Shown here piece by piece: positions 1-64,000 of a stretch of 64,000 nucleotides of DNA (position 1 is the first letter of the stretch; every line of letters begins with the position of its first letter). The stretch is from Lactobacillus helsingborgensis (GTDB taxonomy: Bacteria > Bacillota > Bacilli > Lactobacillales > Lactobacillaceae). Under the pieces are notes generated by a model that saw only the letters and a program-made list of their open reading frames with translations, made no database searches and was not told the origin of the DNA. Both the position numbers and the translations under genes were made by a program. Where the stretch lies: positions 781,755-845,754 of the forward strand of contig NZ_KQ034046.1 in assembly GCF_000970855.1 (NCBI RefSeq), given 5' to 3'.

Positions 1-1
1 C

Positions 2-3000
2 CTGATTTATGATGGTGGTAATTTTAACATTTTACCACGAGGATCGTTAAACATTAATGGCTCAAATATGGGCGACTATTCTGGTACTTTAGTCCTAATT
101 AGGGGTACGGCCAATATTGAAAACGGTGGTTTCAATATCGTTCTTGGAAAGCTAGGTCCAAATGGTAGATACGTAGATGGCGGTAATGGCCAAATACTTT
201 TGGTAGATGTGCAAGGCGGGAAGTTATTTGTTAATAATCCTACCTCATTAATTTTGAATGTCCAGGGCAATACCAATCCTGCTACGAGTATTATCGGCAC
301 AATGCCGATTACCTTAACAAATGTGCGGCAGCAGTTTGATTTGAGCTCAACACAAACTGGGGTTGGTAAAGTAACATTGCCACCATTTCACGTTTTAACT
401 GTTAGGAAAACTGACAATACAATTGCAGTTGATAATATTGAGTTGCTTAATGGTCAAGAAAAGCTAACTGCAGATAAATTAGCAGAAATTAAAGCACAGG
501 CAGCCAAAGCTCATATTTCACTTGATAAATTGCCGCCTGATGTTCAAAATTCGTTGGCTGATGGGATTAAGAACGGCTGGACTTACGACCAAATCTTTTC
601 GGATATTATTCAGAAAGCATTCAATAATAGCAATAATTTTGGCTATAACAACATTAGTTTCATTCCAGCCAATCCGAGTGGTTTTTTGGATATTGATCCT
701 GGTAAGGTACAGATAACCAGAAATTCTGATGGTTCACAAACAATTTCCGGTGAACCAGGCAGCGTAATTAATTATAATTTTACTGTTGATGGTCCGGATT
801 CAGATCCAGAAAATTTGAAAAACCCATTTAGTTTGATTCTCCCAGTTGCGACTAAAGCATATATTATGGCTAATTTAATCGATAGTATGGGAGTAAAAAC
901 TGCGTGGACACCAAAGGATCAAAATGGCAAGAATTTAATTGACAACCCATATTCGCAAACAAAAGACACCATAAGAGATTCAAGCAACAGTTCTTTGAGC
1001 CCTTTACCAACACAATTTGCAGCAATTGTAAATGATGATGGTTCATTTAGTTTTACTATTCCAGCCGATCAAACGATTAAGTTTGATAAAGGTTACTCTG
1101 TAGAATTAACTCCAAATGCAAACTTTGTTAGCTACGATCCATCAAGTGTAGCTGCAAGACGTCGCCCAATTGTTAAAAACTTAGATATTTTAACTTTGTC
1201 TGATGCACAAGATCAAGCTGCTAAGGCAATAACTGACGCAATTAGTGATGCGAAAATTCATAGACCTAACAACCTATCTGAAGCTCAAGTTAAAGACTTT
1301 AATGAGCAATTAGATAAAGTTGCGGCCGCTGCATCCAAAACAATTGATACTAATAACGAAAAAACTTCAGTTTATGCTTCAAGTGCAAACACTTTAAGCG
1401 AGGTTAACAATCGTAAGAATGCTGCTCTTGATGTAATTAAGAATATTGTAAGTCAGGCGCAAAATTCTTCAACTATCGAGTCGTCTCGCGATAGTGCAAT
1501 AACTAATTTAAATAATGAAGCCACATTGCAGTCAAAGAGATTCCCTACAATGGTAGATGCAATTAATGCTGCACGTGATAAAGCAATTAATACTGTGAAA
1601 GGTATTCAAGCTGATAAAGATATTACTGAAGCAATGAAGAATGGTATTAATGCGATTGATCAAGCAGCTTATGGCTATAAAAAGAGTATTGAAATTGATC
1701 TTAAACAAAAAATTGATCAGGTCTATGTCGATACTTACAAGCTTGCAAACGATCCTAATTTGAGTAAAGAAGAGAAGGACGAAGTATTAAAGCTAACTAG
1801 TCGTTTGTCGCGCGCTCAGGCTATTGCTCAACCGGAAGGTGACATTGAAAAAGACCTTGATCAAGTATCAGTGGATGGACACCAAAAAGAAGCTCAAGGT
1901 ATAATTGATCAAGTTAACAAAACAATTCAGGCCCTAAAAGACTTACAGGCTGTTGCTCAAGATGAAATTAAAAACCATGCCGATAAAACTGCAGAAATAA
2001 AAGATTCTTATAATCAAGCAGTTCATAACATTATTACCGGTGATGATCCTGATGGTTCCAAGGGTAAGGAGTCTATTAAGGAGATAAATGCTGATCAAGA
2101 AGCAAGTAAAATTAAGGCTGCAGCTGCGGCTGCCAAAGAGCGAGTACAAAATTCAGGCATTAGTTTAAATCAACAGACTCCTTTACTAGATGCAATTGAT
2201 CAAGCAACTGAAGTTGCAACTGCTAAACCAGGAAGTTCTAAGTATGATGAGCAAAAGTCAATTTACGGAACATCTGATAACACTGCGATCAAACAAAGAG
2301 AAGCAGCTGCACAAACTATTTTTGATCAAAATGCTGCAAAGGCTGAGATTTTGGGTTATGCGAGCGCCAATGAAAATTCGTTAGGGATTTCTTCAAACTC
2401 TGATATCGAGAAAACAGTAAATGATGGTTTGACCAATATTGATCAAGCCAGCGATTCTACTGCTGTTTCAACAACCGAGGAGTCAACTAAGCGATCAATT
2501 TTAAGACAGCTTTCTAAGATTAAACTTGCTAAAGCTGAAAGCGATATCGAAACCCAACTGCGTAGTTTGCCTGGTTTGTCAGCAAATGATATTGATGATA
2601 GCGTTGCGGCTGCACAGAAGTTACTTAACAATTTAACAACTCCTCTTGGTTATAACCAGCGCATTGATCAGGCAGACAGTTTAACTGCAATTGATTCAGC
2701 GCGTAATGATGGTATTGCTGCCTTGAACAACTTACTGGCTTCAGCTAAAGCTAAGGGTGAGCGTAACAATTCCTTAGCTGATGCTATCAAGCAGATCAGA
2801 CAAGCGCAAACAAAAGCTAATAATCAAATCGATCAGACAAGCAATCTGACTGATGAACAAAAGAAAGCATATCATGATCAAATCAGCAAGGTAGTTAACG
2901 ACAATATCGATATTTTAAACAAGGTCGCTAGTTCTAAAATCGTTGAGACAGTCACTAACGCTAAAAACAGTATAGATAATATTGTAAGCGATGCACAGGG

Positions 3001-6000
3001 TACTGCCAATAAGGAGGTAGAAGAAGCTAGAACCAATGCAGCTCAAGACATTGATACAGCTGTTAATGATGCAAAAGCTAAAATTGAAAGCATTGATGAT
3101 AGTCAACTCAGTCCTTCAAATAAGAAGTATTATGAAGACCAAATTGATCAAGATGCCCATGCTGCAAAGGCTAAAATTGCTTCGTCTCAAAATGTTTCTG
3201 ATATCACTTCGGCAAAGCAAGAAGGTCAAAACAATATTCTTAAAGATTTAGGTGCTGCTCAAATCACAGCCACTAAGGCTCAGGCAATAAGTAAATTGCA
3301 ACAGGCCAAGGCTAATGCCAAAAATACTCTTGCAAATTCTCATCTTGATCCGGCAATAGTTCAAGCAAAACAGGACCAGATTGATGCGGGTTATGATCAA
3401 GCAATCCAGGCGATCACTAATGACCATACAGTAACTGATATTAACACTGATGCTCAAACAGGAATTGATGCCATTAATTCTGTTATTAATTCTCTTTCTC
3501 CTGATCTCGAAGCTCAGGCCTTAGAACAACAGCGTCAAACTGCAATTGGAAAATTAAAAGATGCGCGTGATTCTGCAAGCAGTCAGATAACTAATGATCC
3601 TAATTTAGGAGTAACCGAAAAGAATGACTACTATAATCAGATTACCAATGCCTTCAATCAGGCTCAAACTGCCATTCAAGGTGCAAATAAAGATGATATA
3701 GATGCAGCATTAACTAAAGGTAAAAATGATTTAGCAAACATTCAAACTGCAGCAAACTTGCAGTCTGCAAAAGATCAGGCTTTAGCAGCTTTAATGGATG
3801 AGCGCAATAAAGTAAAAGAACAGATTGGCAATATGGATCAGATTACCAGTGCCAACAAAGCAGATTTACGTGCAAAAGTGGATGCTATATATAATATCGG
3901 TGTTAATGGAATTAATAATAAAACCACCACTACTAACGGGCAACTTAATGAAATCGTTCAAAGCGGTAAGTCATTAATTGATAATGTGATTAGTGATGTA
4001 AATGTTAACAAGATTCTCAATAAGCAAAAGCTTGATGATTATGCTCAAAAGGCGATTGACCGAATTAATAATTCGTCGGATATTACCAATGATGCCAAGA
4101 ACACAACGATTAGTAACATTACATCCGCACGTGATAATGCAAAATCAGCAGTTGATTCTACAGATGCCATTTCCGATGCTAATACAGTTGAGAAAAAGGG
4201 CGAATCAGATATTGACGCTGCAGAAGCTACAGGTAATGGTTTTAATACATCTAAAACTGACATTAAGAATAGTATTGCCAATGCTGCTAGCAGTGCCAAT
4301 AATCGCTTAAGTGACATTTTTAGCAAATTATCTACAGACCAAAGAAATGAAGTAAAAGATAAATTTAATGATGCAATTAATCAACTTGGTACAATCCCAA
4401 CGGATGCAAATAGTAAAATTGACGCTGCCACAAATAAAGAGCAACTAACCGGTATTTATCAAGATGCATTAAATAAAATTAATAACATTGAATCTGCTGC
4501 CAAGTTAGCTAGTGATAAAGTTGTTGCCACCGATTTGATTAAAAATACAGCATACGCGGCTCGAGCTAAACTAAATGATTCACGAGACCAAAACGCAGTT
4601 TTTGCAGTGGCTGATTTAGGCATTAAAGATATTGGAGCGGCCAATGATAGCGCTACAGTTGAGAAAATCAAAAATAATACCTTACAGGGAATTAGTAACG
4701 TAGTTGCTAATGCAAGTGAGAGTGATGCAGAGGATATTCGTAAGCAAAGAGATCAAGCAATTAAAGAGCTTGATAAAGCTCTTGGAAAGGACTCAACTGC
4801 TACCGGTGTTCTACCAGAAATAAATGGTTTAAGTGATTTAACCTCTGATCAGCTGGCTAAGTTTAAACAGCAAGCACAAGATGCTTATGATCATGCGGTT
4901 GCAAACGTTAGTGGCGCTCTATTAGAGAACATTGACACAGAAAAGAATACGGGTTTAAGTAATATTTATCAGGCTTTAGCTGATGCTAAACTGCAGGCGG
5001 CCAAAAATAAAGCAAAATCTGCTTTAGATGATAAAGCCCAAACTTCAATTGATGGTGATGCTAAAGATAAATCTACAATTGAAAGCGAGCGGGATAAGGC
5101 CAAAGACAATATTGATAAAGCTCAAAATGAAGATGATGTGCAAAAGGCTCAAGATGAGGGTAATAAAGCAATTGAAGCAATTGTTGATACAGCTAATGAT
5201 GAGAACATTACTAACGCTAAGACTTCTGCTAAAAATGATTTTGATAATTCAACTAATAAATTACAACAGCAAATTGATCAAGACATGGCTGATAAAAAAT
5301 TAGGTCAAGACCAATATAATGATTTGAAGAATAAAATTGATCAAATTCGTCAGTCAGGTGAAACTAGAATAAACTCTGCTACCAACCAGGATCAATTATC
5401 TGATGCTAAAGATCAGAATAATGCTGATTTGAATAAAGTTAATAATGAAATCATCAAAGCAGAATCTGTCAATAATGCATTGACTAAGTTGCAAGATGCA
5501 GTTAACAAGGCAAATGAAGCTGCAGATAAAATTGCTAAAGACAATCCTAATCTGGCGGATCAGATGAGAGATCGCATTAAGTCCGAACGTGATAAAGCTG
5601 CTCAAAATATTCAAGCTGCTCAAAACAATGAGACTGATGCAAATAGTGCAATGAATCAAGCAGCGCAAGCTGGTAATGATGCAATTACTGGCTTAACTCA
5701 GCGATTCGAAGAAAAGAACAAGCAAATTAATACTCTGAAAGAATATGCTGAAGCTGCTAAGGCAAAATTGCCAAGTTCAGGACTTGATCCGAACGAAATA
5801 AGCCAAAATGAAGCTGCAATAAATAACGCAATGCAAAAAGCTGTTAGCGACTTATATAGTGCCGATGATAATGCAGACTTAGGTCAAGTTGAAAAAGCTG
5901 GTGAGGCCGCTATAGATCAAGCAGGTATTCCAGCCAATTTACTAAGTGAAAAGAATAAGCAAATTGCGGCTATTGATAAGTATGTCAAAGATAAGGGCAG

Positions 6001-8707
6001 TATTAGCCAAGTTGCCAGCGATTTAACTGATCAGCAAAAGGCGGATTTACAGGACCAGCTTAACCAGTTGATTCAAAAGACCAAGGATGAAATTAGTAAA
6101 GTTGCTTTACCAAGCAGTCCGACAATAACAGATCTCGAAAATGCTAAACAAAAATTGCAAAACATTGAAAAGGGGCTCGATAGCGAAGGACACCCAATCA
6201 ATTTAGGTGAAACTGGAATTAACCAGCTTTACCAAACTGCCCAAGATAAAGAAAAAATATATCAAATTAAGCAAAATGCTATTAATAATCTTCTTGAGCA
6301 AAAAGCAGAAGCTGATAAAAAGCTTGAAGATTCTGGTTTAGTAAACTCTGATTTACAAAAGCAAAAGCAGAAGATTCAGGATATTTACGATCAGAGCAAA
6401 GCAAAGATTAACGCAGTTCCAACAATAGATAAGAACGGAAATGATCGCTCTACAGATGACGTCAAAAAGGACGTTGATCAGATTGTCAGCAACGCAACTC
6501 AAGGATATTCTGATAGTGATTCCGGTAGTCACATTCCTGGATTTGCTGATGTTGAAAAAGATACTGATCTTGCTGCTGCGAAAGCAAAGGCAGAGGATAT
6601 TTTACAAAGAAAATATGCAACAACTCACAACATTATTGGGTTATCTCAACTAACTGCCGCTCAAAAGAAAGCATTGAACAAGATAGTTGATGATTTATAT
6701 GCAAATGAAAAAGCAAGCATAGAGCAGCAAACTGATATCAACAAAATTCCGACTGACGAAAATCAAATTGGTACTAAGCTAACTGATACTTATCAAAATA
6801 CTTCTGAATGGTTTGATTATAATCAAGCTAATGCCTTAAAGGGTGCTGGAAATGAAGTAACAGGTCTAGAAGCTGGGTACAATGGGTTAACTGAAGAACA
6901 AAAAGCCAATCCTGATTATCAAAGCAATATTCAAGCTATACGTGAAGCAATTGATGCAATTAAGCATTCAACAAATATTGGCTCTACAACCCAATCGTAT
7001 AGCAAAGGAATCAATGCTTATAATGGGCTAATGGCCAAAGAACAAGTTAATGATATGTTTAATAAAGCAAAGGACACGCTTAATGATATAGATAGTCTAC
7101 TTCCTCAGGATAGGGATCACTTCAAAAATAGACTTGATGGCATACACGGAAGTATCAATACTGTGCTTACTCAGGATGCTCAAGCTGATGCATCTTATGA
7201 AAATATTGCCAATCAGATGAACCATGATATTGACATGACAAGACAAGCAATTGATCAGTTAATGCAGCAAGCATTGTACACAGTTAAGAGTTCTGCCAAT
7301 AGGGATATTGAGGCTGAGTACAAAGGTGCAGTTGCTCAGAATCAAAAATATTTTGGTGATTCTGCATGGATTTATGCAACTAACAGTGAGCATGACAAAT
7401 ATAAATATATATCTGGTAATTCTTACGATGAAGTTTCGAATAATAGACTAACTGGAATACGGGAAATTGCCAAAGCTGCTGTTTCTGATGCTGCTACTAA
7501 TGCTAAGAAGAAAATTGATAATAACAAAGTAAAGCATGAGAATGGTGATAATTATACTAATGATGAAAAAGCTGTGATTAAGACTGAAATCGACCGCATT
7601 TTAGCTGATGCTCAGGAAAAGATTAATCAAAATAATACTCTAACTGATATTGACGGCAAGCGTGACGATGGTATTGAGACGATTAATAAGGCTTCATCGG
7701 ATTCAACTGTCATTGATAAAATTATTAAAGATAGTGCCAACAATAACAACAATGGCAATAATAACTCTAACAACGATGGAGGCAATTCTACTTCTAACAG
7801 TAATGGTAATACGACTTCCAATCCTGTAAATCCACCTAAGCAGCCAACTACTGATAAAGAAAATGGAACAAATGGTGCGCCAAATGACTTAGGTGAAAGC
7901 ACTAATGTGACTTTAATGCACAATGCTTATCTTTATGACGAAGATGGTAAACGCGCAAACAAGGTTACTTTAGGAGCTGGCTCTACAGTTATCACTTATG
8001 GTACCAAGACAATTAATGGTAAAGAATACTACGTTCTAGTTGATCAAGGTGCTAACAATAAGAAATATTATGTTGCTGCAAGTAATGGTCAAGCTACTAC
8101 CCAAAAAGTTAAGCATAATTCTTATGTATATAATCAAGTGGGTAAGAGAGTTAAGAAGCCTGGAGTGTTCAAGAAAGGTAAAACAGTTAACACTTACGGC
8201 GCAGCAGTCAAAATTCGCGGTAAGAAATACTTTACTATTGGTAAAAACCGCTATATCAAAGCTGCTAACGTTGCACCAGTCACGGCAGCCCAAACTGCTA
8301 AGGAAGAAGTGACAGCAACAAGTAGCAATACTACTACTCCAGCAACTACCACTGTAGTTAAAAAGTTAATGCACAATGCTTATCTCTATGATGAAAACGG
8401 CAAACGTGCCAACAAGTTAATCATTAATTCTGGTTCAGAAATAGAAACTACTGGCAAAAAGACGGTTAAGGGCAAAACATATTATGCCTTAGCAGATGGT
8501 CTACTGATAGATAGTGGCAATGTTGACGCTAAGAAATTAAAACTGAAACATAATGCTTATATCTATAGCAAGTATGGTCATCGTTTAGGTAAAAAAGTTT
8601 TGAAGAAACATAAAGTTGTAAAAACTTATGGTAATCCAGTTAAAATCGGTCATAAGAAATTTTATGTTGTAGCTAGTGGTAAATATGTGAAGAAGGCAAA
8701 CTTTTAG
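2..8707 (+). CDS. Giant SLAP-domain surface adhesin, 5' end cut by the window
   Basis: This reading frame is open from base 2, so the gene begins upstream of the window. The first in-window ATG at 68 is internal, because the preceding codons (LIYDGGNFNI) match the equivalent region of the paralog at 9642-23615. About 2900 residues are visible. The first 130 or so are the end of a pectate-lyase-like beta-helix domain. A second beta-rich segment follows (PSGFLDIDPG to about residue 390), then about 2200 residues of Ala/Lys/Asp/Asn/Gln-rich helical repeats, some resembling DUF1542 or GA/FIVAR-like stalk modules. An Asn/Ser-rich spacer lies at about 7737-7905. Four SLAP half-repeats start near 7909, 8098, 8363 and 8535, recognisable by MHNAYLYDE-type motifs, and end in a basic YVKKANF tail. 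SLAP domains bind wall polymers non-covalently, and no LPXTG motif is present. The likely role is a long fibrous adhesin; the ligand is unknown. Confidence 0.88.
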   Translation: MIYDGGNFNILPRGSLNINGSNMGDYSGTLVLIRGTANIENGGFNIVLGKLGPNGRYVDGGNGQILLVDVQGGKLFVNNPTSLILNVQGNTNPATSIIGTMPITLTNVRQQFDLSSTQTGVGKVTLPPFHVLTVRKTDNTIAVDNIELLNGQEKLTADKLAEIKAQAAKAHISLDKLPPDVQNSLADGIKNGWTYDQIFSDIIQKAFNNSNNFGYNNISFIPANPSGFLDIDPGKVQITRNSDGSQTISGEPGSVINYNFTVDGPDSDPENLKNPFSLILPVATKAYIMANLIDSMGVKTAWTPKDQNGKNLIDNPYSQTKDTIRDSSNSSLSPLPTQFAAIVNDDGSFSFTIPADQTIKFDKGYSVELTPNANFVSYDPSSVAARRRPIVKNLDILTLSDAQDQAAKAITDAISDAKIHRPNNLSEAQVKDFNEQLDKVAAAASKTIDTNNEKTSVYASSANTLSEVNNRKNAALDVIKNIVSQAQNSSTIESSRDSAITNLNNEATLQSKRFPTMVDAINAARDKAINTVKGIQADKDITEAMKNGINAIDQAAYGYKKSIEIDLKQKIDQVYVDTYKLANDPNLSKEEKDEVLKLTSRLSRAQAIAQPEGDIEKDLDQVSVDGHQKEAQGIIDQVNKTIQALKDLQAVAQDEIKNHADKTAEIKDSYNQAVHNIITGDDPDGSKGKESIKEINADQEASKIKAAAAAAKERVQNSGISLNQQTPLLDAIDQATEVATAKPGSSKYDEQKSIYGTSDNTAIKQREAAAQTIFDQNAAKAEILGYASANENSLGISSNSDIEKTVNDGLTNIDQASDSTAVSTTEESTKRSILRQLSKIKLAKAESDIETQLRSLPGLSANDIDDSVAAAQKLLNNLTTPLGYNQRIDQADSLTAIDSARNDGIAALNNLLASAKAKGERNNSLADAIKQIRQAQTKANNQIDQTSNLTDEQKKAYHDQISKVVNDNIDILNKVASSKIVETVTNAKNSIDNIVSDAQGTANKEVEEARTNAAQDIDTAVNDAKAKIESIDDSQLSPSNKKYYEDQIDQDAHAAKAKIASSQNVSDITSAKQEGQNNILKDLGAAQITATKAQAISKLQQAKANAKNTLANSHLDPAIVQAKQDQIDAGYDQAIQAITNDHTVTDINTDAQTGIDAINSVINSLSPDLEAQALEQQRQTAIGKLKDARDSASSQITNDPNLGVTEKNDYYNQITNAFNQAQTAIQGANKDDIDAALTKGKNDLANIQTAANLQSAKDQALAALMDERNKVKEQIGNMDQITSANKADLRAKVDAIYNIGVNGINNKTTTTNGQLNEIVQSGKSLIDNVISDVNVNKILNKQKLDDYAQKAIDRINNSSDITNDAKNTTISNITSARDNAKSAVDSTDAISDANTVEKKGESDIDAAEATGNGFNTSKTDIKNSIANAASSANNRLSDIFSKLSTDQRNEVKDKFNDAINQLGTIPTDANSKIDAATNKEQLTGIYQDALNKINNIESAAKLASDKVVATDLIKNTAYAARAKLNDSRDQNAVFAVADLGIKDIGAANDSATVEKIKNNTLQGISNVVANASESDAEDIRKQRDQAIKELDKALGKDSTATGVLPEINGLSDLTSDQLAKFKQQAQDAYDHAVANVSGALLENIDTEKNTGLSNIYQALADAKLQAAKNKAKSALDDKAQTSIDGDAKDKSTIESERDKAKDNIDKAQNEDDVQKAQDEGNKAIEAIVDTANDENITNAKTSAKNDFDNSTNKLQQQIDQDMADKKLGQDQYNDLKNKIDQIRQSGETRINSATNQDQLSDAKDQNNADLNKVNNEIIKAESVNNALTKLQDAVNKANEAADKIAKDNPNLADQMRDRIKSERDKAAQNIQAAQNNETDANSAMNQAAQAGNDAITGLTQRFEEKNKQINTLKEYAEAAKAKLPSSGLDPNEISQNEAAINNAMQKAVSDLYSADDNADLGQVEKAGEAAIDQAGIPANLLSEKNKQIAAIDKYVKDKGSISQVASDLTDQQKADLQDQLNQLIQKTKDEISKVALPSSPTITDLENAKQKLQNIEKGLDSEGHPINLGETGINQLYQTAQDKEKIYQIKQNAINNLLEQKAEADKKLEDSGLVNSDLQKQKQKIQDIYDQSKAKINAVPTIDKNGNDRSTDDVKKDVDQIVSNATQGYSDSDSGSHIPGFADVEKDTDLAAAKAKAEDILQRKYATTHNIIGLSQLTAAQKKALNKIVDDLYANEKASIEQQTDINKIPTDENQIGTKLTDTYQNTSEWFDYNQANALKGAGNEVTGLEAGYNGLTEEQKANPDYQSNIQAIREAIDAIKHSTNIGSTTQSYSKGINAYNGLMAKEQVNDMFNKAKDTLNDIDSLLPQDRDHFKNRLDGIHGSINTVLTQDAQADASYENIANQMNHDIDMTRQAIDQLMQQALYTVKSSANRDIEAEYKGAVAQNQKYFGDSAWIYATNSEHDKYKYISGNSYDEVSNNRLTGIREIAKAAVSDAATNAKKKIDNNKVKHENGDNYTNDEKAVIKTEIDRILADAQEKINQNNTLTDIDGKRDDGIETINKASSDSTVIDKIIKDSANNNNNGNNNSNNDGGNSTSNSNGNTTSNPVNPPKQPTTDKENGTNGAPNDLGESTNVTLMHNAYLYDEDGKRANKVTLGAGSTVITYGTKTINGKEYYVLVDQGANNKKYYVAASNGQATTQKVKHNSYVYNQVGKRVKKPGVFKKGKTVNTYGAAVKIRGKKYFTIGKNRYIKAANVAPVTAAQTAKEEVTATSSNTTTPATTTVVKKLMHNAYLYDENGKRANKLIINSGSEIETTGKKTVKGKTYYALADGLLIDSGNVDAKKLKLKHNAYIYSKYGHRLGKKVLKKHKVVKTYGNPVKIGHKKFYVVASGKYVKKANF

Positions 8708-8746
8708 GCAATTAATCTTTAAGATTGACTAGTTGCTAAAACCACA

Positions 8747-8783
8747 AAATACCCCAAATTTAAGGTAAATTTGGGGTATTTTT
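8747..8783 (+). terminator. Rho-independent terminator of the first giant adhesin gene
   Basis: A perfect 16-bp inverted repeat (8747-8762 and 8766-8781) with a 3-base loop runs into a T tract. It lies 39 bases after the stop codon. Its A-rich upstream side would let it also work on the other strand. Confidence 0.9.
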
Positions 8784-9016
8784 GCGTCTGGACTTTTTAT
8801 TAAAACACTATTCTTAATTACTGCTAAAAATAGGTTTGCAGCTTTAAGCTGCTAGTTGCTTTAACATAAATAATTGGATATTACAGCGCTTTGCTTTCTG
8901 GCCGTAATTCCAGACGAGTAATTTTAGTTTAATAGCAGGAAAAGTAAATGAATAGCCACTGAAATTTTAAAAGAAAGTCTTAGCTATTAAGTATGTGGCT
9001 GTTTATTTGCTATAGT

Positions 9017-9255
9017 TTTAATGCCGGCAAAATGATCATAACAAAAGAAGTTACATTTTCAGACTAAAATTAGCACTCCAAGGGTTAGAACCAAGCAAAA
9101 ATTATTTTGATGACCAGTCAGAGTAGAAATTAAAGGTCATCATTTCGTGTCTGTTAACGAAGCGATCAAGTCGCAAAATCACCTATTTAAAAAAGTTATT
9201 TCAGTTTATTAAATAATATTACTCCCAAGTTTTGGCCAGATTTGGGAGTATTTTT
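9017..9255 (+). ncRNA. Candidate small RNA or remnant transcription unit
   Basis: An extended -10 (TGCTATAGT, 9008-9016) precedes about 230 bases with no good reading frame that end in a clear terminator. The terminator cannot belong to the upstream adhesin, which has its own at 8747-8783. Inside lies an 8-bp stem (9108-9115 with 9135-9142). No good -35 box is visible. The alternative is a decayed gene that has kept its terminator. I do not recognise an RNA family. Confidence 0.25.
9217..9255 (+). terminator. Orphan rho-independent terminator
   Basis: The arms ACTCCCAA (9221-9228) and TTGGGAGT (9242-9249) are followed by ATTTTTG. It has no annotated gene directly upstream, which is why a small RNA or decayed gene is suggested at 9017-9255. 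Confidence 0.7.
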
Positions 9256-9577
9256 GTGGGCAAAAATTTACTACTAATTTAAATAACATAGTTAAAAATA
9301 ATAAATAAATAAGTTATAACTAAAAATAATTTGTATGTGTTATTTAATATACGAAAACATACTAGATAAATTTGTATCACAAATGTAATAAAAAACAATT
9401 TCAAACTAATTTGCAAAATAGTTTTTCCTTTAATCACTTTTAGTTATTTTTATTTAATTGGCTTAAATGGCAGTAAAATAGTAACTTATAAAAATAATAA
9501 AGTTATTTTTAATCAGAATTAACAATTTTTAAAAATAACGGTTATTTATAGCTTAACATCTATTGCTAAATACTATA

Positions 9578-9606
9578 TTGACAATGAATAACGCTAGTTA
9601 TAAAAT
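9578..9606 (+). promoter_or_regulatory. Promoter of the second giant adhesin gene
   Basis: A consensus -35 TTGACA (9578-9583) and -10 TAAAAT (9601-9606) are separated by exactly 17 bases. The implied 5' leader is only about 30 bases. It holds the ribosome binding site AAGGAAGGA (9627-9635), placed 6 bases before the ATG at 9642. This suggests strong vegetative expression. Confidence 0.8.
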
Positions 9607-9641
9607 TCAAAGTGTATTTTTAATTCAAGGAAGGACAACTT

Positions 9642-12600
9642 ATGTTAGGGAAAAATAACTTTAAAGAACGACTAAGAAAAATGGAAATGCAACAAAAGCA
9701 AGACCGCTTTTCAATTCGCAAATTGACGATCGGTGCCGCTTCTGTTTTGTTAGGATTCACTTTTCTGGGTTTGGGTAGTCAAACGGTTAAAGCCGATACT
9801 GATCTATCAACCCAACAAGTCGATAGAAAAACTGAAACCAAGTCATCCGAGTCTGATTTGAGTGAAGCTGCAACAGAAAATAATAAGGCTGCTTCTCAAT
9901 CAACTCAGGATGATAGACAAACCAAAAAGACCGAAAAAGAGCCAAAATTATCTACTTTTTCAGGCTTATCTTCATTTTTGAAGAGTAGTGATGAAGACTC
10001 GAAATCTGTCAGCAAGACAAAAACCACAAAAGAGCAGACAAAGAAAGATAGTAAAGAATCCGATCAATCTACTGCTGTTAAGCAGCCAGATACTGAGGCA
10101 AATGATGCAAATGCAGTCACACCGGGAAAAACTGATTCAACTGGTAAAGACACTAACACTGATATTACCTCAGGAGACAACACAGCCAGTGATGGCAAAT
10201 TGCCAGAAGATTCACAGGCAAATGTGATTAAGCCGGGTGATGATACTAGCAATAATGATGAGCAAAATAACAGCACGGATAAAATTGCGCCTGCTAAAAA
10301 TAAAAATCCATTAGTCAAGGATGCTGGCGATGGTTTTTCTTATCAGGTTTATAACTGGAAAGATTTTCAAGATGCGCTTAACAATATAAATATCACTGAA
10401 ATTATTTTAATGAATGATGTTAGCGCAGATCCTAATAATGGCAATAATAGATTTAATGTTCCTGGGCGTACTCTCTTAATTAGATCAAACGGAGATGCCA
10501 AATATAAACTTGATTTCACTGGCTATTCACCTAGACAAAGCCGTGGTACAAATGCAGATATTACTTATCAAAGTCTTAATATGCGCAGTGGGGACTATTA
10601 CGGTGTTTGGGATACCGAATATGTAAGTGATAATTATCATGCCAACATTATGTTTAAGGATTGCTCGTTTGAAGGGTCGCAATTAATCTATGCTGGTAGC
10701 AATACTCACATCTTTTTTACCGGAAATAATGACGTTCATACTGCAAAATGGCCCAACCATACTGATCAACAAATGTTTGAGTTTACTAATGGAAATGAAA
10801 ATGACAGCATAGAATTCTTGGATGGTGAATTTGTCGGTTCAACGTACGGTGGCACTATAATCGAAATGAAGAGTAAGACTAACACTGTCAAAATTGACAG
10901 AGGTGCAACCGTAACACTTAATCCCGTGCAAGACTTTGATGAAAACAGAAGCACTGGTGAGGGGGGAAAACCTTTTAGCGCCATTTACATGGAAAGCGGC
11001 GGAATTGTTCAAGTTGGTGGCGTCTTGAATATTAATATTGGCCTAAATAAAGTGAGACCTTATAAGGGCACAAGAGATGCCGGTAAAGCCAGGGCTGTTT
11101 ATTTAAAAGATTCGGGTTCAACATTTAACATTTTACAGAATGGCCAAGTCAATATTAATACGAATGGTAATATTACTGACGCTGCTTCAGGAAATCTATT
11201 TTATGATAACGGTAATTTGAACATTAGTCCTAATGGCGAATTAAATATTCTGGGTAGTAACATGGGTGATTACTCTGGCACACTAGTTTATATTACTGGC
11301 TCTGCTGATGTTGAAAATGGTGCCTTTAATATTAGATTAGGCGATAAACCAGGCACAGGGGCTATTAATCTACTTGATGTTCATGGTGGAACTTTAAAAA
11401 TTAACAACCCGACATCATTTATTTTGGATTCTCATAATAATAAAAACACTGCAACCAGCATTATTGGCAATAACAAGATCACAATTACTAATGTTCGCCA
11501 GCAGCTGCAAACTAACTCTGGCAGCAGATTCACATTGCCGCCTTTGCATGTTTTACAACTGCAGAAATCAGCGAAGGGTATTTCTGTAAATACTATCGAA
11601 ATGCTTGATGGCAATAAGACTTTGACTCAAGAGCAGTTAGATGAAATTAAGAACGATCCTGCCATTAAAGATATTATTAACGACAGAAAATTTGGTTCTT
11701 TCTTAACTGCTGCTGAAGCTGCTGTTAAGAATCCAGAATCTAATAGATTAGATGATATTATCAAAAATGCTTTAGAAAATGCTCTCAGCAGTTCAGATTC
11801 TGACAGCTATAATAACGTGACCTTTGTTCCTGCTAACCCAAGTGGATTCTTGGATATTGATGATGATAATTTACAAGTTATCAAGAATAACGATGGTTCT
11901 AGGACTATCAAAGGCAAAGTTAAGAACTACACCGAAGCAGAAGATGGTCCAAGTAATGATAATGCCTTTTATAAGTACTTCCCTAAGGGTACTAAGGGTT
12001 ATGTAATTATTAGATACATTAGCAGCAATGCTAAATATAACCGGGTTATTCAGGAAGATAAAAATCTGAAGCCTTATGCCAATACTAATGATACATACCG
12101 TGGCAATATTATTGACCGGGTTCCGGAACTGCCTAAGGTCTTTACTTCCGCAATTAACCCAGACGGTACTTTCTCAGTAACAATACCTGCTGGTATTACC
12201 CTAAATATGAATAAGGGTGATAAAGTTGAAATAACACCTAACGCCAATTTCGTTGAATACAGTCCAGAAGTTGTCGCAGTAGGTTCTCGTCCGATAGTTA
12301 AGAGTATAGATATCCTTACTTTATCAGAAGCTCAAGACGACGCTGCTACTACGATCAGAAACGCGGTAAAAGATGCCGAAAGCAAGAAGCCAACTAATTT
12401 AAAAGAAAGTCAATCACAGACTTTTGAAGATGAGCTGGCTAAAGCATTGGCAATGGCAGATTCAGTCACTGAATCTAATAAAGACACAACAGTTTATGGT
12501 GCAGATACAATTGCTGAAGTCAACAGACGCAGAGGAGCGGCTCTTGATCTTGTGAATAAAGCTTTGCAAATTGCTAATGAAGAATCAGCAGAGCAAGATA

Positions 12601-15600
12601 AATTAGCTTCAGCCAAAGAAGCTGCTAAACAAGCACTTGAAAATGAACTTAATGGTAACGGTACTTCCGGGATGCCTGGTGTAGCTAACCAAATTGCTGA
12701 TTTAGCAAACAGTGGTTTAACTCAGGACAACGTTAAGATATATCAAGATCAGGCTCAAAAAGCATACGAAGCCGCAAAGAAAGCTATTGATGACTGTGAA
12801 AGTTTTGATGAAATCACTAAAGCGCAAGCTAAGGGTGTAGCAGACATTGATCAAGCTTTGACAGATGCTAAAACACAACAACTTATTGATAAAGCTGCAA
12901 GTGACTTAAAGACTGCTAAAGAAGACGCTTTGGACGAATTAGCAGCTGAAAAGGCAACTGTTGAAGATAACATCGCTAATTTAAAGAATATCAGTACTGA
13001 AGCTAAAACTGCATTTAATAAGGAAGTTGAAGCTTACTATCAAGACGCTGTTGACAAAGTTAATAACCCGTCACCAGCAAGCGTTGAACAAGTAGACATT
13101 GAGAAGAACACTGGGATTATAAACATTAACAGTGTTTGGAACAAAGCTGCAGCACTGGGTAAGGAAATTGTTTTTGACCAGAAAAAACTTGATGAATACG
13201 CCCAAGCTGCAGCAGACCGCATCAATAAGACGGACATGTCTGATGAAGACAAGCAAAAAGCAGTAACCGATATTAACAAGGCGCGTGATGAGGCCAAGAT
13301 AAATGTGGGCAAACAATTAACGGCTGAAGATGCAGATAAGGCTGAAGATGATGGCGAAAAGGCGATAAAAGCAGTTGAAGACAACGCAAATGCAGCCAAC
13401 ATTGAAGCTATTAAAACTTCTAATACTGCTAACGTTAACGCTGCTGCTGATAGCGCAATTGAGCGTGTGAATAAAGCTTATAATAGTTTGACAGAAGCAG
13501 GTCAGCAGGAAAAAGCTGCTGCCGATAAAGCGGCTGCAATTTTAGCTATTAACCAGGCTAAAGCCGCAGCCACCGAAACGATTAACGCTGCTACAACTAA
13601 AGATGCAATCATCAATGCCTTTAATGCTGCTAAAGACAAGTTTGACAATGCGGCAACTACAGCTGAAGTTGCTTTTGCCAAAATAGCAGCTGTTGATGCT
13701 GTCAAGAAAGCAGCTGAAACTGTCAAGCCGAATTTAAGTGCAGCTGATCAACAGACAGTTGATGGTATCGTAGCAAAAGCTAATAGCGATTTCCAAAAAG
13801 CGACAACAGTCGACAAGGTCAACAGCATTAAAGATCAGGCAATTAAAGATATTGCTAATGTTAAAACTACTGCTGATGTAGTTAAGGAAGCTGAGATCAA
13901 GGCTAACAAGGATACGCAGACTGCTAATATTGATACGGCAGCCACAGCAGCCAAGAAACGGATAACTGATGCTTACAATAAGTTGTCACAGGCTAACCAA
14001 ACTAGTTACCAAGAATCGTTACAGAAAGCTTTAGATGATATTGACCAAGCTGCAAAAACTGCTAAAAATAATATTCAGAGTGCCCAAAATGTGGCAGACA
14101 TTATAACTGCAGCAGAAAAAGGCACACAAGCAATTGCTGCTATTGAGACTAAGACAGAAGTAACATTTGCCCAAGCCGATGCTAAAGAAGCAATTGCAAA
14201 TGAAGCTGCTAAGGTTAAGCCGAATTTAAGTACAGCTGATCAACAAACAGTTGATGGCATTGTGACTACAGCTAATGGCAAAATTGATGCGGCTACAGAT
14301 ATTCCAACAATTAATAATATTAAAAATCAGGCGATCAAAGATATTGATCAGGTCAAAACCACCGCTGATTCAAATTCAAAGGAAAAAGTTGAAAAGGCAA
14401 AAGAGCTGAATAGGACTAGTATTGATGATGCAGCTAAAAAAGCGGTTGCTCGTGTTGAAGCGGCTTATAAGAACTTAACACCTGCTGAACAGTCAGCTAA
14501 TGAAGCTGCTTTTGACCAAGCTGTTACCGCCATTAAGAATGCTCAAACTACAGCTGAAGCCAAGATTGCAGCTGCGACTACTGAAACTGAAGTTGCTGCC
14601 GCAGCTAGTGAAGGTACAACAAACATTAATAAGCTGGCAGATGCAGCTGAATTAAACTTTGTCAAGATTACTGCTAACGACGCAGTACAAGCTGAAGCTG
14701 GAAAGGTAAAACCTAACCTCAAAGAAACAGCTGATCAAAATAAAGTAGATGAAATTGTTGACCAAGCTAAAGCCGACATTGGTGCTGCTGAGACCGTTGA
14801 TAATGTAAACAGAATAAAAGAGAATGCAATCAAGGCAATTGACAACGTCAAAAGTAATGCAGAGCAAACAATTCAAAAAGCACAAGAATTAAGCAGAGAA
14901 AGTGTTGATGCCCAAGCAGATGCCGCTAAGAAGCGGGTCAAAGATGCTTATGATAAGCTCACAGCTGATGAGCAAAAGACGACCGCAGTTCAAACTGCTT
15001 ATAACGCAGCTAATAATGCCATTGATAAAGCTAAGACTGTAGCAGAGACTGCAATAGCTGCCGCACAAACTAATTCAGAAATCACAACAGCTGTTGATAA
15101 TGCTAATAAAGCCTTTACACAAGCAGCTTCTGACGCCGAATTGGCCTTTGCCAAGGTGGCTGCGATAGATGCAGTTCAGAGTGAAGCGGACAAAGTCAAG
15201 CAAGGCTTAAAGCAAACAGTTGATCTTAATAAAGTAGATAGTATAGTAACCCAGGCTCAAACTGATTTGAACAATGCTGATAGTGTTACCAAAGTTGACT
15301 TCATTAAAGACCAGGCAATTAAAGATATTGATAATGTTAAAGCTACAGCTGATGCAGCTGTTGACAATTCCCAAACAGTCAATAAAGCTAATATTGATAA
15401 AGCGGCAGCTGAAGCAATTCAACGGGTTCAGAATGCATATAACGAGTTATCTGCGGCTGAACAAGAGCAGGCTAAGTCAGAATACAATAAAGCTGTCAGT
15501 GATATTAATGAGGCAAAGAAGACTGCGGATGCGGCAATCCAAGCAGCAAAGACAGTAGATGATGCGACAAATGCTGCTATAGCAGGAATTTCTGCAGTTA

Positions 15601-18600
15601 ATGATATTGCCAACAAGACAGAACTATCATTTGCAAAATTGGGAGCTAAAGCTGCGGTTAAAGCAGCTGCAGATGCAGTCACTAACGGTCTTGATAATGA
15701 AAACCAGCAAAAGGTACAAGAGATAGTAGCTACAGCAAATACTAACATTGACAAGGCTACTACTATCACTGACGTGGTTAGACTAAGAGACCAGGCTATC
15801 AATGATATTAAGGGTGTCAAAGCTGTGGCAGACGCTGTTCAAGAAGCACAGCTAAATGAAAACAAGAAAAACAACACCGCTAATGTTAATGAAGCTGCTG
15901 ATGCTGCTAGAAAACGTGTCGATGATGCATATAGCAAGTTGAATGAATCTCAAAAGAATGCTAATCACCAGACTTACCAAAATGCCCTTGATGCGATTGA
16001 TAATGCTGCAAATAGTGCAAATAACCAAATTGCACTGGCACAGTCAAGTGATCAAATATCAGAAATAGTTAAAACTGCTAAGACTCAGTTTGATAATGCA
16101 GCCACAAAAGCGGAAGTAGCTTTTGCTAAAGTAACAGCTGTTGCAGATATTTTGAATGAAGCGAATAAGGTTAAACAAGACCTAAAGGCTGATGCTGATA
16201 AGAATCGGGTTGACAATATTGTTAACACTGCTACTACCAGTATTAATAGCACTAATACTGATACTGTAGCTAAAGTAACCAGTATTAGAGATCAGGCTAT
16301 TAAAGATATCGACGCTGTTAGAGCGGAAGCTAATGGTGGTGAACAAGCCAGTCTGGAAGAAACTAAGAATAATCGGACTGGTGATGTTAACAAAGCAGCA
16401 GCAAACGCTAAAGCTCGGGTTGATACGGCTTACGGTCAGCTGACACCTGCTGAACAAGATGTAACAAAGCAGACCTATACTGATACTCTTGCTGCAATTG
16501 AAAATACGCGCCTTAAAGCAAATAATGATATTGCCAGTGCTGATAATAAGGATGCGGTAAGCGATATAGCAGCAGCTGCTGAGCAGGAACTTGATCAAGA
16601 AGCAACAAAAGCAGAGGTGGCATTTGCGAAAACAGCTGCTAAAGATGCGATTCAGGCTGAAGAGCAGAGTGCTATTGCCGACCTTAAAGGTCAAGACGAT
16701 AAGACTTCTGTGCAGAACATCGCTAACAATGCTATTAAAGAAATTGACCAAAATTCGACAGATACTGTTGCCAAAGTAAACAGCATTAAAGATAGTGCTA
16801 TTAGTGCCATTAAGGCTGTTAAAAACACGGCAAATGCGGTAGATCAAGCTATTGTTGAAGAAGCTCGCAAAGACAGTTCTGCGAATATTAATGAAGCAGC
16901 TGAAACAGCTAAGAAGAGAGTTGAAGCAGCATATAGTAAGCTGACGGGAACTGAACAAGCAGTTGCCAAACAGGCTCATGATGACGCCCTTAGCGCAATT
17001 GCAAGTGCACAAAAAGCTGCTAATGATGCAATTTCTTCATTAAATTCAAAAGCAGAAATTACTCAGGCAGCAAATGAGGGTATTAATAAGATTGATGCAG
17101 CAGCAAACGAAGCAGAAGTAGCTTTCGCCAAGGTAGCAGCTAAGGATGCAGTTCATGAAAAAGCCAAATCTGTCATAGATCAGTTAAATAAATCTGATGA
17201 TAAGAAAAAAGTGCAGGAAATTTCTGATCAAGCAGATAAAGATATCGACGCAACTGGAACAGATACTGTAGATAAGGTAAACAGCATTAGAGATAAAGCA
17301 ATCAACGATATAAGTAATGTAAAAGCAACTGCTGATGACAATGAACAGAAAGAACTGGAGCAAACTAAGGAAAATAATAAGACTAGTGTTGATGATTTAG
17401 TTAAAGCTGCTAAAAAACGTGTTCAAGATGCTTATGACAAACTCGGAAAAGACGAAAAAGTTTTAGCTGCAAGTGATTACAATAAAGCCATGGCTAACAT
17501 CTCTCAAGCCCAAGCAACAGCAAATGATGCGATTAGTGCGGCTGCAAATGCGGATGCAATTGTTAAGGCGGTAAGTACTGCGTCTACTGCCTTTGATGCG
17601 GCAGCTACAACAGCTGAGGTGGCATTTGCTAGAGTGACAGCTAAGACTGCAATCCAAGCTGAAGCTGATAAAGTCAAAAAAGGTTTGAAACAGGAAGTTG
17701 ACCAAGCTAAAGTCGATAATATAGTGTTACGGGCAGAAAATGATCTTGCTGCAGCTGTAAGCGTAGATAATGTAAATACTATTGCGGCTCAAGCTATTAA
17801 AGACATCGATGCCGTTAAAGATACTGCTGAGGAAAATGAGCAGAAGGATTTAGCTAAAGTTAAGGATGATTCTAAGCAGAGTATTGATCAAGCTGCCACA
17901 GCTGCAAAGCAAAGAATTAAGGATGCATATAATACTCTTAGTGCAGATGAACAGGCAGCAACTAAGACAGATTATGACAAGGCAATCCAAACCATTACCG
18001 ATGCTCAAACTGCAGCTAAAGCTGCTATAGAAAAAGCAACAGATAAGGATGCCGTAAGTAAAGCTGTCGGAGACGCCGATCAGGCTTTCACCCAAGCAGA
18101 AACGGAAGCTAAATTAGCATTTGCCAAAGTAGCAGCTAAAGATGCTGTTGATAAAGTGGCAAGTACTGTTAAGGGTAATTTGAGTAAGGATGCTGATAAG
18201 AAACAAGTAGATGTAATTTCAACTCAAGCTGATACTGCTATTGATAAAGCTACCGATATCACAATGGTCAATCAATTAAGAGATAAGGCAATTAGCGATA
18301 TCAATGCTGTTAAAGCAACTGCCGAGGCAGTCGACAAAGCTACCTTGGAGCAAGCTAAGGATAATGGTAAGACCAATGTTAATGGTGCTGCTGCTGATGC
18401 TAAAAAACGGGTAGAAAATGCTTATAATAATCTTAATTCTGACCAAAAGAATGATAATTATCAAGCATACCAAAATGCTCTTACTGCAATTGACAATGCC
18501 GCCGATGCAGCAAATATCAAAATTGGTCAAGCCCAAACTGCTGACGAAATTAAAGGGGCAGTTGATGATGCTAAGACTAAGTTTAATGATATTGCAACCA

Positions 18601-21600
18601 AAGCTGAAGTAGCCTTTGCTAAAGTTATAGCTAAAGCTGCTGTTCAAAAGGAAGCAACAAAGGTTAAGAATGACCTGAAGTCTCAAGCTGATAAAAACAA
18701 GGTTGATGGTATTGTTAACCAAGCTAATATCCAGTTTAACGACAGTGCTACAGACACAGTGCAAGAGGTAAACAGTATTAGGGATAAAGCAATCGATGAT
18801 ATCGATGCTGTTAAAGACGCAGCTAACGGCAATGAACAAGCAAGCTTAGAAGAAACTAAGAATAATCAAAAGGGTAATATTAACAGTGCAGCAGACGCAG
18901 CTAAGGCCCGAGTAGAAAAAGCTTATAATGATCTGGAAAAAGATCAACAACAAAAAACTAAGCAGGTTCATGATAATGCAATTACTTCAATTGAAAATGC
19001 ACTTCAAAAAGCAATTGCCGATATTCAAAATGCTGAAACTAAAGATGCTGTGGTAGCCATAGCAGCAACAGCAGAGCAAAAATTTGATCAGGAAGCAACA
19101 AAAGCAGAGGTAGACTTCGCAAAAGTGGCAGCTAAAGATGTAGTTCACAAGGAAGCTGCTAACGCTCAAAGTCAGTTAAAGAACACTGCTGATAAACAAA
19201 AGGTTCAAAACATTTCTGATCAAGCAGATACCGATTTTGATGATGCTGCAACAGATACGGTAGACAAAGTAAATAGCATCAAAGAAAATGCTATTAGTGC
19301 AATTAATGCTGTTAAAAATACTGCATCAGCAGTAGATGAGGCTTTGCTAGAGCAGGCTCGTAAAGACAGCACTCAGAACATCTCTAATGCCGCAGAAGCT
19401 GCTAAGAAACAAGTTGAAGATGCTTATGAAAAACTAAGTTCAAGTCAAAAGGCAGCAACAAAACTTGACCATGATAATGCGCTTACCGCAATTGAAAATG
19501 CCCAAACTGCAGCCATTGATGCAGTCAATGCAGCAACAAGCAAAGATGCTATCACTTCAGCAGTTAATGATGGAGTTAACAAGATTAACGCAGCAGCAAC
19601 CACTGCAGAAGTAGCTTTTGCAAAAACAGCCGCTAAAGATGCGGTTCAAGCTGAAGCTGCAAATGTGATTAAGAAGCTAAAAGACAAAAAAGATCAGGAA
19701 ACAGTTCAGAAAATCGCTGACGATGCAGTAACAAATATTGACAATGCTTCAACTGATACAGTGCAAAAGGTCCATGACATCAGAGATCAAGCTATCAATG
19801 ATATTGATAAGGTGAAGAATACTATTGAGACCGCTGAACAAGCTAAGTTAGAAGAAGCTAAAGACAATAGTCAGGCAAGTGTTGATGAAGCTGCTGCAGC
19901 CGCTACAAAACGGGTTGAAGATGCATATAATAAGCTTAGTTCGCTGCAACAAACCAAGACTGAAGCAGATCATGATGAAGCTATTACTGCAATTAAAAAT
20001 GCACAAAAAGCAGCAAATGAAGCTATTGCGCAAGCAAAAGATAAGAGTGCAGTGGCTGGAGCTGTTTCAACTGCAAATACAGCCTTTGATCAGGCGGCCA
20101 CTCAGGCTGAAGTAGCTTTTGCAAGGGTAGTTGCTAAAGAAGATATTAGGAATGAAGCAGATAAGATCGAAAATGGCTTGAGCCTTGAAAGTGATAGGAC
20201 TAAAGTTGAAGGCATTGTCAACGAAGCTAATACACAGTTAAATACAGCTGATACAGTGCAAAAAGTCAATGATATTAGAGATCAAGCCATCAGTGATATT
20301 GATAGTGTCAAGACAACTGCAGATCAAACTGCTGCTACTAAGCTTGATAATGACAAGAAAGATGCAATTACTGCTTTAACTAACAAACAAACTGAAGTTA
20401 AAAATGGCATCGATTCCCTGAAAAATGTCAGTGCTGAAAACAAGACCGCTCTAAAAGATAAAGTAGATCGCTTCTACCAAGATGCAGTTAACAAGATTAA
20501 AGATGTAGGTACAACTACTTCTGACCAAGTTAACAGTGCTAAACAAGAAGGCATCGATAACATGAGCAAAGTTCTTGAGGATGCAAAAGCTTTAGATACA
20601 GCTATTGCAAATGACCAAAAGAAATTAGATGATCATGCTTCTGCAGCAATTGACAAGATTAATAAGTCTGATTTATCTGACGCTGATAAAGAAAAGGCTA
20701 TTGAATCAATCAATAAAGCTCGTGATGATGCTAAAGAGACTGTTGGTTCACAGCCAACTGTCGAAAAGGCAGACGCAGCTGAAAAAGCTGGAGAAAGTGC
20801 AATTGATACAGCTGAAAAAACTGCTACAGATACAGATTTAGGAAATACTAAACTTACCGAAAAGACCAAAGTCGAGGCTGCGGCAGACAATGCTAAGAAA
20901 CAACTTGATGATGATTATAATAAGCTGACTCTTGACCAGCAAAAGGAAGTTAAAGATAAGTATGACAAAGCTAAAGCAGATATTGATCAGGCTAAAGCTG
21001 ATGCTGAAAAAGCAATAGATTCAGCTACTTCCAAGCAAGATGTCAATAATGCTTCTGATAAGGCTAAGACTGACATTGACAAAGCTAAAAATGACGCTGA
21101 ATTAGCCTTTGCTCAAGCTGCAGCTAAAGACGCAGTTAAAGCAGTTGCTGAAGATATCAAGAGTGGCTTAAATAGACAAGAGGATAAGAACAAGGTCAAC
21201 GATCTTGTTACTCAAGCTAATAAAGACATTGACGCTGCAACTACAATTGATTCTGTAAATAGCATTCGTGACAAAGCGATTACTGCAATTAAGGGTATTA
21301 AGAATTCTGCAGATCAATCAGATAAAGATGACTTAGCTGCTATCAAGTCAACTAATAAAACAAATGTTGACCAGGCAGCAACTAAAGCTAAAAACCGTGT
21401 TGATGAAGCTTATAACAAGCTTGATGACACTCAAAAAGCAACTACTAAAACTGATTATGACAATGCTTTAGCCGCTATTGAGGATGCTAAGAAAGCAGCC
21501 GAAACTAAGATAAACAGTGCTACTAATGCAGACGCGGTTGCAGCAGCAGTTGACAATGCTTCTAGACAATTTGATTCTGCAGCAGCAACAGCTGAACTAG

Positions 21601-23615
21601 CCTTCAGTAAAGTAGCTGCCAAAGATGAAGTCAATAAAGCAGCTTCTACAGCTAAGCCAAGCTTGAGTAAAGATAATCAGGATCGGGTAGATGAAATAGC
21701 AAAACAGGCAAGTGTTGATATTGATTCAGCTGAAACTGTTGCCAATGTTGCTAGAATTAAGCAAACCGCTATTGATAAAATTAATGCCTTAAAAGGTAAT
21801 GATGAAAAAGACTTAGCTCAAGCTATCTCAAATGCCAAAGCAGAATTGAGCAAAAAGCATGATGATGCGGTAGCAAGACTGAAGGATAAGTTTGGTAATG
21901 ATGCAGATACCACTGAAGTAGATAAAGCATTCAACTCGAATAAGGACATCACTGGAGCATCGGTTGATGAAGTTAAAGAGCACGAATTAGCAGCCGAAAG
22001 GGAATTGGCTAAAGGCGAAGTTCAAGATACTGGCACAAATGCTAAGAAGAAAGTTGATGAATTAAAGCACAAAGATGGTACTGACTATACCCAAGCTGAA
22101 AAAGATGCTATCAAGAACCAAATTAACAAAGATGTTCATCACGCTATTGATAAGAATGGTACTATTGATCAAGCAAGCGATTCAGCTGGTGTGGATAAAG
22201 CTCGTAAGGATGCAATTGACAAGATAATTGGTGACACAATTCCTGACAGTCAGGAAGTTATCAACATCATAAATCAAGATAAAGAAGTTCTCAGTCAAAG
22301 ACTTGCTAAGATTCGTGAAGCTGCTACTGCATATTTGAGACAGAAATTTGGTCCTGACACTGATGATAGTGCCATTCAGCAAAGTTATGAAGCTGCACTA
22401 GCAAAACTTAAAGCAAATCCTACAGACTTAACAACCGAACTTGAAGGTGAAAAACTGATAGCCAAGGGCGCTTTAGCAGATGCCCAAAAGGCTGCTAATA
22501 AGCGGGTTGATAGCGACAATAATTATGATTCTTCTGCTAAAGCTCAGATTAAGCAAACTATTCAAAAAGATTACAACGATCTTCTAAATAGTATCGAAGC
22601 TAGTTCGGCAGTTAGTGAAATAATTACGGCAAAACGTAATCTCGGAATTGATCAACTATATCGTGATGCTACTGAAGCTAATGTTCATGTCACTAACATT
22701 GTAGAAAATGGCGGTGGTGCTCAAACTCCTGGAATATTGCCGAATCAACCAAATAAGACTGATGATAAAGATAAGGATACTGATAAGAAGAATGAAGACT
22801 CTGAAAGAGTTGTCTTGATGCACAATGCTTACCTCTATGATGGCAATGGCAAACGTGCAAACGGCATTACTTTGGGAGCTGGTTCAATTCTTGATACATA
22901 TGGTATTGAAACAATTAACGGTGACCAATATTATGTCTTAATTGATAAAGGTGATAATGATAAGAAATACTATGTAGCAGTTGGCAACATTAAGAGCACA
23001 GCCCAAAAGCTGAAGCACAATGCTTACATTTATAACCAATATGGCAAGCGGGTTAAGAAATCTGGTAAACTGAAGACCGGTAAAGCTATTGCCACTTATG
23101 GCAGCAGCGTCAAAATTCGCGGCAAGAAGTACTTCACTATTGCTAAGAATCGTTATATCAAGGCTGCTAATATTGCTAGTCAAGATGTATTGCTTAAGAG
23201 TGCAACAGCAAAACAAGGAGCTGCAGTTGCCAGCGGAGATCAATCACACATCCTGATTAATAAGAAAGTTATGCATAACGCATACCTTTACGATCAAAAA
23301 GGTATTCGTGCCAATGGCTTAATCATTAATGCAGGTTCAACAGTTGATGTGGTAACTCAAAAAGTTGTTAATAAGAAGATCTATTATGTTCTTGAAGATG
23401 GTTTGTATATTGCCGCAGGCAATATCGACTCTAAGAAACTTAAACTAAAACGCAACGCCTACATTTACAATCAGTATGGCAATCGTGTTGGTAAAAAAGT
23501 GCTGAAGAAACATAAGTCCGTAAAGACCTATGGTAATCCAGTTAAGATTAAGGGTAAGAAATATTACACCGTAGCAAAGAACAAATTTGTTAAGAAAGCT
23601 AATATCAAAGGATAA
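9642..23615 (+). CDS. Giant YSIRK/SLAP repeat adhesin (4657 residues)
   Basis: This is a complete giant surface protein. A YSIRK-type signal peptide (FSIRK at residues 23-27, hydrophobic core, probable cleavage after VKA at 51) is followed by a Ser/Thr/Asp/Lys-rich linker to about 230. A pectate-lyase-like beta-helix adhesive domain covers about 235-650, and a second beta-rich segment covers about 723-895. A helical stalk runs to about 4360 and is dominated by DUF1542-like repeats with the motif AEVAFAKVAAKDAV recurring every 161-167 residues. Four SLAP half-repeats (22808-23612) form the wall-binding end. No LPXTG sorting signal is seen. The neighbouring gene upstream is a paralog with the same ends but a different stalk. 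The ATG has a strong ribosome binding site. Giant staphylococcal Ebh-type proteins use similar stalk modules, so a long adhesive or wall-organising fibre is likely; the target is unknown. Confidence 0.93.
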   Translation: MLGKNNFKERLRKMEMQQKQDRFSIRKLTIGAASVLLGFTFLGLGSQTVKADTDLSTQQVDRKTETKSSESDLSEAATENNKAASQSTQDDRQTKKTEKEPKLSTFSGLSSFLKSSDEDSKSVSKTKTTKEQTKKDSKESDQSTAVKQPDTEANDANAVTPGKTDSTGKDTNTDITSGDNTASDGKLPEDSQANVIKPGDDTSNNDEQNNSTDKIAPAKNKNPLVKDAGDGFSYQVYNWKDFQDALNNINITEIILMNDVSADPNNGNNRFNVPGRTLLIRSNGDAKYKLDFTGYSPRQSRGTNADITYQSLNMRSGDYYGVWDTEYVSDNYHANIMFKDCSFEGSQLIYAGSNTHIFFTGNNDVHTAKWPNHTDQQMFEFTNGNENDSIEFLDGEFVGSTYGGTIIEMKSKTNTVKIDRGATVTLNPVQDFDENRSTGEGGKPFSAIYMESGGIVQVGGVLNINIGLNKVRPYKGTRDAGKARAVYLKDSGSTFNILQNGQVNINTNGNITDAASGNLFYDNGNLNISPNGELNILGSNMGDYSGTLVYITGSADVENGAFNIRLGDKPGTGAINLLDVHGGTLKINNPTSFILDSHNNKNTATSIIGNNKITITNVRQQLQTNSGSRFTLPPLHVLQLQKSAKGISVNTIEMLDGNKTLTQEQLDEIKNDPAIKDIINDRKFGSFLTAAEAAVKNPESNRLDDIIKNALENALSSSDSDSYNNVTFVPANPSGFLDIDDDNLQVIKNNDGSRTIKGKVKNYTEAEDGPSNDNAFYKYFPKGTKGYVIIRYISSNAKYNRVIQEDKNLKPYANTNDTYRGNIIDRVPELPKVFTSAINPDGTFSVTIPAGITLNMNKGDKVEITPNANFVEYSPEVVAVGSRPIVKSIDILTLSEAQDDAATTIRNAVKDAESKKPTNLKESQSQTFEDELAKALAMADSVTESNKDTTVYGADTIAEVNRRRGAALDLVNKALQIANEESAEQDKLASAKEAAKQALENELNGNGTSGMPGVANQIADLANSGLTQDNVKIYQDQAQKAYEAAKKAIDDCESFDEITKAQAKGVADIDQALTDAKTQQLIDKAASDLKTAKEDALDELAAEKATVEDNIANLKNISTEAKTAFNKEVEAYYQDAVDKVNNPSPASVEQVDIEKNTGIININSVWNKAAALGKEIVFDQKKLDEYAQAAADRINKTDMSDEDKQKAVTDINKARDEAKINVGKQLTAEDADKAEDDGEKAIKAVEDNANAANIEAIKTSNTANVNAAADSAIERVNKAYNSLTEAGQQEKAAADKAAAILAINQAKAAATETINAATTKDAIINAFNAAKDKFDNAATTAEVAFAKIAAVDAVKKAAETVKPNLSAADQQTVDGIVAKANSDFQKATTVDKVNSIKDQAIKDIANVKTTADVVKEAEIKANKDTQTANIDTAATAAKKRITDAYNKLSQANQTSYQESLQKALDDIDQAAKTAKNNIQSAQNVADIITAAEKGTQAIAAIETKTEVTFAQADAKEAIANEAAKVKPNLSTADQQTVDGIVTTANGKIDAATDIPTINNIKNQAIKDIDQVKTTADSNSKEKVEKAKELNRTSIDDAAKKAVARVEAAYKNLTPAEQSANEAAFDQAVTAIKNAQTTAEAKIAAATTETEVAAAASEGTTNINKLADAAELNFVKITANDAVQAEAGKVKPNLKETADQNKVDEIVDQAKADIGAAETVDNVNRIKENAIKAIDNVKSNAEQTIQKAQELSRESVDAQADAAKKRVKDAYDKLTADEQKTTAVQTAYNAANNAIDKAKTVAETAIAAAQTNSEITTAVDNANKAFTQAASDAELAFAKVAAIDAVQSEADKVKQGLKQTVDLNKVDSIVTQAQTDLNNADSVTKVDFIKDQAIKDIDNVKATADAAVDNSQTVNKANIDKAAAEAIQRVQNAYNELSAAEQEQAKSEYNKAVSDINEAKKTADAAIQAAKTVDDATNAAIAGISAVNDIANKTELSFAKLGAKAAVKAAADAVTNGLDNENQQKVQEIVATANTNIDKATTITDVVRLRDQAINDIKGVKAVADAVQEAQLNENKKNNTANVNEAADAARKRVDDAYSKLNESQKNANHQTYQNALDAIDNAANSANNQIALAQSSDQISEIVKTAKTQFDNAATKAEVAFAKVTAVADILNEANKVKQDLKADADKNRVDNIVNTATTSINSTNTDTVAKVTSIRDQAIKDIDAVRAEANGGEQASLEETKNNRTGDVNKAAANAKARVDTAYGQLTPAEQDVTKQTYTDTLAAIENTRLKANNDIASADNKDAVSDIAAAAEQELDQEATKAEVAFAKTAAKDAIQAEEQSAIADLKGQDDKTSVQNIANNAIKEIDQNSTDTVAKVNSIKDSAISAIKAVKNTANAVDQAIVEEARKDSSANINEAAETAKKRVEAAYSKLTGTEQAVAKQAHDDALSAIASAQKAANDAISSLNSKAEITQAANEGINKIDAAANEAEVAFAKVAAKDAVHEKAKSVIDQLNKSDDKKKVQEISDQADKDIDATGTDTVDKVNSIRDKAINDISNVKATADDNEQKELEQTKENNKTSVDDLVKAAKKRVQDAYDKLGKDEKVLAASDYNKAMANISQAQATANDAISAAANADAIVKAVSTASTAFDAAATTAEVAFARVTAKTAIQAEADKVKKGLKQEVDQAKVDNIVLRAENDLAAAVSVDNVNTIAAQAIKDIDAVKDTAEENEQKDLAKVKDDSKQSIDQAATAAKQRIKDAYNTLSADEQAATKTDYDKAIQTITDAQTAAKAAIEKATDKDAVSKAVGDADQAFTQAETEAKLAFAKVAAKDAVDKVASTVKGNLSKDADKKQVDVISTQADTAIDKATDITMVNQLRDKAISDINAVKATAEAVDKATLEQAKDNGKTNVNGAAADAKKRVENAYNNLNSDQKNDNYQAYQNALTAIDNAADAANIKIGQAQTADEIKGAVDDAKTKFNDIATKAEVAFAKVIAKAAVQKEATKVKNDLKSQADKNKVDGIVNQANIQFNDSATDTVQEVNSIRDKAIDDIDAVKDAANGNEQASLEETKNNQKGNINSAADAAKARVEKAYNDLEKDQQQKTKQVHDNAITSIENALQKAIADIQNAETKDAVVAIAATAEQKFDQEATKAEVDFAKVAAKDVVHKEAANAQSQLKNTADKQKVQNISDQADTDFDDAATDTVDKVNSIKENAISAINAVKNTASAVDEALLEQARKDSTQNISNAAEAAKKQVEDAYEKLSSSQKAATKLDHDNALTAIENAQTAAIDAVNAATSKDAITSAVNDGVNKINAAATTAEVAFAKTAAKDAVQAEAANVIKKLKDKKDQETVQKIADDAVTNIDNASTDTVQKVHDIRDQAINDIDKVKNTIETAEQAKLEEAKDNSQASVDEAAAAATKRVEDAYNKLSSLQQTKTEADHDEAITAIKNAQKAANEAIAQAKDKSAVAGAVSTANTAFDQAATQAEVAFARVVAKEDIRNEADKIENGLSLESDRTKVEGIVNEANTQLNTADTVQKVNDIRDQAISDIDSVKTTADQTAATKLDNDKKDAITALTNKQTEVKNGIDSLKNVSAENKTALKDKVDRFYQDAVNKIKDVGTTTSDQVNSAKQEGIDNMSKVLEDAKALDTAIANDQKKLDDHASAAIDKINKSDLSDADKEKAIESINKARDDAKETVGSQPTVEKADAAEKAGESAIDTAEKTATDTDLGNTKLTEKTKVEAAADNAKKQLDDDYNKLTLDQQKEVKDKYDKAKADIDQAKADAEKAIDSATSKQDVNNASDKAKTDIDKAKNDAELAFAQAAAKDAVKAVAEDIKSGLNRQEDKNKVNDLVTQANKDIDAATTIDSVNSIRDKAITAIKGIKNSADQSDKDDLAAIKSTNKTNVDQAATKAKNRVDEAYNKLDDTQKATTKTDYDNALAAIEDAKKAAETKINSATNADAVAAAVDNASRQFDSAAATAELAFSKVAAKDEVNKAASTAKPSLSKDNQDRVDEIAKQASVDIDSAETVANVARIKQTAIDKINALKGNDEKDLAQAISNAKAELSKKHDDAVARLKDKFGNDADTTEVDKAFNSNKDITGASVDEVKEHELAAERELAKGEVQDTGTNAKKKVDELKHKDGTDYTQAEKDAIKNQINKDVHHAIDKNGTIDQASDSAGVDKARKDAIDKIIGDTIPDSQEVINIINQDKEVLSQRLAKIREAATAYLRQKFGPDTDDSAIQQSYEAALAKLKANPTDLTTELEGEKLIAKGALADAQKAANKRVDSDNNYDSSAKAQIKQTIQKDYNDLLNSIEASSAVSEIITAKRNLGIDQLYRDATEANVHVTNIVENGGGAQTPGILPNQPNKTDDKDKDTDKKNEDSERVVLMHNAYLYDGNGKRANGITLGAGSILDTYGIETINGDQYYVLIDKGDNDKKYYVAVGNIKSTAQKLKHNAYIYNQYGKRVKKSGKLKTGKAIATYGSSVKIRGKKYFTIAKNRYIKAANIASQDVLLKSATAKQGAAVASGDQSHILINKKVMHNAYLYDQKGIRANGLIINAGSTVDVVTQKVVNKKIYYVLEDGLYIAAGNIDSKKLKLKRNAYIYNQYGNRVGKKVLKKHKSVKTYGNPVKIKGKKYYTVAKNKFVKKANIKG
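12880..13430 (+). repeat. Bracket module, first copy in the second adhesin
   Basis: This helical module has the motifs YYQDAVDKV and FDQKKLDEYAQAAADRI. It differs from the DUF1542-like units and precedes the array. A diverged copy lies at about 20335-20860 in the same gene and another at about 3765-4390 in the upstream paralog. Confidence 0.7.
13420..21850 (+). repeat. DUF1542-like tandem array with a period of about 165 residues
   Basis: The anchor codon in the AEVAFAK-type motif falls at 13665, 14157, 14649, 15138, 15621, 16113, 16614, 17115, 17616, 18111, 18606, 19107, 19608, 20109, 21099 and 21594. Spacings are 492, 492, 489, 483, 492, 501, 501, 501, 495, 495, 501, 501, 501, 990 and 495 bases. 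Each unit carries a KKRVxxAYxKL helix and a KVNSIRDQAIxDI helix. The 990-base step is two periods, in which the bracket module occupies one slot. Confidence 0.85.
20335..20860 (+). repeat. Bracket module, second copy in the second adhesin
   Basis: The motifs FYQDAVNKI and NDQKKLDDHASAAIDKI match the first copy at about 12880-13430. The distance from the module to the next array anchor is 741 bases here and 744 bases at the first copy. Module plus following unit therefore look like one duplicated block. Confidence 0.7.
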
Positions 23616-23634
23616 TCAATTTCTTAACTAAAAT

Positions 23635-23678
23635 AAAAGTGTCACAATTGTTAGAAATAACAGTTGTGGCACTTTTTG
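23635..23678. terminator. Bidirectional terminator between the giant adhesin and rarA
   Basis: An 18-bp stem (23635-23652 with 23659-23676, two G-T wobbles) has T tracts on both strands. It lies between two convergent genes and can stop transcription from both sides. Confidence 0.85.
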
Positions 23679-23685
23679 AATTCGT

Positions 23686-24993
23686 TTATTTTTTCTTTAA
23701 ACCATTTTTTTGTAATTCATGCAAGGTTTCGTACTGCTTTTTTAAGCCCTTTTCAATTTTAGAATTGCCCTTAGGCTGGAAATATTGTTTACCCACTAAT
23801 TTATCTGGTAAATATTGTTGGGCTACCCAATCATTTGCAAAAGAGTGAGGGTAAATATAGCCCTTGCCATGACCTAATTTTTTGGCTCCGGAATAATGGG
23901 CATCTTTTAAATCTGCTGGTATGCTGCCATAATCCTTATGTCTGACATCCTGCAAGGCAGCATCAATCGCACTAATTGCACTATTACTCTTAGGAGATAT
24001 TGCTAACTCAATGACTGCGTTAGCTAGAGGTATTCTGGCTTCAGGAAATCCGAGATTCTTGGCAGCTTGAATAGCAACTTGAGTATGCTGAACAGCGGCT
24101 GGATTAGCCAGCCCAATATCTTCATAAGCTATCACGCTTAGGCGCCGGCAAATTGCTACTAGATCACCTGATTCAATTAATCTCGCTAAATAATGTAAGG
24201 CTGCATCAGTATCAGAACCGCGAATTGACTTTTGAAAAGCAGATACTAAATCATAGTGGCCGTCACCTTTGGCATCAAAGTTTTGGCTACGCATCTGAAT
24301 CGAATTTGCCATTTCGTCTTGGTTAATAGTCAGGCTTTCAGTTTCAGTTTTACCAGCTGCAATCAGCTCTTGCTTTGTTGAACGCACAGCTAATTCAAGT
24401 CCGTTTAGAGTTGCACGTAAATCACCATTGCATTTTTGCACTAAAAGATTTCTAGCATCATGTGTTAATTTGACTTGGTATTTTCCCAATCCGTTTTTAT
24501 CATCAGTTAAAGCACGATCAATTGCTTTACTGATGTCTTCTGCAGCAAGAGGCTTAAGTTCGAAAATTTGACACCGGGAACGAATAGCAGGAGAGATAGC
24601 TATATACGGATTTTCAGTTGTTGCACCAATCAAAATAATTTGTCCAGATTCTAACAATGGTAAGAGAAAATCCTGTTTAGTTTTGTCTAAACGGTGAATT
24701 TCATCTAATAATAATATAACTGTGCCACTGAGTTTTCCTTCTGCTGCTACCTGTTCTAACTGCTTTTTACTATCTGTTGCCGCATTCAGCTGGCGAAAAG
24801 CATATTTGGTTGAACCGGCAATTGCACTGGCAATACTGGTTTTGCCGATACCAGGGGGGCCATAAAGTATCATAGATGACAGCATCCTGGCTTCAACCAT
24901 TCGCCGAATAATTTTACCCGGACCAATTAAATGTTGTTGACCAACAACCTCATCTAAATTTTGTGGTCTCATTCTGTAAGCTAATGGCTTCAT
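23686..24993 (-). CDS. rarA: RarA/MgsA replication-associated recombination ATPase
   Basis: This is a clamp-loader-like AAA+ ATPase that acts at stalled or damaged replication forks. The Walker A motif GPPGIGKT lies at residues 45-52 and the Walker B/DEIH motif (LLLDEIHRL) near 93-101. The RarA C-terminal oligomerisation region follows, with a SLARLIESGD-like segment and the motif YEDIGLANP. At 435 residues it has the usual family length. Its ATG directly follows the stop codon of the yueI-like gene, and its ribosome binding site GGAG lies within the end of that gene, so the two are translationally linked. It ends head-on against the giant adhesin gene. The call is confident. Confidence 0.96.
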   Translation of the reverse strand: MKPLAYRMRPQNLDEVVGQQHLIGPGKIIRRMVEARMLSSMILYGPPGIGKTSIASAIAGSTKYAFRQLNAATDSKKQLEQVAAEGKLSGTVILLLDEIHRLDKTKQDFLLPLLESGQIILIGATTENPYIAISPAIRSRCQIFELKPLAAEDISKAIDRALTDDKNGLGKYQVKLTHDARNLLVQKCNGDLRATLNGLELAVRSTKQELIAAGKTETESLTINQDEMANSIQMRSQNFDAKGDGHYDLVSAFQKSIRGSDTDAALHYLARLIESGDLVAICRRLSVIAYEDIGLANPAAVQHTQVAIQAAKNLGFPEARIPLANAVIELAISPKSNSAISAIDAALQDVRHKDYGSIPADLKDAHYSGAKKLGHGKGYIYPHSFANDWVAQQYLPDKLVGKQYFQPKGNSKIEKGLKKQYETLHELQKNGLKKK

Positions 24994-25461
24994 TTAATTG
25001 TCTCCATGAAAAAGCCGATGCCAGAAGCCAGCCTTTTTTTGATTAGTATTGCTAAGCTGGGGTTTAGGCATTTCCGGCGGATATACCTGATCAATTTCAA
25101 TCCGCATCTTGTTAATTGCGGTTGGTGCTACTACTAAAATGGCTGAGTCGTCTGGACCGGTTTTAGCAGTCTCGTTGTTAACAATAGTAAAAGCAATCTC
25201 GTATTTACTACAATAAGTTTCTACTTGATCCACAAAATTATCATGCAAATTGCCATTTATTAGTATGTTGTACCCTGTATAATCTTTAAAGTGTAATAAA
25301 AATAGTTTAGTTAATTTGGGGTCTTGTACTTCTGTATTAGTCATTCTAACTAAAACCCGTTCGCGAAGGGAACCTAAAAATCTTCTTCGTTCATCAGGTC
25401 TTGTTTGCGGGGTAATCCCTTGAGCAGCGTTCGATACTCTGGTATTTAAATCTTCAGTCAT
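24994..25461 (-). CDS. YueI family protein (DUF1694)
   Basis: This is a 155-residue cytoplasmic protein of the YueI/DUF1694 family, whose biochemical role is not established. Recognisable parts are the N-terminal RRRFLGSLRERV helix and the central LLHFKDYTGYNILING strand-rich core. The C-terminal basic tail is variable. I place the start at the ATG at 25461 (MTEDLN), which follows an AAAGGAG site. A longer frame reaches an upstream ATG at 25500, but that codon lies in the loop region of the rpsD terminator hairpin. The gene sits between rpsD and rarA, and the close coupling to rarA suggests a shared transcript. Family assignment is fairly secure; function is unknown. Confidence 0.85.
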   Translation of the reverse strand: MTEDLNTRVSNAAQGITPQTRPDERRRFLGSLRERVLVRMTNTEVQDPKLTKLFLLHFKDYTGYNILINGNLHDNFVDQVETYCSKYEIAFTIVNNETAKTGPDDSAILVVAPTAINKMRIEIDQVYPPEMPKPQLSNTNQKKAGFWHRLFHGDN

Positions 25462-25484
25462 CAGTAGCTCTCCTTTCGGGTAGC

Positions 25485-25516
25485 AAAAACCCCTCTCCAA
25501 GCAGGAAAGGGGTTTT
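25485..25516 (-). terminator. Terminator downstream of rpsD
   Basis: On the minus strand a 13-bp stem with one mismatch (arms 25504-25516 and 25486-25498) ends in a T run. It separates rpsD from yueI. Read-through or a promoter not recognised here would be needed for yueI-rarA expression. Confidence 0.8.
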
Positions 25517-25530
25517 GTAAAATGTGGAAA

Positions 25531-26142
25531 TTAAAGTAACTTGTTGTAGTATTCAACAACTAAAGCTTCGTTAATTTCTGGTTCCATTTCATCACGTTCT
25601 GGGAGACGAACAAGTGAACCTTCCATTTTGTTATCATCAAATGAAACAAAAGATGGGCGGGATACAACTGCTTCAAGCGCATCCTTAACTTGTTGCAAGT
25701 TCTTTGACTTTTCTTTGAGGCCAATGACTTGACCAGCCTTAACTTCGTAAGATGGAATATCAACACGCTTGCCGTCAACAGTAATGTGACCGTGGTTAAC
25801 TAGTTGTCTAGCTTGTTCTCTAGTAGTAGCAAAACCTAAACGATAAACAAGACTGTCTAAGCGGCATTCAAGTAAAGCCATGAAGTTAGTACCATGTTCA
25901 CCTTCACGGATCTTGCCGGCACGTGTAAACAAAGTTCTAAATTGACGTTCGTTTAAACCGTACATCCAACGTAGCTTCTGCTTTTCGTGCAATTGCTCGC
26001 CGTATTCTGATAAACGACCACGTGAATTAGGACCATGTTGACCAGGAGCATAGTTACGACGACTAATTTCCTTGCCTGTGCCTGAAAGTGAAATTCCTAA
26101 TCTTCTAGAACGTTTCCAACTTGGACCTGTATATCTTGACAT
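25531..26142 (-). CDS. rpsD: 30S ribosomal protein S4
   Basis: S4 is a primary 16S rRNA-binding protein that nucleates assembly of the small-subunit body. The sequence starts [16 protein letters not shown], contains the family signature around [10 protein letters not shown], and carries the S4 RNA-binding domain at about residues 92-155 ([11 protein letters not shown], then [18 protein letters not shown]). The length of 203 residues is typical. I start it at the ATG at 26142, which has a GGAGG site; an in-frame ATG four codons upstream overlaps that site. The gene stands alone, as in Bacillus, with its own promoter, a structured leader and a terminator. In Bacillus S4 represses its own gene by binding the leader. 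Confidence 0.98.
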
Positions 26143-26316
26143 AAAATCCTCCAATAAAATCTGATAACAGTTTTTGGAGTAAAATAGTTACGTATAAGTT
26201 TAACATTCGTGCATCTTAATTTTCATTTTCGCCTATTGCAGCGTCGGTTACTCGTTCACTAAAACGTATTAAGATGTTGACGTTCTTGCCACTTATAGCT
26301 GCAAATATTTTACACG
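26143..26316 (-). ncRNA. Structured rpsD leader (probable S4 autoregulatory RNA)
   Basis: About 170 bases separate the rpsD promoter from its start codon. On the minus strand the segment at 26268-26276 (CATCTTAAT) can pair with 26212-26220 (ATTAAGATG), enclosing smaller potential hairpins. This layout resembles the Firmicutes S4 leader, in which excess S4 represses translation. The assignment rests on position and pairing, not on a covariance match. Confidence 0.5.
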
Positions 26317-26322
26317 CTCTAT

Positions 26323-26351
26323 ATTATAGTTGTCTCAGTGTATTAAAGCAA
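26323..26351 (-). promoter_or_regulatory. rpsD promoter
   Basis: On the minus strand a -35 TTGCTT (26346-26351) and a perfect -10 TATAAT (26323-26328) are separated by 17 bases. Transcription would start near 26316 and produce the structured leader. Confidence 0.8.
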
Positions 26352-26537
26352 GGAAAACATTGTTTACTTTATTTAATAGGAAGAAAAAAGAAAAACCAGT
26401 TTTAATTAGCCCTCATACTAAACAATTTCCCTTTAAAACTAGAGTGTATTTATTAATAGTAACTAAATTTTCTCGGCAGAATTTGATTATTTTTGCCAGT
26501 AAAGAAAACTCATACCCACAATAATACAGAAATTTGT

Positions 26538-26543
26538 TATAAT
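26538..26543 (+). promoter_or_regulatory. Probable ezrA -10 box
   Basis: A TATAAT hexamer lies 24 bases before the ezrA start, followed by a GGAGG ribosome binding site. No good -35 is visible at the expected spacing, so this is tentative. The stretch from the rpsD promoter (26351) to here shows no supported gene. Confidence 0.4.
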
Positions 26544-26566
26544 TGGGTTAGTTTTGGAGGAAAATT

Positions 26567-28282
26567 ATGTCACCAGCTCAATCCATAGTTGTAATCATAG
26601 CAAGTTTAATCATTATTATAATTGTAGTACTTATGATAGTAGTCAACCGTCGTCAATTGCGGGAAATTTTGGAATTGGACGACCAGATCTCAGAAATAGA
26701 AAAAATGCATTTGGAAACAGATATAATTGATCTGGATAAAATGGATTTAGCAGGTGAGAGTCTGACTACTTTGACTACATGGCGCAAGAATTATACGCAG
26801 GCAGCAACTGAAAAAATACCTGCAGCGCAGACTTTTCTCGAACAAGCAGCCGACCAAAATGCGCATTATCATTTATTTAAAGCGCATAAAAACATCAAAC
26901 AAGCTCAGGAAATTATGACGCAAACTTATGATGATGCGAAAAATACTAAGGAAGTTTTCACTGAACTGCTCGAATCAAATAGAGAAAACCAAAAGCAATA
27001 TGATGACTTATTTAATCAGTATAAAGACCTGCGCAAAAATGTACTTGCTGATTCTTTTGAATATGGTTCTGCCCTTGATCAGATTGAAAATGAGCTGACA
27101 GCAATGGAAAATGACTTTTCCGAAGCTAAGAGTTTAACTGCTCAAGGCGATCAGGTAGAAGCAAAACGTATTCTTTCAAAAATTAAAGCTGCTTTGGCAA
27201 ATGTAGGCTGCCTTTTACCCCAAGTCAGAGAGGCAAGGCATCAACTTGATCAGGTATTTCAAGATCAATTAGATGAATTATCTGATACATATAAAAAGAT
27301 GATGTCTTCCAAGTTTTATATTACTGAGCTTGATGTTTTAGCCGAAATTAAGAAAGTCCGTGGTCAAGTTACCGATGCTGGTAAGCTATTAACCGAATTA
27401 AAGATTTCTGCTTTGAATAAAGAAATTGCTAAAATCAAACAAGAAATATCGGCCTTGTACGACGTTTTGATTAAAGAATACAAGGCACGTCCATTTGTAG
27501 AGGAAAACCAGGAGAAAATCCAACGCTTATTGGCCCATGAACAAGTAGAGTCTAAGAATTTGGTCGCTAAATTACGCCATATTGATGAAAGTTATGAATT
27601 AACGCATAATGAATTAGCTACCAGTAGGCAATTAGAACAAGAAGTTAATGATATGGAGCGGCAATATACGGTTGATACGCAGAATGTGGCTGATGGTAAA
27701 GGAGTATATTCTGCAATTAAATCGTCGTGGTTAAGTATGTTGGACCGTTTACGCGAAATTAGTGCGCAACAGAAAAAAATGGCGCAAGATGTTGATGGGT
27801 TATATGATTCTGAAAATGTGGCTAATGATTCAATCAACCGTTTCAAGCAGGAAGTTTCTCTGGTTTATCGGCGTTTGGAGCGTAAAAAGCTGCCGGGAAA
27901 CCCCGATGCCTTTGTCCAGATGTATACGTTAGTCGTCAATGAAATTGGGCACGTGGCTAAAGAGTTAAGCCAAGTGCGATTAAATATGGAAAAGATTTCA
28001 CAGGAATTAATTCAGATTTCTGATGACGTTGAAAGGTTAAAAAGAGAGTCAGACGATATTATCAATTCTGCGGACTTAGTTCAGCTTACCTTACAATATT
28101 CAAATAAATATTCAAATAATGGGTCAATTAAAGCTGCTCAGAAAAAGGCAATGCAACTTTATGAAGAAGAATTCAATTATAAAGATGCTCTTGATACGAT
28201 TGCGACTGCTATTGAAAAAGTCGAACCAGGTTCATATCAGCGTTTAGAAAACTTGTATTATTCAGATAAGAAAAACAATTGA
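26567..28282 (+). CDS. ezrA: Septation ring formation regulator EzrA
   Basis: EzrA is a membrane-anchored, spectrin-like regulator that binds FtsZ and restrains Z-ring assembly away from mid-cell. The protein has a single N-terminal transmembrane helix (about residues 7-27, very rich in Ile and Val). A long cytoplasmic coiled coil fills the rest of its 571 residues, close to the family length of about 560-575. The C-terminal segment with YNYKDALDTI-like residues and the final YQRLENLYYS fit EzrA. The start has a strong GGAGG site. It is monocistronic, followed by its own terminator, and sits upstream of the desulfurase-thiI pair as in many Bacilli. Confidence 0.95.
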   Translation: MSPAQSIVVIIASLIIIIIVVLMIVVNRRQLREILELDDQISEIEKMHLETDIIDLDKMDLAGESLTTLTTWRKNYTQAATEKIPAAQTFLEQAADQNAHYHLFKAHKNIKQAQEIMTQTYDDAKNTKEVFTELLESNRENQKQYDDLFNQYKDLRKNVLADSFEYGSALDQIENELTAMENDFSEAKSLTAQGDQVEAKRILSKIKAALANVGCLLPQVREARHQLDQVFQDQLDELSDTYKKMMSSKFYITELDVLAEIKKVRGQVTDAGKLLTELKISALNKEIAKIKQEISALYDVLIKEYKARPFVEENQEKIQRLLAHEQVESKNLVAKLRHIDESYELTHNELATSRQLEQEVNDMERQYTVDTQNVADGKGVYSAIKSSWLSMLDRLREISAQQKKMAQDVDGLYDSENVANDSINRFKQEVSLVYRRLERKKLPGNPDAFVQMYTLVVNEIGHVAKELSQVRLNMEKISQELIQISDDVERLKRESDDIINSADLVQLTLQYSNKYSNNGSIKAAQKKAMQLYEEEFNYKDALDTIATAIEKVEPGSYQRLENLYYSDKKNN

Positions 28283-28311
28283 TTATACTTTAGTTACCAA
28301 TTATAATTATC

Positions 28312-28349
28312 AAGCTTTAAGATTAGCAAATGATTTTAAAGCTTTTTTA
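28312..28349 (+). terminator. ezrA terminator
   Basis: A 9-bp stem AAGCTTTAA/TTAAAGCTT (28312-28320 with 28336-28344) is followed by a six-base T run. It lies shortly after the ezrA stop. Confidence 0.75.
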
Positions 28350-28367
28350 GTGTAGCTGCATTAATAA

Positions 28368-28396
28368 TTGAAGCTTTAGTTAATTTAAGTTACAAT
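28368..28396 (+). promoter_or_regulatory. Promoter of the desulfurase-thiI operon
   Basis: A -35 TTGAAG (28368-28373) and -10 TACAAT (28391-28396) are spaced by 17 bases, upstream of the GGGGGAGAG ribosome binding site of the desulfurase gene. Confidence 0.6.
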
Positions 28397-28443
28397 TTAT
28401 AAGTTAATAGCTAATCATGTAGTGCTTTGGGGGAGAGAAACTT

Positions 28444-29601
28444 TTGATATACTTTGACAATAGTGCCACGACCAAGATTGACCCTTCTGTTTTAGCAACC
28501 TATGATCAAGTTGCGCAAACTATTTGGGGCAATCCCTCCAGTTTACATAAATTGGGTGACCGTGCTTTTCAACTTTTAGAAAGTTCACGTAAGCAAATTG
28601 CTGCACTTTTAAAGGTTAAACAGGATGAAATATTTTTTACATCAGGTGGTACCGAAGCGAACAATTGGGCAATAAAAGGGACTGCTTTTCAAAAACGTGA
28701 ATTTGGTAAACACCTCATTACTTCAAGTGTTGAACATGCCTCCGTCGCTAATGCTTTTAATGCTTTAGAATACCTGGGTTTTCGGGTAACTCGCTTGCCA
28801 GTTGACAAAGAAGGGCGCGTTAACGTTAATGATTTGCGTAATGCACTGGATTCTGACACTACTTTGGTATCAATTATGGGTGTTAATAATGAGATTGGAA
28901 CTATTCAGCCCATTGAAGAAATTAGTGATTTGTTAACTAATTATCCGACAGTCAGTTTTCATGTTGATAACGTCCAAGCTTTAGGTAAAAATATTTGGCA
29001 GCGTGTTTTTACTCCCCGCGTGGATTTTTCCAGTTTGTCTGCTCATAAATTTCATGCTCCAAGAGGTACGGGTATTCTTTACAAAAAAGAAGGAAAAATG
29101 CTCGCACCACTTCATGATGGCGGTGGTCAGGAAAAAGGGCTGCGGTCGGGTACCGAAAATTTGCCGGCAATTGCAGGAATGTCTAAAGCTATCCGCCTTC
29201 TGTTAGAAAATGAAGCGGCTAAAGCTCAAAAAGAGTCTGCTATTAAAGGCAAAATTGTAGCATACTTACAAGATAAACCGGGGATAACTATTTTTTCACC
29301 TGTTTCTGCTGACTTTGCACCGCATATTTTATGTTTTGCACTTGAAGGGATCAGAGGAGAAACACTAGTACATACACTGGAAGAACATGATATTTATACT
29401 TCAACGACTTCTGCCTGTGCCTCGACTAAAGTTGATGAGGCTAGCACATTAGTGGCAATGCACATTGATAATAAAGTTGCAACCAGTGCTATTCGCCTTA
29501 GTTTTGATGAAACTAACACTCTTGCAGAAGCTGATGAATTTATTAAAGTCTTTGATCAGATTTACCGGCACTTTGCCACAATTAATCATTTAGGAGAATA
29601 A
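28444..29601 (+). CDS. Cysteine desulfurase (NifZ-like, partner of ThiI)
   Basis: This is a PLP-dependent class V aminotransferase-fold enzyme that takes sulfur from L-cysteine as a persulfide. The N-terminal IYFDNSATTK motif, the PLP-binding lysine in SAHKFHAPRG (Lys202) and the active-site loop cysteine in TTSACAS (Cys325) are all present. The length of 385 residues is normal. Translation appears to start at a TTG at 28444, seven bases after GGGGGAGAG, since no in-frame ATG fits the conserved N-terminus. The gene is followed six bases later by thiI, the same pairing as nifZ-thiI in Bacillus. Its likely job is therefore feeding ThiI for 4-thiouridine in tRNA rather than general Fe-S assembly. 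A second desulfurase at 58034 accompanies mnmA. Confidence 0.92.
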   Translation: MIYFDNSATTKIDPSVLATYDQVAQTIWGNPSSLHKLGDRAFQLLESSRKQIAALLKVKQDEIFFTSGGTEANNWAIKGTAFQKREFGKHLITSSVEHASVANAFNALEYLGFRVTRLPVDKEGRVNVNDLRNALDSDTTLVSIMGVNNEIGTIQPIEEISDLLTNYPTVSFHVDNVQALGKNIWQRVFTPRVDFSSLSAHKFHAPRGTGILYKKEGKMLAPLHDGGGQEKGLRSGTENLPAIAGMSKAIRLLLENEAAKAQKESAIKGKIVAYLQDKPGITIFSPVSADFAPHILCFALEGIRGETLVHTLEEHDIYTSTTSACASTKVDEASTLVAMHIDNKVATSAIRLSFDETNTLAEADEFIKVFDQIYRHFATINHLGE

Positions 29602-29607
29602 AATTAG

Positions 29608-30825
29608 ATGAAATATACTGAGATAATGGTTCGTTACGGTGAACTTTCAACGAAAGGGAAAAACCGCAAAGATTTTATCGGTCGCTTAGCCGGTAATGTC
29701 ACTAAAGTGCTGCGCGATTTTCCGCAAGTTGAAATTCATCCGCGTCATGATCGGATGCACATAGTTTTAAACGATGCTCCTTTTAAGGAAGTGGATCAAC
29801 GGCTGAAAAAGGTTTTCGGCATTCAAACTTATTCACCTACCATTAAAGTTGAAAAGACATTAGAAGCAATTGAAAAGACCTCGCTTTCTTTAATGAACGA
29901 AACTTTCAAAAAGGGAATGACTTTTAAAGTTAATACCAGACGAAGCGACCACCAATTTTTATACGATACCAATGAATTAAATAAAATAGTGGGTGACTAC
30001 CTTTTTGCCAACATGAGTGATTTGAAGGTAGAAATGAAACATCCTGATCTGGTCCTCAGAATTGAGGTGCGTAAGGATGCCGTTTATATTTCTAATCAAT
30101 TACTACATGGGGCTGGCGGTATGCCTGTTGGTACAGGCGGGCGCGCTGTCATGATGCTCTCAGGTGGTATTGACTCACCGGTTGCTTCATACTTAGCTTT
30201 AAAACGTGGCGTTGATATTGATATGGTTCACTTTTATAGCCCACCGTATACTACAGAAAAAGCGCTAAATAAGGCTAAAGAATTAACCGGTATCTTGGCT
30301 AATTATGCAGGGAAAATCAATTTCATTGCAGTACCTTTTGCGGAAATTCAAGAAACTATTAAAGAAAAAATCCCTGAAGGCTACTTAATGACTGTTCAGC
30401 GGAGGTTTATGCTGCAATTAGCTGATAAAATCAGAGCCAAAAGAAAAGGACTGGCTATTTTTAACGGTGAGTCCGTCGGACAAGTAGCTTCACAAACTTT
30501 GGAATCAATGGCCGCAATTAATGATGTTACAACGACGCCTGTTGTTAGGCCGGTTGCTACAATGGACAAGACTGAGATTATCCGTTTAGCTGAAAAGATT
30601 GGTACTTTTGACCTGTCAATTCAGCCATTTGAAGATTGCTGCACTATCTTTGCGCCGCCGCGCCCAAAAACTAAACCTAGAATTGATAAGGCCCGTGAAT
30701 TTGAAAACCGTTTGGATGTAGAAGGCTTAATAGAAAGAGCTTTAGCAGGTATTCAAGTTACAGCAATTTATCCTAACGATAAGTTTTTAGCAGATAAAGC
30801 GGCAGAAGATGCTGCACTGCTATAA
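29608..30825 (+). CDS. thiI: tRNA 4-thiouridine sulfurtransferase ThiI
   Basis: ThiI adenylates uridine 8 of tRNA and transfers sulfur to form 4-thiouridine; in many bacteria it also supplies sulfur for thiamine synthesis. The N-terminal ferredoxin-like region and THUMP domain (about residues 60-165) precede the PP-loop ATP-binding motif SGGIDSPV (about 185-192). A conserved [15 protein letters not shown] segment follows near 344. At 405 residues it lacks the C-terminal rhodanese domain of the enterobacterial enzyme, as is normal in Bacilli. Its ribosome binding site lies at the very end of the upstream desulfurase gene, so they are co-translated. Confidence 0.97.
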
Positions 30826-30834
30826 AAAAAGTGT

Positions 30835-30840
30835 TATAAT
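30835..30840 (+). promoter_or_regulatory. Probable -10 of the valS leader transcript
   Basis: A perfect TATAAT lies just after the thiI stop and before the T-box leader. The matching -35 would fall inside the thiI end and is weak. Confidence 0.45.
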
Positions 30841-30846
30841 ACCTGC

Positions 30847-31079
30847 AAAGCAATAATTGAGAGGTATTAACCTTATAGATAGAGAAAGGCTCATGGTTGG
30901 TGAAAAGCCGAATGAAGGTTAATTTGTAGCTTGATTGGACTGGTTGGCTGAACTTAAAGTAAGCTGGCCCGGTAAATATGCCGTTATCATTTTTAAGAGA
31001 AGCAGAAGTAGTTCTGCTTAATCTTAGGTGGTACCGCGGTTAATCATATCGTCCTAGACATTATGTCTAGGACTTTTTT
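30847..31079 (+). ncRNA. T-box leader controlling valS (valine, GUA specifier)
   Basis: The T-box core AGGTGGTACCGCGGT lies at 31026-31040 and is followed by a terminator (10-bp stem 31051-31060 with 31064-31073, then six T). Stem I pairing TTAACCTT with AAGGTTAA places a GTA triplet at 30926-30928 in the specifier loop. Uncharged valine tRNA should stabilise the antiterminator and switch valS on. The T-box is certain; the specifier is a manual fold. Confidence 0.92.
31051..31079 (+). terminator. Regulated terminator of the valS T-box
   Basis: GTCCTAGACA and TGTCTAGGAC form a perfect 10-bp stem with a 3-base loop, then TTTTTT. It is mutually exclusive with the antiterminator that uses the T-box core. 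Confidence 0.92.
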
Positions 31080-31094
31080 ATTGGGAGGAGAATT

Positions 31095-33734
31095 ATGACA
31101 GATTTAGCGCCAAAATATGACCCACGTGAGGTCGAACAGGGTAGATATCAAAAATGGCTTGATCAAGATTTGTTTAAACCGTCTGGAGATAAAAAGGCAC
31201 ATCCATATTCAATTGTTATTCCACCACCAAACGTTACTGGTAAGCTTCATTTAGGACACGCTTGGGACACAGCAATTCAAGACACTTTAATCAGGTTTAA
31301 AAGAATGCAAGGCTATGACACTTTGTATTTACCAGGGATGGATCATGCCGGGATTGCAACTCAAGCTAAAGTTGAAGCAAAGTTGCGTAAACAAGGTAAA
31401 GATCGTCATGAAATGGGACGCGAAGCCTTTGTTAAACAGGTTTGGGATTGGAAAGATGAATACGCCGCTATTATTAAAAGCCAGTGGGCTAAACTAGGGT
31501 TATCATTAGACTATTCACGTGAACGTTTTACTTTAGACAAAGGATTATCTAAAGCCGTTCGGCGTGTTTTCGTCCAATTATATAATGAAGGTTTAATTTA
31601 TCGCGGGGAATACATTATTAATTGGGACCCTGAATTGCAGACTGCTTTAAGTGATATTGAAGTTATTCACCAAGACGATAAGGGCGCCTTTTACCACATT
31701 AAATATCCGTTTGCGGATGGTTCGGGATTTGTCGAAATCGCAACTACTCGTCCTGAAACTATGTTCGGTGATACCGCGGTTGCTGTGGCACCTGGTGATG
31801 AGCGCTATAAAGACCTTGTCGGTAAAGAATTAATTTTGCCAATAGTTGGTCGTCATATCCCAATTATTGAAGATCAACATGTTGATCCAGAATTTGGTAC
31901 CGGATTAGTTAAAATCACTCCTGCTCATGATCCTAACGACTTTTTGGTTGGCAATCGTCATCACTTAAAACGAATTAACGTCATGAATGACGATGGCACA
32001 ATGAACGAAAATGCCGGTAAGTATGAGGGCATGGATCGTTTTGCATGTCGTAAAGCATTAGTTAAAGACCTGAAAGAACAGGGTTATTTGCTCAAAGTTA
32101 AGCCGATTGTGCACTCGGTTGGACATTCAGAGCGTTCTGGTGTTCAAGTTGAACCGCGTTTGTCAACACAATGGTTCGTTAAGATGAAACCACTTGCTGA
32201 TAAAGTTTTAGAAAATCAGAAAACTGCTGGCAAGGTTAATTTTGTACCAAAAAGATTTGAACAAACCTTAGATCACTGGATGGAAGATGTCCATGACTGG
32301 GTAATTTCACGCCAGTTATGGTGGGGCCACAGAATTCCTGCTTGGTACAATAAAAAGACTGGTGAAATGTATGTTGGCGAAGATGCTCCCAAGGACATTG
32401 AAAACTGGAAACAAGATCCAGATGTTTTAGACACATGGTTCTCCAGTGCTTTATGGCCATTTTCAACTTTGGGTTGGCCTGATGAAAATTCTGTTGATTT
32501 TAAGCGTTACTTCCCAACCAATGCCTTGGTTACCGGTTATGATATTATCTTTTTCTGGGTTTCACGAATGATTTTCCAGAGCTTGCATTTTACACATGAA
32601 AGACCATTTAATGATGTGGTTCTTCATGGCCTGATTCGTGATGAACAGGGACGTAAAATGAGTAAATCTCTGGGTAATGGAGTAGACCCAATGGATGTCA
32701 TTGACCAATACGGTGCTGATGCTTTACGCTGGTTCTTACTCAATGGTACAGCCCCAGGACAAGATACTCGCTATAATCCTAAGCAACTGGCATCTGCTTG
32801 GAACTTCATCAACAAGATTTGGAATGCCGCTAGATTTGTGATCATGAATTTACCAGAAGATGCACAAGCTGCTCACATGCCTGATACTAGTGAGTTTGAT
32901 TTGTCTGACAGCTGGATATTCGATCGTTTAAATCACACTGTTAGCGAAGTAACTCGTTTATTTGATGATTATCAATTTGGTGAAGCTGGTCGAGAATTAT
33001 ACAACTTTATTTGGAATGACTTCTGTGACTGGTACATTGAAATGGCTAAAGTTGCTTTAAATGGTGATAATCAAGAATTAAAAACCAGAAAACAAGATAA
33101 TTTGATTTGGATTCTTGATCAGATCTTACGCTTGCTTCATCCGATTATGCCATTCGTGACAGAAAAATTATGGTTGTCCATGCCACACGATGGTGAATCA
33201 ATTATGGTTGCCAAATATCCTGAACCACATGCTGAGTTTGAAAATGAACCAGCTCGTCATGACATGGCTTTCTTAATCGAAATCATTAAGGCAGTACGTA
33301 ATATTCGTATGGAAGTAAATGCTCCGTTGTCTTCTTCAATTGACATTATGATTCAATTAGAAGACGCAAAGAATGAAAGAATTTTAACTGACAATGAAGA
33401 TTACGTTAAGAACTTTTTGCATCCAAAAGAATTAACCATTTCAACTCAAATTGCTGCACCAAAACTTGCTAAGACTGCCGTGATCTCAGGTGCACAGATC
33501 TTTGTTCCGTTAGCTGATTTAGTCAATATTGAAGACGAGATCAAGCGTATGACCAAAGAAGAAAAAGATCTGCAAGCTGAAGTTGAGCGCTCAACTAAGA
33601 AACTAAGTAATCAAGGCTTTGTCGCACATGCTCCTGAAGCTGTGATAAATAAAGAAAAAGCGAAAAAAGCTGATTACGAAAATCAACTTCAAAGCGTTCA
33701 GGAAAGAATTCAAGAATTAAAGAAGAGTGAATAA
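31095..33734 (+). CDS. valS: Valyl-tRNA synthetase
   Basis: This class I aminoacyl-tRNA synthetase charges valine to its tRNA. It shows the HIGH-type motif HLGHA (about residue 52), a CP1 editing domain with [15 protein letters not shown], the KMSKS loop (about 521-525) and an anticodon-binding domain. A C-terminal coiled coil ([19 protein letters not shown] and onward) is typical of ValRS. The length of 879 residues is standard. The ATG has a GGGAGGAG site. Expression is controlled by the upstream T-box, and folC starts at its last codons. Confidence 0.99.
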
Positions 33735-33735
33735 C

Positions 33736-35013
33736 GTGACTTTTACTAAAGCTCAAGATGTGATTAATTATTTATACTCACTTCCTAAACTGCACGATAA
33801 GGCAGATTTATCTTATATTAAAAGGGTTCTAGCCTTTTTGGGCAATCCGCAAGACCAAATAAAAACTATTCACGTTACGGGCACAAATGGTAAAGGCTCA
33901 ACTTCTTATTATTTAAGTAGTCTACTGCAAAAGGCCGGTCAAAAGACTGGTCTTTTTGTTTCTCCGTACGTGTTTGAATTTAATGAACGTATTCAACTAA
34001 ATGGTCAAAACATTAGTGATAACAAATTAGTGGAAGTCGCTAATACTGTAGAGGCAGCTTTAACAGCAATCTGTCAAATAGATAGTCAATTTTCTTTAGT
34101 TACTTTTGAATATGAAGTGGTAATGGCCTTTCTTTATTTTTCATTGGAAAAATGTGATTATGCGGTGATTGAAGTTGGAATTGGGGGAGAACATGATAAG
34201 ACTAATGTAATTACACCTGAAATCAGTGTCATTACTACTGTCGGATTAGATCACGAAAAAATAATTGGTCCGACAATTGAAGATATTGCCCGTGAAAAGA
34301 GCGGGGTGATTAAGAAAAATCGTCCCGTTATTTTAGGTAATATTCCTCAAAAAGTGCTGCCTATCATAGAGCAGAAGGCTAAATCAGAACATGCAACTGT
34401 TAAATTGCTGGGACGGGATTTCACGGTTTCAGACGAAAAACAATTGCTTTATAAAGATCATTCTCAAAAAATATCATTTTTACCTAAACCGCTAGTTGAA
34501 GGTTATGATATCGGCGTTGCGGTTCAAGCATTTAGTTTGCTAGATCTAACTTTGTCTGCAAGTGACATTCAAGATGCTATTAATCACACTGTTGTTCCCG
34601 GGCGCTACCAAGTCCTGCAAAATAATCCGTTAATAATTTTAGATGGTGCTCATAATATTCAGGCTGTCCACAATTTGCTTGATTTTGCTCATCATGAACA
34701 AAAAAAACGACACGGTCAAATTAGGATTTTGATCATGATGATGAAAGATAAAGATATTGCACAGGTTTTTGATTTATTTAAACCGACGGATCAGGTCTAT
34801 TTGACTACTATCAACTATCCACGAGCAGCCAAGCAAGATGATTTTCCCGCTTGGGTTCAAGAAAGATACCCTTACTTTTCTGATTGGCAAACTTCCTATC
34901 TAAATCTAAAGCAAGCAAGTCAAACAAATGATATACTGCTAGTAACAGGTTCTTTTTATTTAGTGGGGGAAGTTTTGCAAAGGGAGAAACATAATGCGCG
35001 TTCACGGAATTAA
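33736..35013 (+). CDS. folC: Folylpolyglutamate synthase / dihydrofolate synthase
   Basis: This Mur-ligase-like enzyme adds glutamate to folates and retains them in the cell. The ATP-binding P-loop HVTGTNGKGS lies at about residues 44-53, followed by a Mur-ligase central domain (EVGIGGEHDKTNV) and a C-terminal domain beginning near VPGRYQVL. The length is about 425 residues. Two GTG starts are possible. The one at 33736 is preferred because GAAGAG ends eight bases upstream, whereas the GTG at 33727 overlaps that site and the valS stop. The following HAD gene overlaps its end, so both belong to the valS transcript. Confidence 0.93.
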   Translation: MTFTKAQDVINYLYSLPKLHDKADLSYIKRVLAFLGNPQDQIKTIHVTGTNGKGSTSYYLSSLLQKAGQKTGLFVSPYVFEFNERIQLNGQNISDNKLVEVANTVEAALTAICQIDSQFSLVTFEYEVVMAFLYFSLEKCDYAVIEVGIGGEHDKTNVITPEISVITTVGLDHEKIIGPTIEDIAREKSGVIKKNRPVILGNIPQKVLPIIEQKAKSEHATVKLLGRDFTVSDEKQLLYKDHSQKISFLPKPLVEGYDIGVAVQAFSLLDLTLSASDIQDAINHTVVPGRYQVLQNNPLIILDGAHNIQAVHNLLDFAHHEQKKRHGQIRILIMMMKDKDIAQVFDLFKPTDQVYLTTINYPRAAKQDDFPAWVQERYPYFSDWQTSYLNLKQASQTNDILLVTGSFYLVGEVLQREKHNARSRN

Positions 35014-35674
35014 AGAAGATATTAAAGGCATTCTTTTTGATATGGATGGCTTATTGGTAAACTCGGAAAATTTATATTGGCAGGCGAATATTCAGGCGGC
35101 AAAAGAGGCACATATAGGTACACCTGATGATATCTACCTTAAGCTTGTAGGTTCTACTAACACAGATATGAATGACTTTTACTTACAATATTTTACGAAT
35201 ACCGAGCAGCGCGATCAATTCATTAAACGCACAGACGAACTGGTGTGGCAATGGACAGATGAGGGCAAGTTGAAATTAAGACCCGGTGTACAAAAAGCCC
35301 TTGATCTATTTCAACAAGCTGGATTACCAATGGCAGTTGTAACTAGTAACACTGAAGATGTGGTTGAACATAATTTGTGGGCAACTGGAGCACGCAATTA
35401 TTTTCAATTTCACTTAAATTATGACGATGTGCAGAAAAACAAGGTCAAACCCAAACCAGCACCTGATATTTATCTTTTAGCTGCAGACAGACTCAATGTG
35501 GCAAAAGAAAACATTTTGGCTTTTGAAGATTCAGCGCCAGGCTTATTGGCTGCTGTTAATGCCGGTATAAAGTGTGTAATGGTTCCCGACTTAATTCCTG
35601 CGTCTGCCAAAGATAAGCAAAAAGCGACCTTTGTCTGTCAGGATTTTTACGAGTTTTTGAAAAAAATTTACTAG
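34994..35674 (+). CDS. HAD-superfamily phosphatase / phosphomutase-like protein
   Basis: This is a 226-residue haloacid-dehalogenase-like hydrolase of the beta-phosphoglucomutase branch, probably a sugar-phosphate or nucleotide phosphatase. Motif I FDMDGLLVNSE contains the nucleophile Asp16 and Asp18. Motif II is VVTSN (near 116), motif III includes Lys in KVKPKPAPDIY, and motif IV is AFEDSAPGL. A helical cap lies between motifs I and II. Its ATG overlaps the last 20 bases of folC and has a GGGAG site, so it is co-translated. The substrate cannot be told from sequence. Confidence 0.9.
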   Translation: MRVHGIKEDIKGILFDMDGLLVNSENLYWQANIQAAKEAHIGTPDDIYLKLVGSTNTDMNDFYLQYFTNTEQRDQFIKRTDELVWQWTDEGKLKLRPGVQKALDLFQQAGLPMAVVTSNTEDVVEHNLWATGARNYFQFHLNYDDVQKNKVKPKPAPDIYLLAADRLNVAKENILAFEDSAPGLLAAVNAGIKCVMVPDLIPASAKDKQKATFVCQDFYEFLKKIY

Positions 35675-35709
35675 ATTTAAGCGTACTTAAATAGTGAAAG
35701 GATGGTTTT

Positions 35710-36333
35710 ATGGAATTAATAAAATCTAAACACTATTTGGTAAAAACTGACTGGGAAATTTTAAATGATTTTGTCAATGAATTAAAAGAACTGGGAATAA
35801 CAAAGTTTGATCAACTTGCTGTGAAGCTTAAAGAACTTAATATCAAAAACTTTGATGAATTGCTAAAATATATCTCTGGCAGCCAATGTAATGATGACTT
35901 GGCTATTTTAGCTGAAGGATTACTAGAACGGATACGAGCTGCAGTTCCTGACCGTGATTTGATCATGACTTCAAGTAACGAAGTGGGAACATACCTGACC
36001 GATAAATTAGCTGGACACAAACAAGAAGAACTGTGGGCACTATATATAGATAATAGTAATCATATTATTGCTGAAAAAAGATTGTTTCTGGGAACTTTGG
36101 ATAAGTCAATAGCTCATCCGCGGGATATATTCCGTTGGGCTGTGATATATGCGTGTGCAGGGATATTTATTGTTCATAATCATCCTAGCGGTAACTTAAT
36201 TCCATCCAGCAGTGATATTGAATTAACTAAAATGTTACAGGCAGCAGCAGACTTATTTCATATTGATTTTTTGGATCATTTCATTGTAGGTAAGGGACAG
36301 TATTTAAGTTTGCGTGAGCGACAATTATTTTAA
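35710..36333 (+). CDS. radC: RadC family JAB-domain protein
   Basis: This RadC/UPF0758 protein has a C-terminal JAB/MPN domain with the metal-binding motif HNHPSG (near residue 156), followed by SSSDIELT and the GKGQYLSLRE end. A helix-hairpin-helix-like N-terminus covers the first 75 residues. The domain resembles metallo-isopeptidases. The historical link to DNA repair is doubtful, and the cellular role is unresolved. The length of 207 is near the family norm. The start is supported by AAAGGA. It sits between the folC operon and mreB, an arrangement common in Bacilli. Confidence 0.92.
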   Translation: MELIKSKHYLVKTDWEILNDFVNELKELGITKFDQLAVKLKELNIKNFDELLKYISGSQCNDDLAILAEGLLERIRAAVPDRDLIMTSSNEVGTYLTDKLAGHKQEELWALYIDNSNHIIAEKRLFLGTLDKSIAHPRDIFRWAVIYACAGIFIVHNHPSGNLIPSSSDIELTKMLQAAADLFHIDFLDHFIVGKGQYLSLRERQLF

Positions 36334-36380
36334 ATTCATCTTAAAGTTACATTCCATTTTCTTTTTTAAGTTGCACTTTA

Positions 36381-36389
36381 TGCTATAAT
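36381..36389 (+). promoter_or_regulatory. mreB promoter with extended -10
   Basis: TGCTATAAT is a perfect extended -10 element, 42 bases before the mreB GTG. The -35 region is only T-rich, which fits an extended -10 promoter. Confidence 0.6.
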
Positions 36390-36430
36390 TATTCAAGATT
36401 TAGAGACTGCAATAATAAGGAGAGATTTTC

Positions 36431-37435
36431 GTGTTTGGATTAGGAGCAAAAAATATTGGCATTGATTTAGGAACTGCCAATACTCTTGTTTACATGGAAG
36501 GCAAAGGTATTGTCCTTAGAGAGCCTTCTGTAGTGGCAAAGAACACCCATACTGGGAAAGTAATCGCGGTTGGTTCAGAAGCAAGAGAAATGATTGGTAG
36601 AACGCCTGAAAGTATCGTAGCAATTAGACCAATGAAAGATGGTGTAATTGCTGATTATGATACCACAGCGTCAATGTTAAAATATTTCATCGAAAAGACA
36701 GTAGGTAATTCCAAACCATCAGCTATGATTTGTGTACCTTCAGGCGTCACAGAAGTTGAAAAAAGAGCAGTTATTGATGCTGCACGGGTTGCTGGCGCAC
36801 GTGAAGCTTATGTGATTGAAGAACCGTTTGCTGCAGCAATTGGTGCTGGTTTGCCAGTAATGGATCCAACTGGCTCTATGGTAGTTGATATTGGTGGTGG
36901 TACTACTGATGTTGCAACTATTTCATTAGGTGGTATTGTTTCTTCTACTTCAATTCGTCAAGCTGGCGATAAATTCAATAATGCTATTGTCAATTATGTT
37001 CATTCTAACTTTAACCTTCTAATCGGTGAAAGAACTGCTGAAGATATTAAAATCCAGATCGGTTCGGCTTCAGTTGAAAAAGCTGAGGGTATTGAATCAG
37101 TTAATATTCGTGGTCGTGATTTAGTCACGGGCTTGCCTAAATCAGTTGATGTTAAAGCTGTTGATGTTTCCAAAGCTATTCAAGATGTTGTACAAGATAT
37201 TATTGTAGCAATCAGAGAAACTCTGGAGCAAACTTCTCCCGAAATTGCAGCTGATGTTATTGATCATGGTATTGTGCTAACTGGTGGTGGTGCTTTACTT
37301 AAGAATTTGCCTGATGTTATTTCAGAAGCTACTAAAGTTCCAGTTTTCATAGCACAAGATCCGTTAGATTGTGTCGCAGTTGGTACCGGTGAGTCTCTGA
37401 AAAATATCGAAGTAATGCGTAAAAGTCGCAGATAA
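36431..37435 (+). CDS. mreB: Rod-shape determining actin homolog MreB
   Basis: MreB forms membrane-associated filaments that guide lateral wall synthesis in rod-shaped cells. Actin-fold phosphate loops are clear: [12 protein letters not shown] near the N-terminus and [12 protein letters not shown] at about 155-166. The C-terminal adenosine motif is [11 protein letters not shown]. The protein has 334 residues, a typical size. It begins with GTG after an AAGGAGAG site. It heads mreBCD, though a weak hairpin lies between mreB and mreC. Confidence 0.97.
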
Positions 37436-37442
37436 ATAAACT

Positions 37443-37467
37443 AGTCGGCTATTAGTGCCGACTTTTC
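37443..37467 (+). terminator. Weak terminator or attenuator between mreB and mreC
   Basis: A 7-bp stem AGTCGGC/GCCGACT (37443-37449 with 37457-37463) is followed by TTTCTTT. It may lower mreCD expression relative to mreB. Confidence 0.5.
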
Positions 37468-37485
37468 TTTAGGGACTGTTTCCAT

Positions 37486-38337
37486 ATGAAGAAATTTTTA
37501 CAAAATAAGAAATTATTATCAGCATGTATAATAGTGGTCTTGATTTTTGCTATTCTAGGTGGCAGTGTTTCTATGCGTAACAAGCGAAATACTCCCATGA
37601 TTATTCAAAGTTTTGGTAACGATGTAGTTGCTGTTGGTGCAAGGATAATTGATTTTCCTCTTAGTTTTGTTTCTGGCAGTTTGAATAATGTTCACGATCT
37701 TATGAATACTCAGAATGAAAACAACTATTTAAAGAGTAAAGTTACTGATTTGGAACAAACAAAAACTCGGAATGCCACCCTTGAAGCTGAGAATAAGCAA
37801 CTTAAATCAGCCCTTAAATTAAAAGAAAGTTTGACAGATTATGAGAAAATTCAAGCTTCAGTTATTTCTCGTTCGCCAGACAGTTGGTCAGATCTTTTAA
37901 TCATTAATAAAGGGACAACAGCAGGATTACGTAAAAATATGGCAGTAATGTCTGGAGGAGGCGTTATTGGTCGTGTTGTAGAGGTGAATGCTGCTTCGGC
38001 TAAAGTTGAATTAATTACTACGAGTGATAAATCAGCTAACCGTTTTGCAGTTGAAGCTCAAGCTGTAAATGGTAAAAAAGTACATGGTATCATCACTGTT
38101 ATTGGTGATAATACTTTAGCTTTTACGCAAGCAGTTGACGGTAAAAAGTTAAAGCGTGGTACAAAGATATACACCAGCGGTATGGGAGGTAATTCTCCTA
38201 AAGGCTTGCTTGTGGGTACAATTGCAACGACAACACATGATACATTTGGTCTATCTGACCTAGTTAAGATTACACCAGCTGGGGAATTAAATGACCCTTC
38301 TGTTATTACCATTATCAAAAGAAAGGTGGATGACTAA
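37486..38337 (+). CDS. mreC: Rod-shape determining protein MreC
   Basis: MreC is a bitopic membrane protein that links MreB to the wall-synthesis machinery outside the membrane. It has an N-terminal transmembrane helix (about residues 9-26), a coiled coil (about 70-112, with LKSKVTDLEQTKTRN) and the extracytoplasmic MreC beta domain (SVISRSPDSW, then GVIGRVVEV). The length of 283 is typical. The ribosome binding site is weak (AGGGA ten bases upstream). The stop overlaps the mreD start as TAATG. Confidence 0.96.
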   Translation: MKKFLQNKKLLSACIIVVLIFAILGGSVSMRNKRNTPMIIQSFGNDVVAVGARIIDFPLSFVSGSLNNVHDLMNTQNENNYLKSKVTDLEQTKTRNATLEAENKQLKSALKLKESLTDYEKIQASVISRSPDSWSDLLIINKGTTAGLRKNMAVMSGGGVIGRVVEVNAASAKVELITTSDKSANRFAVEAQAVNGKKVHGIITVIGDNTLAFTQAVDGKKLKRGTKIYTSGMGGNSPKGLLVGTIATTTHDTFGLSDLVKITPAGELNDPSVITIIKRKVDD

Positions 38338-38867
38338 TGAGGTCTTTGCAAAAATTTAGTCTTGCTTTTGCCATGTTTGTTGCTCTAACAGTAAATGGCA
38401 GTCTGTCATTTTATCTCCACCAGTTCTTTTCATTTGGTAATGCGTCAAATTTGTTGTTACCTGTAAGTATGATGCTAATTGCACTTTTTGATGATACGAA
38501 TGCAAAAGAAATTTGGCTCGCTTTGGGTGCTGGCGTTGTTAGTGACATATATTCCTTTGGCATCATTGGTATTTATGCAGTTTGTTTGCCACTACTTTGC
38601 TGGCTTTTACAAAAGGTCGCACGTTTTTTACCTGAAGTTTTTTGGGCTCGGATTTTAGCAGTTTTAGTTGCAGCAATTTTAGTTGACTCTTTTACTTGGC
38701 TTGTTCTCAATGTAACCGGTCTGTCTAATATTGCTTTTACAAGCCTTTTGCAAAGTATTTTTCCTACTTTAATTTGGTCTTTTATTTTTGCAGCAGCTAC
38801 ATATAGATTATGGTGGAATTTAGCACGAGACCATCCATTTATGATTAATTTAGAAAATTATCGCTAA
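38337..38867 (+). CDS. mreD: Rod-shape determining protein MreD
   Basis: MreD is a polytopic membrane partner of MreC. This 176-residue sequence is almost entirely hydrophobic, with five or six predicted transmembrane helices, and overlaps mreC by one base, implying translational coupling. No minCD genes follow it; instead a terminator and a converging small gene do. Assignment rests on position, size and hydropathy, since the family is poorly conserved. Confidence 0.92.
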   Translation: MRSLQKFSLAFAMFVALTVNGSLSFYLHQFFSFGNASNLLLPVSMMLIALFDDTNAKEIWLALGAGVVSDIYSFGIIGIYAVCLPLLCWLLQKVARFLPEVFWARILAVLVAAILVDSFTWLVLNVTGLSNIAFTSLLQSIFPTLIWSFIFAAATYRLWWNLARDHPFMINLENYR

Positions 38868-38868
38868 T

Positions 38869-38902
38869 AAAAAACGTGAGAAATTATTCTCACGTTTTTT
38901 TA
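38869..38902. terminator. Bidirectional terminator between mreD and the DUF4044 gene
   Basis: A 14-bp perfect stem (38869-38882 with 38887-38900) with A and T tracts on either side ends both convergent genes. The stop codon of the small minus-strand gene overlaps it. Confidence 0.88.
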
Positions 38903-39031
38903 TTGGATAAAGCCAAGGGCGCCTACAGCTTGCATTACAACTGCTGCTAAAGTAATAATCGCCATTAACCAAGCCATTGCGATCGTCAGTTTTTCAAATT
39001 TAGATCTTTTTTTCTTATGTCTTCGCGTCAT
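38900..39031 (-). CDS. DUF4044-like small membrane protein (43 residues)
   Basis: The protein starts MTRRHKKKRSKFEKLTIAMA and continues into one hydrophobic helix to FIQ. A strongly basic N-terminus followed by a single transmembrane segment fits the DUF4044 family of tiny Lactobacillales proteins encoded near mre and dcw genes; their function is unknown. The ATG has a perfect AGGGAGG site seven bases upstream and a consensus-like promoter, so it is very likely a real gene despite its size. It converges on mreD and diverges from the DUF3397 gene. By the positive-inside rule the basic end should face the cytoplasm. Confidence 0.82.
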   Translation of the reverse strand: MTRRHKKKRSKFEKLTIAMAWLMAIITLAAVVMQAVGALGFIQ

Positions 39032-39056
39032 TGATAGACCTCCCTATTTGAACAAT

Positions 39057-39085
39057 ATTTTATGCTACTTAATTGTTTTTTTCAA
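39057..39085 (-). promoter_or_regulatory. Promoter of the DUF4044 gene
   Basis: On the minus strand a -35 TTGAAA (39080-39085) and -10 TAAAAT (39057-39062) are spaced by 17 bases. A plus-strand TAAAAT (39099-39104) for the neighbouring DUF3397 gene lies immediately beside it, so the divergent promoters crowd each other. Confidence 0.6.
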
Positions 39086-39133
39086 ACGACTAGTAGGATA
39101 AAATAGAAATTAATAAACGAGGTTATAATAAAA

Positions 39134-39460
39134 ATGTTTTCAATTTTGATAATTCCATTAATAGGACTTGCATTGGCTTTTATTGTAAATAAAATCTTCC
39201 CAAAAGCTCAGTTTAGGGGCTATGACTTATTGCCCATATTTTTTATATATGGTTGTCATTTGATAACTAAACAGCAGCAAAAACCCGAATTTTTACCCTA
39301 TGGCTTTTTTGTTTTTTTCTTTTTGGTAATCTTGCTTGCCGTTTCCGATGCTGTCAAAAACAAAAACCTTTCCTTAGGCAAAACAATGCGTAAAATCTGG
39401 AACTATTTAACAGTGAACACAATTTTTTGGTATTTAGGCCTGTTATTTATGATGATATAG
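39134..39460 (+). CDS. DUF3397 family membrane protein
   Basis: This 108-residue integral membrane protein has three or four hydrophobic segments: about residues 2-20, 32-46, 56-72 and 92-108. It matches the DUF3397 family, which in lactobacilli is commonly encoded just before mraZ. No function is established. The ribosome binding site GAGG is eleven bases before the ATG, a little long. A strong terminator follows, so it is transcribed separately from the dcw operon. It may relate to wall growth by association only. Confidence 0.82.
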   Translation: MFSILIIPLIGLALAFIVNKIFPKAQFRGYDLLPIFFIYGCHLITKQQQKPEFLPYGFFVFFFLVILLAVSDAVKNKNLSLGKTMRKIWNYLTVNTIFWYLGLLFMMI

Positions 39461-39494
39461 TCAAACTTAAAATAAAAAAATTAGCAAAAATACT

Positions 39495-39532
39495 AGTCGC
39501 AAACCCGAACAGGTTTGCGACTTTTGCTTTTT
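39495..39532 (+). terminator. Terminator before the dcw operon
   Basis: An 11-bp perfect stem (39495-39505 with 39512-39522) and T-rich tail separate the DUF3397 gene from mraZ. Confidence 0.88.
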
Positions 39533-39574
39533 GTGTCATTAAAAAATAAATATTTAGCTTTTTTTGATTAAAAA

Positions 39575-39615
39575 GTGGTAGGAAGTGGTGAATTGTGGTA
39601 AATTATTCAGTGGAA
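39575..39615 (+). promoter_or_regulatory. MraZ operator repeats
   Basis: GTGGTR occurs at 39575, 39585 and 39595, exactly ten bases apart, and GTGGAA follows at 39610. MraZ proteins are known to bind arrays of GTGG-type direct repeats with helical spacing in front of their own operon. This array lies 14-54 bases upstream of mraZ and probably overlaps its promoter. Confidence 0.72.
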
Positions 39616-39628
39616 GGGGGGCTAAGCC

Positions 39629-40060
39629 ATGTTCATGGGTGAATTTCATCACAATCTTGACAGCAAAGGGCGTTTAATTATACCTGCCCGTTTGCGTAGT
39701 CAAATTGGTGACAAGATGATTTTTACCCGCGGAATGGAAGGCTGTATTTTTGGCTATACTACTGAAGCATGGCAAAAAATTGAAGCTAAATTAGCGCAAC
39801 TTCCATTAACTAAGAGAAACGCGCGTAGTTTTACGCGTTTGTTTTACTCTGGTGCGATGGAATGTGAATTTGATAAACAAGGTCGTGTAAATCTGACCAC
39901 AACGTTGAAGAAACACGCAGCCTTGGTTAAAGAATGTGTCATTGTAGGAGTTTCTGACCGAATAGAGATTTGGTCGAAAGAACGTTGGGAAAACTTCAGT
40001 GATGAAGCAAACGAAAACTATGATGATATCGCAGAAAATTTGGATGATATTGAACTATAA
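39629..40060 (+). CDS. mraZ: Transcriptional regulator MraZ
   Basis: MraZ is an AbrB-like DNA-binding protein that regulates the division and cell-wall operon. Both swapped-hairpin repeats are present: the N-terminal one with NLDSKGRLIIPAR and the second with EFDKQGRVNLTTTL. The length of 143 is typical. It follows a strong GGAAGGGGGG site and opens the dcw operon, two bases before rsmH. The GTGG repeats just upstream are its expected operator, implying autoregulation. Confidence 0.97.
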   Translation: MFMGEFHHNLDSKGRLIIPARLRSQIGDKMIFTRGMEGCIFGYTTEAWQKIEAKLAQLPLTKRNARSFTRLFYSGAMECEFDKQGRVNLTTTLKKHAALVKECVIVGVSDRIEIWSKERWENFSDEANENYDDIAENLDDIEL

Positions 40061-40062
40061 CT

Positions 40063-41010
40063 ATGGAATTCAAACACACCAGTGTACTCTTACACCAAAC
40101 AATAGAAAATTTAAAACCAAAAAATGGTGGTCTTTATGTAGACGCGACATTTGGTGGTGGCGGACATGCAAAATATTTACTAGATCAACTTGCAAATGGC
40201 ACTTTAATCGGCTTTGATCAAGATGAATATGCAATAAATTCGGCCAAGTTAAACTTTGCTGATTTACTCAAATCTGATGCAAAACCTAAATTACAACTAG
40301 TACACGACAATTTTAGTCATTTAAAAATTAACTTGGTTAAGCTGGGTTACCAGAATGGCATTGACGGTATTTATTATGATTTAGGCGTATCTTCACCTCA
40401 ATTCGACCAAGCACAAAGAGGCTTTTCTTACCGCTTTGATGCTAGGCTGGACATGAGGATGGATCAAACTCAAAGTCTTGATGCATATCAACTTGTCAAT
40501 AATGCAAGCCAAAAAGAGTTAGCTGATATTTTGTATCAATTTGGCGGTGAAAAATTTTCTCGTCAAATCGCCCATAAAATTGTTCTTAAAAGACAAAAAC
40601 AGCCAATTGAAACAACCTTTGAACTAGTTGAGGTTATTAAGGAAGCAATTCCAGCGTATGCACGTCGAACTGGTGGACATCCCGCAAAGAAGACTTTTCA
40701 AGCTTTACGTGTCGCTGTAAATCACGAGCTTGAAGTTTTAAATAAATCGCTTGAGGAGGCTATTGCGCTCCTTAAGCCCGGTGGTCGGATTTGCGTGATT
40801 ACATTTCAGTCTGATGAAGACAAGATCGTGAAAAATATTTTTAAGAAATATTCTGAGGTTGAAGTTCCAAGAGGGATGCCTGTGATACCAGATGATATGA
40901 AACCAACACTTCGTTTGGTTAACCGCAAACCAATTGTAGCTTCTGCTGCTGAGCTTAAAAATAATAACCGCTCACACAGTGCAAAGTTGCGGGTTGCAGA
41001 AAAATTATAA
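40063..41010 (+). CDS. rsmH: 16S rRNA m4C1402 methyltransferase RsmH (MraW)
   Basis: RsmH methylates N4 of C1402 in the ribosomal decoding centre using S-adenosylmethionine. Diagnostic segments are HTSVLLHQTIE at the N-terminus, the SAM-binding DATFGGGGHA, the DLGVSSPQFD motif and RTGGHPAKKTFQALRVAVN. The 315 residues match the family. It is tightly coupled to mraZ (two-base gap) and followed by ftsL. Confidence 0.98.
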   Translation: MEFKHTSVLLHQTIENLKPKNGGLYVDATFGGGGHAKYLLDQLANGTLIGFDQDEYAINSAKLNFADLLKSDAKPKLQLVHDNFSHLKINLVKLGYQNGIDGIYYDLGVSSPQFDQAQRGFSYRFDARLDMRMDQTQSLDAYQLVNNASQKELADILYQFGGEKFSRQIAHKIVLKRQKQPIETTFELVEVIKEAIPAYARRTGGHPAKKTFQALRVAVNHELEVLNKSLEEAIALLKPGGRICVITFQSDEDKIVKNIFKKYSEVEVPRGMPVIPDDMKPTLRLVNRKPIVASAAELKNNNRSHSAKLRVAEKL

Positions 41011-41023
41011 AGAGGAAAAGGCA

Positions 41024-41386
41024 ATGGCTGATAATTTAGCAAGAAAAGTAGAGTTTAATCCTAGTGAACAAAAAGTTCTACAACAAAGACAACGTCAGGT
41101 TCTTAATCATCACAATGTGGCCTGGACTGGCTTTGAGAAGTTCTTGCTTGCAGTAGGAGTGATGATTACAATCGGCTTAATGACAATGCTTGTTTCTTCC
41201 AGTATTTCTGCTACTTCAGCTCAACATGAACTTACAAATGTGCAACGTTCTGTAGCTAAGAGTCAGAGTCAAGTTGGAGATTTGCATCAAGAACTAGGAG
41301 AACTAACTTCGAGCTCGCGCATGAATAAGATTGCTCGCAGCAAGGGGTTGGCTTTGAATGAAAAAAATATTAGGACTTTACGCTAA
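41024..41386 (+). CDS. ftsL: Cell division protein FtsL
   Basis: FtsL is a small bitopic divisome protein that works with DivIB and DivIC to activate septal wall synthesis. A basic cytoplasmic N-terminus is followed by one transmembrane helix (about residues 40-62) and an extracellular leucine-zipper-like coiled coil (VQRSVAKSQSQVGDLHQEL). I start it at the ATG at 41024 after AGAGGAAAAG; a longer frame begins inside rsmH without a ribosome binding site. Its stop overlaps the next start as TAATG. The sequence is divergent, so the call relies on position and architecture. Confidence 0.92.
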   Translation: MADNLARKVEFNPSEQKVLQQRQRQVLNHHNVAWTGFEKFLLAVGVMITIGLMTMLVSSSISATSAQHELTNVQRSVAKSQSQVGDLHQELGELTSSSRMNKIARSKGLALNEKNIRTLR

Positions 41387-43551
41387 TGAAAAAACGCGTT
41401 AGTAATTCGAATACTGAACAATCCAAAGCTCACGGATACCGTTTTACAGTCGGGAGATTTCTCGAGGTAGCTGTTGCTTTGGTTTTTCTTGTATTTATAG
41501 GTAGATTTTTATATATTGGTATTTCAAATAAAGTTAATGGGCAGAATTTAACGGCCAAGACTGAGCAGTTATATATGCGTAACCAAGTGCTAAAGGCTAA
41601 TCGCGGCACTATTTATGATCGTAATGGTTTGGCAGTGGCTCAAGATTCTCACTTGTACACTATTTATGCAATTCTAGACAAGTCTTCTATCAATTATAAA
41701 AATAAGCCGGAGTATGTAGTAGATAAAAATAAAACTGCCCAAAAATTGTCTCAGGTCTTACCGCTTAAAGCAGACAAAATTTTAAATTATCTTAACCCTT
41801 CACATTCTGTTTTTCAGGTACAATTTGGTACTGCAGGTTCTAATTTGACCAAAAAGCAAAAGGTTCAAATTGAAAAAATGAAACTGCCTGGAATTAAATT
41901 TTTTGAAACCCAGTCGCGATTATACCCCAATGGTAACTTTGCCTCTCATATAATTGGCATGGCTACACCCAAGTTTGATGAAAAGACCAGACAGCAAAAT
42001 TTAGAGGGGACAATGGGGCTGGAAGCCTGGTATGATGATGTGCTTACTGGCAAGAACGGCTACCAGCTCTCAGCTGTCGATGCTTCGAACTTTCAAACGC
42101 CTAACAGTGCCCATACTTATAAGGCACCTGTAAATGGTAACAATATTTATTTGACTATTGACTCACAGTTGCAAGCATATCTTGAAAGTAGATTGTCGTA
42201 TGTGCAAAATACTTTTAACCCTGTTTCTATGACTGCTGTTGTAGAAGATATTAAAACGGGTAAAATTTTAGCTGCTTCTCAAAGGCCAACTTTTAATCCG
42301 CAAACAAAAAAGGGCTTGAAAAAGTCCTACCGCAATATTTTGGTACAAGATACGTATGAACCAGGGTCTGTTTTTAAAGTATTAACACTTTCATCATCTG
42401 TAAATAGCGGAAATTACCATCCTAACCAATATTATAATTCTGGTTCCGTTACTGTTAATGGTTCCGTAATTCATGACTGGCAACCTCGTGGATGGGGCAG
42501 CATACCTTTTTCACAAGCTTTCCCCCGCTCAAGTAATACTGGTTTTGTTCATATTGAACAGCAGATGGGAGCGAAAACGTGGAAGAAATACCTCAAAAGA
42601 TTTCATATTGGTCAAAAAACGGGAGTTACACTACCTGGCGAACAGGCGGGAACCATCGCCTTTAATTCTCCAATTGATCAAGCTGTTACCAGTTTTGGTC
42701 AGGGCGTTGACGTAAATGTCATGCAAATGATGCAAGCTTTTAGCAGTTTAGCAAATAATGGTCAAATGGTGAAGCCGCAATTTGTTGAAAAGATTACTGA
42801 TGCCAATAATCATACTATTACCGGCTATCAAATTAAAAATGTGGGTCAGCCAGTTTATACCAAGGAAACAGCGGAAGTTGTGCTTAAAAACATGCGCCGG
42901 GTTTTAAATAAACGAATTGGGACCGGTGCAGCTTATCAAATGAAAAATCAAAGTATTGCTGTTAAAACAGGTACTGCGCAAATAGCTAACCTTAAAGGTG
43001 GGGGCTATTTGAAAGGTAATAATAATTATATCTTTTCTGTTGTTGGGGTTACACCGGCGAAACACCCGCGCTATTGCATTTACATTACTGTTAAACAACC
43101 TCGCAGGATGAGTAAACCTGCAGAAGTCATTCTCTCATCAATTTTTAAACCAATGATGAACAGAGTGATCATGATGTCAAAAAATGACCTGAATAGCTCA
43201 ATGGTAGTTAAAGTGCCAGATATGAAGGGGTTAAGCTATGAAGAAGCTGAAAAGGTCACACAGCGTGTCGGTTTGAAACTGATAAAAATTGGGACGGGCT
43301 CGAAAATAACAGAGCAGTCTTATCCTAAGGGACAAAAGCAGCAAGCTGGAAAAACTATTTTGGTGCGGACGAATGGCAAACTTATTTGTCCGAACATGAA
43401 GGGCTGGAATCTTGATGAATTACACCAATTTGCTGATTTAACAGGTGTCAAATTAAGCATCAAAGGCTCAGGCGTGGTTCATAAGCAGAGTATTTCTGCT
43501 CAAAAGCCTCTAAAAACAGGAACCAAAATCAAAATACAATTAAAGGAGTAG
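41386..43551 (+). CDS. Divisome transpeptidase (PBP2B/2X type) with PASTA domains
   Basis: This class B penicillin-binding protein cross-links septal peptidoglycan. It has an N-terminal transmembrane anchor (about 26-46), a dimerisation domain containing NRGTIYDRNG, and a transpeptidase domain with SVFK (catalytic Ser328), SSN (382-384) and KTG (527-529). Two C-terminal PASTA domains begin near VKVPDMKGLSYEEA and LICPNMKGWNLDE. The length of 721 residues fits PBP2B/PBP2X. It overlaps ftsL by one base and precedes mraY, the standard dcw position of ftsI/pbpB. Confidence 0.96.
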   Translation: MKKRVSNSNTEQSKAHGYRFTVGRFLEVAVALVFLVFIGRFLYIGISNKVNGQNLTAKTEQLYMRNQVLKANRGTIYDRNGLAVAQDSHLYTIYAILDKSSINYKNKPEYVVDKNKTAQKLSQVLPLKADKILNYLNPSHSVFQVQFGTAGSNLTKKQKVQIEKMKLPGIKFFETQSRLYPNGNFASHIIGMATPKFDEKTRQQNLEGTMGLEAWYDDVLTGKNGYQLSAVDASNFQTPNSAHTYKAPVNGNNIYLTIDSQLQAYLESRLSYVQNTFNPVSMTAVVEDIKTGKILAASQRPTFNPQTKKGLKKSYRNILVQDTYEPGSVFKVLTLSSSVNSGNYHPNQYYNSGSVTVNGSVIHDWQPRGWGSIPFSQAFPRSSNTGFVHIEQQMGAKTWKKYLKRFHIGQKTGVTLPGEQAGTIAFNSPIDQAVTSFGQGVDVNVMQMMQAFSSLANNGQMVKPQFVEKITDANNHTITGYQIKNVGQPVYTKETAEVVLKNMRRVLNKRIGTGAAYQMKNQSIAVKTGTAQIANLKGGGYLKGNNNYIFSVVGVTPAKHPRYCIYITVKQPRRMSKPAEVILSSIFKPMMNRVIMMSKNDLNSSMVVKVPDMKGLSYEEAEKVTQRVGLKLIKIGTGSKITEQSYPKGQKQQAGKTILVRTNGKLICPNMKGWNLDELHQFADLTGVKLSIKGSGVVHKQSISAQKPLKTGTKIKIQLKE

Positions 43552-43557
43552 CATTTT

Positions 43558-44520
43558 ATGCTGATTATTAGCATTATTGCATTAGTAAGTTCGTTGGCAT
43601 TCACAGGAATTGTTTTACCTTGGATGATTATTTTTATGAGGTCACATCATGAAGGACAGGAAATTCGTGATGAAGGACCAAAATGGCATGAAAAAAAATC
43701 CGGGACACCAACTATGGGCGGAGTGGTTTTTGTTTTAGCAGCAACCATTTCTACTATTTGGGTTTCTGCATGGCAACATGAAGTATCTAAGTTGATGTGG
43801 ATATTGCTAATAAGCATGCTGGGTTACGGTATTATTGGCTTTTTAGATGATGGCATCAAGCTCTTTTACAAACGTAATTTAGGTTTACGTGCATGGCAGA
43901 AATTTTCCTTGCAAATTTTAGTTGCTCTTATCATCGTGATGATAGCAACAACTGATCATTTTAAATTTAATCTTTATCTGCCGTTTTTCGGCATGGTCAG
44001 CAACGTTGTCATTTTTACCTTATTCGTCGTTTTCTGGTTGGTAGGTTTTTCTAATGCTGTTAACTTGTCAGACGGTTTAGATGGCTTGGCTACCGGTTTA
44101 TCACTTATTGCTTATGCTACTTATGCCTATATTGCATTCAAGCAAAAAAACTTTGCGGTACTAATTTTCTGCATGAGTGTTATTGGTGGCTTAATATCAT
44201 TTTTTATTTTTAATCATAAACCTGCTAAAATTTTCATGGGTGATGCCGGATCATTAGCCTTGGGAGGCGGGCTGGCAGCTGTCAGTATTTTTTTGAATAG
44301 ACCGTGGTCGCTCTTATTAATTGGAATTGTTTTCGTTTGTGAAACTGCGAGCGTAATTTTACAAGTGATTTCGTTTCAAACAACGGGTAAACGTATTTTT
44401 AAAATGACGCCAATCCATCATCATTTTGAAATGCTGGGTTACTCCGAGTGGAAAGTTGATATTATTTTTTGGTTAGTCGGCTTAATAGGTAGTATTTTAT
44501 ATTTAGTAATATGGGGTTAA
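43558..44520 (+). CDS. mraY: Phospho-MurNAc-pentapeptide translocase MraY
   Basis: MraY transfers phospho-MurNAc-pentapeptide to undecaprenyl phosphate, making lipid I. The 320 residues form about ten transmembrane helices. Conserved segments include [14 protein letters not shown] with the aspartate pair, [25 protein letters not shown] and the HHHFE motif at [12 protein letters not shown]. The ribosome binding site AAAGGAG overlaps the end of the preceding gene. Confidence 0.98.
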
Positions 44521-44529
44521 AAATAATCA

Positions 44530-45909
44530 ATGAGGCAAGTTAAAACATATCAGGATAAAAAAATTTTAGTTTTAGGCCTCGGTAAAAGCGGTTTTGCAGT
44601 AAGTAAATTACTGCTTAAACTTGGTGCAAAGCTGACTTTGAACGATAAGGCTGATTTAAGTAAAAATCAAAATGCGCAAATACTTGAGAAAATGGGTGTG
44701 CGCGTTATTGGCGGCAAACACCCAGTTGAATTATTAAGTCAGGAACATTTTGACTATCTTGTTAAAAATCCTGGAATACCGTATGAAAATCCAATGGTGC
44801 AAGAGGCACAAAAATTAAATTTGCCACTAATTACTGAACCGGAAATAGCTCTAAGTGTCAGTGAAGCACCATATATTTGTGTCACTGGTTCTAACGGTAA
44901 AACTACCACTGTTATGTTGACACAACAGATACTCGACCGCTATTTAAGCCGAAAAGGTCACCATGCTTATGCCGTAGGCAATATTGGTGTTCCTATTTCT
45001 TCTGTCGTAGAAAAAGCTACCAAAGATGATATTTTAGTTTGTGAAACCTCAAGCTTTCAGCTTCTTGGTGTAACCGATATTGATCCTGTTATTGCAGTAA
45101 TTATTGATATTTATAATAACGTGCATTTAGATTATCATAAAACGTTCACCAATTACGTTAATGCCAAACTAAATGTTACTAGAACGCAATCAAGTGGACA
45201 TTATTTCTTAGCCAACTTTGATCAGAAGGATATTTTACAAAAGGAAAAGCAAGCGACGAATGCTCAGGTTTTAACTTTTTCTGAAAATGATCGCACGGCA
45301 GATTATTTTATTGCCGATGGTTATTTACAAAATCAGCACGGAAAAATCATGAAAACTGCTGCTATGAAGTTGCCTGGCTTGCACAATCAGCAGAATGCTC
45401 TGGTTGCAAGTGCAATTGCACAATTAATGGGTGCTGCTGATGAGGACATTAGGTCAGTTTTAGCTAGTTTTACCGGGGCGAAGCACCGTTTACAATATGT
45501 CATGACCCTTAACGGTCGGAAAATTTATAACGACTCAAAGTCTACCAATATAGAAGCTGCTTCAGTAGCAATTCCGGCTTTTACTGAACCTGAGGTTTGG
45601 ATTGCAGGAGGACTAGATCGCGGCTTTACCTTTGATTCATTAGTGCCCCTTTTAAAAAAGCACGTGAAGGCTGTAGTTTTATATGGTGAAACCCGTTATT
45701 TGCTTGCAGATGCAGCACGTAAAGCAGGTATTGCTAAAATTGTAATTGAAAATACTTTGCAGGAGGCAGTTCCTAAGGCGTATGACTTAACCACTGCAGG
45801 TGATGTTTTACTATTCTCACCGGCATGTGCGTCATGGGATCAATTTAGGACATTTGAAGAACGCGGCGATTATTTTGTTAACTTTGTGAAGGAATTAAAG
45901 ACGAAATAA
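44530..45909 (+). CDS. murD: UDP-MurNAc-L-alanine:D-glutamate ligase MurD
   Basis: MurD adds D-glutamate to the peptidoglycan precursor in the cytoplasm. It has an N-terminal Rossmann-like domain (LVLGLGKSGFA), the ATP-binding loop CVTGSNGKTTT (about 116-126) and conserved HRLQYV and NDSKSTN segments in the Mur-ligase C-terminal domains. The length of 459 residues is typical. It lies directly between mraY and murG in the dcw operon. Confidence 0.97.
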   Translation: MRQVKTYQDKKILVLGLGKSGFAVSKLLLKLGAKLTLNDKADLSKNQNAQILEKMGVRVIGGKHPVELLSQEHFDYLVKNPGIPYENPMVQEAQKLNLPLITEPEIALSVSEAPYICVTGSNGKTTTVMLTQQILDRYLSRKGHHAYAVGNIGVPISSVVEKATKDDILVCETSSFQLLGVTDIDPVIAVIIDIYNNVHLDYHKTFTNYVNAKLNVTRTQSSGHYFLANFDQKDILQKEKQATNAQVLTFSENDRTADYFIADGYLQNQHGKIMKTAAMKLPGLHNQQNALVASAIAQLMGAADEDIRSVLASFTGAKHRLQYVMTLNGRKIYNDSKSTNIEAASVAIPAFTEPEVWIAGGLDRGFTFDSLVPLLKKHVKAVVLYGETRYLLADAARKAGIAKIVIENTLQEAVPKAYDLTTAGDVLLFSPACASWDQFRTFEERGDYFVNFVKELKTK

Positions 45910-45910
45910 A

Positions 45911-47017
45911 ATGAGAATAATATTTACTGGTGGGGGAACAGGTGGACATATATACCCCATTATGGCACTGATTGAACGATTAAAAGAACGTAATTTAGCA
46001 ACCGATGATGATATTTTATTTGTTGGAACTAAAACCGGTCTGGAAGCTAAAATTGTCCCGGCAGCAGGGGTCAATTTTAAAACTATTGAAATGCGTGGCT
46101 TTTCTCGTAAACATATATTGAGTAATTTTGCTACAATTAACCTATTCTTAAAAGCTACAAAAAAAGCAGAGAAAATCATCACTGATTTTAAGCCTGATCT
46201 GGTGATGGGAACCGGTGGCTACGTCAGCGGGGCGATGGTCTACCAAGCAGCAAAAATGAAAATCCCTACGATGATCCACGAATCAAATTCCGTTGTTGGA
46301 GTTGCTAATAAGTTTTTAGGTCATTATGTAGATAAAATTTGCTACACATTTGACGATGCGGCTAAGCAGTTTAGAGAAAAAAAGAAACTGGTCAAAACAG
46401 GCAACCCGCGTTCACAGCAGGTGCTCAATTTATCTGCAACCAAGGTTGATATGCAAGAAGAATGGGGTCTAAATCCGCAAATACCGACTGTTCTGGTATT
46501 TGGTGGTTCTCGGGGTGCTTTAGCTATCAATAGGATAATGCTGAAATCATTGACTCGACTTGAAAAGAAACCTTATCAAGTTATCTGGGTAACAGGAACA
46601 TATTATTATAAGGAAATTGAGCAAAAATTAGCTGGTGTCGATTATGGCAACAGTATAAAGGTTTTGCAATACGTAAAAGATATGCCGGCTCTATTACCAA
46701 AAATGATTTGTGTAGTTTCTCGGTCGGGAGCTACCAGTATTGCTGAGTTCACTGCCTTGGGTGTTCCCGCAATTCTAATACCTAGTCCCAATGTAACTCA
46801 TAATCATCAAATGAAAAATGCACTTGATCTTGAAAAAGCAGGAGCTGCAACGGTGATTGCAGAAGATGATCTTAATATTAATAACTTCATTTCTTCAATA
46901 GATCATATTGTGCTTGATCGCAAATACTATAATGAGATGAGTCAGGCATCCAAAAAACTAGGTGTTCCAGATGCTTCAGATCAAGTAATTAAAGTAATGC
47001 AAGAAATTTCCCAATAA
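45911..47017 (+). CDS. murG: MurG GlcNAc transferase (lipid II synthesis)
   Basis: MurG converts lipid I to lipid II on the inner face of the membrane. The N-terminal glycine loop FTGGGTGGHIYP, the second glycine motif GTGGYVSG, and the donor-binding segment with SRSGATSIAEFTALGVPAIL are all visible. This is a GT28-family, two-domain GT-B fold of 368 residues. It starts one base after the murD stop and continues the dcw operon. Confidence 0.97.
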   Translation: MRIIFTGGGTGGHIYPIMALIERLKERNLATDDDILFVGTKTGLEAKIVPAAGVNFKTIEMRGFSRKHILSNFATINLFLKATKKAEKIITDFKPDLVMGTGGYVSGAMVYQAAKMKIPTMIHESNSVVGVANKFLGHYVDKICYTFDDAAKQFREKKKLVKTGNPRSQQVLNLSATKVDMQEEWGLNPQIPTVLVFGGSRGALAINRIMLKSLTRLEKKPYQVIWVTGTYYYKEIEQKLAGVDYGNSIKVLQYVKDMPALLPKMICVVSRSGATSIAEFTALGVPAILIPSPNVTHNHQMKNALDLEKAGAATVIAEDDLNINNFISSIDHIVLDRKYYNEMSQASKKLGVPDASDQVIKVMQEISQ

Positions 47018-47033
47018 AAAGGAGGTGGGGCAG

Positions 47034-47891
47034 TTGACAAAAAAGCGCGTAACCAAGATAGATCCAAAGGAAAAGTTGTCACCTTATTTGGACCATCAAT
47101 CTAATCGACAAAAGAAAAAGACCAAAGCTAAAACAAAGGTCTCTGCCTCGCTTTCCCAACTACGTAATGAAAGAAAGTCAGCGTTATTAAAACGTTTAGG
47201 TCTCCTTGTTGGTATATCACTTTTTGCGATTTTAGTTTTAGGTTATTATATTTCTCCTCTTGCCAATGTTAAAAGTGTTCAAATAGAAGGAGAAACAGAC
47301 CTGCCAGTAAAAGATGTAGTTACTGCTACCGGAATAAAAGCCAGTGATAAGGTCGTTGACTATCTTTTTAATAAGCAAGTTGTAAATAACAAATTATCCC
47401 AGAAATACTCTGAAATTAAAAATGTCAATTTTCGGGTAAAACATTTTAATAATTTAGTAATTAAAATTGATGAATATCACACTAAAGGATATATCAAAAC
47501 AAATAAGGGCTATCGCAAGATACTTTCACATGGCAAATTAGGTAGCCAATATATTCCTTGGTCAAAAGTTAGCTCAGATAAACCGGTTTTTGTCGGATAC
47601 AATCACGAAATTTCCTTAAAGGAAACTTTAAATTTGTTCAACAGCTTACCGAGTGATTTTCAAGATCAAATCAAATTATTAAGTGGCAATACTCGCAGAA
47701 AATCCCAAGTAATATTTTTAATGAAAGATGGAAATGTAGTTATTGGCAACGTTTCTACCCTCAAAAGCAAATTAAAGTATTATAATAAAATAAAAACTAA
47801 AGTGGGAAAAAATACTTTGATTGATTTAGAAGTAGGTGCGTTTAGCAGGCCACTTACACCAAACGAAAAGCGAGCTTATGGTATAACTTAG
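47034..47891 (+). CDS. divIB: Cell division protein DivIB/FtsQ
   Basis: DivIB is the bitopic divisome scaffold that complexes with FtsL and DivIC. It has a long, basic cytoplasmic N-terminus (about 60 residues), a single transmembrane helix (LGLLVGISLFAILVLGYYI), a POTRA domain (VKSVQIEGETDLPVKDVV) and a beta domain. I assign a TTG start at 47034, nine bases after AAAGGAGG; the in-frame GTG at 47025 overlaps the ribosome binding site itself. The length is then 285 residues. Confidence 0.93.
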   Translation: MTKKRVTKIDPKEKLSPYLDHQSNRQKKKTKAKTKVSASLSQLRNERKSALLKRLGLLVGISLFAILVLGYYISPLANVKSVQIEGETDLPVKDVVTATGIKASDKVVDYLFNKQVVNNKLSQKYSEIKNVNFRVKHFNNLVIKIDEYHTKGYIKTNKGYRKILSHGKLGSQYIPWSKVSSDKPVFVGYNHEISLKETLNLFNSLPSDFQDQIKLLSGNTRRKSQVIFLMKDGNVVIGNVSTLKSKLKYYNKIKTKVGKNTLIDLEVGAFSRPLTPNEKRAYGIT

Positions 47892-47912
47892 GCTGATTTT
47901 GAGCTCCTTTTA

Positions 47913-47921
47913 TGGTAAAAT
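47913..47921 (+). promoter_or_regulatory. Possible internal promoter before ftsA
   Basis: An extended -10 like element TGGTAAAAT lies in the 60-base gap between divIB and ftsA. The -35 match is weak (CTGATT, 47893-47898, 17-base spacing). It could raise ftsAZ expression independently of the long dcw transcript. Confidence 0.45.
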
Positions 47922-47951
47922 TTTTTTAAAAGCAGCAACAGGGGGTAAATT

Positions 47952-49310
47952 TTGGACAATTCAAATTTATTAGTGGGCTTAGACATTGGCACCACAAGTG
48001 TGAAAGCGGTTGTAGCCGATTCAGGCAAGGTAATTGGAGCAGTTGCGGTTCCTAATCAAGGGATGCGGCATGGTAATATAGTTGATATTGATGAAACAGC
48101 ATCTGCTATTAGTAAAGCATTAAAAGAAATAGCTAAAAAAACAAATGCTAATATTTACCGAGTTGTAACTGGTATACCTGTAGGAATGTTGCAGCTTGAA
48201 ACTGCAAGCGATTTGGTTAATGTAGGCGATAATGGTCAAGAGGTCGGCAATCAGGATGTAATGCGTGTTGTACGTGCTGCAGTCAGATCTGCCGTTAAAA
48301 ATGAACGCGAACCTATTGCCTTTTTGCCAAGCCGTTTTTTAATTGATGGCAGAACTGAAGTTGATGATCCCCGCAAAATGATTGCTCATTCGCTTTCCGT
48401 ACAGGGTATCATGCTGACTGCCCCAGCTAGTCCTTTGCATAATATTAAAAAAGCTATTGAACGTGCTGGCTATCGTAACAACTTTTTTATTCCCACCCCA
48501 CTTGCAATTGCCAGCGTAGCTTTAACTGAAAGTGAACGTCATTTTGGCTCAATTATCCTTGATTTAGGCGGAGGTGTTACTACTGCTACTGTAATTCACA
48601 ATAATCAGATTAAATATGCCAATATCGATTTTGAAGGTGGCAGCGATATTAGTAATGACATCTCAGTTGTTCTCAGCACTTCAAAAAGAGACGCTGAACA
48701 AATTAAATTAGATTATGGTTATGCCGATCCTAATTTGGCCTCAAGTAAAAATAAATTTGCAGTAAATAGCGTCGGTTCCAATGGCCAACAAATGATTGAT
48801 GAAGAATATTTAAGTGAAATAATCAACGCTCGGGTCATGCAAACCATTGATAGAATTGAAAAAGGTTTAATTAAGCATGATGCCTTGAAATTACCGGGCG
48901 GCATTGTGATTACAGGTGGAAGCAGTCTTCTACAAGGTTTTGATAGCATAATTGCTAACACTTTAAACGTCAAAGCCAGAATTTATCAACCAGATCAGAT
49001 TGGAATGCGCAATCCAATTTACTCAGCTGCTTTCGGTGTTGTGAACTATGCATATAAAATGTCAGATATTGATTTTTTGGTAATTAATGCAATATACGGT
49101 AGTAACTCGTTAGGACAAGAAGAAAATTCGGCTCCAAAAAGTACAAAAACTTCTAAAAGAGCGGCTGCTGTTAATGAAACAAAAAGAAAAGAAGAATATA
49201 ATAGACATGAGTTACTAAAGCGAGAAAAAAGTTCGCAAAGTAAACCGAAAAATAATACGCAAAATAAAGATAAAAGCTTTAAGAGCTTTTTTAAAAAGTT
49301 CTTTGATTAA
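47952..49310 (+). CDS. ftsA: Cell division protein FtsA
   Basis: FtsA is the actin-like membrane tether of the Z-ring. It shows the phosphate-1 loop GLDIGTTSVKAVV, the SHS2 (1C) domain, the phosphate-2 loop ILDLGGGVTTATV and the adenosine motif GIVITGGSSLL. A lysine-rich linker leads to the C-terminal amphipathic membrane-targeting helix (FKSFFKKFFD). Translation starts with TTG at 47952 after an AGGGGG site. The 452 residues are usual for lactobacilli. Confidence 0.96.
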   Translation: MDNSNLLVGLDIGTTSVKAVVADSGKVIGAVAVPNQGMRHGNIVDIDETASAISKALKEIAKKTNANIYRVVTGIPVGMLQLETASDLVNVGDNGQEVGNQDVMRVVRAAVRSAVKNEREPIAFLPSRFLIDGRTEVDDPRKMIAHSLSVQGIMLTAPASPLHNIKKAIERAGYRNNFFIPTPLAIASVALTESERHFGSIILDLGGGVTTATVIHNNQIKYANIDFEGGSDISNDISVVLSTSKRDAEQIKLDYGYADPNLASSKNKFAVNSVGSNGQQMIDEEYLSEIINARVMQTIDRIEKGLIKHDALKLPGGIVITGGSSLLQGFDSIIANTLNVKARIYQPDQIGMRNPIYSAAFGVVNYAYKMSDIDFLVINAIYGSNSLGQEENSAPKSTKTSKRAAAVNETKRKEEYNRHELLKREKSSQSKPKNNTQNKDKSFKSFFKKFFD

Positions 49311-49324
49311 AGGTGGTTAATTAG

Positions 49325-50662
49325 ATGGATTTCACGTTCGATTCAGACGACAATAAAAATGCTGTCATCAAAGTTATTGGTGTCGGTGGTGCTGGTGGTA
49401 ATGCTGTTAATCGGATGATCGATGATGGTGTGCAAGGAGTATCTTTCGTTGCTGCTAACACTGATGTACAAGCATTAAATAGTAATAAGGCTGAAAATAA
49501 AATTCAACTTGGGCCTAAATTGACGAGAGGATTAGGTGCGGGTTCTCACCCAGAAGTTGGTCAAAAAGCTGCAGAAGAAAGTGAGCAGACTATTGAGGAT
49601 GCGCTAAAAGGTGCGGACATGATCTTCATTACTGCCGGTATGGGTGGCGGCACTGGTACTGGTGCTGCACCTATTGTAGCTAAAATTGCGCGAGAGACAG
49701 GCGCCTTGACTGTCGGTGTTGTCACTCGTCCTTTTACTTTTGAGGGTCCTAAGCGTTCAAAAAATGCTGCTGAGGGAATTGCGCAACTGAAACAATATGT
49801 TGATACACTAGTTATCATTGCCAATAACCGTTTGCTGGAAATGGTTGATAAGAAAACCCCAATGATGGATGCCTTTAAAGAAGCCGATAATGTTTTAAAG
49901 CAAGGTGTACAAGGTATTTCTGATTTGATTACTTCCACTGATTACGTAAACCTTGATTTTGCGGATGTTAAAACAGTGATGGCTAACCAAGGAGCGGCTT
50001 TAATGGGAATTGGTCGTGCGAGTGGTGAAAACAGAACGGTTGAAGCTACTAAGTTGGCTATTTCGTCTCCTTTACTTGAAGTATCAATTGATGGTGCTAA
50101 ACAAGTTTTGCTTAACATAACTGGTGGTCCTGATTTAACTTTATTTGAAGCACAAGATGCGTCTGAGATAGTATCTAAGGCTGCTGGAGATGACGTTAAT
50201 ATTATTTTTGGTACTTCCATTAATCCTAATTTAGGAGATGAAGTTGTGGTAACTGTAATTGCTACTGGAATAAATTCACAAGCAGAAGAAGAAGCTTCTA
50301 AGCAGTTACCAGGTCACAGCCACCAGATTAAATCTCACCCTGAAAGTGTTAGTTCAAATAGTGCTGCTGAAACAGCTAACAGAACTGCTTCTGAACCAAA
50401 ATCAGGCTTAAGCAGCGCTTCTGGCTCAGTTCAACAAGCTCCTAAGCATAAACCTATGGTCGATCCGACAAGTGTCTGGGGCTTAGACAATGATAATGAA
50501 GGGAATCGTCGTACAAATCCAAGTGAGATCAGTTCGCAAGAAGAAACTTCAAGTTCATTTGATGACGATGATCAGAGCCGAATTTCACAAATCGAAACTA
50601 ACGCTTTTGATGACGATGATACTGATGACATTCCATTTTTCAGGCATCGTGGTGAAAACTAA
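49325..50662 (+). CDS. ftsZ: Cell division GTPase FtsZ
   Basis: FtsZ is the tubulin-like GTPase that forms the cytokinetic ring. The GTP-binding motifs [13 protein letters not shown] and the tubulin signature [10 protein letters not shown] (about 107-116) are intact, as is the T7 synergy loop with NLDFADVK. A long, Ser/Gln/Asp-rich disordered linker (from about residue 325) ends in the conserved tail [13 protein letters not shown], which binds FtsA, SepF and EzrA. The 445 residues are normal for the genus. Confidence 0.99.
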
Positions 50663-50677
50663 TAGGAGGCAAAAGTA

Positions 50678-51118
50678 ATGGCTTTTAGTAAAATAGGCAA
50701 GTTCTTCGGTGTTGCCAGCGATGATGACGAAATGCTGGAAGATGAATACGGTGAAGAACAGCAGATAGCTGATGAGGACAATCTTAATAACGGTGCAATT
50801 GATCGTGACAAGGTAGTTTCTATCAAGTCGGGTATCAGCGCGAATAAGAGTAAGATAGTTCTTTATGAGCCACGTGTATACTCAGATGCAAAAGATGTTG
50901 CCCAAAATTTGCTTAGTAATAAAGCGGTAATCATTAATTTTAGCCGAATGGAAGATGCTTCTGCTAGGAGAATTGTCGATTTTATCACGGGTACTGTTTA
51001 CGCTTTAAATGGCGAAATTCAACGTATTGGGGATAAAATATTTTTGGCTACACCACCAAAGTTTGTTACTAATGGTAAAATTAGTGATTTAGTTGATAAG
51101 AAAGATACTTTGAGTTAA
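50678..51118 (+). CDS. sepF: Cell division protein SepF
   Basis: SepF is a membrane-binding FtsZ anchor that assembles into arcs at the septum. A short amphipathic N-terminus (MAFSKIGKFFG) precedes an acidic linker and a conserved globular domain (about 60-140) with VIINFSRMEDASARRIVDF. The length is 146 residues. It follows ftsZ by 15 bases and overlaps the next start. The ylmD and ylmE genes usually found before sepF in Bacillus are absent. Confidence 0.96.
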   Translation: MAFSKIGKFFGVASDDDEMLEDEYGEEQQIADEDNLNNGAIDRDKVVSIKSGISANKSKIVLYEPRVYSDAKDVAQNLLSNKAVIINFSRMEDASARRIVDFITGTVYALNGEIQRIGDKIFLATPPKFVTNGKISDLVDKKDTLS

Positions 51119-51423
51119 TGGCAATCAGAATAATATACTACGGAATTTACATACTAAACTATGCCATTTGGATATATAGTATTGTTATGGTGATTGATGC
51201 GATTTTAAGTTGGGTTCCTTCAATGCGTGATTCAGCTGTTGGCAGAATAATTAATCGCATTATTGATCCCTACTTAAATCTCTTTCGTAAAGGTCCAATT
51301 GAACGGTTATCACAAACTATCGGAATTGATATTTCTTTTTTAATCGGTCTATTATTGCTTTACTTTGTGCAGGATTATGCTATTAAATGGCTTGCGAATA
51401 TTCTTTTCCGGATATTTGCTTAA
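51118..51423 (+). CDS. YggT/YlmG family membrane protein
   Basis: This 101-residue integral membrane protein carries the YggT repeat signature (ILSWVPSMRDS, then NRIIDPYLNLFRKGPI) flanked by two long hydrophobic segments. YlmG proteins are widely conserved between sepF and ylmH and are implicated in division or membrane organisation, but have no known biochemical function. Its start overlaps the sepF stop (TAATG). The dcw terminator follows. Confidence 0.92.
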   Translation: MAIRIIYYGIYILNYAIWIYSIVMVIDAILSWVPSMRDSAVGRIINRIIDPYLNLFRKGPIERLSQTIGIDISFLIGLLLLYFVQDYAIKWLANILFRIFA

Positions 51424-51443
51424 TTACAATTTAAAAATGAATA

Positions 51444-51496
51444 AAATAGCTGATAAAACTCGTTAAACAAAACTTAGCTTTATCAGCTATTTATTT
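51444..51496 (+). terminator. Terminator at the end of the dcw operon
   Basis: A 14-bp perfect stem (51444-51457 with 51479-51492) around a 21-base loop runs into a T-rich tail. It separates yggT from ylmH. Confidence 0.75.
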
Positions 51497-51531
51497 ACAA
51501 ATTTACTTACCTGCCTTTACCAGTTTGTTCA

Positions 51532-51540
51532 TGCTATAAT
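51532..51540 (+). promoter_or_regulatory. ylmH-divIVA promoter (extended -10)
   Basis: TGCTATAAT, the same extended -10 as at mreB, lies 55 bases before the ylmH start. The -35 is poor. Confidence 0.55.
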
Positions 51541-51595
51541 TAATCAAAAAAGAAGTTTCATTCTCAAGAGTTTGAGTGTTTTTAGGAGGAATTTT

Positions 51596-52426
51596 GTGAA
51601 AATAGAAAACGTTTATAAGCGTAGCCATTATGCTAAAAACGTTTTATTTAAAAATGATGTTGCTGCAGAAAAAACAGTAGATAAAATGGCTGGTTTTATC
51701 AACGACGTTCTTTATAAGCACAACGTGGTATTGACAGATTTTTTAAATCCTGGAGAAAGGGATATTCTCAAAAGTGTAGCTGGTGACGATGTTAGCTTGC
51801 TCGAATTTGGCGGCTATAATTCTGCCGAAAAAAAGCGGGTGTTGTTAGATAATAGTAATTTAGAGTTCTCACCAGCAGCATTTCAAATCACTGTTTTTGA
51901 CATTGTGTATTCTCAAAAATTTGCCACCTTGACACATAGTGCAATCTTGGGTTCTTTAGCTAATTCTGGTGTTGAAACATCAACTTTTGGTGATATTATT
52001 ACTGATGGTGCTGGTCACTGGCAATTTTTTGCTAAAAGTGAATTGAGCGATTTTTTTACCAGTGAAATAAATTATATTGGTCACACGAAGGTGAGATTAA
52101 GACCTACCACTAAGCAAAAAGTTCTTATTGTAGAAGATGATAGCGCACAAGCGACTGCCATTGCTTCTTCTTTAAGACTAGATGCGTTAGTAGCTGCTAT
52201 ATCGAAAAAAAGCAGACAACAGACCAAAAATGATATAGCAAATAATTTGGTTAAATTGAATTGGCATAGTGCAACCAATTTTAATATAATGATTAAAGAA
52301 GATGATGTTCTAAGCATAAGACACTTTGGCAGAATAAAGATTTTAGACGTTAAAACAACTAAGAAAGGTAAATTTAAGGTGGTGTATAAACTGTGGCAGA
52401 CGAAAAGGAAAAAGAGCAAAGACTAA
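51596..52426 (+). CDS. ylmH: YlmH family S4-domain RNA-binding protein
   Basis: YlmH proteins bind RNA or ribosomes through a C-terminal S4 domain (here about residues 196-255, with SATNFNIMIKEDDVLSIRHFG). The N-terminal half contains the YlmH-specific domain with FLNPGERDIL and GDIITDGAGHWQFF. A role in ribosome rescue has been reported for the family in Bacillus. The start is the GTG at 51596 after AGGAGG; a longer frame from 51572 lacks a site. It overlaps divIVA by 34 bases. Confidence 0.93.
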   Translation: MKIENVYKRSHYAKNVLFKNDVAAEKTVDKMAGFINDVLYKHNVVLTDFLNPGERDILKSVAGDDVSLLEFGGYNSAEKKRVLLDNSNLEFSPAAFQITVFDIVYSQKFATLTHSAILGSLANSGVETSTFGDIITDGAGHWQFFAKSELSDFFTSEINYIGHTKVRLRPTTKQKVLIVEDDSAQATAIASSLRLDALVAAISKKSRQQTKNDIANNLVKLNWHSATNFNIMIKEDDVLSIRHFGRIKILDVKTTKKGKFKVVYKLWQTKRKKSKD

Positions 52427-53187
52427 CTCCGATGGAAATTCACAATAAAGAATTTAAAAAGCGGGGCTTCAGTGGATACGATAGACGTGAAGTAGATAGT
52501 TTTATAGATCAAATTATTAACGATTATGGCGATGCTCTTGATCAAACTGTTGATTTAAAAAATGAGGTTGTCAATTTACAAAATCAAGTTTCTGAATTAC
52601 AGAAGCAAGTTGACCAGTATCAACAAAACGAAAATGCAACTAAAGAGGCAGTTGGTAACGCTAAGATTAAAGCGGAAAGAATCATCAACGATGCAACTGT
52701 TCAGGCAAATAATGAGGCTGAACAGGCCAAGATTGATACTGATTACCAGCGTCAGCAGCTTGAATCAGTTAAATCAGATTATGATCGTGTCAAAAAAGAG
52801 GTTGCTGGTTACCGTAGTTACATTCAAGAGCTTTTACAAAAAGCTATTGAAAATCTTAATGATGAAAAATGGCAAAAAGCTCTTGATAAATACTTCGGTA
52901 CAGAGCGTTTTTATCCTCCAGATGGTGCAGAACCAATCATGTTAACCGATGAAGAAGAAGAAGTTGACGTAGACGATGATGATGACGATGATGGCATCGA
53001 GGTTGACAACGATAGTGCCGATGAAGTAAACTTTGAACAAGACATTGACGAAGATAATGATAGTCCTCAGCCAATGACGGGTGATAGTCCCAGCATTGAA
53101 ACTGTCAATAATCAAAGCAGTTCTTCCAATACCAATAGTTCAGGTCCTACTGTTATCTTTCCGAATGACTATAAAAATCATAAATAA
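52393..53187 (+). CDS. divIVA: DivIVA cell-division/polarity protein
   Basis: DivIVA binds curved membrane at poles and septa and recruits partners. The conserved lipid-binding N-terminus (LTPMEIHNKEFKKRGFSGY, then EVDSFIDQI) is followed by two coiled-coil segments (to about residue 160). A long, very acidic tail follows (from about residue 190, with a run of seven Asp), then a Ser/Asn-rich end. The GTG start at 52393 lies inside the ylmH end, nine bases after AAGGTGG. The 264 residues are longer than the Bacillus protein because of the tail. Confidence 0.95.
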   Translation: MADEKEKEQRLTPMEIHNKEFKKRGFSGYDRREVDSFIDQIINDYGDALDQTVDLKNEVVNLQNQVSELQKQVDQYQQNENATKEAVGNAKIKAERIINDATVQANNEAEQAKIDTDYQRQQLESVKSDYDRVKKEVAGYRSYIQELLQKAIENLNDEKWQKALDKYFGTERFYPPDGAEPIMLTDEEEEVDVDDDDDDDGIEVDNDSADEVNFEQDIDEDNDSPQPMTGDSPSIETVNNQSSSSNTNSSGPTVIFPNDYKNHK

Positions 53188-53194
53188 CAAACTG

Positions 53195-53391
53195 GCAGTA
53201 AAACCTAAGAGCAATTCAGCGAATTAGCGCCGGTGTGAGGCTAGTATCAGAGCTCAAAGGTTGATCAGCTGTTAATAATGGTTTGTTACGTAAGTTGTAC
53301 GATACACAATCAATAAGTGGAGCTTAAAAGCTCAATTTAGGTGGTACCACGATAATTAACCTCGCCCTAATTTTAGGACGAGGCTTTTTTT
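53195..53391 (+). ncRNA. T-box leader controlling ileS (isoleucine, AUC specifier)
   Basis: The T-box core AGGTGGTACCACG lies at 53339-53351. The regulated terminator follows at 53360-53391. In stem I an ATC triplet at 53246-53248 lies in the expected specifier position, before AGAGCTC which pairs back to GAGC. Uncharged isoleucine tRNA should induce ileS. The 5' boundary is approximate. Confidence 0.9.
53360..53391 (+). terminator. Regulated terminator of the ileS T-box
   Basis: The arms CCTCG-C-CCTAA and TTAGG-A-CGAGG enclose a 2-base loop with one C/A mismatch, followed by seven T. It competes with the T-box antiterminator. Confidence 0.88.
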
Positions 53392-53407
53392 ACAGAAAGG
53401 AATAAAA

Positions 53408-56197
53408 ATGCGAGTGAAAGATACTCTTAATTTGGGTAAGACCAAATTCAAAATGAGAGGAAATTTGCCTGTAAGAGAAGCGCAATGGCAAAAAGAATGG
53501 GAAGAAAACAAATTATATGAACAGAGATTAAAGTTAAACAAGGGTAAGCCTCGTTTTGATTTGCATGATGGTCCTCCATTTGCTAATGGCAATATCCATA
53601 TCGGTCACGCTATGAACAAGATCTCTAAGGATATTATTGTTCGTTTTAAAAATATGAACGGCTACTATGCTCCTTACGTTCCTGGCTGGGATACTCACGG
53701 CTTACCAATTGAACAGCAACTGACTAAGCAGGGTGTTGACCGCAAGAAGATGAATCTGGCAGATTATCGTCAGCTTTGTCAAGATTTTGCTCAAGAAGAA
53801 GTCAAAAAGCAAATGGCTGACTTCAAGCGCTTAGGTGTTATGGGTGATTGGGATCATCCGTACATTACTTTTCAGCCTGAATACGAAGCAGAAGAAATTC
53901 GTGTTTTCGGTAAAATGTTCGAAAAGGGCTATATCTATAAAGGTAAAAAACCTGTATATTGGTCACCTTCAAGTGAGTCAACTTTAGCTGAAGCCGAAGT
54001 TGAATACCATGATATCAAGTCACCATCAATTTATGTTTCTTTCCCTGTTAAAGATGGCAAAGGTCTTTTAGACCCACAAAACACTTATTTCTTGATTTGG
54101 ACAACTACACCATGGACTATTCCTACTAACCAAGGAATTACTGTAAATCCGGGCTTTGATTATTCAGTAGTTCAAGTTGACGATAAGCGGTACGTTGTTG
54201 GTACTGATCGATTAGAAGTAGTTGCTGAAGAATTGGGCTGGAATGACTACAAAATTACCCAACACCTAAAGGGTAAAGATATGGATCGTATGGTAGCTAA
54301 ACACCCACTATATGATCGTGATTCTTTAGTAATGAATGCTTTGCATGTCACTGCCAGTGATGGTACAGGTCTAGTTCATACAGCTTCCGGCTTTGGTGAA
54401 GATGACTATAATGTAGCGCAAAAATATGGCATTCCCGTTTATAGTCCAATGGACAATAAGGGTTGCTTTACAGAAGAAATTGAAGATCCTGATTTAGTAG
54501 GATTATTTTATAATGATGCAAATAAAGTTGTCAGCGAAAAATTAAAGAAGTCAGGCAATCTACTGAAATTAAGTTTCTTTACCCACTCATATCCACATGA
54601 TTGGCGTACAAAAAAGCCTGTAATTTATCGTGCTACTACCCAATGGTTTGCATCAATTGATAAGTGTCGCCAGCAAATTCTTGACCAAATTGATCAAGTT
54701 AATTTCACTCCTTCTTGGGGTAAATTACGTTTGCATAACATGATTAAAGATCGTGGCGATTGGGTAATTTCAAGACAGCGGGCATGGGGTGTGCCTTTGC
54801 CAATCTTTTATGCAGAAGATGGCACTCCAATTGTTACGCCAGAAACTATTGAACATATTGCCCAGATTTTTGCTAAAGAAGGCTCTAATGCTTGGTATAA
54901 GAAAACTGCTAAGGAATTATTGCCTGAAGGTTTCACTTCTGAGCATTCTCCAAATGGTAAATTTACTAAAGAAACAGATATTTTAGACGTATGGTTTGAT
55001 TCAGGGTCTTCTCATCAAGCCGTATTAGCTAAAAGACCTGATTTGCGTTTCCCATGTGATCTTTACCTTGAAGGCAGTGACCAATATCGGGGCTGGTTTA
55101 ACTCCAGTTTGATTACTTCTGTAGCAGCAAAAGGAATTGCTCCATATCGTGGTATTTTATCTCAAGGATTTGTTCTGGATGAAAAAGGACATAAAATGTC
55201 CAAATCTTTGGGTAATGTAATTTCACCAAATGATGTCATCAAGCAAATGGGTGCAGAAATTATTCGTTTGTGGGTCGCATCTGTTGATACTACTTCTGAT
55301 GTTGCAGTTTCACAAGATATATTGCGTCAGACTTCAGAGAGTTACCGTAAGATTAGAAATACATTCCGCTATATGTTGGCCAATACTTCAGATTTTGACC
55401 CACAAGTCAATCGTGTAGAATATCAAGATCTCAACTCAATTGACCAATACATGGAAGTATGTCTTAATGATTTGGTTAAAATTTGTCTTGACAGTTATGA
55501 ACGTTATGACTTTAATAATGTTTATAAAAAAGTATTCGCATTCATTTCAAATGATCTGTCTGCCTTTTATTTAGACTTTGCTAAAGATGTGCTTTACATT
55601 GAAAGTCAGAATAGTCATGCAAGAAGATCAATGCAAACTGTTATCTATGATGCTGCCGTTAAATTGGCCAAAATTTTGACACCAATTTTGCCACACACAA
55701 TGGAAGAAGTTTGGTCTTTCCTTAAAGAAAAGGAAGATTACGTTCAACTTGCAGAAATGCCTCAGGTTGAGACATATTCAAACCATGATGAATTGACTGA
55801 AAATTGGCATAAATTCATGAACTTACGTGATGATGTCCTAAAAGTTCTTGAAGAAGCTCGTGATCAAAAACTAATTGGTAAATCATTTGAAGCTGCGGTT
55901 ACAATTTATCCAACAGCTGATATGCAAACAGTTTTAACTAAACTGAACGCAAACTTTAGACAAATTTTAATTGTTTCTAAATTAACTATTGCTTCAGGTG
56001 CAGCACCTGAAAATGCGCAAAAATTGCCAAATGGTGCTTTTATAGTTGAACATGCTGAAGGTGAAGTTTGTCCACGTTGCCGCATGATCAAAACAGACAT
56101 TGGTGCAGATAATAAAATACCTATGCTGTGCGGAAGATGTGCTAAGATAGTTGAAGAAGATTACCCCGAAGCAGTTCAAGAAGGCTTGGAAGAATAA
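53408..56197 (+). CDS. ileS: Isoleucyl-tRNA synthetase
   Basis: This class I synthetase charges isoleucine to tRNA and edits valine. The HIGH motif (GNIHIGHAM, near residue 60), the CP1 editing domain, and the KMSKS loop (about 596-600) are present. A C-terminal zinc site has four cysteines (CPRC and CGRC, about residues 888-911). The 929 residues match the bacterial type with a zinc finger. A T-box leader controls it. Its stop overlaps the start of a cold-shock-like gene. Confidence 0.99.
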
Positions 56198-56403
56198 TGC
56201 GTTACGGTAAAGTAAAACAGTTTGACCGAAACAGCAGTTTTGGTTTTATCACCGATGATGAAAATCAGAAATCATATTTTGTTTTTTATACAGCTATTAA
56301 AGAAGAAGGTTATCGCCGCTTGCAAGTTGGTCAAAAAGTTAAATACCAACTTGCTCAAGGTAAAAATGGCTTACAATGTGTCAACGTATATTTAGCTGAT
56401 TAA
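56197..56403 (+). CDS. Divergent cold-shock-domain protein
   Basis: This 68-residue protein has the cold-shock (OB-fold) pattern: GKVKQFDRNSSFGFITDD corresponds to strand 1 and RNP1, and YFVFYTAI to RNP2. The usual KGFGFI is here SSFGFI, and VFVHFSAI is YFVFYTAI, so several RNA-contacting residues differ. It overlaps ileS by one base (TAATG) and is therefore translated with it. Its role is probably single-strand RNA binding, but less canonical than CspA. Confidence 0.85.
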   Translation: MRYGKVKQFDRNSSFGFITDDENQKSYFVFYTAIKEEGYRRLQVGQKVKYQLAQGKNGLQCVNVYLAD

Positions 56404-56417
56404 CAGGAAAGTGAATA

Positions 56418-56990
56418 ATGGATTTAACAGAAACTGAAATCTCTTCAAAACAAATTTTTACGGGTCGTATTGTCGATCTTTCTGTAAGAACGATTAAATT
56501 GCCCAATGGTGAAACTGCCTCGCGGGAAGTGGTAAAACATCAACCTGCTTCAGCTGCTATCGCAGTGAATGACAAGCAGGAAATGTTGCTGGTCGAACAA
56601 TGGCGTGAACCGATTAAAGAACTGACTTTAGAAATTCCTGCTGGTTTAATTGATGATACTGATGCTAGTCCACTGGATGCAATGAAACGAGAGCTGAATG
56701 AAGAGGGCGGCTATCATGCAGATTACTGGGAGAAAATTACTGAATTTTATTCTTCACCAGGCTTTACTGACGAAAAGCTCTATTTATTTTATTGCGATAC
56801 ATTAACAAAACTGACTGATAAAAAGGCGCTCGACCCAGACGAGTTTCTTACTAGTCATTGGTTTAATTTAGAAGAGTTGAAACGTCTTTCAGCAGAAGGT
56901 AAAATTGTTGATGCCAAAACGTTGTATGCCATGAGTGTATGGGAAAATATGCTGCTGACAGGCGCTGATACTAAGGAACAAAATGACTGA
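56418..56990 (+). CDS. Nudix hydrolase, ADP-ribose pyrophosphatase type
   Basis: This 190-residue Nudix enzyme resembles NudF/YqkG, which cleaves ADP-ribose to AMP and ribose 5-phosphate. The N-terminal FTGRIVDLSVRTIKLPNG and VVKHQPASAAIAV fit the ADPRase branch. The Nudix box ends in RELNEEGGY, but its front half has one extra residue and Asp or Ala instead of the usual Glu (GLIDDTDASPLDAMK). Helix glutamates needed for metal remain. It is part of the ileS-downstream gene train and overlaps the next gene by eight bases. Confidence 0.9.
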   Translation: MDLTETEISSKQIFTGRIVDLSVRTIKLPNGETASREVVKHQPASAAIAVNDKQEMLLVEQWREPIKELTLEIPAGLIDDTDASPLDAMKRELNEEGGYHADYWEKITEFYSSPGFTDEKLYLFYCDTLTKLTDKKALDPDEFLTSHWFNLEELKRLSAEGKIVDAKTLYAMSVWENMLLTGADTKEQND

Positions 56991-57315
56991 AAAACGATCT
57001 GATTACCGTAAAAAATTAAAACGGCAAAGGGGTAAGAAGGTTCTAAACTCCATCAAGTCTGCTTTTGATGATAGTGATGAAAAAGTTGATGTTAATCCTG
57101 AATTTACCCGTGATGCGGATGAAGTTGTGCACACAAACGAGCAGGTTAATGCAGAAACTGGCGAAAAGAAACGAAACTCTCCCAATAGAGAAGCTAAGTC
57201 ACAGTCACCTACAAGTCAGGAAAAAGCTTTAAAATTAAAGGGCAAACTCAACCGTGCCATTTTAATTGTGGCTGTTTTAATAATTTTGGTATTATTTGCG
57301 TTATTTCACTTATAA
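56983..57315 (+). CDS. Uncharacterised tail-anchored-like membrane protein
   Basis: I do not recognise a named family for this 110-residue protein. It starts with a basic segment (MTEKRSDYRKKLKRQRGKK), continues with a charged, probably disordered middle, and ends in one transmembrane helix (about residues 90-109, AILIVAVLIILVLFALF). Only two residues follow the helix, so it would be anchored by its C-terminus with the bulk in the cytoplasm. It overlaps the Nudix gene by eight bases and precedes mtnN by 18, so it belongs to the same transcript. Confidence 0.75.
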   Translation: MTEKRSDYRKKLKRQRGKKVLNSIKSAFDDSDEKVDVNPEFTRDADEVVHTNEQVNAETGEKKRNSPNREAKSQSPTSQEKALKLKGKLNRAILIVAVLIILVLFALFHL

Positions 57316-57333
57316 AATTAAACGAGGGTAAAA

Positions 57334-58029
57334 ATGAAGATAGCAATTATTGTCCCAATGGAAATTGAGGCTGAATATTATCGTAAGTATTTTCACTCTG
57401 GTCACAAAGAAATGTTCGGATCTACTACATTCGAGCATTTTTGCGTTAATCAGAATGATGTGTATATAGGTTTGAGCGGAATAGGCAAAGTGCAAGCAGC
57501 TATGAATTTAGCTAGTTTACTAAGTCTAGTTGATATTGATTTAGTTTTTATGACCGGTACTGCTGGGTCTTTACAAGATAGTGTTCATAAAGAAGATTTA
57601 ATTTTGGCAAGTGCTTTTGCCTATCATGATGCCCATAACACTTTGGCTGGTGATTATGTTGAAGGGCAAATACCGGGCGAACCGGCGTTATTTAACTTAG
57701 ATTCAACTGCTAGAAGTAATTTTGCCCAATTTTTACAGAAAGAAAAGATTGATTATCAAGAAGGATTAATTGTTACAGGCGATTCCTTTATTGGTTCTCA
57801 AGTACAAAAAGATAAAATCAAGCAGAATTTTTCTACTGCTTTAGGAGTAGAGATGGAAGGAGCTGCTTTTGCTCAAGTAGCTTATCATTTTGAAAAGCCC
57901 TTGATTGGCTTACGTGCCATTTCAGATAATGGTAACCAAGATGCTAACGGCGATTTTGACCATTTTGCTCAAAAGGTTGGTGCAAAAGCCGCTAAAATAA
58001 TTTGTTCATACATAGAGAAGATGGCTTAA
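57334..58029 (+). CDS. mtnN: MTA/SAH nucleosidase
   Basis: This enzyme hydrolyses 5'-methylthioadenosine and S-adenosylhomocysteine, recycling methyl-cycle by-products and feeding LuxS. Family motifs are IAIIVPMEIEAEYY, GLSGIGKVQAAMN, TGTAGSL and the catalytic region EMEGAAFAQVA with the glutamate pair, followed by LRAISDN with the catalytic aspartate. The 231 residues are typical. It precedes the desulfurase-mnmA group, and tRNA thiolation and methylation may be expressed together. Confidence 0.96.
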   Translation: MKIAIIVPMEIEAEYYRKYFHSGHKEMFGSTTFEHFCVNQNDVYIGLSGIGKVQAAMNLASLLSLVDIDLVFMTGTAGSLQDSVHKEDLILASAFAYHDAHNTLAGDYVEGQIPGEPALFNLDSTARSNFAQFLQKEKIDYQEGLIVTGDSFIGSQVQKDKIKQNFSTALGVEMEGAAFAQVAYHFEKPLIGLRAISDNGNQDANGDFDHFAQKVGAKAAKIICSYIEKMA

Positions 58030-58033
58030 ATTG

Positions 58034-59185
58034 ATGACAGAAGTTTATTTAGACAATGCTGCTACAACACCAATGTCAGATAATGTAATTAATGTTATTA
58101 CGGCTGAAATGAAAAATGACTTTGGTAATGCTTCAAGTACATATGAACTAGGACGAAAGGCTCGTCATGTTGTCGACTTAGCCAGACAAAAAGCGGCACA
58201 CGCGATAAATGCTTCAGAAAGTGAAATTATTTTTACCTCTGGAGGCTCAGAAAGCAATAATACTGCAATTTTTGGTACAGCACATAGTCGCCAAAATATC
58301 GGCAAGCGTATCATCACAACGAAAATTGAGCATCCGTCCGTTTTAAAACCAATGCAGCAGTTGCAACGGGAAGGCTATGATGTCGTTTATCTGGATGTTG
58401 ATGAAAATGGGCGTATTTCTTTAGCAGATTTAAAAGAGGCACTTACTCCTCAAACTATTTTGGTTTCAATTATGGCTGTCAATAATGAAATGGGTACAAT
58501 CAACCCTTTGGCGGAAATTGGGGCTATTGTAAAGCCAAGTAATGCTTATTTTCATGTTGATGCAGTCCAAGGCTTAGGTAACATTGACTTAGACGTAGAG
58601 AAAATGAATATTGACTTATTGTCAACTTCTGCTCATAAAATAAACGGACCCAAGTTTTTAGGCTTTTTATATGAAAGAAATGCAATTAACTTGCCGCCGT
58701 TAGTTTATGGTGGTGAACAGGAAACCAAACGCAGAGCTGGCACTGAAAATGTTCCCGGAATTGCCGGCTTTGGTGAGGCTATCAGTGAAATTGCTGCTAT
58801 AGATAAAGGACAACTGCAAAAGAAATATCAAAAGCTGCAAGGTATAATTTTAAATCAACTTGAAGAAGCTCAATTAGACTTTCAAGTAAATGGCGGCATT
58901 AAAGAATACGATTCACATCATATCTTAAATTTGTTTTTTAATGATATTTCCACCACCCTTTTACAGACAAATTTGGATTTAGCAGGTTTTGCGGTTTCCG
59001 GTGGCTCTGCCTGCACTGCAGGATCAATTGAGCCTTCACATGTACTAGTTGCTTGTTTTGGTAAAAAATCGCCAAGAATTAATGAATCTATTCGGATCTC
59101 TTTTGGACGCTTCACTACGGAGAAAGAGGTGCGCGCTTTTGCAAATCAGTTGGTTAAAGTTGTGAGCAAGCTCCAAAACAAATAA
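58034..59185 (+). CDS. Cysteine desulfurase (YrvO-like, partner of MnmA)
   Basis: This second PLP-dependent desulfurase starts MTEVYLDNAATTP. It has the Schiff-base lysine in SAHKINGPK (Lys202) and the persulfide cysteine in SGGSACTAG (Cys327). The length of 383 residues is normal. I use the ATG at 58034; a TTG one codon upstream is better spaced from GAGAAG and cannot be excluded. Its position before DUF1831 and mnmA mirrors the yrvO-trmU pair of Bacillus, so it most likely supplies sulfur for 2-thiouridine in tRNA. Without a visible isc or suf cluster here, wider roles remain possible. Confidence 0.93.
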   Translation: MTEVYLDNAATTPMSDNVINVITAEMKNDFGNASSTYELGRKARHVVDLARQKAAHAINASESEIIFTSGGSESNNTAIFGTAHSRQNIGKRIITTKIEHPSVLKPMQQLQREGYDVVYLDVDENGRISLADLKEALTPQTILVSIMAVNNEMGTINPLAEIGAIVKPSNAYFHVDAVQGLGNIDLDVEKMNIDLLSTSAHKINGPKFLGFLYERNAINLPPLVYGGEQETKRRAGTENVPGIAGFGEAISEIAAIDKGQLQKKYQKLQGIILNQLEEAQLDFQVNGGIKEYDSHHILNLFFNDISTTLLQTNLDLAGFAVSGGSACTAGSIEPSHVLVACFGKKSPRINESIRISFGRFTTEKEVRAFANQLVKVVSKLQNK

Positions 59186-59238
59186 AATAATTGCTTTTTA
59201 AAGCAGATATGCTTATTATTAGTAAGTGAGGTAAAATT

Positions 59239-60710
<1,472 letters not shown>

Positions 60711-60721
60711 TTTTAGCTATC

Positions 60722-60751
60722 AAAGGGAATGTCTTCGGCATTTCCTTTTTT
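60722..60751 (+). terminator. Terminator after mnmA
   Basis: A 12-bp stem with two G-T wobbles (60722-60733 with 60737-60748) and a TTC loop is followed by T residues. Confidence 0.85.
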
Positions 60752-60831
60752 GCTTGCTCCTACTCTTTTTCTTTTAAACAAATTAAATGATAAACTAGAA
60801 ACTAATAGCAACAGAAAAGGATAATTATTTA

Positions 60832-61488
60832 ATGCAGATTTATTTTGTCAGACACGGTAAAACAGAATGGAATTTACAAAAACGTTTTCAGGGGGCACAC
60901 GGTGATTCACCACTTTTAACTCAAAGTCTAATTGATATCGGCAAACTGGCTGGTTATTTAAGAGGAACAAATTTTGCCGGCATTTATACTAGTCCCTTAA
61001 AAAGAGCAAAAACTACGGCAGAAAATTTCGCTGAAATTTCTGGTTGTAAAGCCCAAATAAATGTAGATGAACGTTTGCGCGAGTTTGATCTGGGAGCGAT
61101 GGAAGGACTCACTTTTTCTGAAGCCGAAAGTAAATATCCCCAACAAGTTGATGATATCTGGAATCAACCTGCAAAATATGATGGTCACAGTATTGGTGGA
61201 GAAAATTATCCGGAAGTAATTGCTCGGGGATTAAGTTTTGGCCAAGAAGTAGCTCACAAGTATCAAGATGATGATAAAGTGTTAGCAGTAAGCCATGGAG
61301 CAGCTCTAGGAGCAATTATGGGTGGTTTATTAGGTTACCCGCTAGCTGATATTAGGAAAAATGGCGGTTTAAGCAATACAAGCCTTACTATATTGGAAAC
61401 AAAAGACAAAGGGCAGACCTTCAAAGTTTTGACTTGGAATAAAACAGACTTTTTAGACAGAAAAATGGTGGATTCTGATTCGTTATGA
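60832..61488 (+). CDS. Histidine phosphatase (phosphoglycerate mutase-like)
   Basis: This 218-residue enzyme belongs to the histidine phosphatase superfamily, close to cofactor-dependent phosphoglycerate mutase-like phosphatases such as GpmB/PhoE. The RHG motif has the phospho-accepting His8 in VRHGKTEWN. TSPLKRAKTTAE supplies the substrate-binding arginine region, and the second catalytic histidine is in VSHGAALGA. The length is typical of broad-specificity phosphatases rather than the glycolytic enzyme. It overlaps the next gene by four bases (ATGA). The substrate is not predictable. Confidence 0.9.
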   Translation: MQIYFVRHGKTEWNLQKRFQGAHGDSPLLTQSLIDIGKLAGYLRGTNFAGIYTSPLKRAKTTAENFAEISGCKAQINVDERLREFDLGAMEGLTFSEAESKYPQQVDDIWNQPAKYDGHSIGGENYPEVIARGLSFGQEVAHKYQDDDKVLAVSHGAALGAIMGGLLGYPLADIRKNGGLSNTSLTILETKDKGQTFKVLTWNKTDFLDRKMVDSDSL

Positions 61489-62132
61489 CAACAGACAAAA
61501 AAGCTGCAGGAGACTCAACTCCTGTTAAAAAGAGAGTACATGAATTAATTAAGAAAATTGATGCTCACCCGCATGATAGTGCAAACTACTTAAAACTTGC
61601 TACCTATTTAACTGAACAGGGTAGTAGCGATCAAGCAGCTGAACTGCTTGAAAAAGCTAAGAACTTAGTTGCTTATCCCCAGGATTTAGATTATGATCTG
61701 GCAGTATGTTATTATATGCAGGGTAAATTTGACCAAGCACTCAGTTTACTCAAGCAAATTCCTAATGATGATTTAGTTTTATATCAAAAAGCATTGGTAT
61801 TTTTTAAAATTGGGCAGAACCAAAAAGCTCTGGCCTATGCACTGACTATTAAAAATGTTGATGCTAAAGTCTTAGAGTTAATCGGCGATATTTGGTTAAG
61901 TTTAGGAAATTTGAAAGAAGCAGAAATGAGTTATAGCAAAATTCCTACTACAAAAAGAACAGCCAAAAGCAATTTTATGTTGGGCATCACCATTTTAACT
62001 AGAAGTCGCAAAGAAGCTGAAAAATACTTTGCTAGGTCAAAAGAGCAAGACCCCAAATTTTTTAGTAAAGAGCAAAAGCAGTATGCTTCAATCTTGAAAT
62101 TAGTAAATGAAGCGAGAAAGAAAAATGACTGA
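61485..62132 (+). CDS. Tetratricopeptide repeat protein
   Basis: This 215-residue soluble protein has several TPR-like helical pairs (about residues 25-190). Examples are ANYLKLATYLTEQGSSDQAAELLEKA and LDYDLAVCYYMQGKFDQALSLL, with canonical small and hydrophobic positions. TPR proteins mediate protein-protein contacts. This one is commonly encoded just before recD2 in lactobacilli. It overlaps the phosphatase upstream by four bases and recD2 downstream by eight, so the three are translationally coupled. The partner is unknown. Confidence 0.88.
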   Translation: MTTDKKAAGDSTPVKKRVHELIKKIDAHPHDSANYLKLATYLTEQGSSDQAAELLEKAKNLVAYPQDLDYDLAVCYYMQGKFDQALSLLKQIPNDDLVLYQKALVFFKIGQNQKALAYALTIKNVDAKVLELIGDIWLSLGNLKEAEMSYSKIPTTKRTAKSNFMLGITILTRSRKEAEKYFARSKEQDPKFFSKEQKQYASILKLVNEARKKND

Positions 62133-64000
62133 ATTTACTGGCAAAATTAATCGAATTGTTTTCGAAAACGACCAAGATCTTTATAAAATTCTTGACGTTT
62201 CGATCATTGGTCAATTGGAAAATTACGACCGGGATGACATTAAAGTCACCGGTAATTTTGGCGATGTTCAAATAGGAGCAACTTATAGTTTTACCGGTAA
62301 GTTGACAGTACATAATAAATTCGGTTTGCAGTTTCACTGCGAAAATTATAAATTGGCCTTGCCACATGAAAAGGGCAGTTTAATTAATTATTTAAGTTCA
62401 AATAAGTTTCCCGGAATAGGCAAAAAAGCAGCTGACACCATCGTATCTGATTTAGGGATGGACGCACTGAATGTATTAAAAGAAAAACCGGGGAAAATTG
62501 CTACTCTGTCTTTAACTAAAAAGCAAAAGGACAGTTTGCTCAGCGGAATTAACTCAATGGATTCTTATTCGGAAACAGTTTTGCAACTAGCTCAATTTGG
62601 CTTAAATAAAAAAGTGGCGGGAAGACTTTATCAACTTTATCATGGCGAAACTTTAACTAAATTGGAAGAAGATCCATACGCCTCAATTGCTGAAGTGACA
62701 GGTTATGCTTTCAAAAGTGCCGACCGTATTGGTCAAAAGTTAGGAATTGCTGCTGCGGATCCCAAAAGAGTTAATGGTGCAATTTTTCAAATTTTACTTG
62801 ATGAAGTAGGAAAAGAAGGCAATACCTACGTTAAGTTGGAAAAGCTTCTGACCGATGCTAAAAAACTACTACAGATTAACCAGTTTAATGTCATTGTTGA
62901 CTGCGTCAATAACTTGCAGCATCAGGGTAAAGTAGTTGTGTTGGGCAATCATGCAGCTCTGCAAGAAATATTTGAAACTGAAACAGATATTGCCAATACA
63001 ATGAAAAACTTGGTTGAAAAGAGTCAAGCGACTGCAAAATATAGTGACAAGGAACTTAATCAGGCGATAACTAAGGCCGAAACCAAATTAAAAATTAAAT
63101 ATGATGCAACACAAAAAGCTGCTATTAAAAACGCTCTGACCCATCCTATTTCAATATTAACAGGTGGTCCCGGAACTGGGAAAACAACTATTATCAATGG
63201 TATTCTATTAGCATTGCGTGATTTGGCTGAAATACCATCATCAGCTTTATATAGCTCGGACCCACCGTTTTTACTAGCTGCGCCCACTGGTCGTGCCGCA
63301 AAAAGGATGGAAGAAATAACTGGTATTACAGCTAAAACTATTCACCGGTTATTAGGTTTAGGAATTGGTGAAAATGATGCCACCGATTTGAACGAACTCA
63401 ATGGGGAAATTTTAATTATTGATGAAATGTCAATGGTAGATATGTTTTTATTTAAACAGCTTGTTGCCAGTATTAATGAGACCAAACATATTGTTTTTGT
63501 TGGGGATAAAGACCAGTTGCCATCTGTGGGAGCGGGAAATGTCTTTAGTGATTTAATTAAGTCGCAAGCTTTTCCGACTACTGTCCTCAAACAAATTCAT
63601 CGGCAAGGAGACGATTCAAGCATTATTACGCTTGCCCATGATATAAATCTTGGACAGAATAGTGCGGCCTTGTTTAAGAAAACCAAAAACTATTCTTTTA
63701 TTTACTGCCCGCCTCATGAAGTTTCTCATGTTGTAAGCCAAATAGTTGAGCGCGCCCTAGCAAAAGGGTTTAATCCGGATGATATTCAAGTTTTAGGAGC
63801 AATGTACCAAGGCGATGGCGGAGTAACTAATTTAAATAATGTAATTCAGGCAATAATTAACCCTGCAAAACCTACCAGCAAAATACTTGAAATTCATGAT
63901 GAGAAGTTTCGCATTGGCGACCGCATTTTACAATTACAAAATAATCCTGAAAAAGATATCTATAATGGTCAAATAGGTAAAATTTTAGCAATTGATAATG
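62125..64000 (+). CDS. recD2: RecD2-like SF1 DNA helicase, 3' end beyond the window
   Basis: The frame starts with ATG at 62125 (MTEFTGKINRIVFEND) and is still open at the last base, so about 625 residues are visible. An N-terminal OB-like domain is followed by helix-hairpin-helix-like segments (FPGIGKKAADTIV). The SF1 motor has Walker A GGPGTGKT (347-354), a second motif near AAPTGRAAKRM, and Walker B IIDEMSMVD followed by VGDKDQLPSVGAGNV. This matches RecD2, a 5'-3' helicase that works without RecBC and supports replication-fork stability and mismatch repair in Bacilli. It overlaps the TPR gene by eight bases. Confidence 0.95.
   Translation, partial: MTEFTGKINRIVFENDQDLYKILDVSIIGQLENYDRDDIKVTGNFGDVQIGATYSFTGKLTVHNKFGLQFHCENYKLALPHEKGSLINYLSSNKFPGIGKKAADTIVSDLGMDALNVLKEKPGKIATLSLTKKQKDSLLSGINSMDSYSETVLQLAQFGLNKKVAGRLYQLYHGETLTKLEEDPYASIAEVTGYAFKSADRIGQKLGIAAADPKRVNGAIFQILLDEVGKEGNTYVKLEKLLTDAKKLLQINQFNVIVDCVNNLQHQGKVVVLGNHAALQEIFETETDIANTMKNLVEKSQATAKYSDKELNQAITKAETKLKIKYDATQKAAIKNALTHPISILTGGPGTGKTTIINGILLALRDLAEIPSSALYSSDPPFLLAAPTGRAAKRMEEITGITAKTIHRLLGLGIGENDATDLNELNGEILIIDEMSMVDMFLFKQLVASINETKHIVFVGDKDQLPSVGAGNVFSDLIKSQAFPTTVLKQIHRQGDDSSIITLAHDINLGQNSAALFKKTKNYSFIYCPPHEVSHVVSQIVERALAKGFNPDDIQVLGAMYQGDGGVTNLNNVIQAIINPAKPTSKILEIHDEKFRIGDRILQLQNNPEKDIYNGQIGKILAIDN

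Follow-up and report, generated by a model that had tools for sequence, protein, structure and literature searches.

Several Firm-5 species of Lactobacillus share the gut of the same bee, and what keeps them apart remains to be explained. The left part of a 64,000-nucleotide stretch of the Lactobacillus helsingborgensis genome (the window) carries this question to surface proteins. It contains two adjacent giant ORFs, which the first-pass annotation had read as a tandemly duplicated pair of adhesins with similar heads and wall anchors and with different stalks. What kind of locus do these ORFs belong to, how did their stalks arise, and have the genes kept to their species?

The two adjacent ORFs were confirmed on the + strand (positions 2–8707, 2901 aa, and 9642–23615, 4657 aa) and proved to be the last two members of a row of giant genes, A to D, in this Firm-5 honeybee-gut Lactobacillus. 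The upstream giant frames were detected by a PF03217 search of the window's own genome (G000), and the reading as a two-gene locus was rejected, since the locus holds four genes in a row. All four lie on one strand within G000:C2:758385-805369 and encode 3482 aa (A), 3396 aa (B) and 4657 aa (D). Gene C starts outside the window at G000:C2:780060 and is interrupted by a run of 244 N bases (G000:C2:781511-781754), right after which the window begins; its two parts were analysed apart. Complete C orthologs measure 3382–3390 aa in L. kullabergensis Biut2 (G029), a metagenome bin (G066) and Lactobacillus sp. W8174 (G024). The order of C and D with an intergenic gap recurs in these three genomes, and the gap is thus not an assembly error. 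A fifth family member, X, was found at a second locus on contig C3 of G000, likewise cut by an N run (298 bases, G000:C3:223325). The following features of gene C and of the region behind it are present in the window:

2–8707, + strand: 3′ part of gene C, 2901 aa, ORF open at the left edge
2–1519, + strand: second half of the C head, with the GDYSGTLV region, and first part of the stalk, 44% identical to D residues 519–1002 (head alignment)
1520–7440, + strand: heterogeneous C stalk with DUF1542-like stretches, common to B and A (Pfam, paralog alignments, periodicity)
7889–8704, + strand: four SlpA motifs, predicted to form two teichoic-acid-binding domains (four PF03217 matches, two complete YxY....KxxN motifs)
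8746–8782, − strand: terminator-like hairpin between C and D, near-palindromic and then T on the + strand (consensus match)

Thus, only the second half of the C head is seen in the window, and the YSIRK signal of C lies outside it. Gene D is complete:

9220–9250, + strand: second terminator-like hairpin, ahead of D (consensus match)
9578–9606, + strand: promoter-like TTGACA-17-TAAAAT ahead of D (weak consensus match, 3 found against 5.5 expected in shuffles)
9642–23615, + strand: gene D, 4657 aa (ORF)
9696–9770, + strand: YSIRK signal peptide (PF04650, E 1.1e-8; TIGR01168, E 1.3e-10)
10317–11606, + strand: predicted beta-solenoid head, aa 226–655, with a pectate-lyase-like adhesive domain at its start
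11607–12431, + strand: second part of the head, mixed alpha/beta, aa 656–930 (model, confidence low in places)
12432–22421, + strand: stalk, aa about 931–4260, helical where modelled (periodicity, unit comparison, model)
13659–20102, + strand: thirteen consecutive units of 161–167 residues, aa 1340–3487 (units 6 and 7 modelled all-helical)
22809–23612, + strand: four SlpA motifs, predicted to form two teichoic-acid-binding domains (PF03217; phmmer to 7qeh and 7qfg)

Three terminator-like sites were found compared with 0.3 expected. Next to D (23616–26154), 70 bases from its end, lies a gene in convergent orientation for an AAA-ATPase that resembles RarA but scored below the curated cut-offs; rpsD and then ezrA come after it. 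The same flank was also found 3′ of giant genes in G032, which has an array of three, and in G006, in which a single giant gene, C, lies between the same flanks.

A to D have a common anatomy: behind a YSIRK signal lie a head of the solenoid type, a stalk predicted to be helical and four SlpA motifs. Both window proteins end in a SlpA motif near the stop codon, and PF03217 matched their C-termini at 186 and 165.5 bits (cut-off 23), with four stretches in each protein, as had been noted from the sequence. The phosphate motif YxY....KxxN is complete in one of the four SlpA motifs of A, B and D and in two of the four of C. Two separate stretches of the D anchor matched the S-layer chains 7qeh and 7qfg (phmmer, E 1.6e-19). 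SlpA-domain matches numbered 65 at E ≤ 0.001 in the 2.0-Mb genome of the window, and anchoring of this type is widely used there. PF20585 (Pectate_lyase_5) matched the D head at 49.9 bits (cut-off 24.3) and five of the six rows of the head alignment, the sixth being presumably the partial head of C, which does not include that stretch; it was unreported in a Pfam scan of the two whole window proteins. NCBIfam gave no family for the ORF of gene C; for D it gave the signal and otherwise just one lipase match, below the cut-off, in the N-terminal part.

Structure models were made for D only, covering the head and a two-unit piece of the stalk. In fold comparison the head solenoid resembled lyases, tailspikes and adhesins, and the two-unit stalk model was all helical (pLDDT 95). 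Foldseek E-values were weak (best 1.1e-3 for the head and 7.1e-2 for the stalk); the first-ranked structure for the stalk was EbhA 2dgj, with a probability of 0.95 but an E-value of 0.07 and a TM-score of 0.25–0.32. A sequence search of the PDB gave a best E-value of 0.22 for the head and no match for the stalk. From this anatomy, A to D are probably adhesins. The YSIRK signal would direct secretion of the giant proteins, the two SlpA-type domains would hold the C-terminus non-covalently to the wall or to lipoteichoic acid, and a rod of chained three-helix bundles would carry the beta-solenoid head, which may bind a glycan or polysaccharide of the host, the food or neighbouring cells. It appears unlikely to us that the proteins instead form a protective coat or part of an S-layer, or that they are enzymes of pectate-lyase fold that cut polysaccharides; in favour of such roles, the SlpA-type anchors are those of S-layer proteins, and the likeness of the solenoid extends to lyases and tailspikes besides adhesins.

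Comparison with known systems places the array in a class of tandem giant genes that was already described in 2015, and the observation is real. Ellegaard et al. (2015; PMC4449606) reported two distant loci in Firm-5 bacteria at which tandem genes encode proteins of 1500–4600 aa; these proteins carry YSIRK, DUF1542 and a pair of SLAP domains. The window genes are of the same kind, with four genes in line, a second locus, YSIRK, DUF1542 and four SlpA motifs, and these are most likely the very loci of that study. The passages of that article considered here mention neither a beta-solenoid head ('pectate' has no matches) nor positional orthology, the origin of the D stalk or a transfer of the array from one species to another. 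The array is thus a further member of this Firm-5 class, and it is an analogue of Giant1-5 of Apilactobacillus kunkeei, which are encoded by consecutive giant genes, with an N-terminal beta-solenoid resembling L. reuteri SRRP and, in Giant1-3, a helical rod, and for which head exchange between genera and intragenic recombination were described (Pedersen et al., 2026; PMC12863079). The main text of that paper does not use the terms SLAP, DUF1542 or Firm-5. The likeness consists of consecutive giant genes with a solenoid head and a helical rod, modelled here for D only; the anchor of Giant1-5 is SH3b-like at the C-terminus, whereas that of the array is SlpA by sequence, and the genus differs.

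Similarity to the binding region of L. reuteri SRRP (PDB 5ny0, 5nxk) is limited to the beta-solenoid fold at low identity; no serine-rich repeat stalk was found here, where the stalk is a DUF1542-like helical repeat, and the anchor is also unlike. Embp/Ebh (PMC7587433, PDB 2dgj) shares YSIRK and DUF1542 with the array and has a giant rod of three-helix bundles, such as the stalks of the array may also form. However, the Embp repeats themselves bind fibronectin, the C-terminus is described as putatively transmembrane, and a solenoid head is not mentioned in the passages of that article considered here. The Lactobacillus SlpA/SlpX TAB domain is a pair of SlpA motifs, as here; the array proteins differ in having two TAB-type domains in tandem, with the proposed phosphate motif partly kept (PMC11181022). 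Surface-protein clusters with LRR, LPXT and SLAP have been reported to rise with pollen in the bee (Brochet et al., 2021; PMC8456714); the array genes may or may not be among them.

The claim that C and D have the same ends was borne out. Residues 1–506 of C showed 44% identity over 513 positions to residues 519–1002 of D (blastp, E 7e-111; 360 bits compared with at most 26.6 in 50 shuffles), and residues 2482–2901 of C showed 48% over 424 positions to residues 4266–4655 of D (E 4e-104). The tail score of 343 bits far exceeded the 70–105 bits obtained with five unrelated SlpA-domain proteins of G000; scores of that height were reached only by related giant genes, namely by the tails of A and B and by the gene at the second locus (347 bits). 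With these scores the observation withstood the refutation test proposed for it. For the stalks the claimed difference held in part. No C–D stalk match was found at E 1e-3, but A and B were alignable over their full length (40% identity), B and C over 2929 columns (53%) and A and C over 2220 columns (38%), the last two with stalks included. D aligned with C at the ends only, with A at the ends and in one stalk patch (37%), and with B over residues 7–1860 (34%) and in the tail. Judged from these alignments, one stalk is common to A, B and C, and D is the exception.

D had also been described as a regular DUF1542-like array and C as heterogeneous. The regularity was confirmed, with a period of 167 aa in the D stalk (8.3 sd over other lags, compared with only 2.6 sd for the best lag in C); DUF1542 itself is not a difference, as it was found in both proteins (11 and 13 matches). 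The D units resemble each other at 33–59%, and similarity is raised between units 5–8 and 10–13 (50–59%), for which a five-unit duplication is the likely source.

To trace the origin of the stalk, profiles were built from segments of D and compared with the paralogs. D 1090–1340 and D 3596–3818 matched one part of the common stalk (A about 1809–2058) at 83–124 bits, and D 3983–4140 matched its end (A about 2912–3101) at 26 bits in A, 44 in B and 30 in C. The regular units gave weak matches to the common stalk of A, B and C (about 9–16 bits), most of them at A about 1809–2058 or beside it. As the D stalk keeps parts of the common stalk, it was most likely lengthened by internal amplification of one segment, other parts having been lost. 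A foreign stalk in D was rejected on the same matches to the A, B and C stalks, and stalk replacement, as first proposed, is not supported by them; the stalk of C is the ordinary one. The locus thus offers a case of how a fibre may lengthen, one segment of the common stalk having seemingly been amplified. The earlier reading, in which a single duplicated pair kept similar heads, had its stalks replaced and gave two fibre types, is extremely improbable: it accounts for the ends-only alignment of C and D, but there are four genes, three of which have a common stalk, and parts of that stalk are retained in D. The Embp F-repeat of 170 aa comprises two bundles and is about 70 Å long (PMC7587433). 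If 7 nm per 167–170 residues also applied here, the rod would be about 140 nm in D and about 85 nm in A–C, and the two fibre lengths suggested earlier, though plausible, would be better put as three fibres of one length and one longer.

Head-alignment matches were found in 21 of 75 genomes of the genus. G041, G049, G053 and G055, among these 21, were not taken as full genes, one matching gene each was used from G048, G050, G051, G052 and G054, and two contig-end genes of G007 lie outside the collected set of 48 proteins. The four-gene order was present in G000, G029, G024 and G066; it was also present in L. laiwuensis (G030), where the contig is broken between C and D. G029, G024, G030, the metagenome bin G066 and L. 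kimbladii (G027) were assigned by sequence identity with named records. A short headless gene, E (1423–1518 aa), was found 3′ of D in three genomes (G029, G024 and G030) but not in G000 or G066. In G029 it encodes 1518 aa (G029:C2:820331-824887) that correspond to the stalk end and anchor of D. In the more distant genome G032, a relative (G032:C1:899247-913085) carries low-complexity sequence of the GSNGS type over a very long distance ahead of its anchor.

Quick trees without bootstrap were made from 43 of the 48 proteins each, leaving out five rows without a head from the head tree and five contig-end partial rows from the tail tree. The heads of B, C, D and X formed one clade each (SH-aLRT 100), and in the tail tree this was true of all six genes, A to E and X (SH-aLRT 95–100). 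Positional orthologs thus cluster by gene, which places the duplications, as judged from these trees, before the split of these orthologs and upholds tandem duplication, in the form of four paralogs in line. A stronger statement, which dated the duplications to before the species arose, was moderated to this form, since the array has itself probably been exchanged and the clades date the ortholog split only. Gene conversion between paralogous anchors was ruled out, as the tails cluster by gene. The A heads were scattered in the head tree and by this pattern are mosaic.

The array of D units was found to be constant among orthologs: 18 units (partial ones included) lie at nearly equal coordinates in each of five D orthologs, the nearest unit was the positional ortholog in 52 of 52 comparisons, and total length is 4657–4661 aa, within 4 residues. 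Gap runs in the stalks numbered 16 in A, 6 in B and 1 in D (five genomes each) and 1 in C (three genomes). A strong reading of the constant D length as a 'ruler' was toned down, because the D stalk pieces show a dS of only 0.04–0.31 (eight genome pairs) and a shorter array exists in G018. This D-like gene (G018:C11:17420-23101), cut by a contig end, contains units like u2–u4 (74, 87 and 62%) and then the C-terminal unit type.

Within gene A, G000 and G066 showed 92–95% identity in the stalk and 95% in the anchor, compared with 55% and 44% in the two head halves, and the first head half of G000 was nearer to that of G024 (83%) than to that of G029 (69%). Synonymous divergence jumps in the same way (head dS 2.03 and 1.32, stalk 0.11). 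With a dN/dS of 0.06–0.41 in the gene regions computed, these jumps in identity and dS indicate allele replacement rather than rapidly evolving sites. Heads and some anchors have been exchanged between genomes, and the stalks stay alike.

Exchange on a larger scale was indicated by a comparison of array and flanks in five genomes (G000, G066, G029, G024 and G030), using nine flank genes and nine stalk pieces. The flank genes divided the genomes into G000 and G066 on one side and G029, G024 and G030 on the other (dS 0.05–0.40 within groups, 0.27 to saturated between them). In its flanks, L. kullabergensis G029 showed a dS of 0.08–0.40 to G024/G030 and of 0.27 to saturated to G000/G066. In the stalks this was reversed, with 0.02–0.19 to G000/G066 and 0.17–0.71 to G024/G030. 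In the control pair G000–G066, array and flanks were alike (stalk dS 0.04–0.16, flank dS 0.05–0.17).

The G029 sequence was further scanned in 600-base windows for identical bases of the best match, a difference of more than 2 points being counted as nearer. All 11 windows left of A and all 36 from the D stalk end rightwards were nearer to G024/G030. In the array, 69 of 75 windows were nearer to G000/G066, with three ties and three reversed; five of these six deviating windows lie inside the D stalk, and the other one is a tie in C. The D stalk contains small G024/G030-like patches at G029:C2:811900 and 814900-815500, as after later gene conversion. The left border of the tract lies within about 0.6 kb of the A start and the right border near D residue 4185, between stalk and SlpA domains. 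In the D protein of L. kullabergensis, head and stalk are thus of the donor type and the anchor is the resident one; the resident gene E lies next to D. Since the A and C anchors, inside the tract, came along (dS 0.10–0.12; the B anchor is intermediate at 0.37), anchor retention concerns the tract edge only.

These results suggest, as the simplest interpretation, that a tract of about 45 kb, from the A start to the D stalk end, entered the L. kullabergensis lineage from the lineage of the window. Homologous recombination would exchange the array between species, the D anchor and the flanking genes staying resident, and individual heads, above all that of gene A, and some anchors would be swapped further. 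Interspecies recombination thus probably exchanged the array, as seen in one recipient genome, G029.

Low dS in the array might alternatively reflect constraint, by codon bias or high expression, as synonymous change might be slow in giant, perhaps highly expressed genes; stalk dS between G000 and G024/G030 (0.20–0.71) is indeed below that of most flank genes. However, stalk and flank dS are alike in the control pair, heads and anchors of the same genes reach a dS of 1.3–2.0, and constraint cannot reverse the grouping of G029 between array and flanks, by which this explanation is largely refuted; we regard it as very unlikely. An assembly chimera, or contamination of Biut2 with a G000-like strain, deserves more weight, as there is a single L. 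kullabergensis genome and giant repetitive genes often misassemble, with N runs in two of them in G000. Yet the G029 array is not identical to that of G000 or G066 (dS 0.02–0.19), 60 kb and 20 kb around the two G029 loci are free of N within one 2.0-Mb contig, D of G029 contains the small G024-like patches, and a similar pattern is present at the second, distant locus, which together make this distinctly unlikely.

Taken jointly, exchange between species, amplification of the D stalk and four paralogs forming a wall-anchored fibre array have, in our judgement, a good probability of being the right explanation. With somewhat less than even confidence, we extend this to giant-adhesin loci as interspecies exchange islands, by which co-resident bee-gut Lactobacillus species would swap whole fibre sets through homologous recombination, some 45 kb at the main locus and head plus stalk at the second, while the core genome and the terminal anchor stay resident. 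L. kullabergensis was among the genomes of Ellegaard et al. (2015), in which core-genome recombination was low (PMC4449606). If whole adhesin sets are shared and core genomes kept apart, attachment and recognition traits could be community-wide through recombination, and if the loci are exchange islands, the surface identity of bacteria in a single gut community would no longer follow their species identity; the idea is open to direct testing in gnotobiotic animals, a tractable model. The literature searched, which excluded most subscription papers and supplements, contained no report of Firm-5 species exchanging this array. What the comparison suggests as new is such an exchange, with borders at the array start and at the last anchor.

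At the second locus of G029, the head and stalk of X showed 94–100% identity to G000 in 13 of 14 windows (1589601–1597401) and 72% in the other one. The right flank showed 76–84% in the seven windows in which the alignment to G000 is still good, and identity was 62–82% in the two windows over the anchor of X. The second locus would thus show a similar, more mosaic switch, which is supportive only, the left flank of G000 being outside the comparison. Along X, other genomes were about as near as G000, namely G065 in the first part and L. kimbladii (G027) and G018 in the last part.
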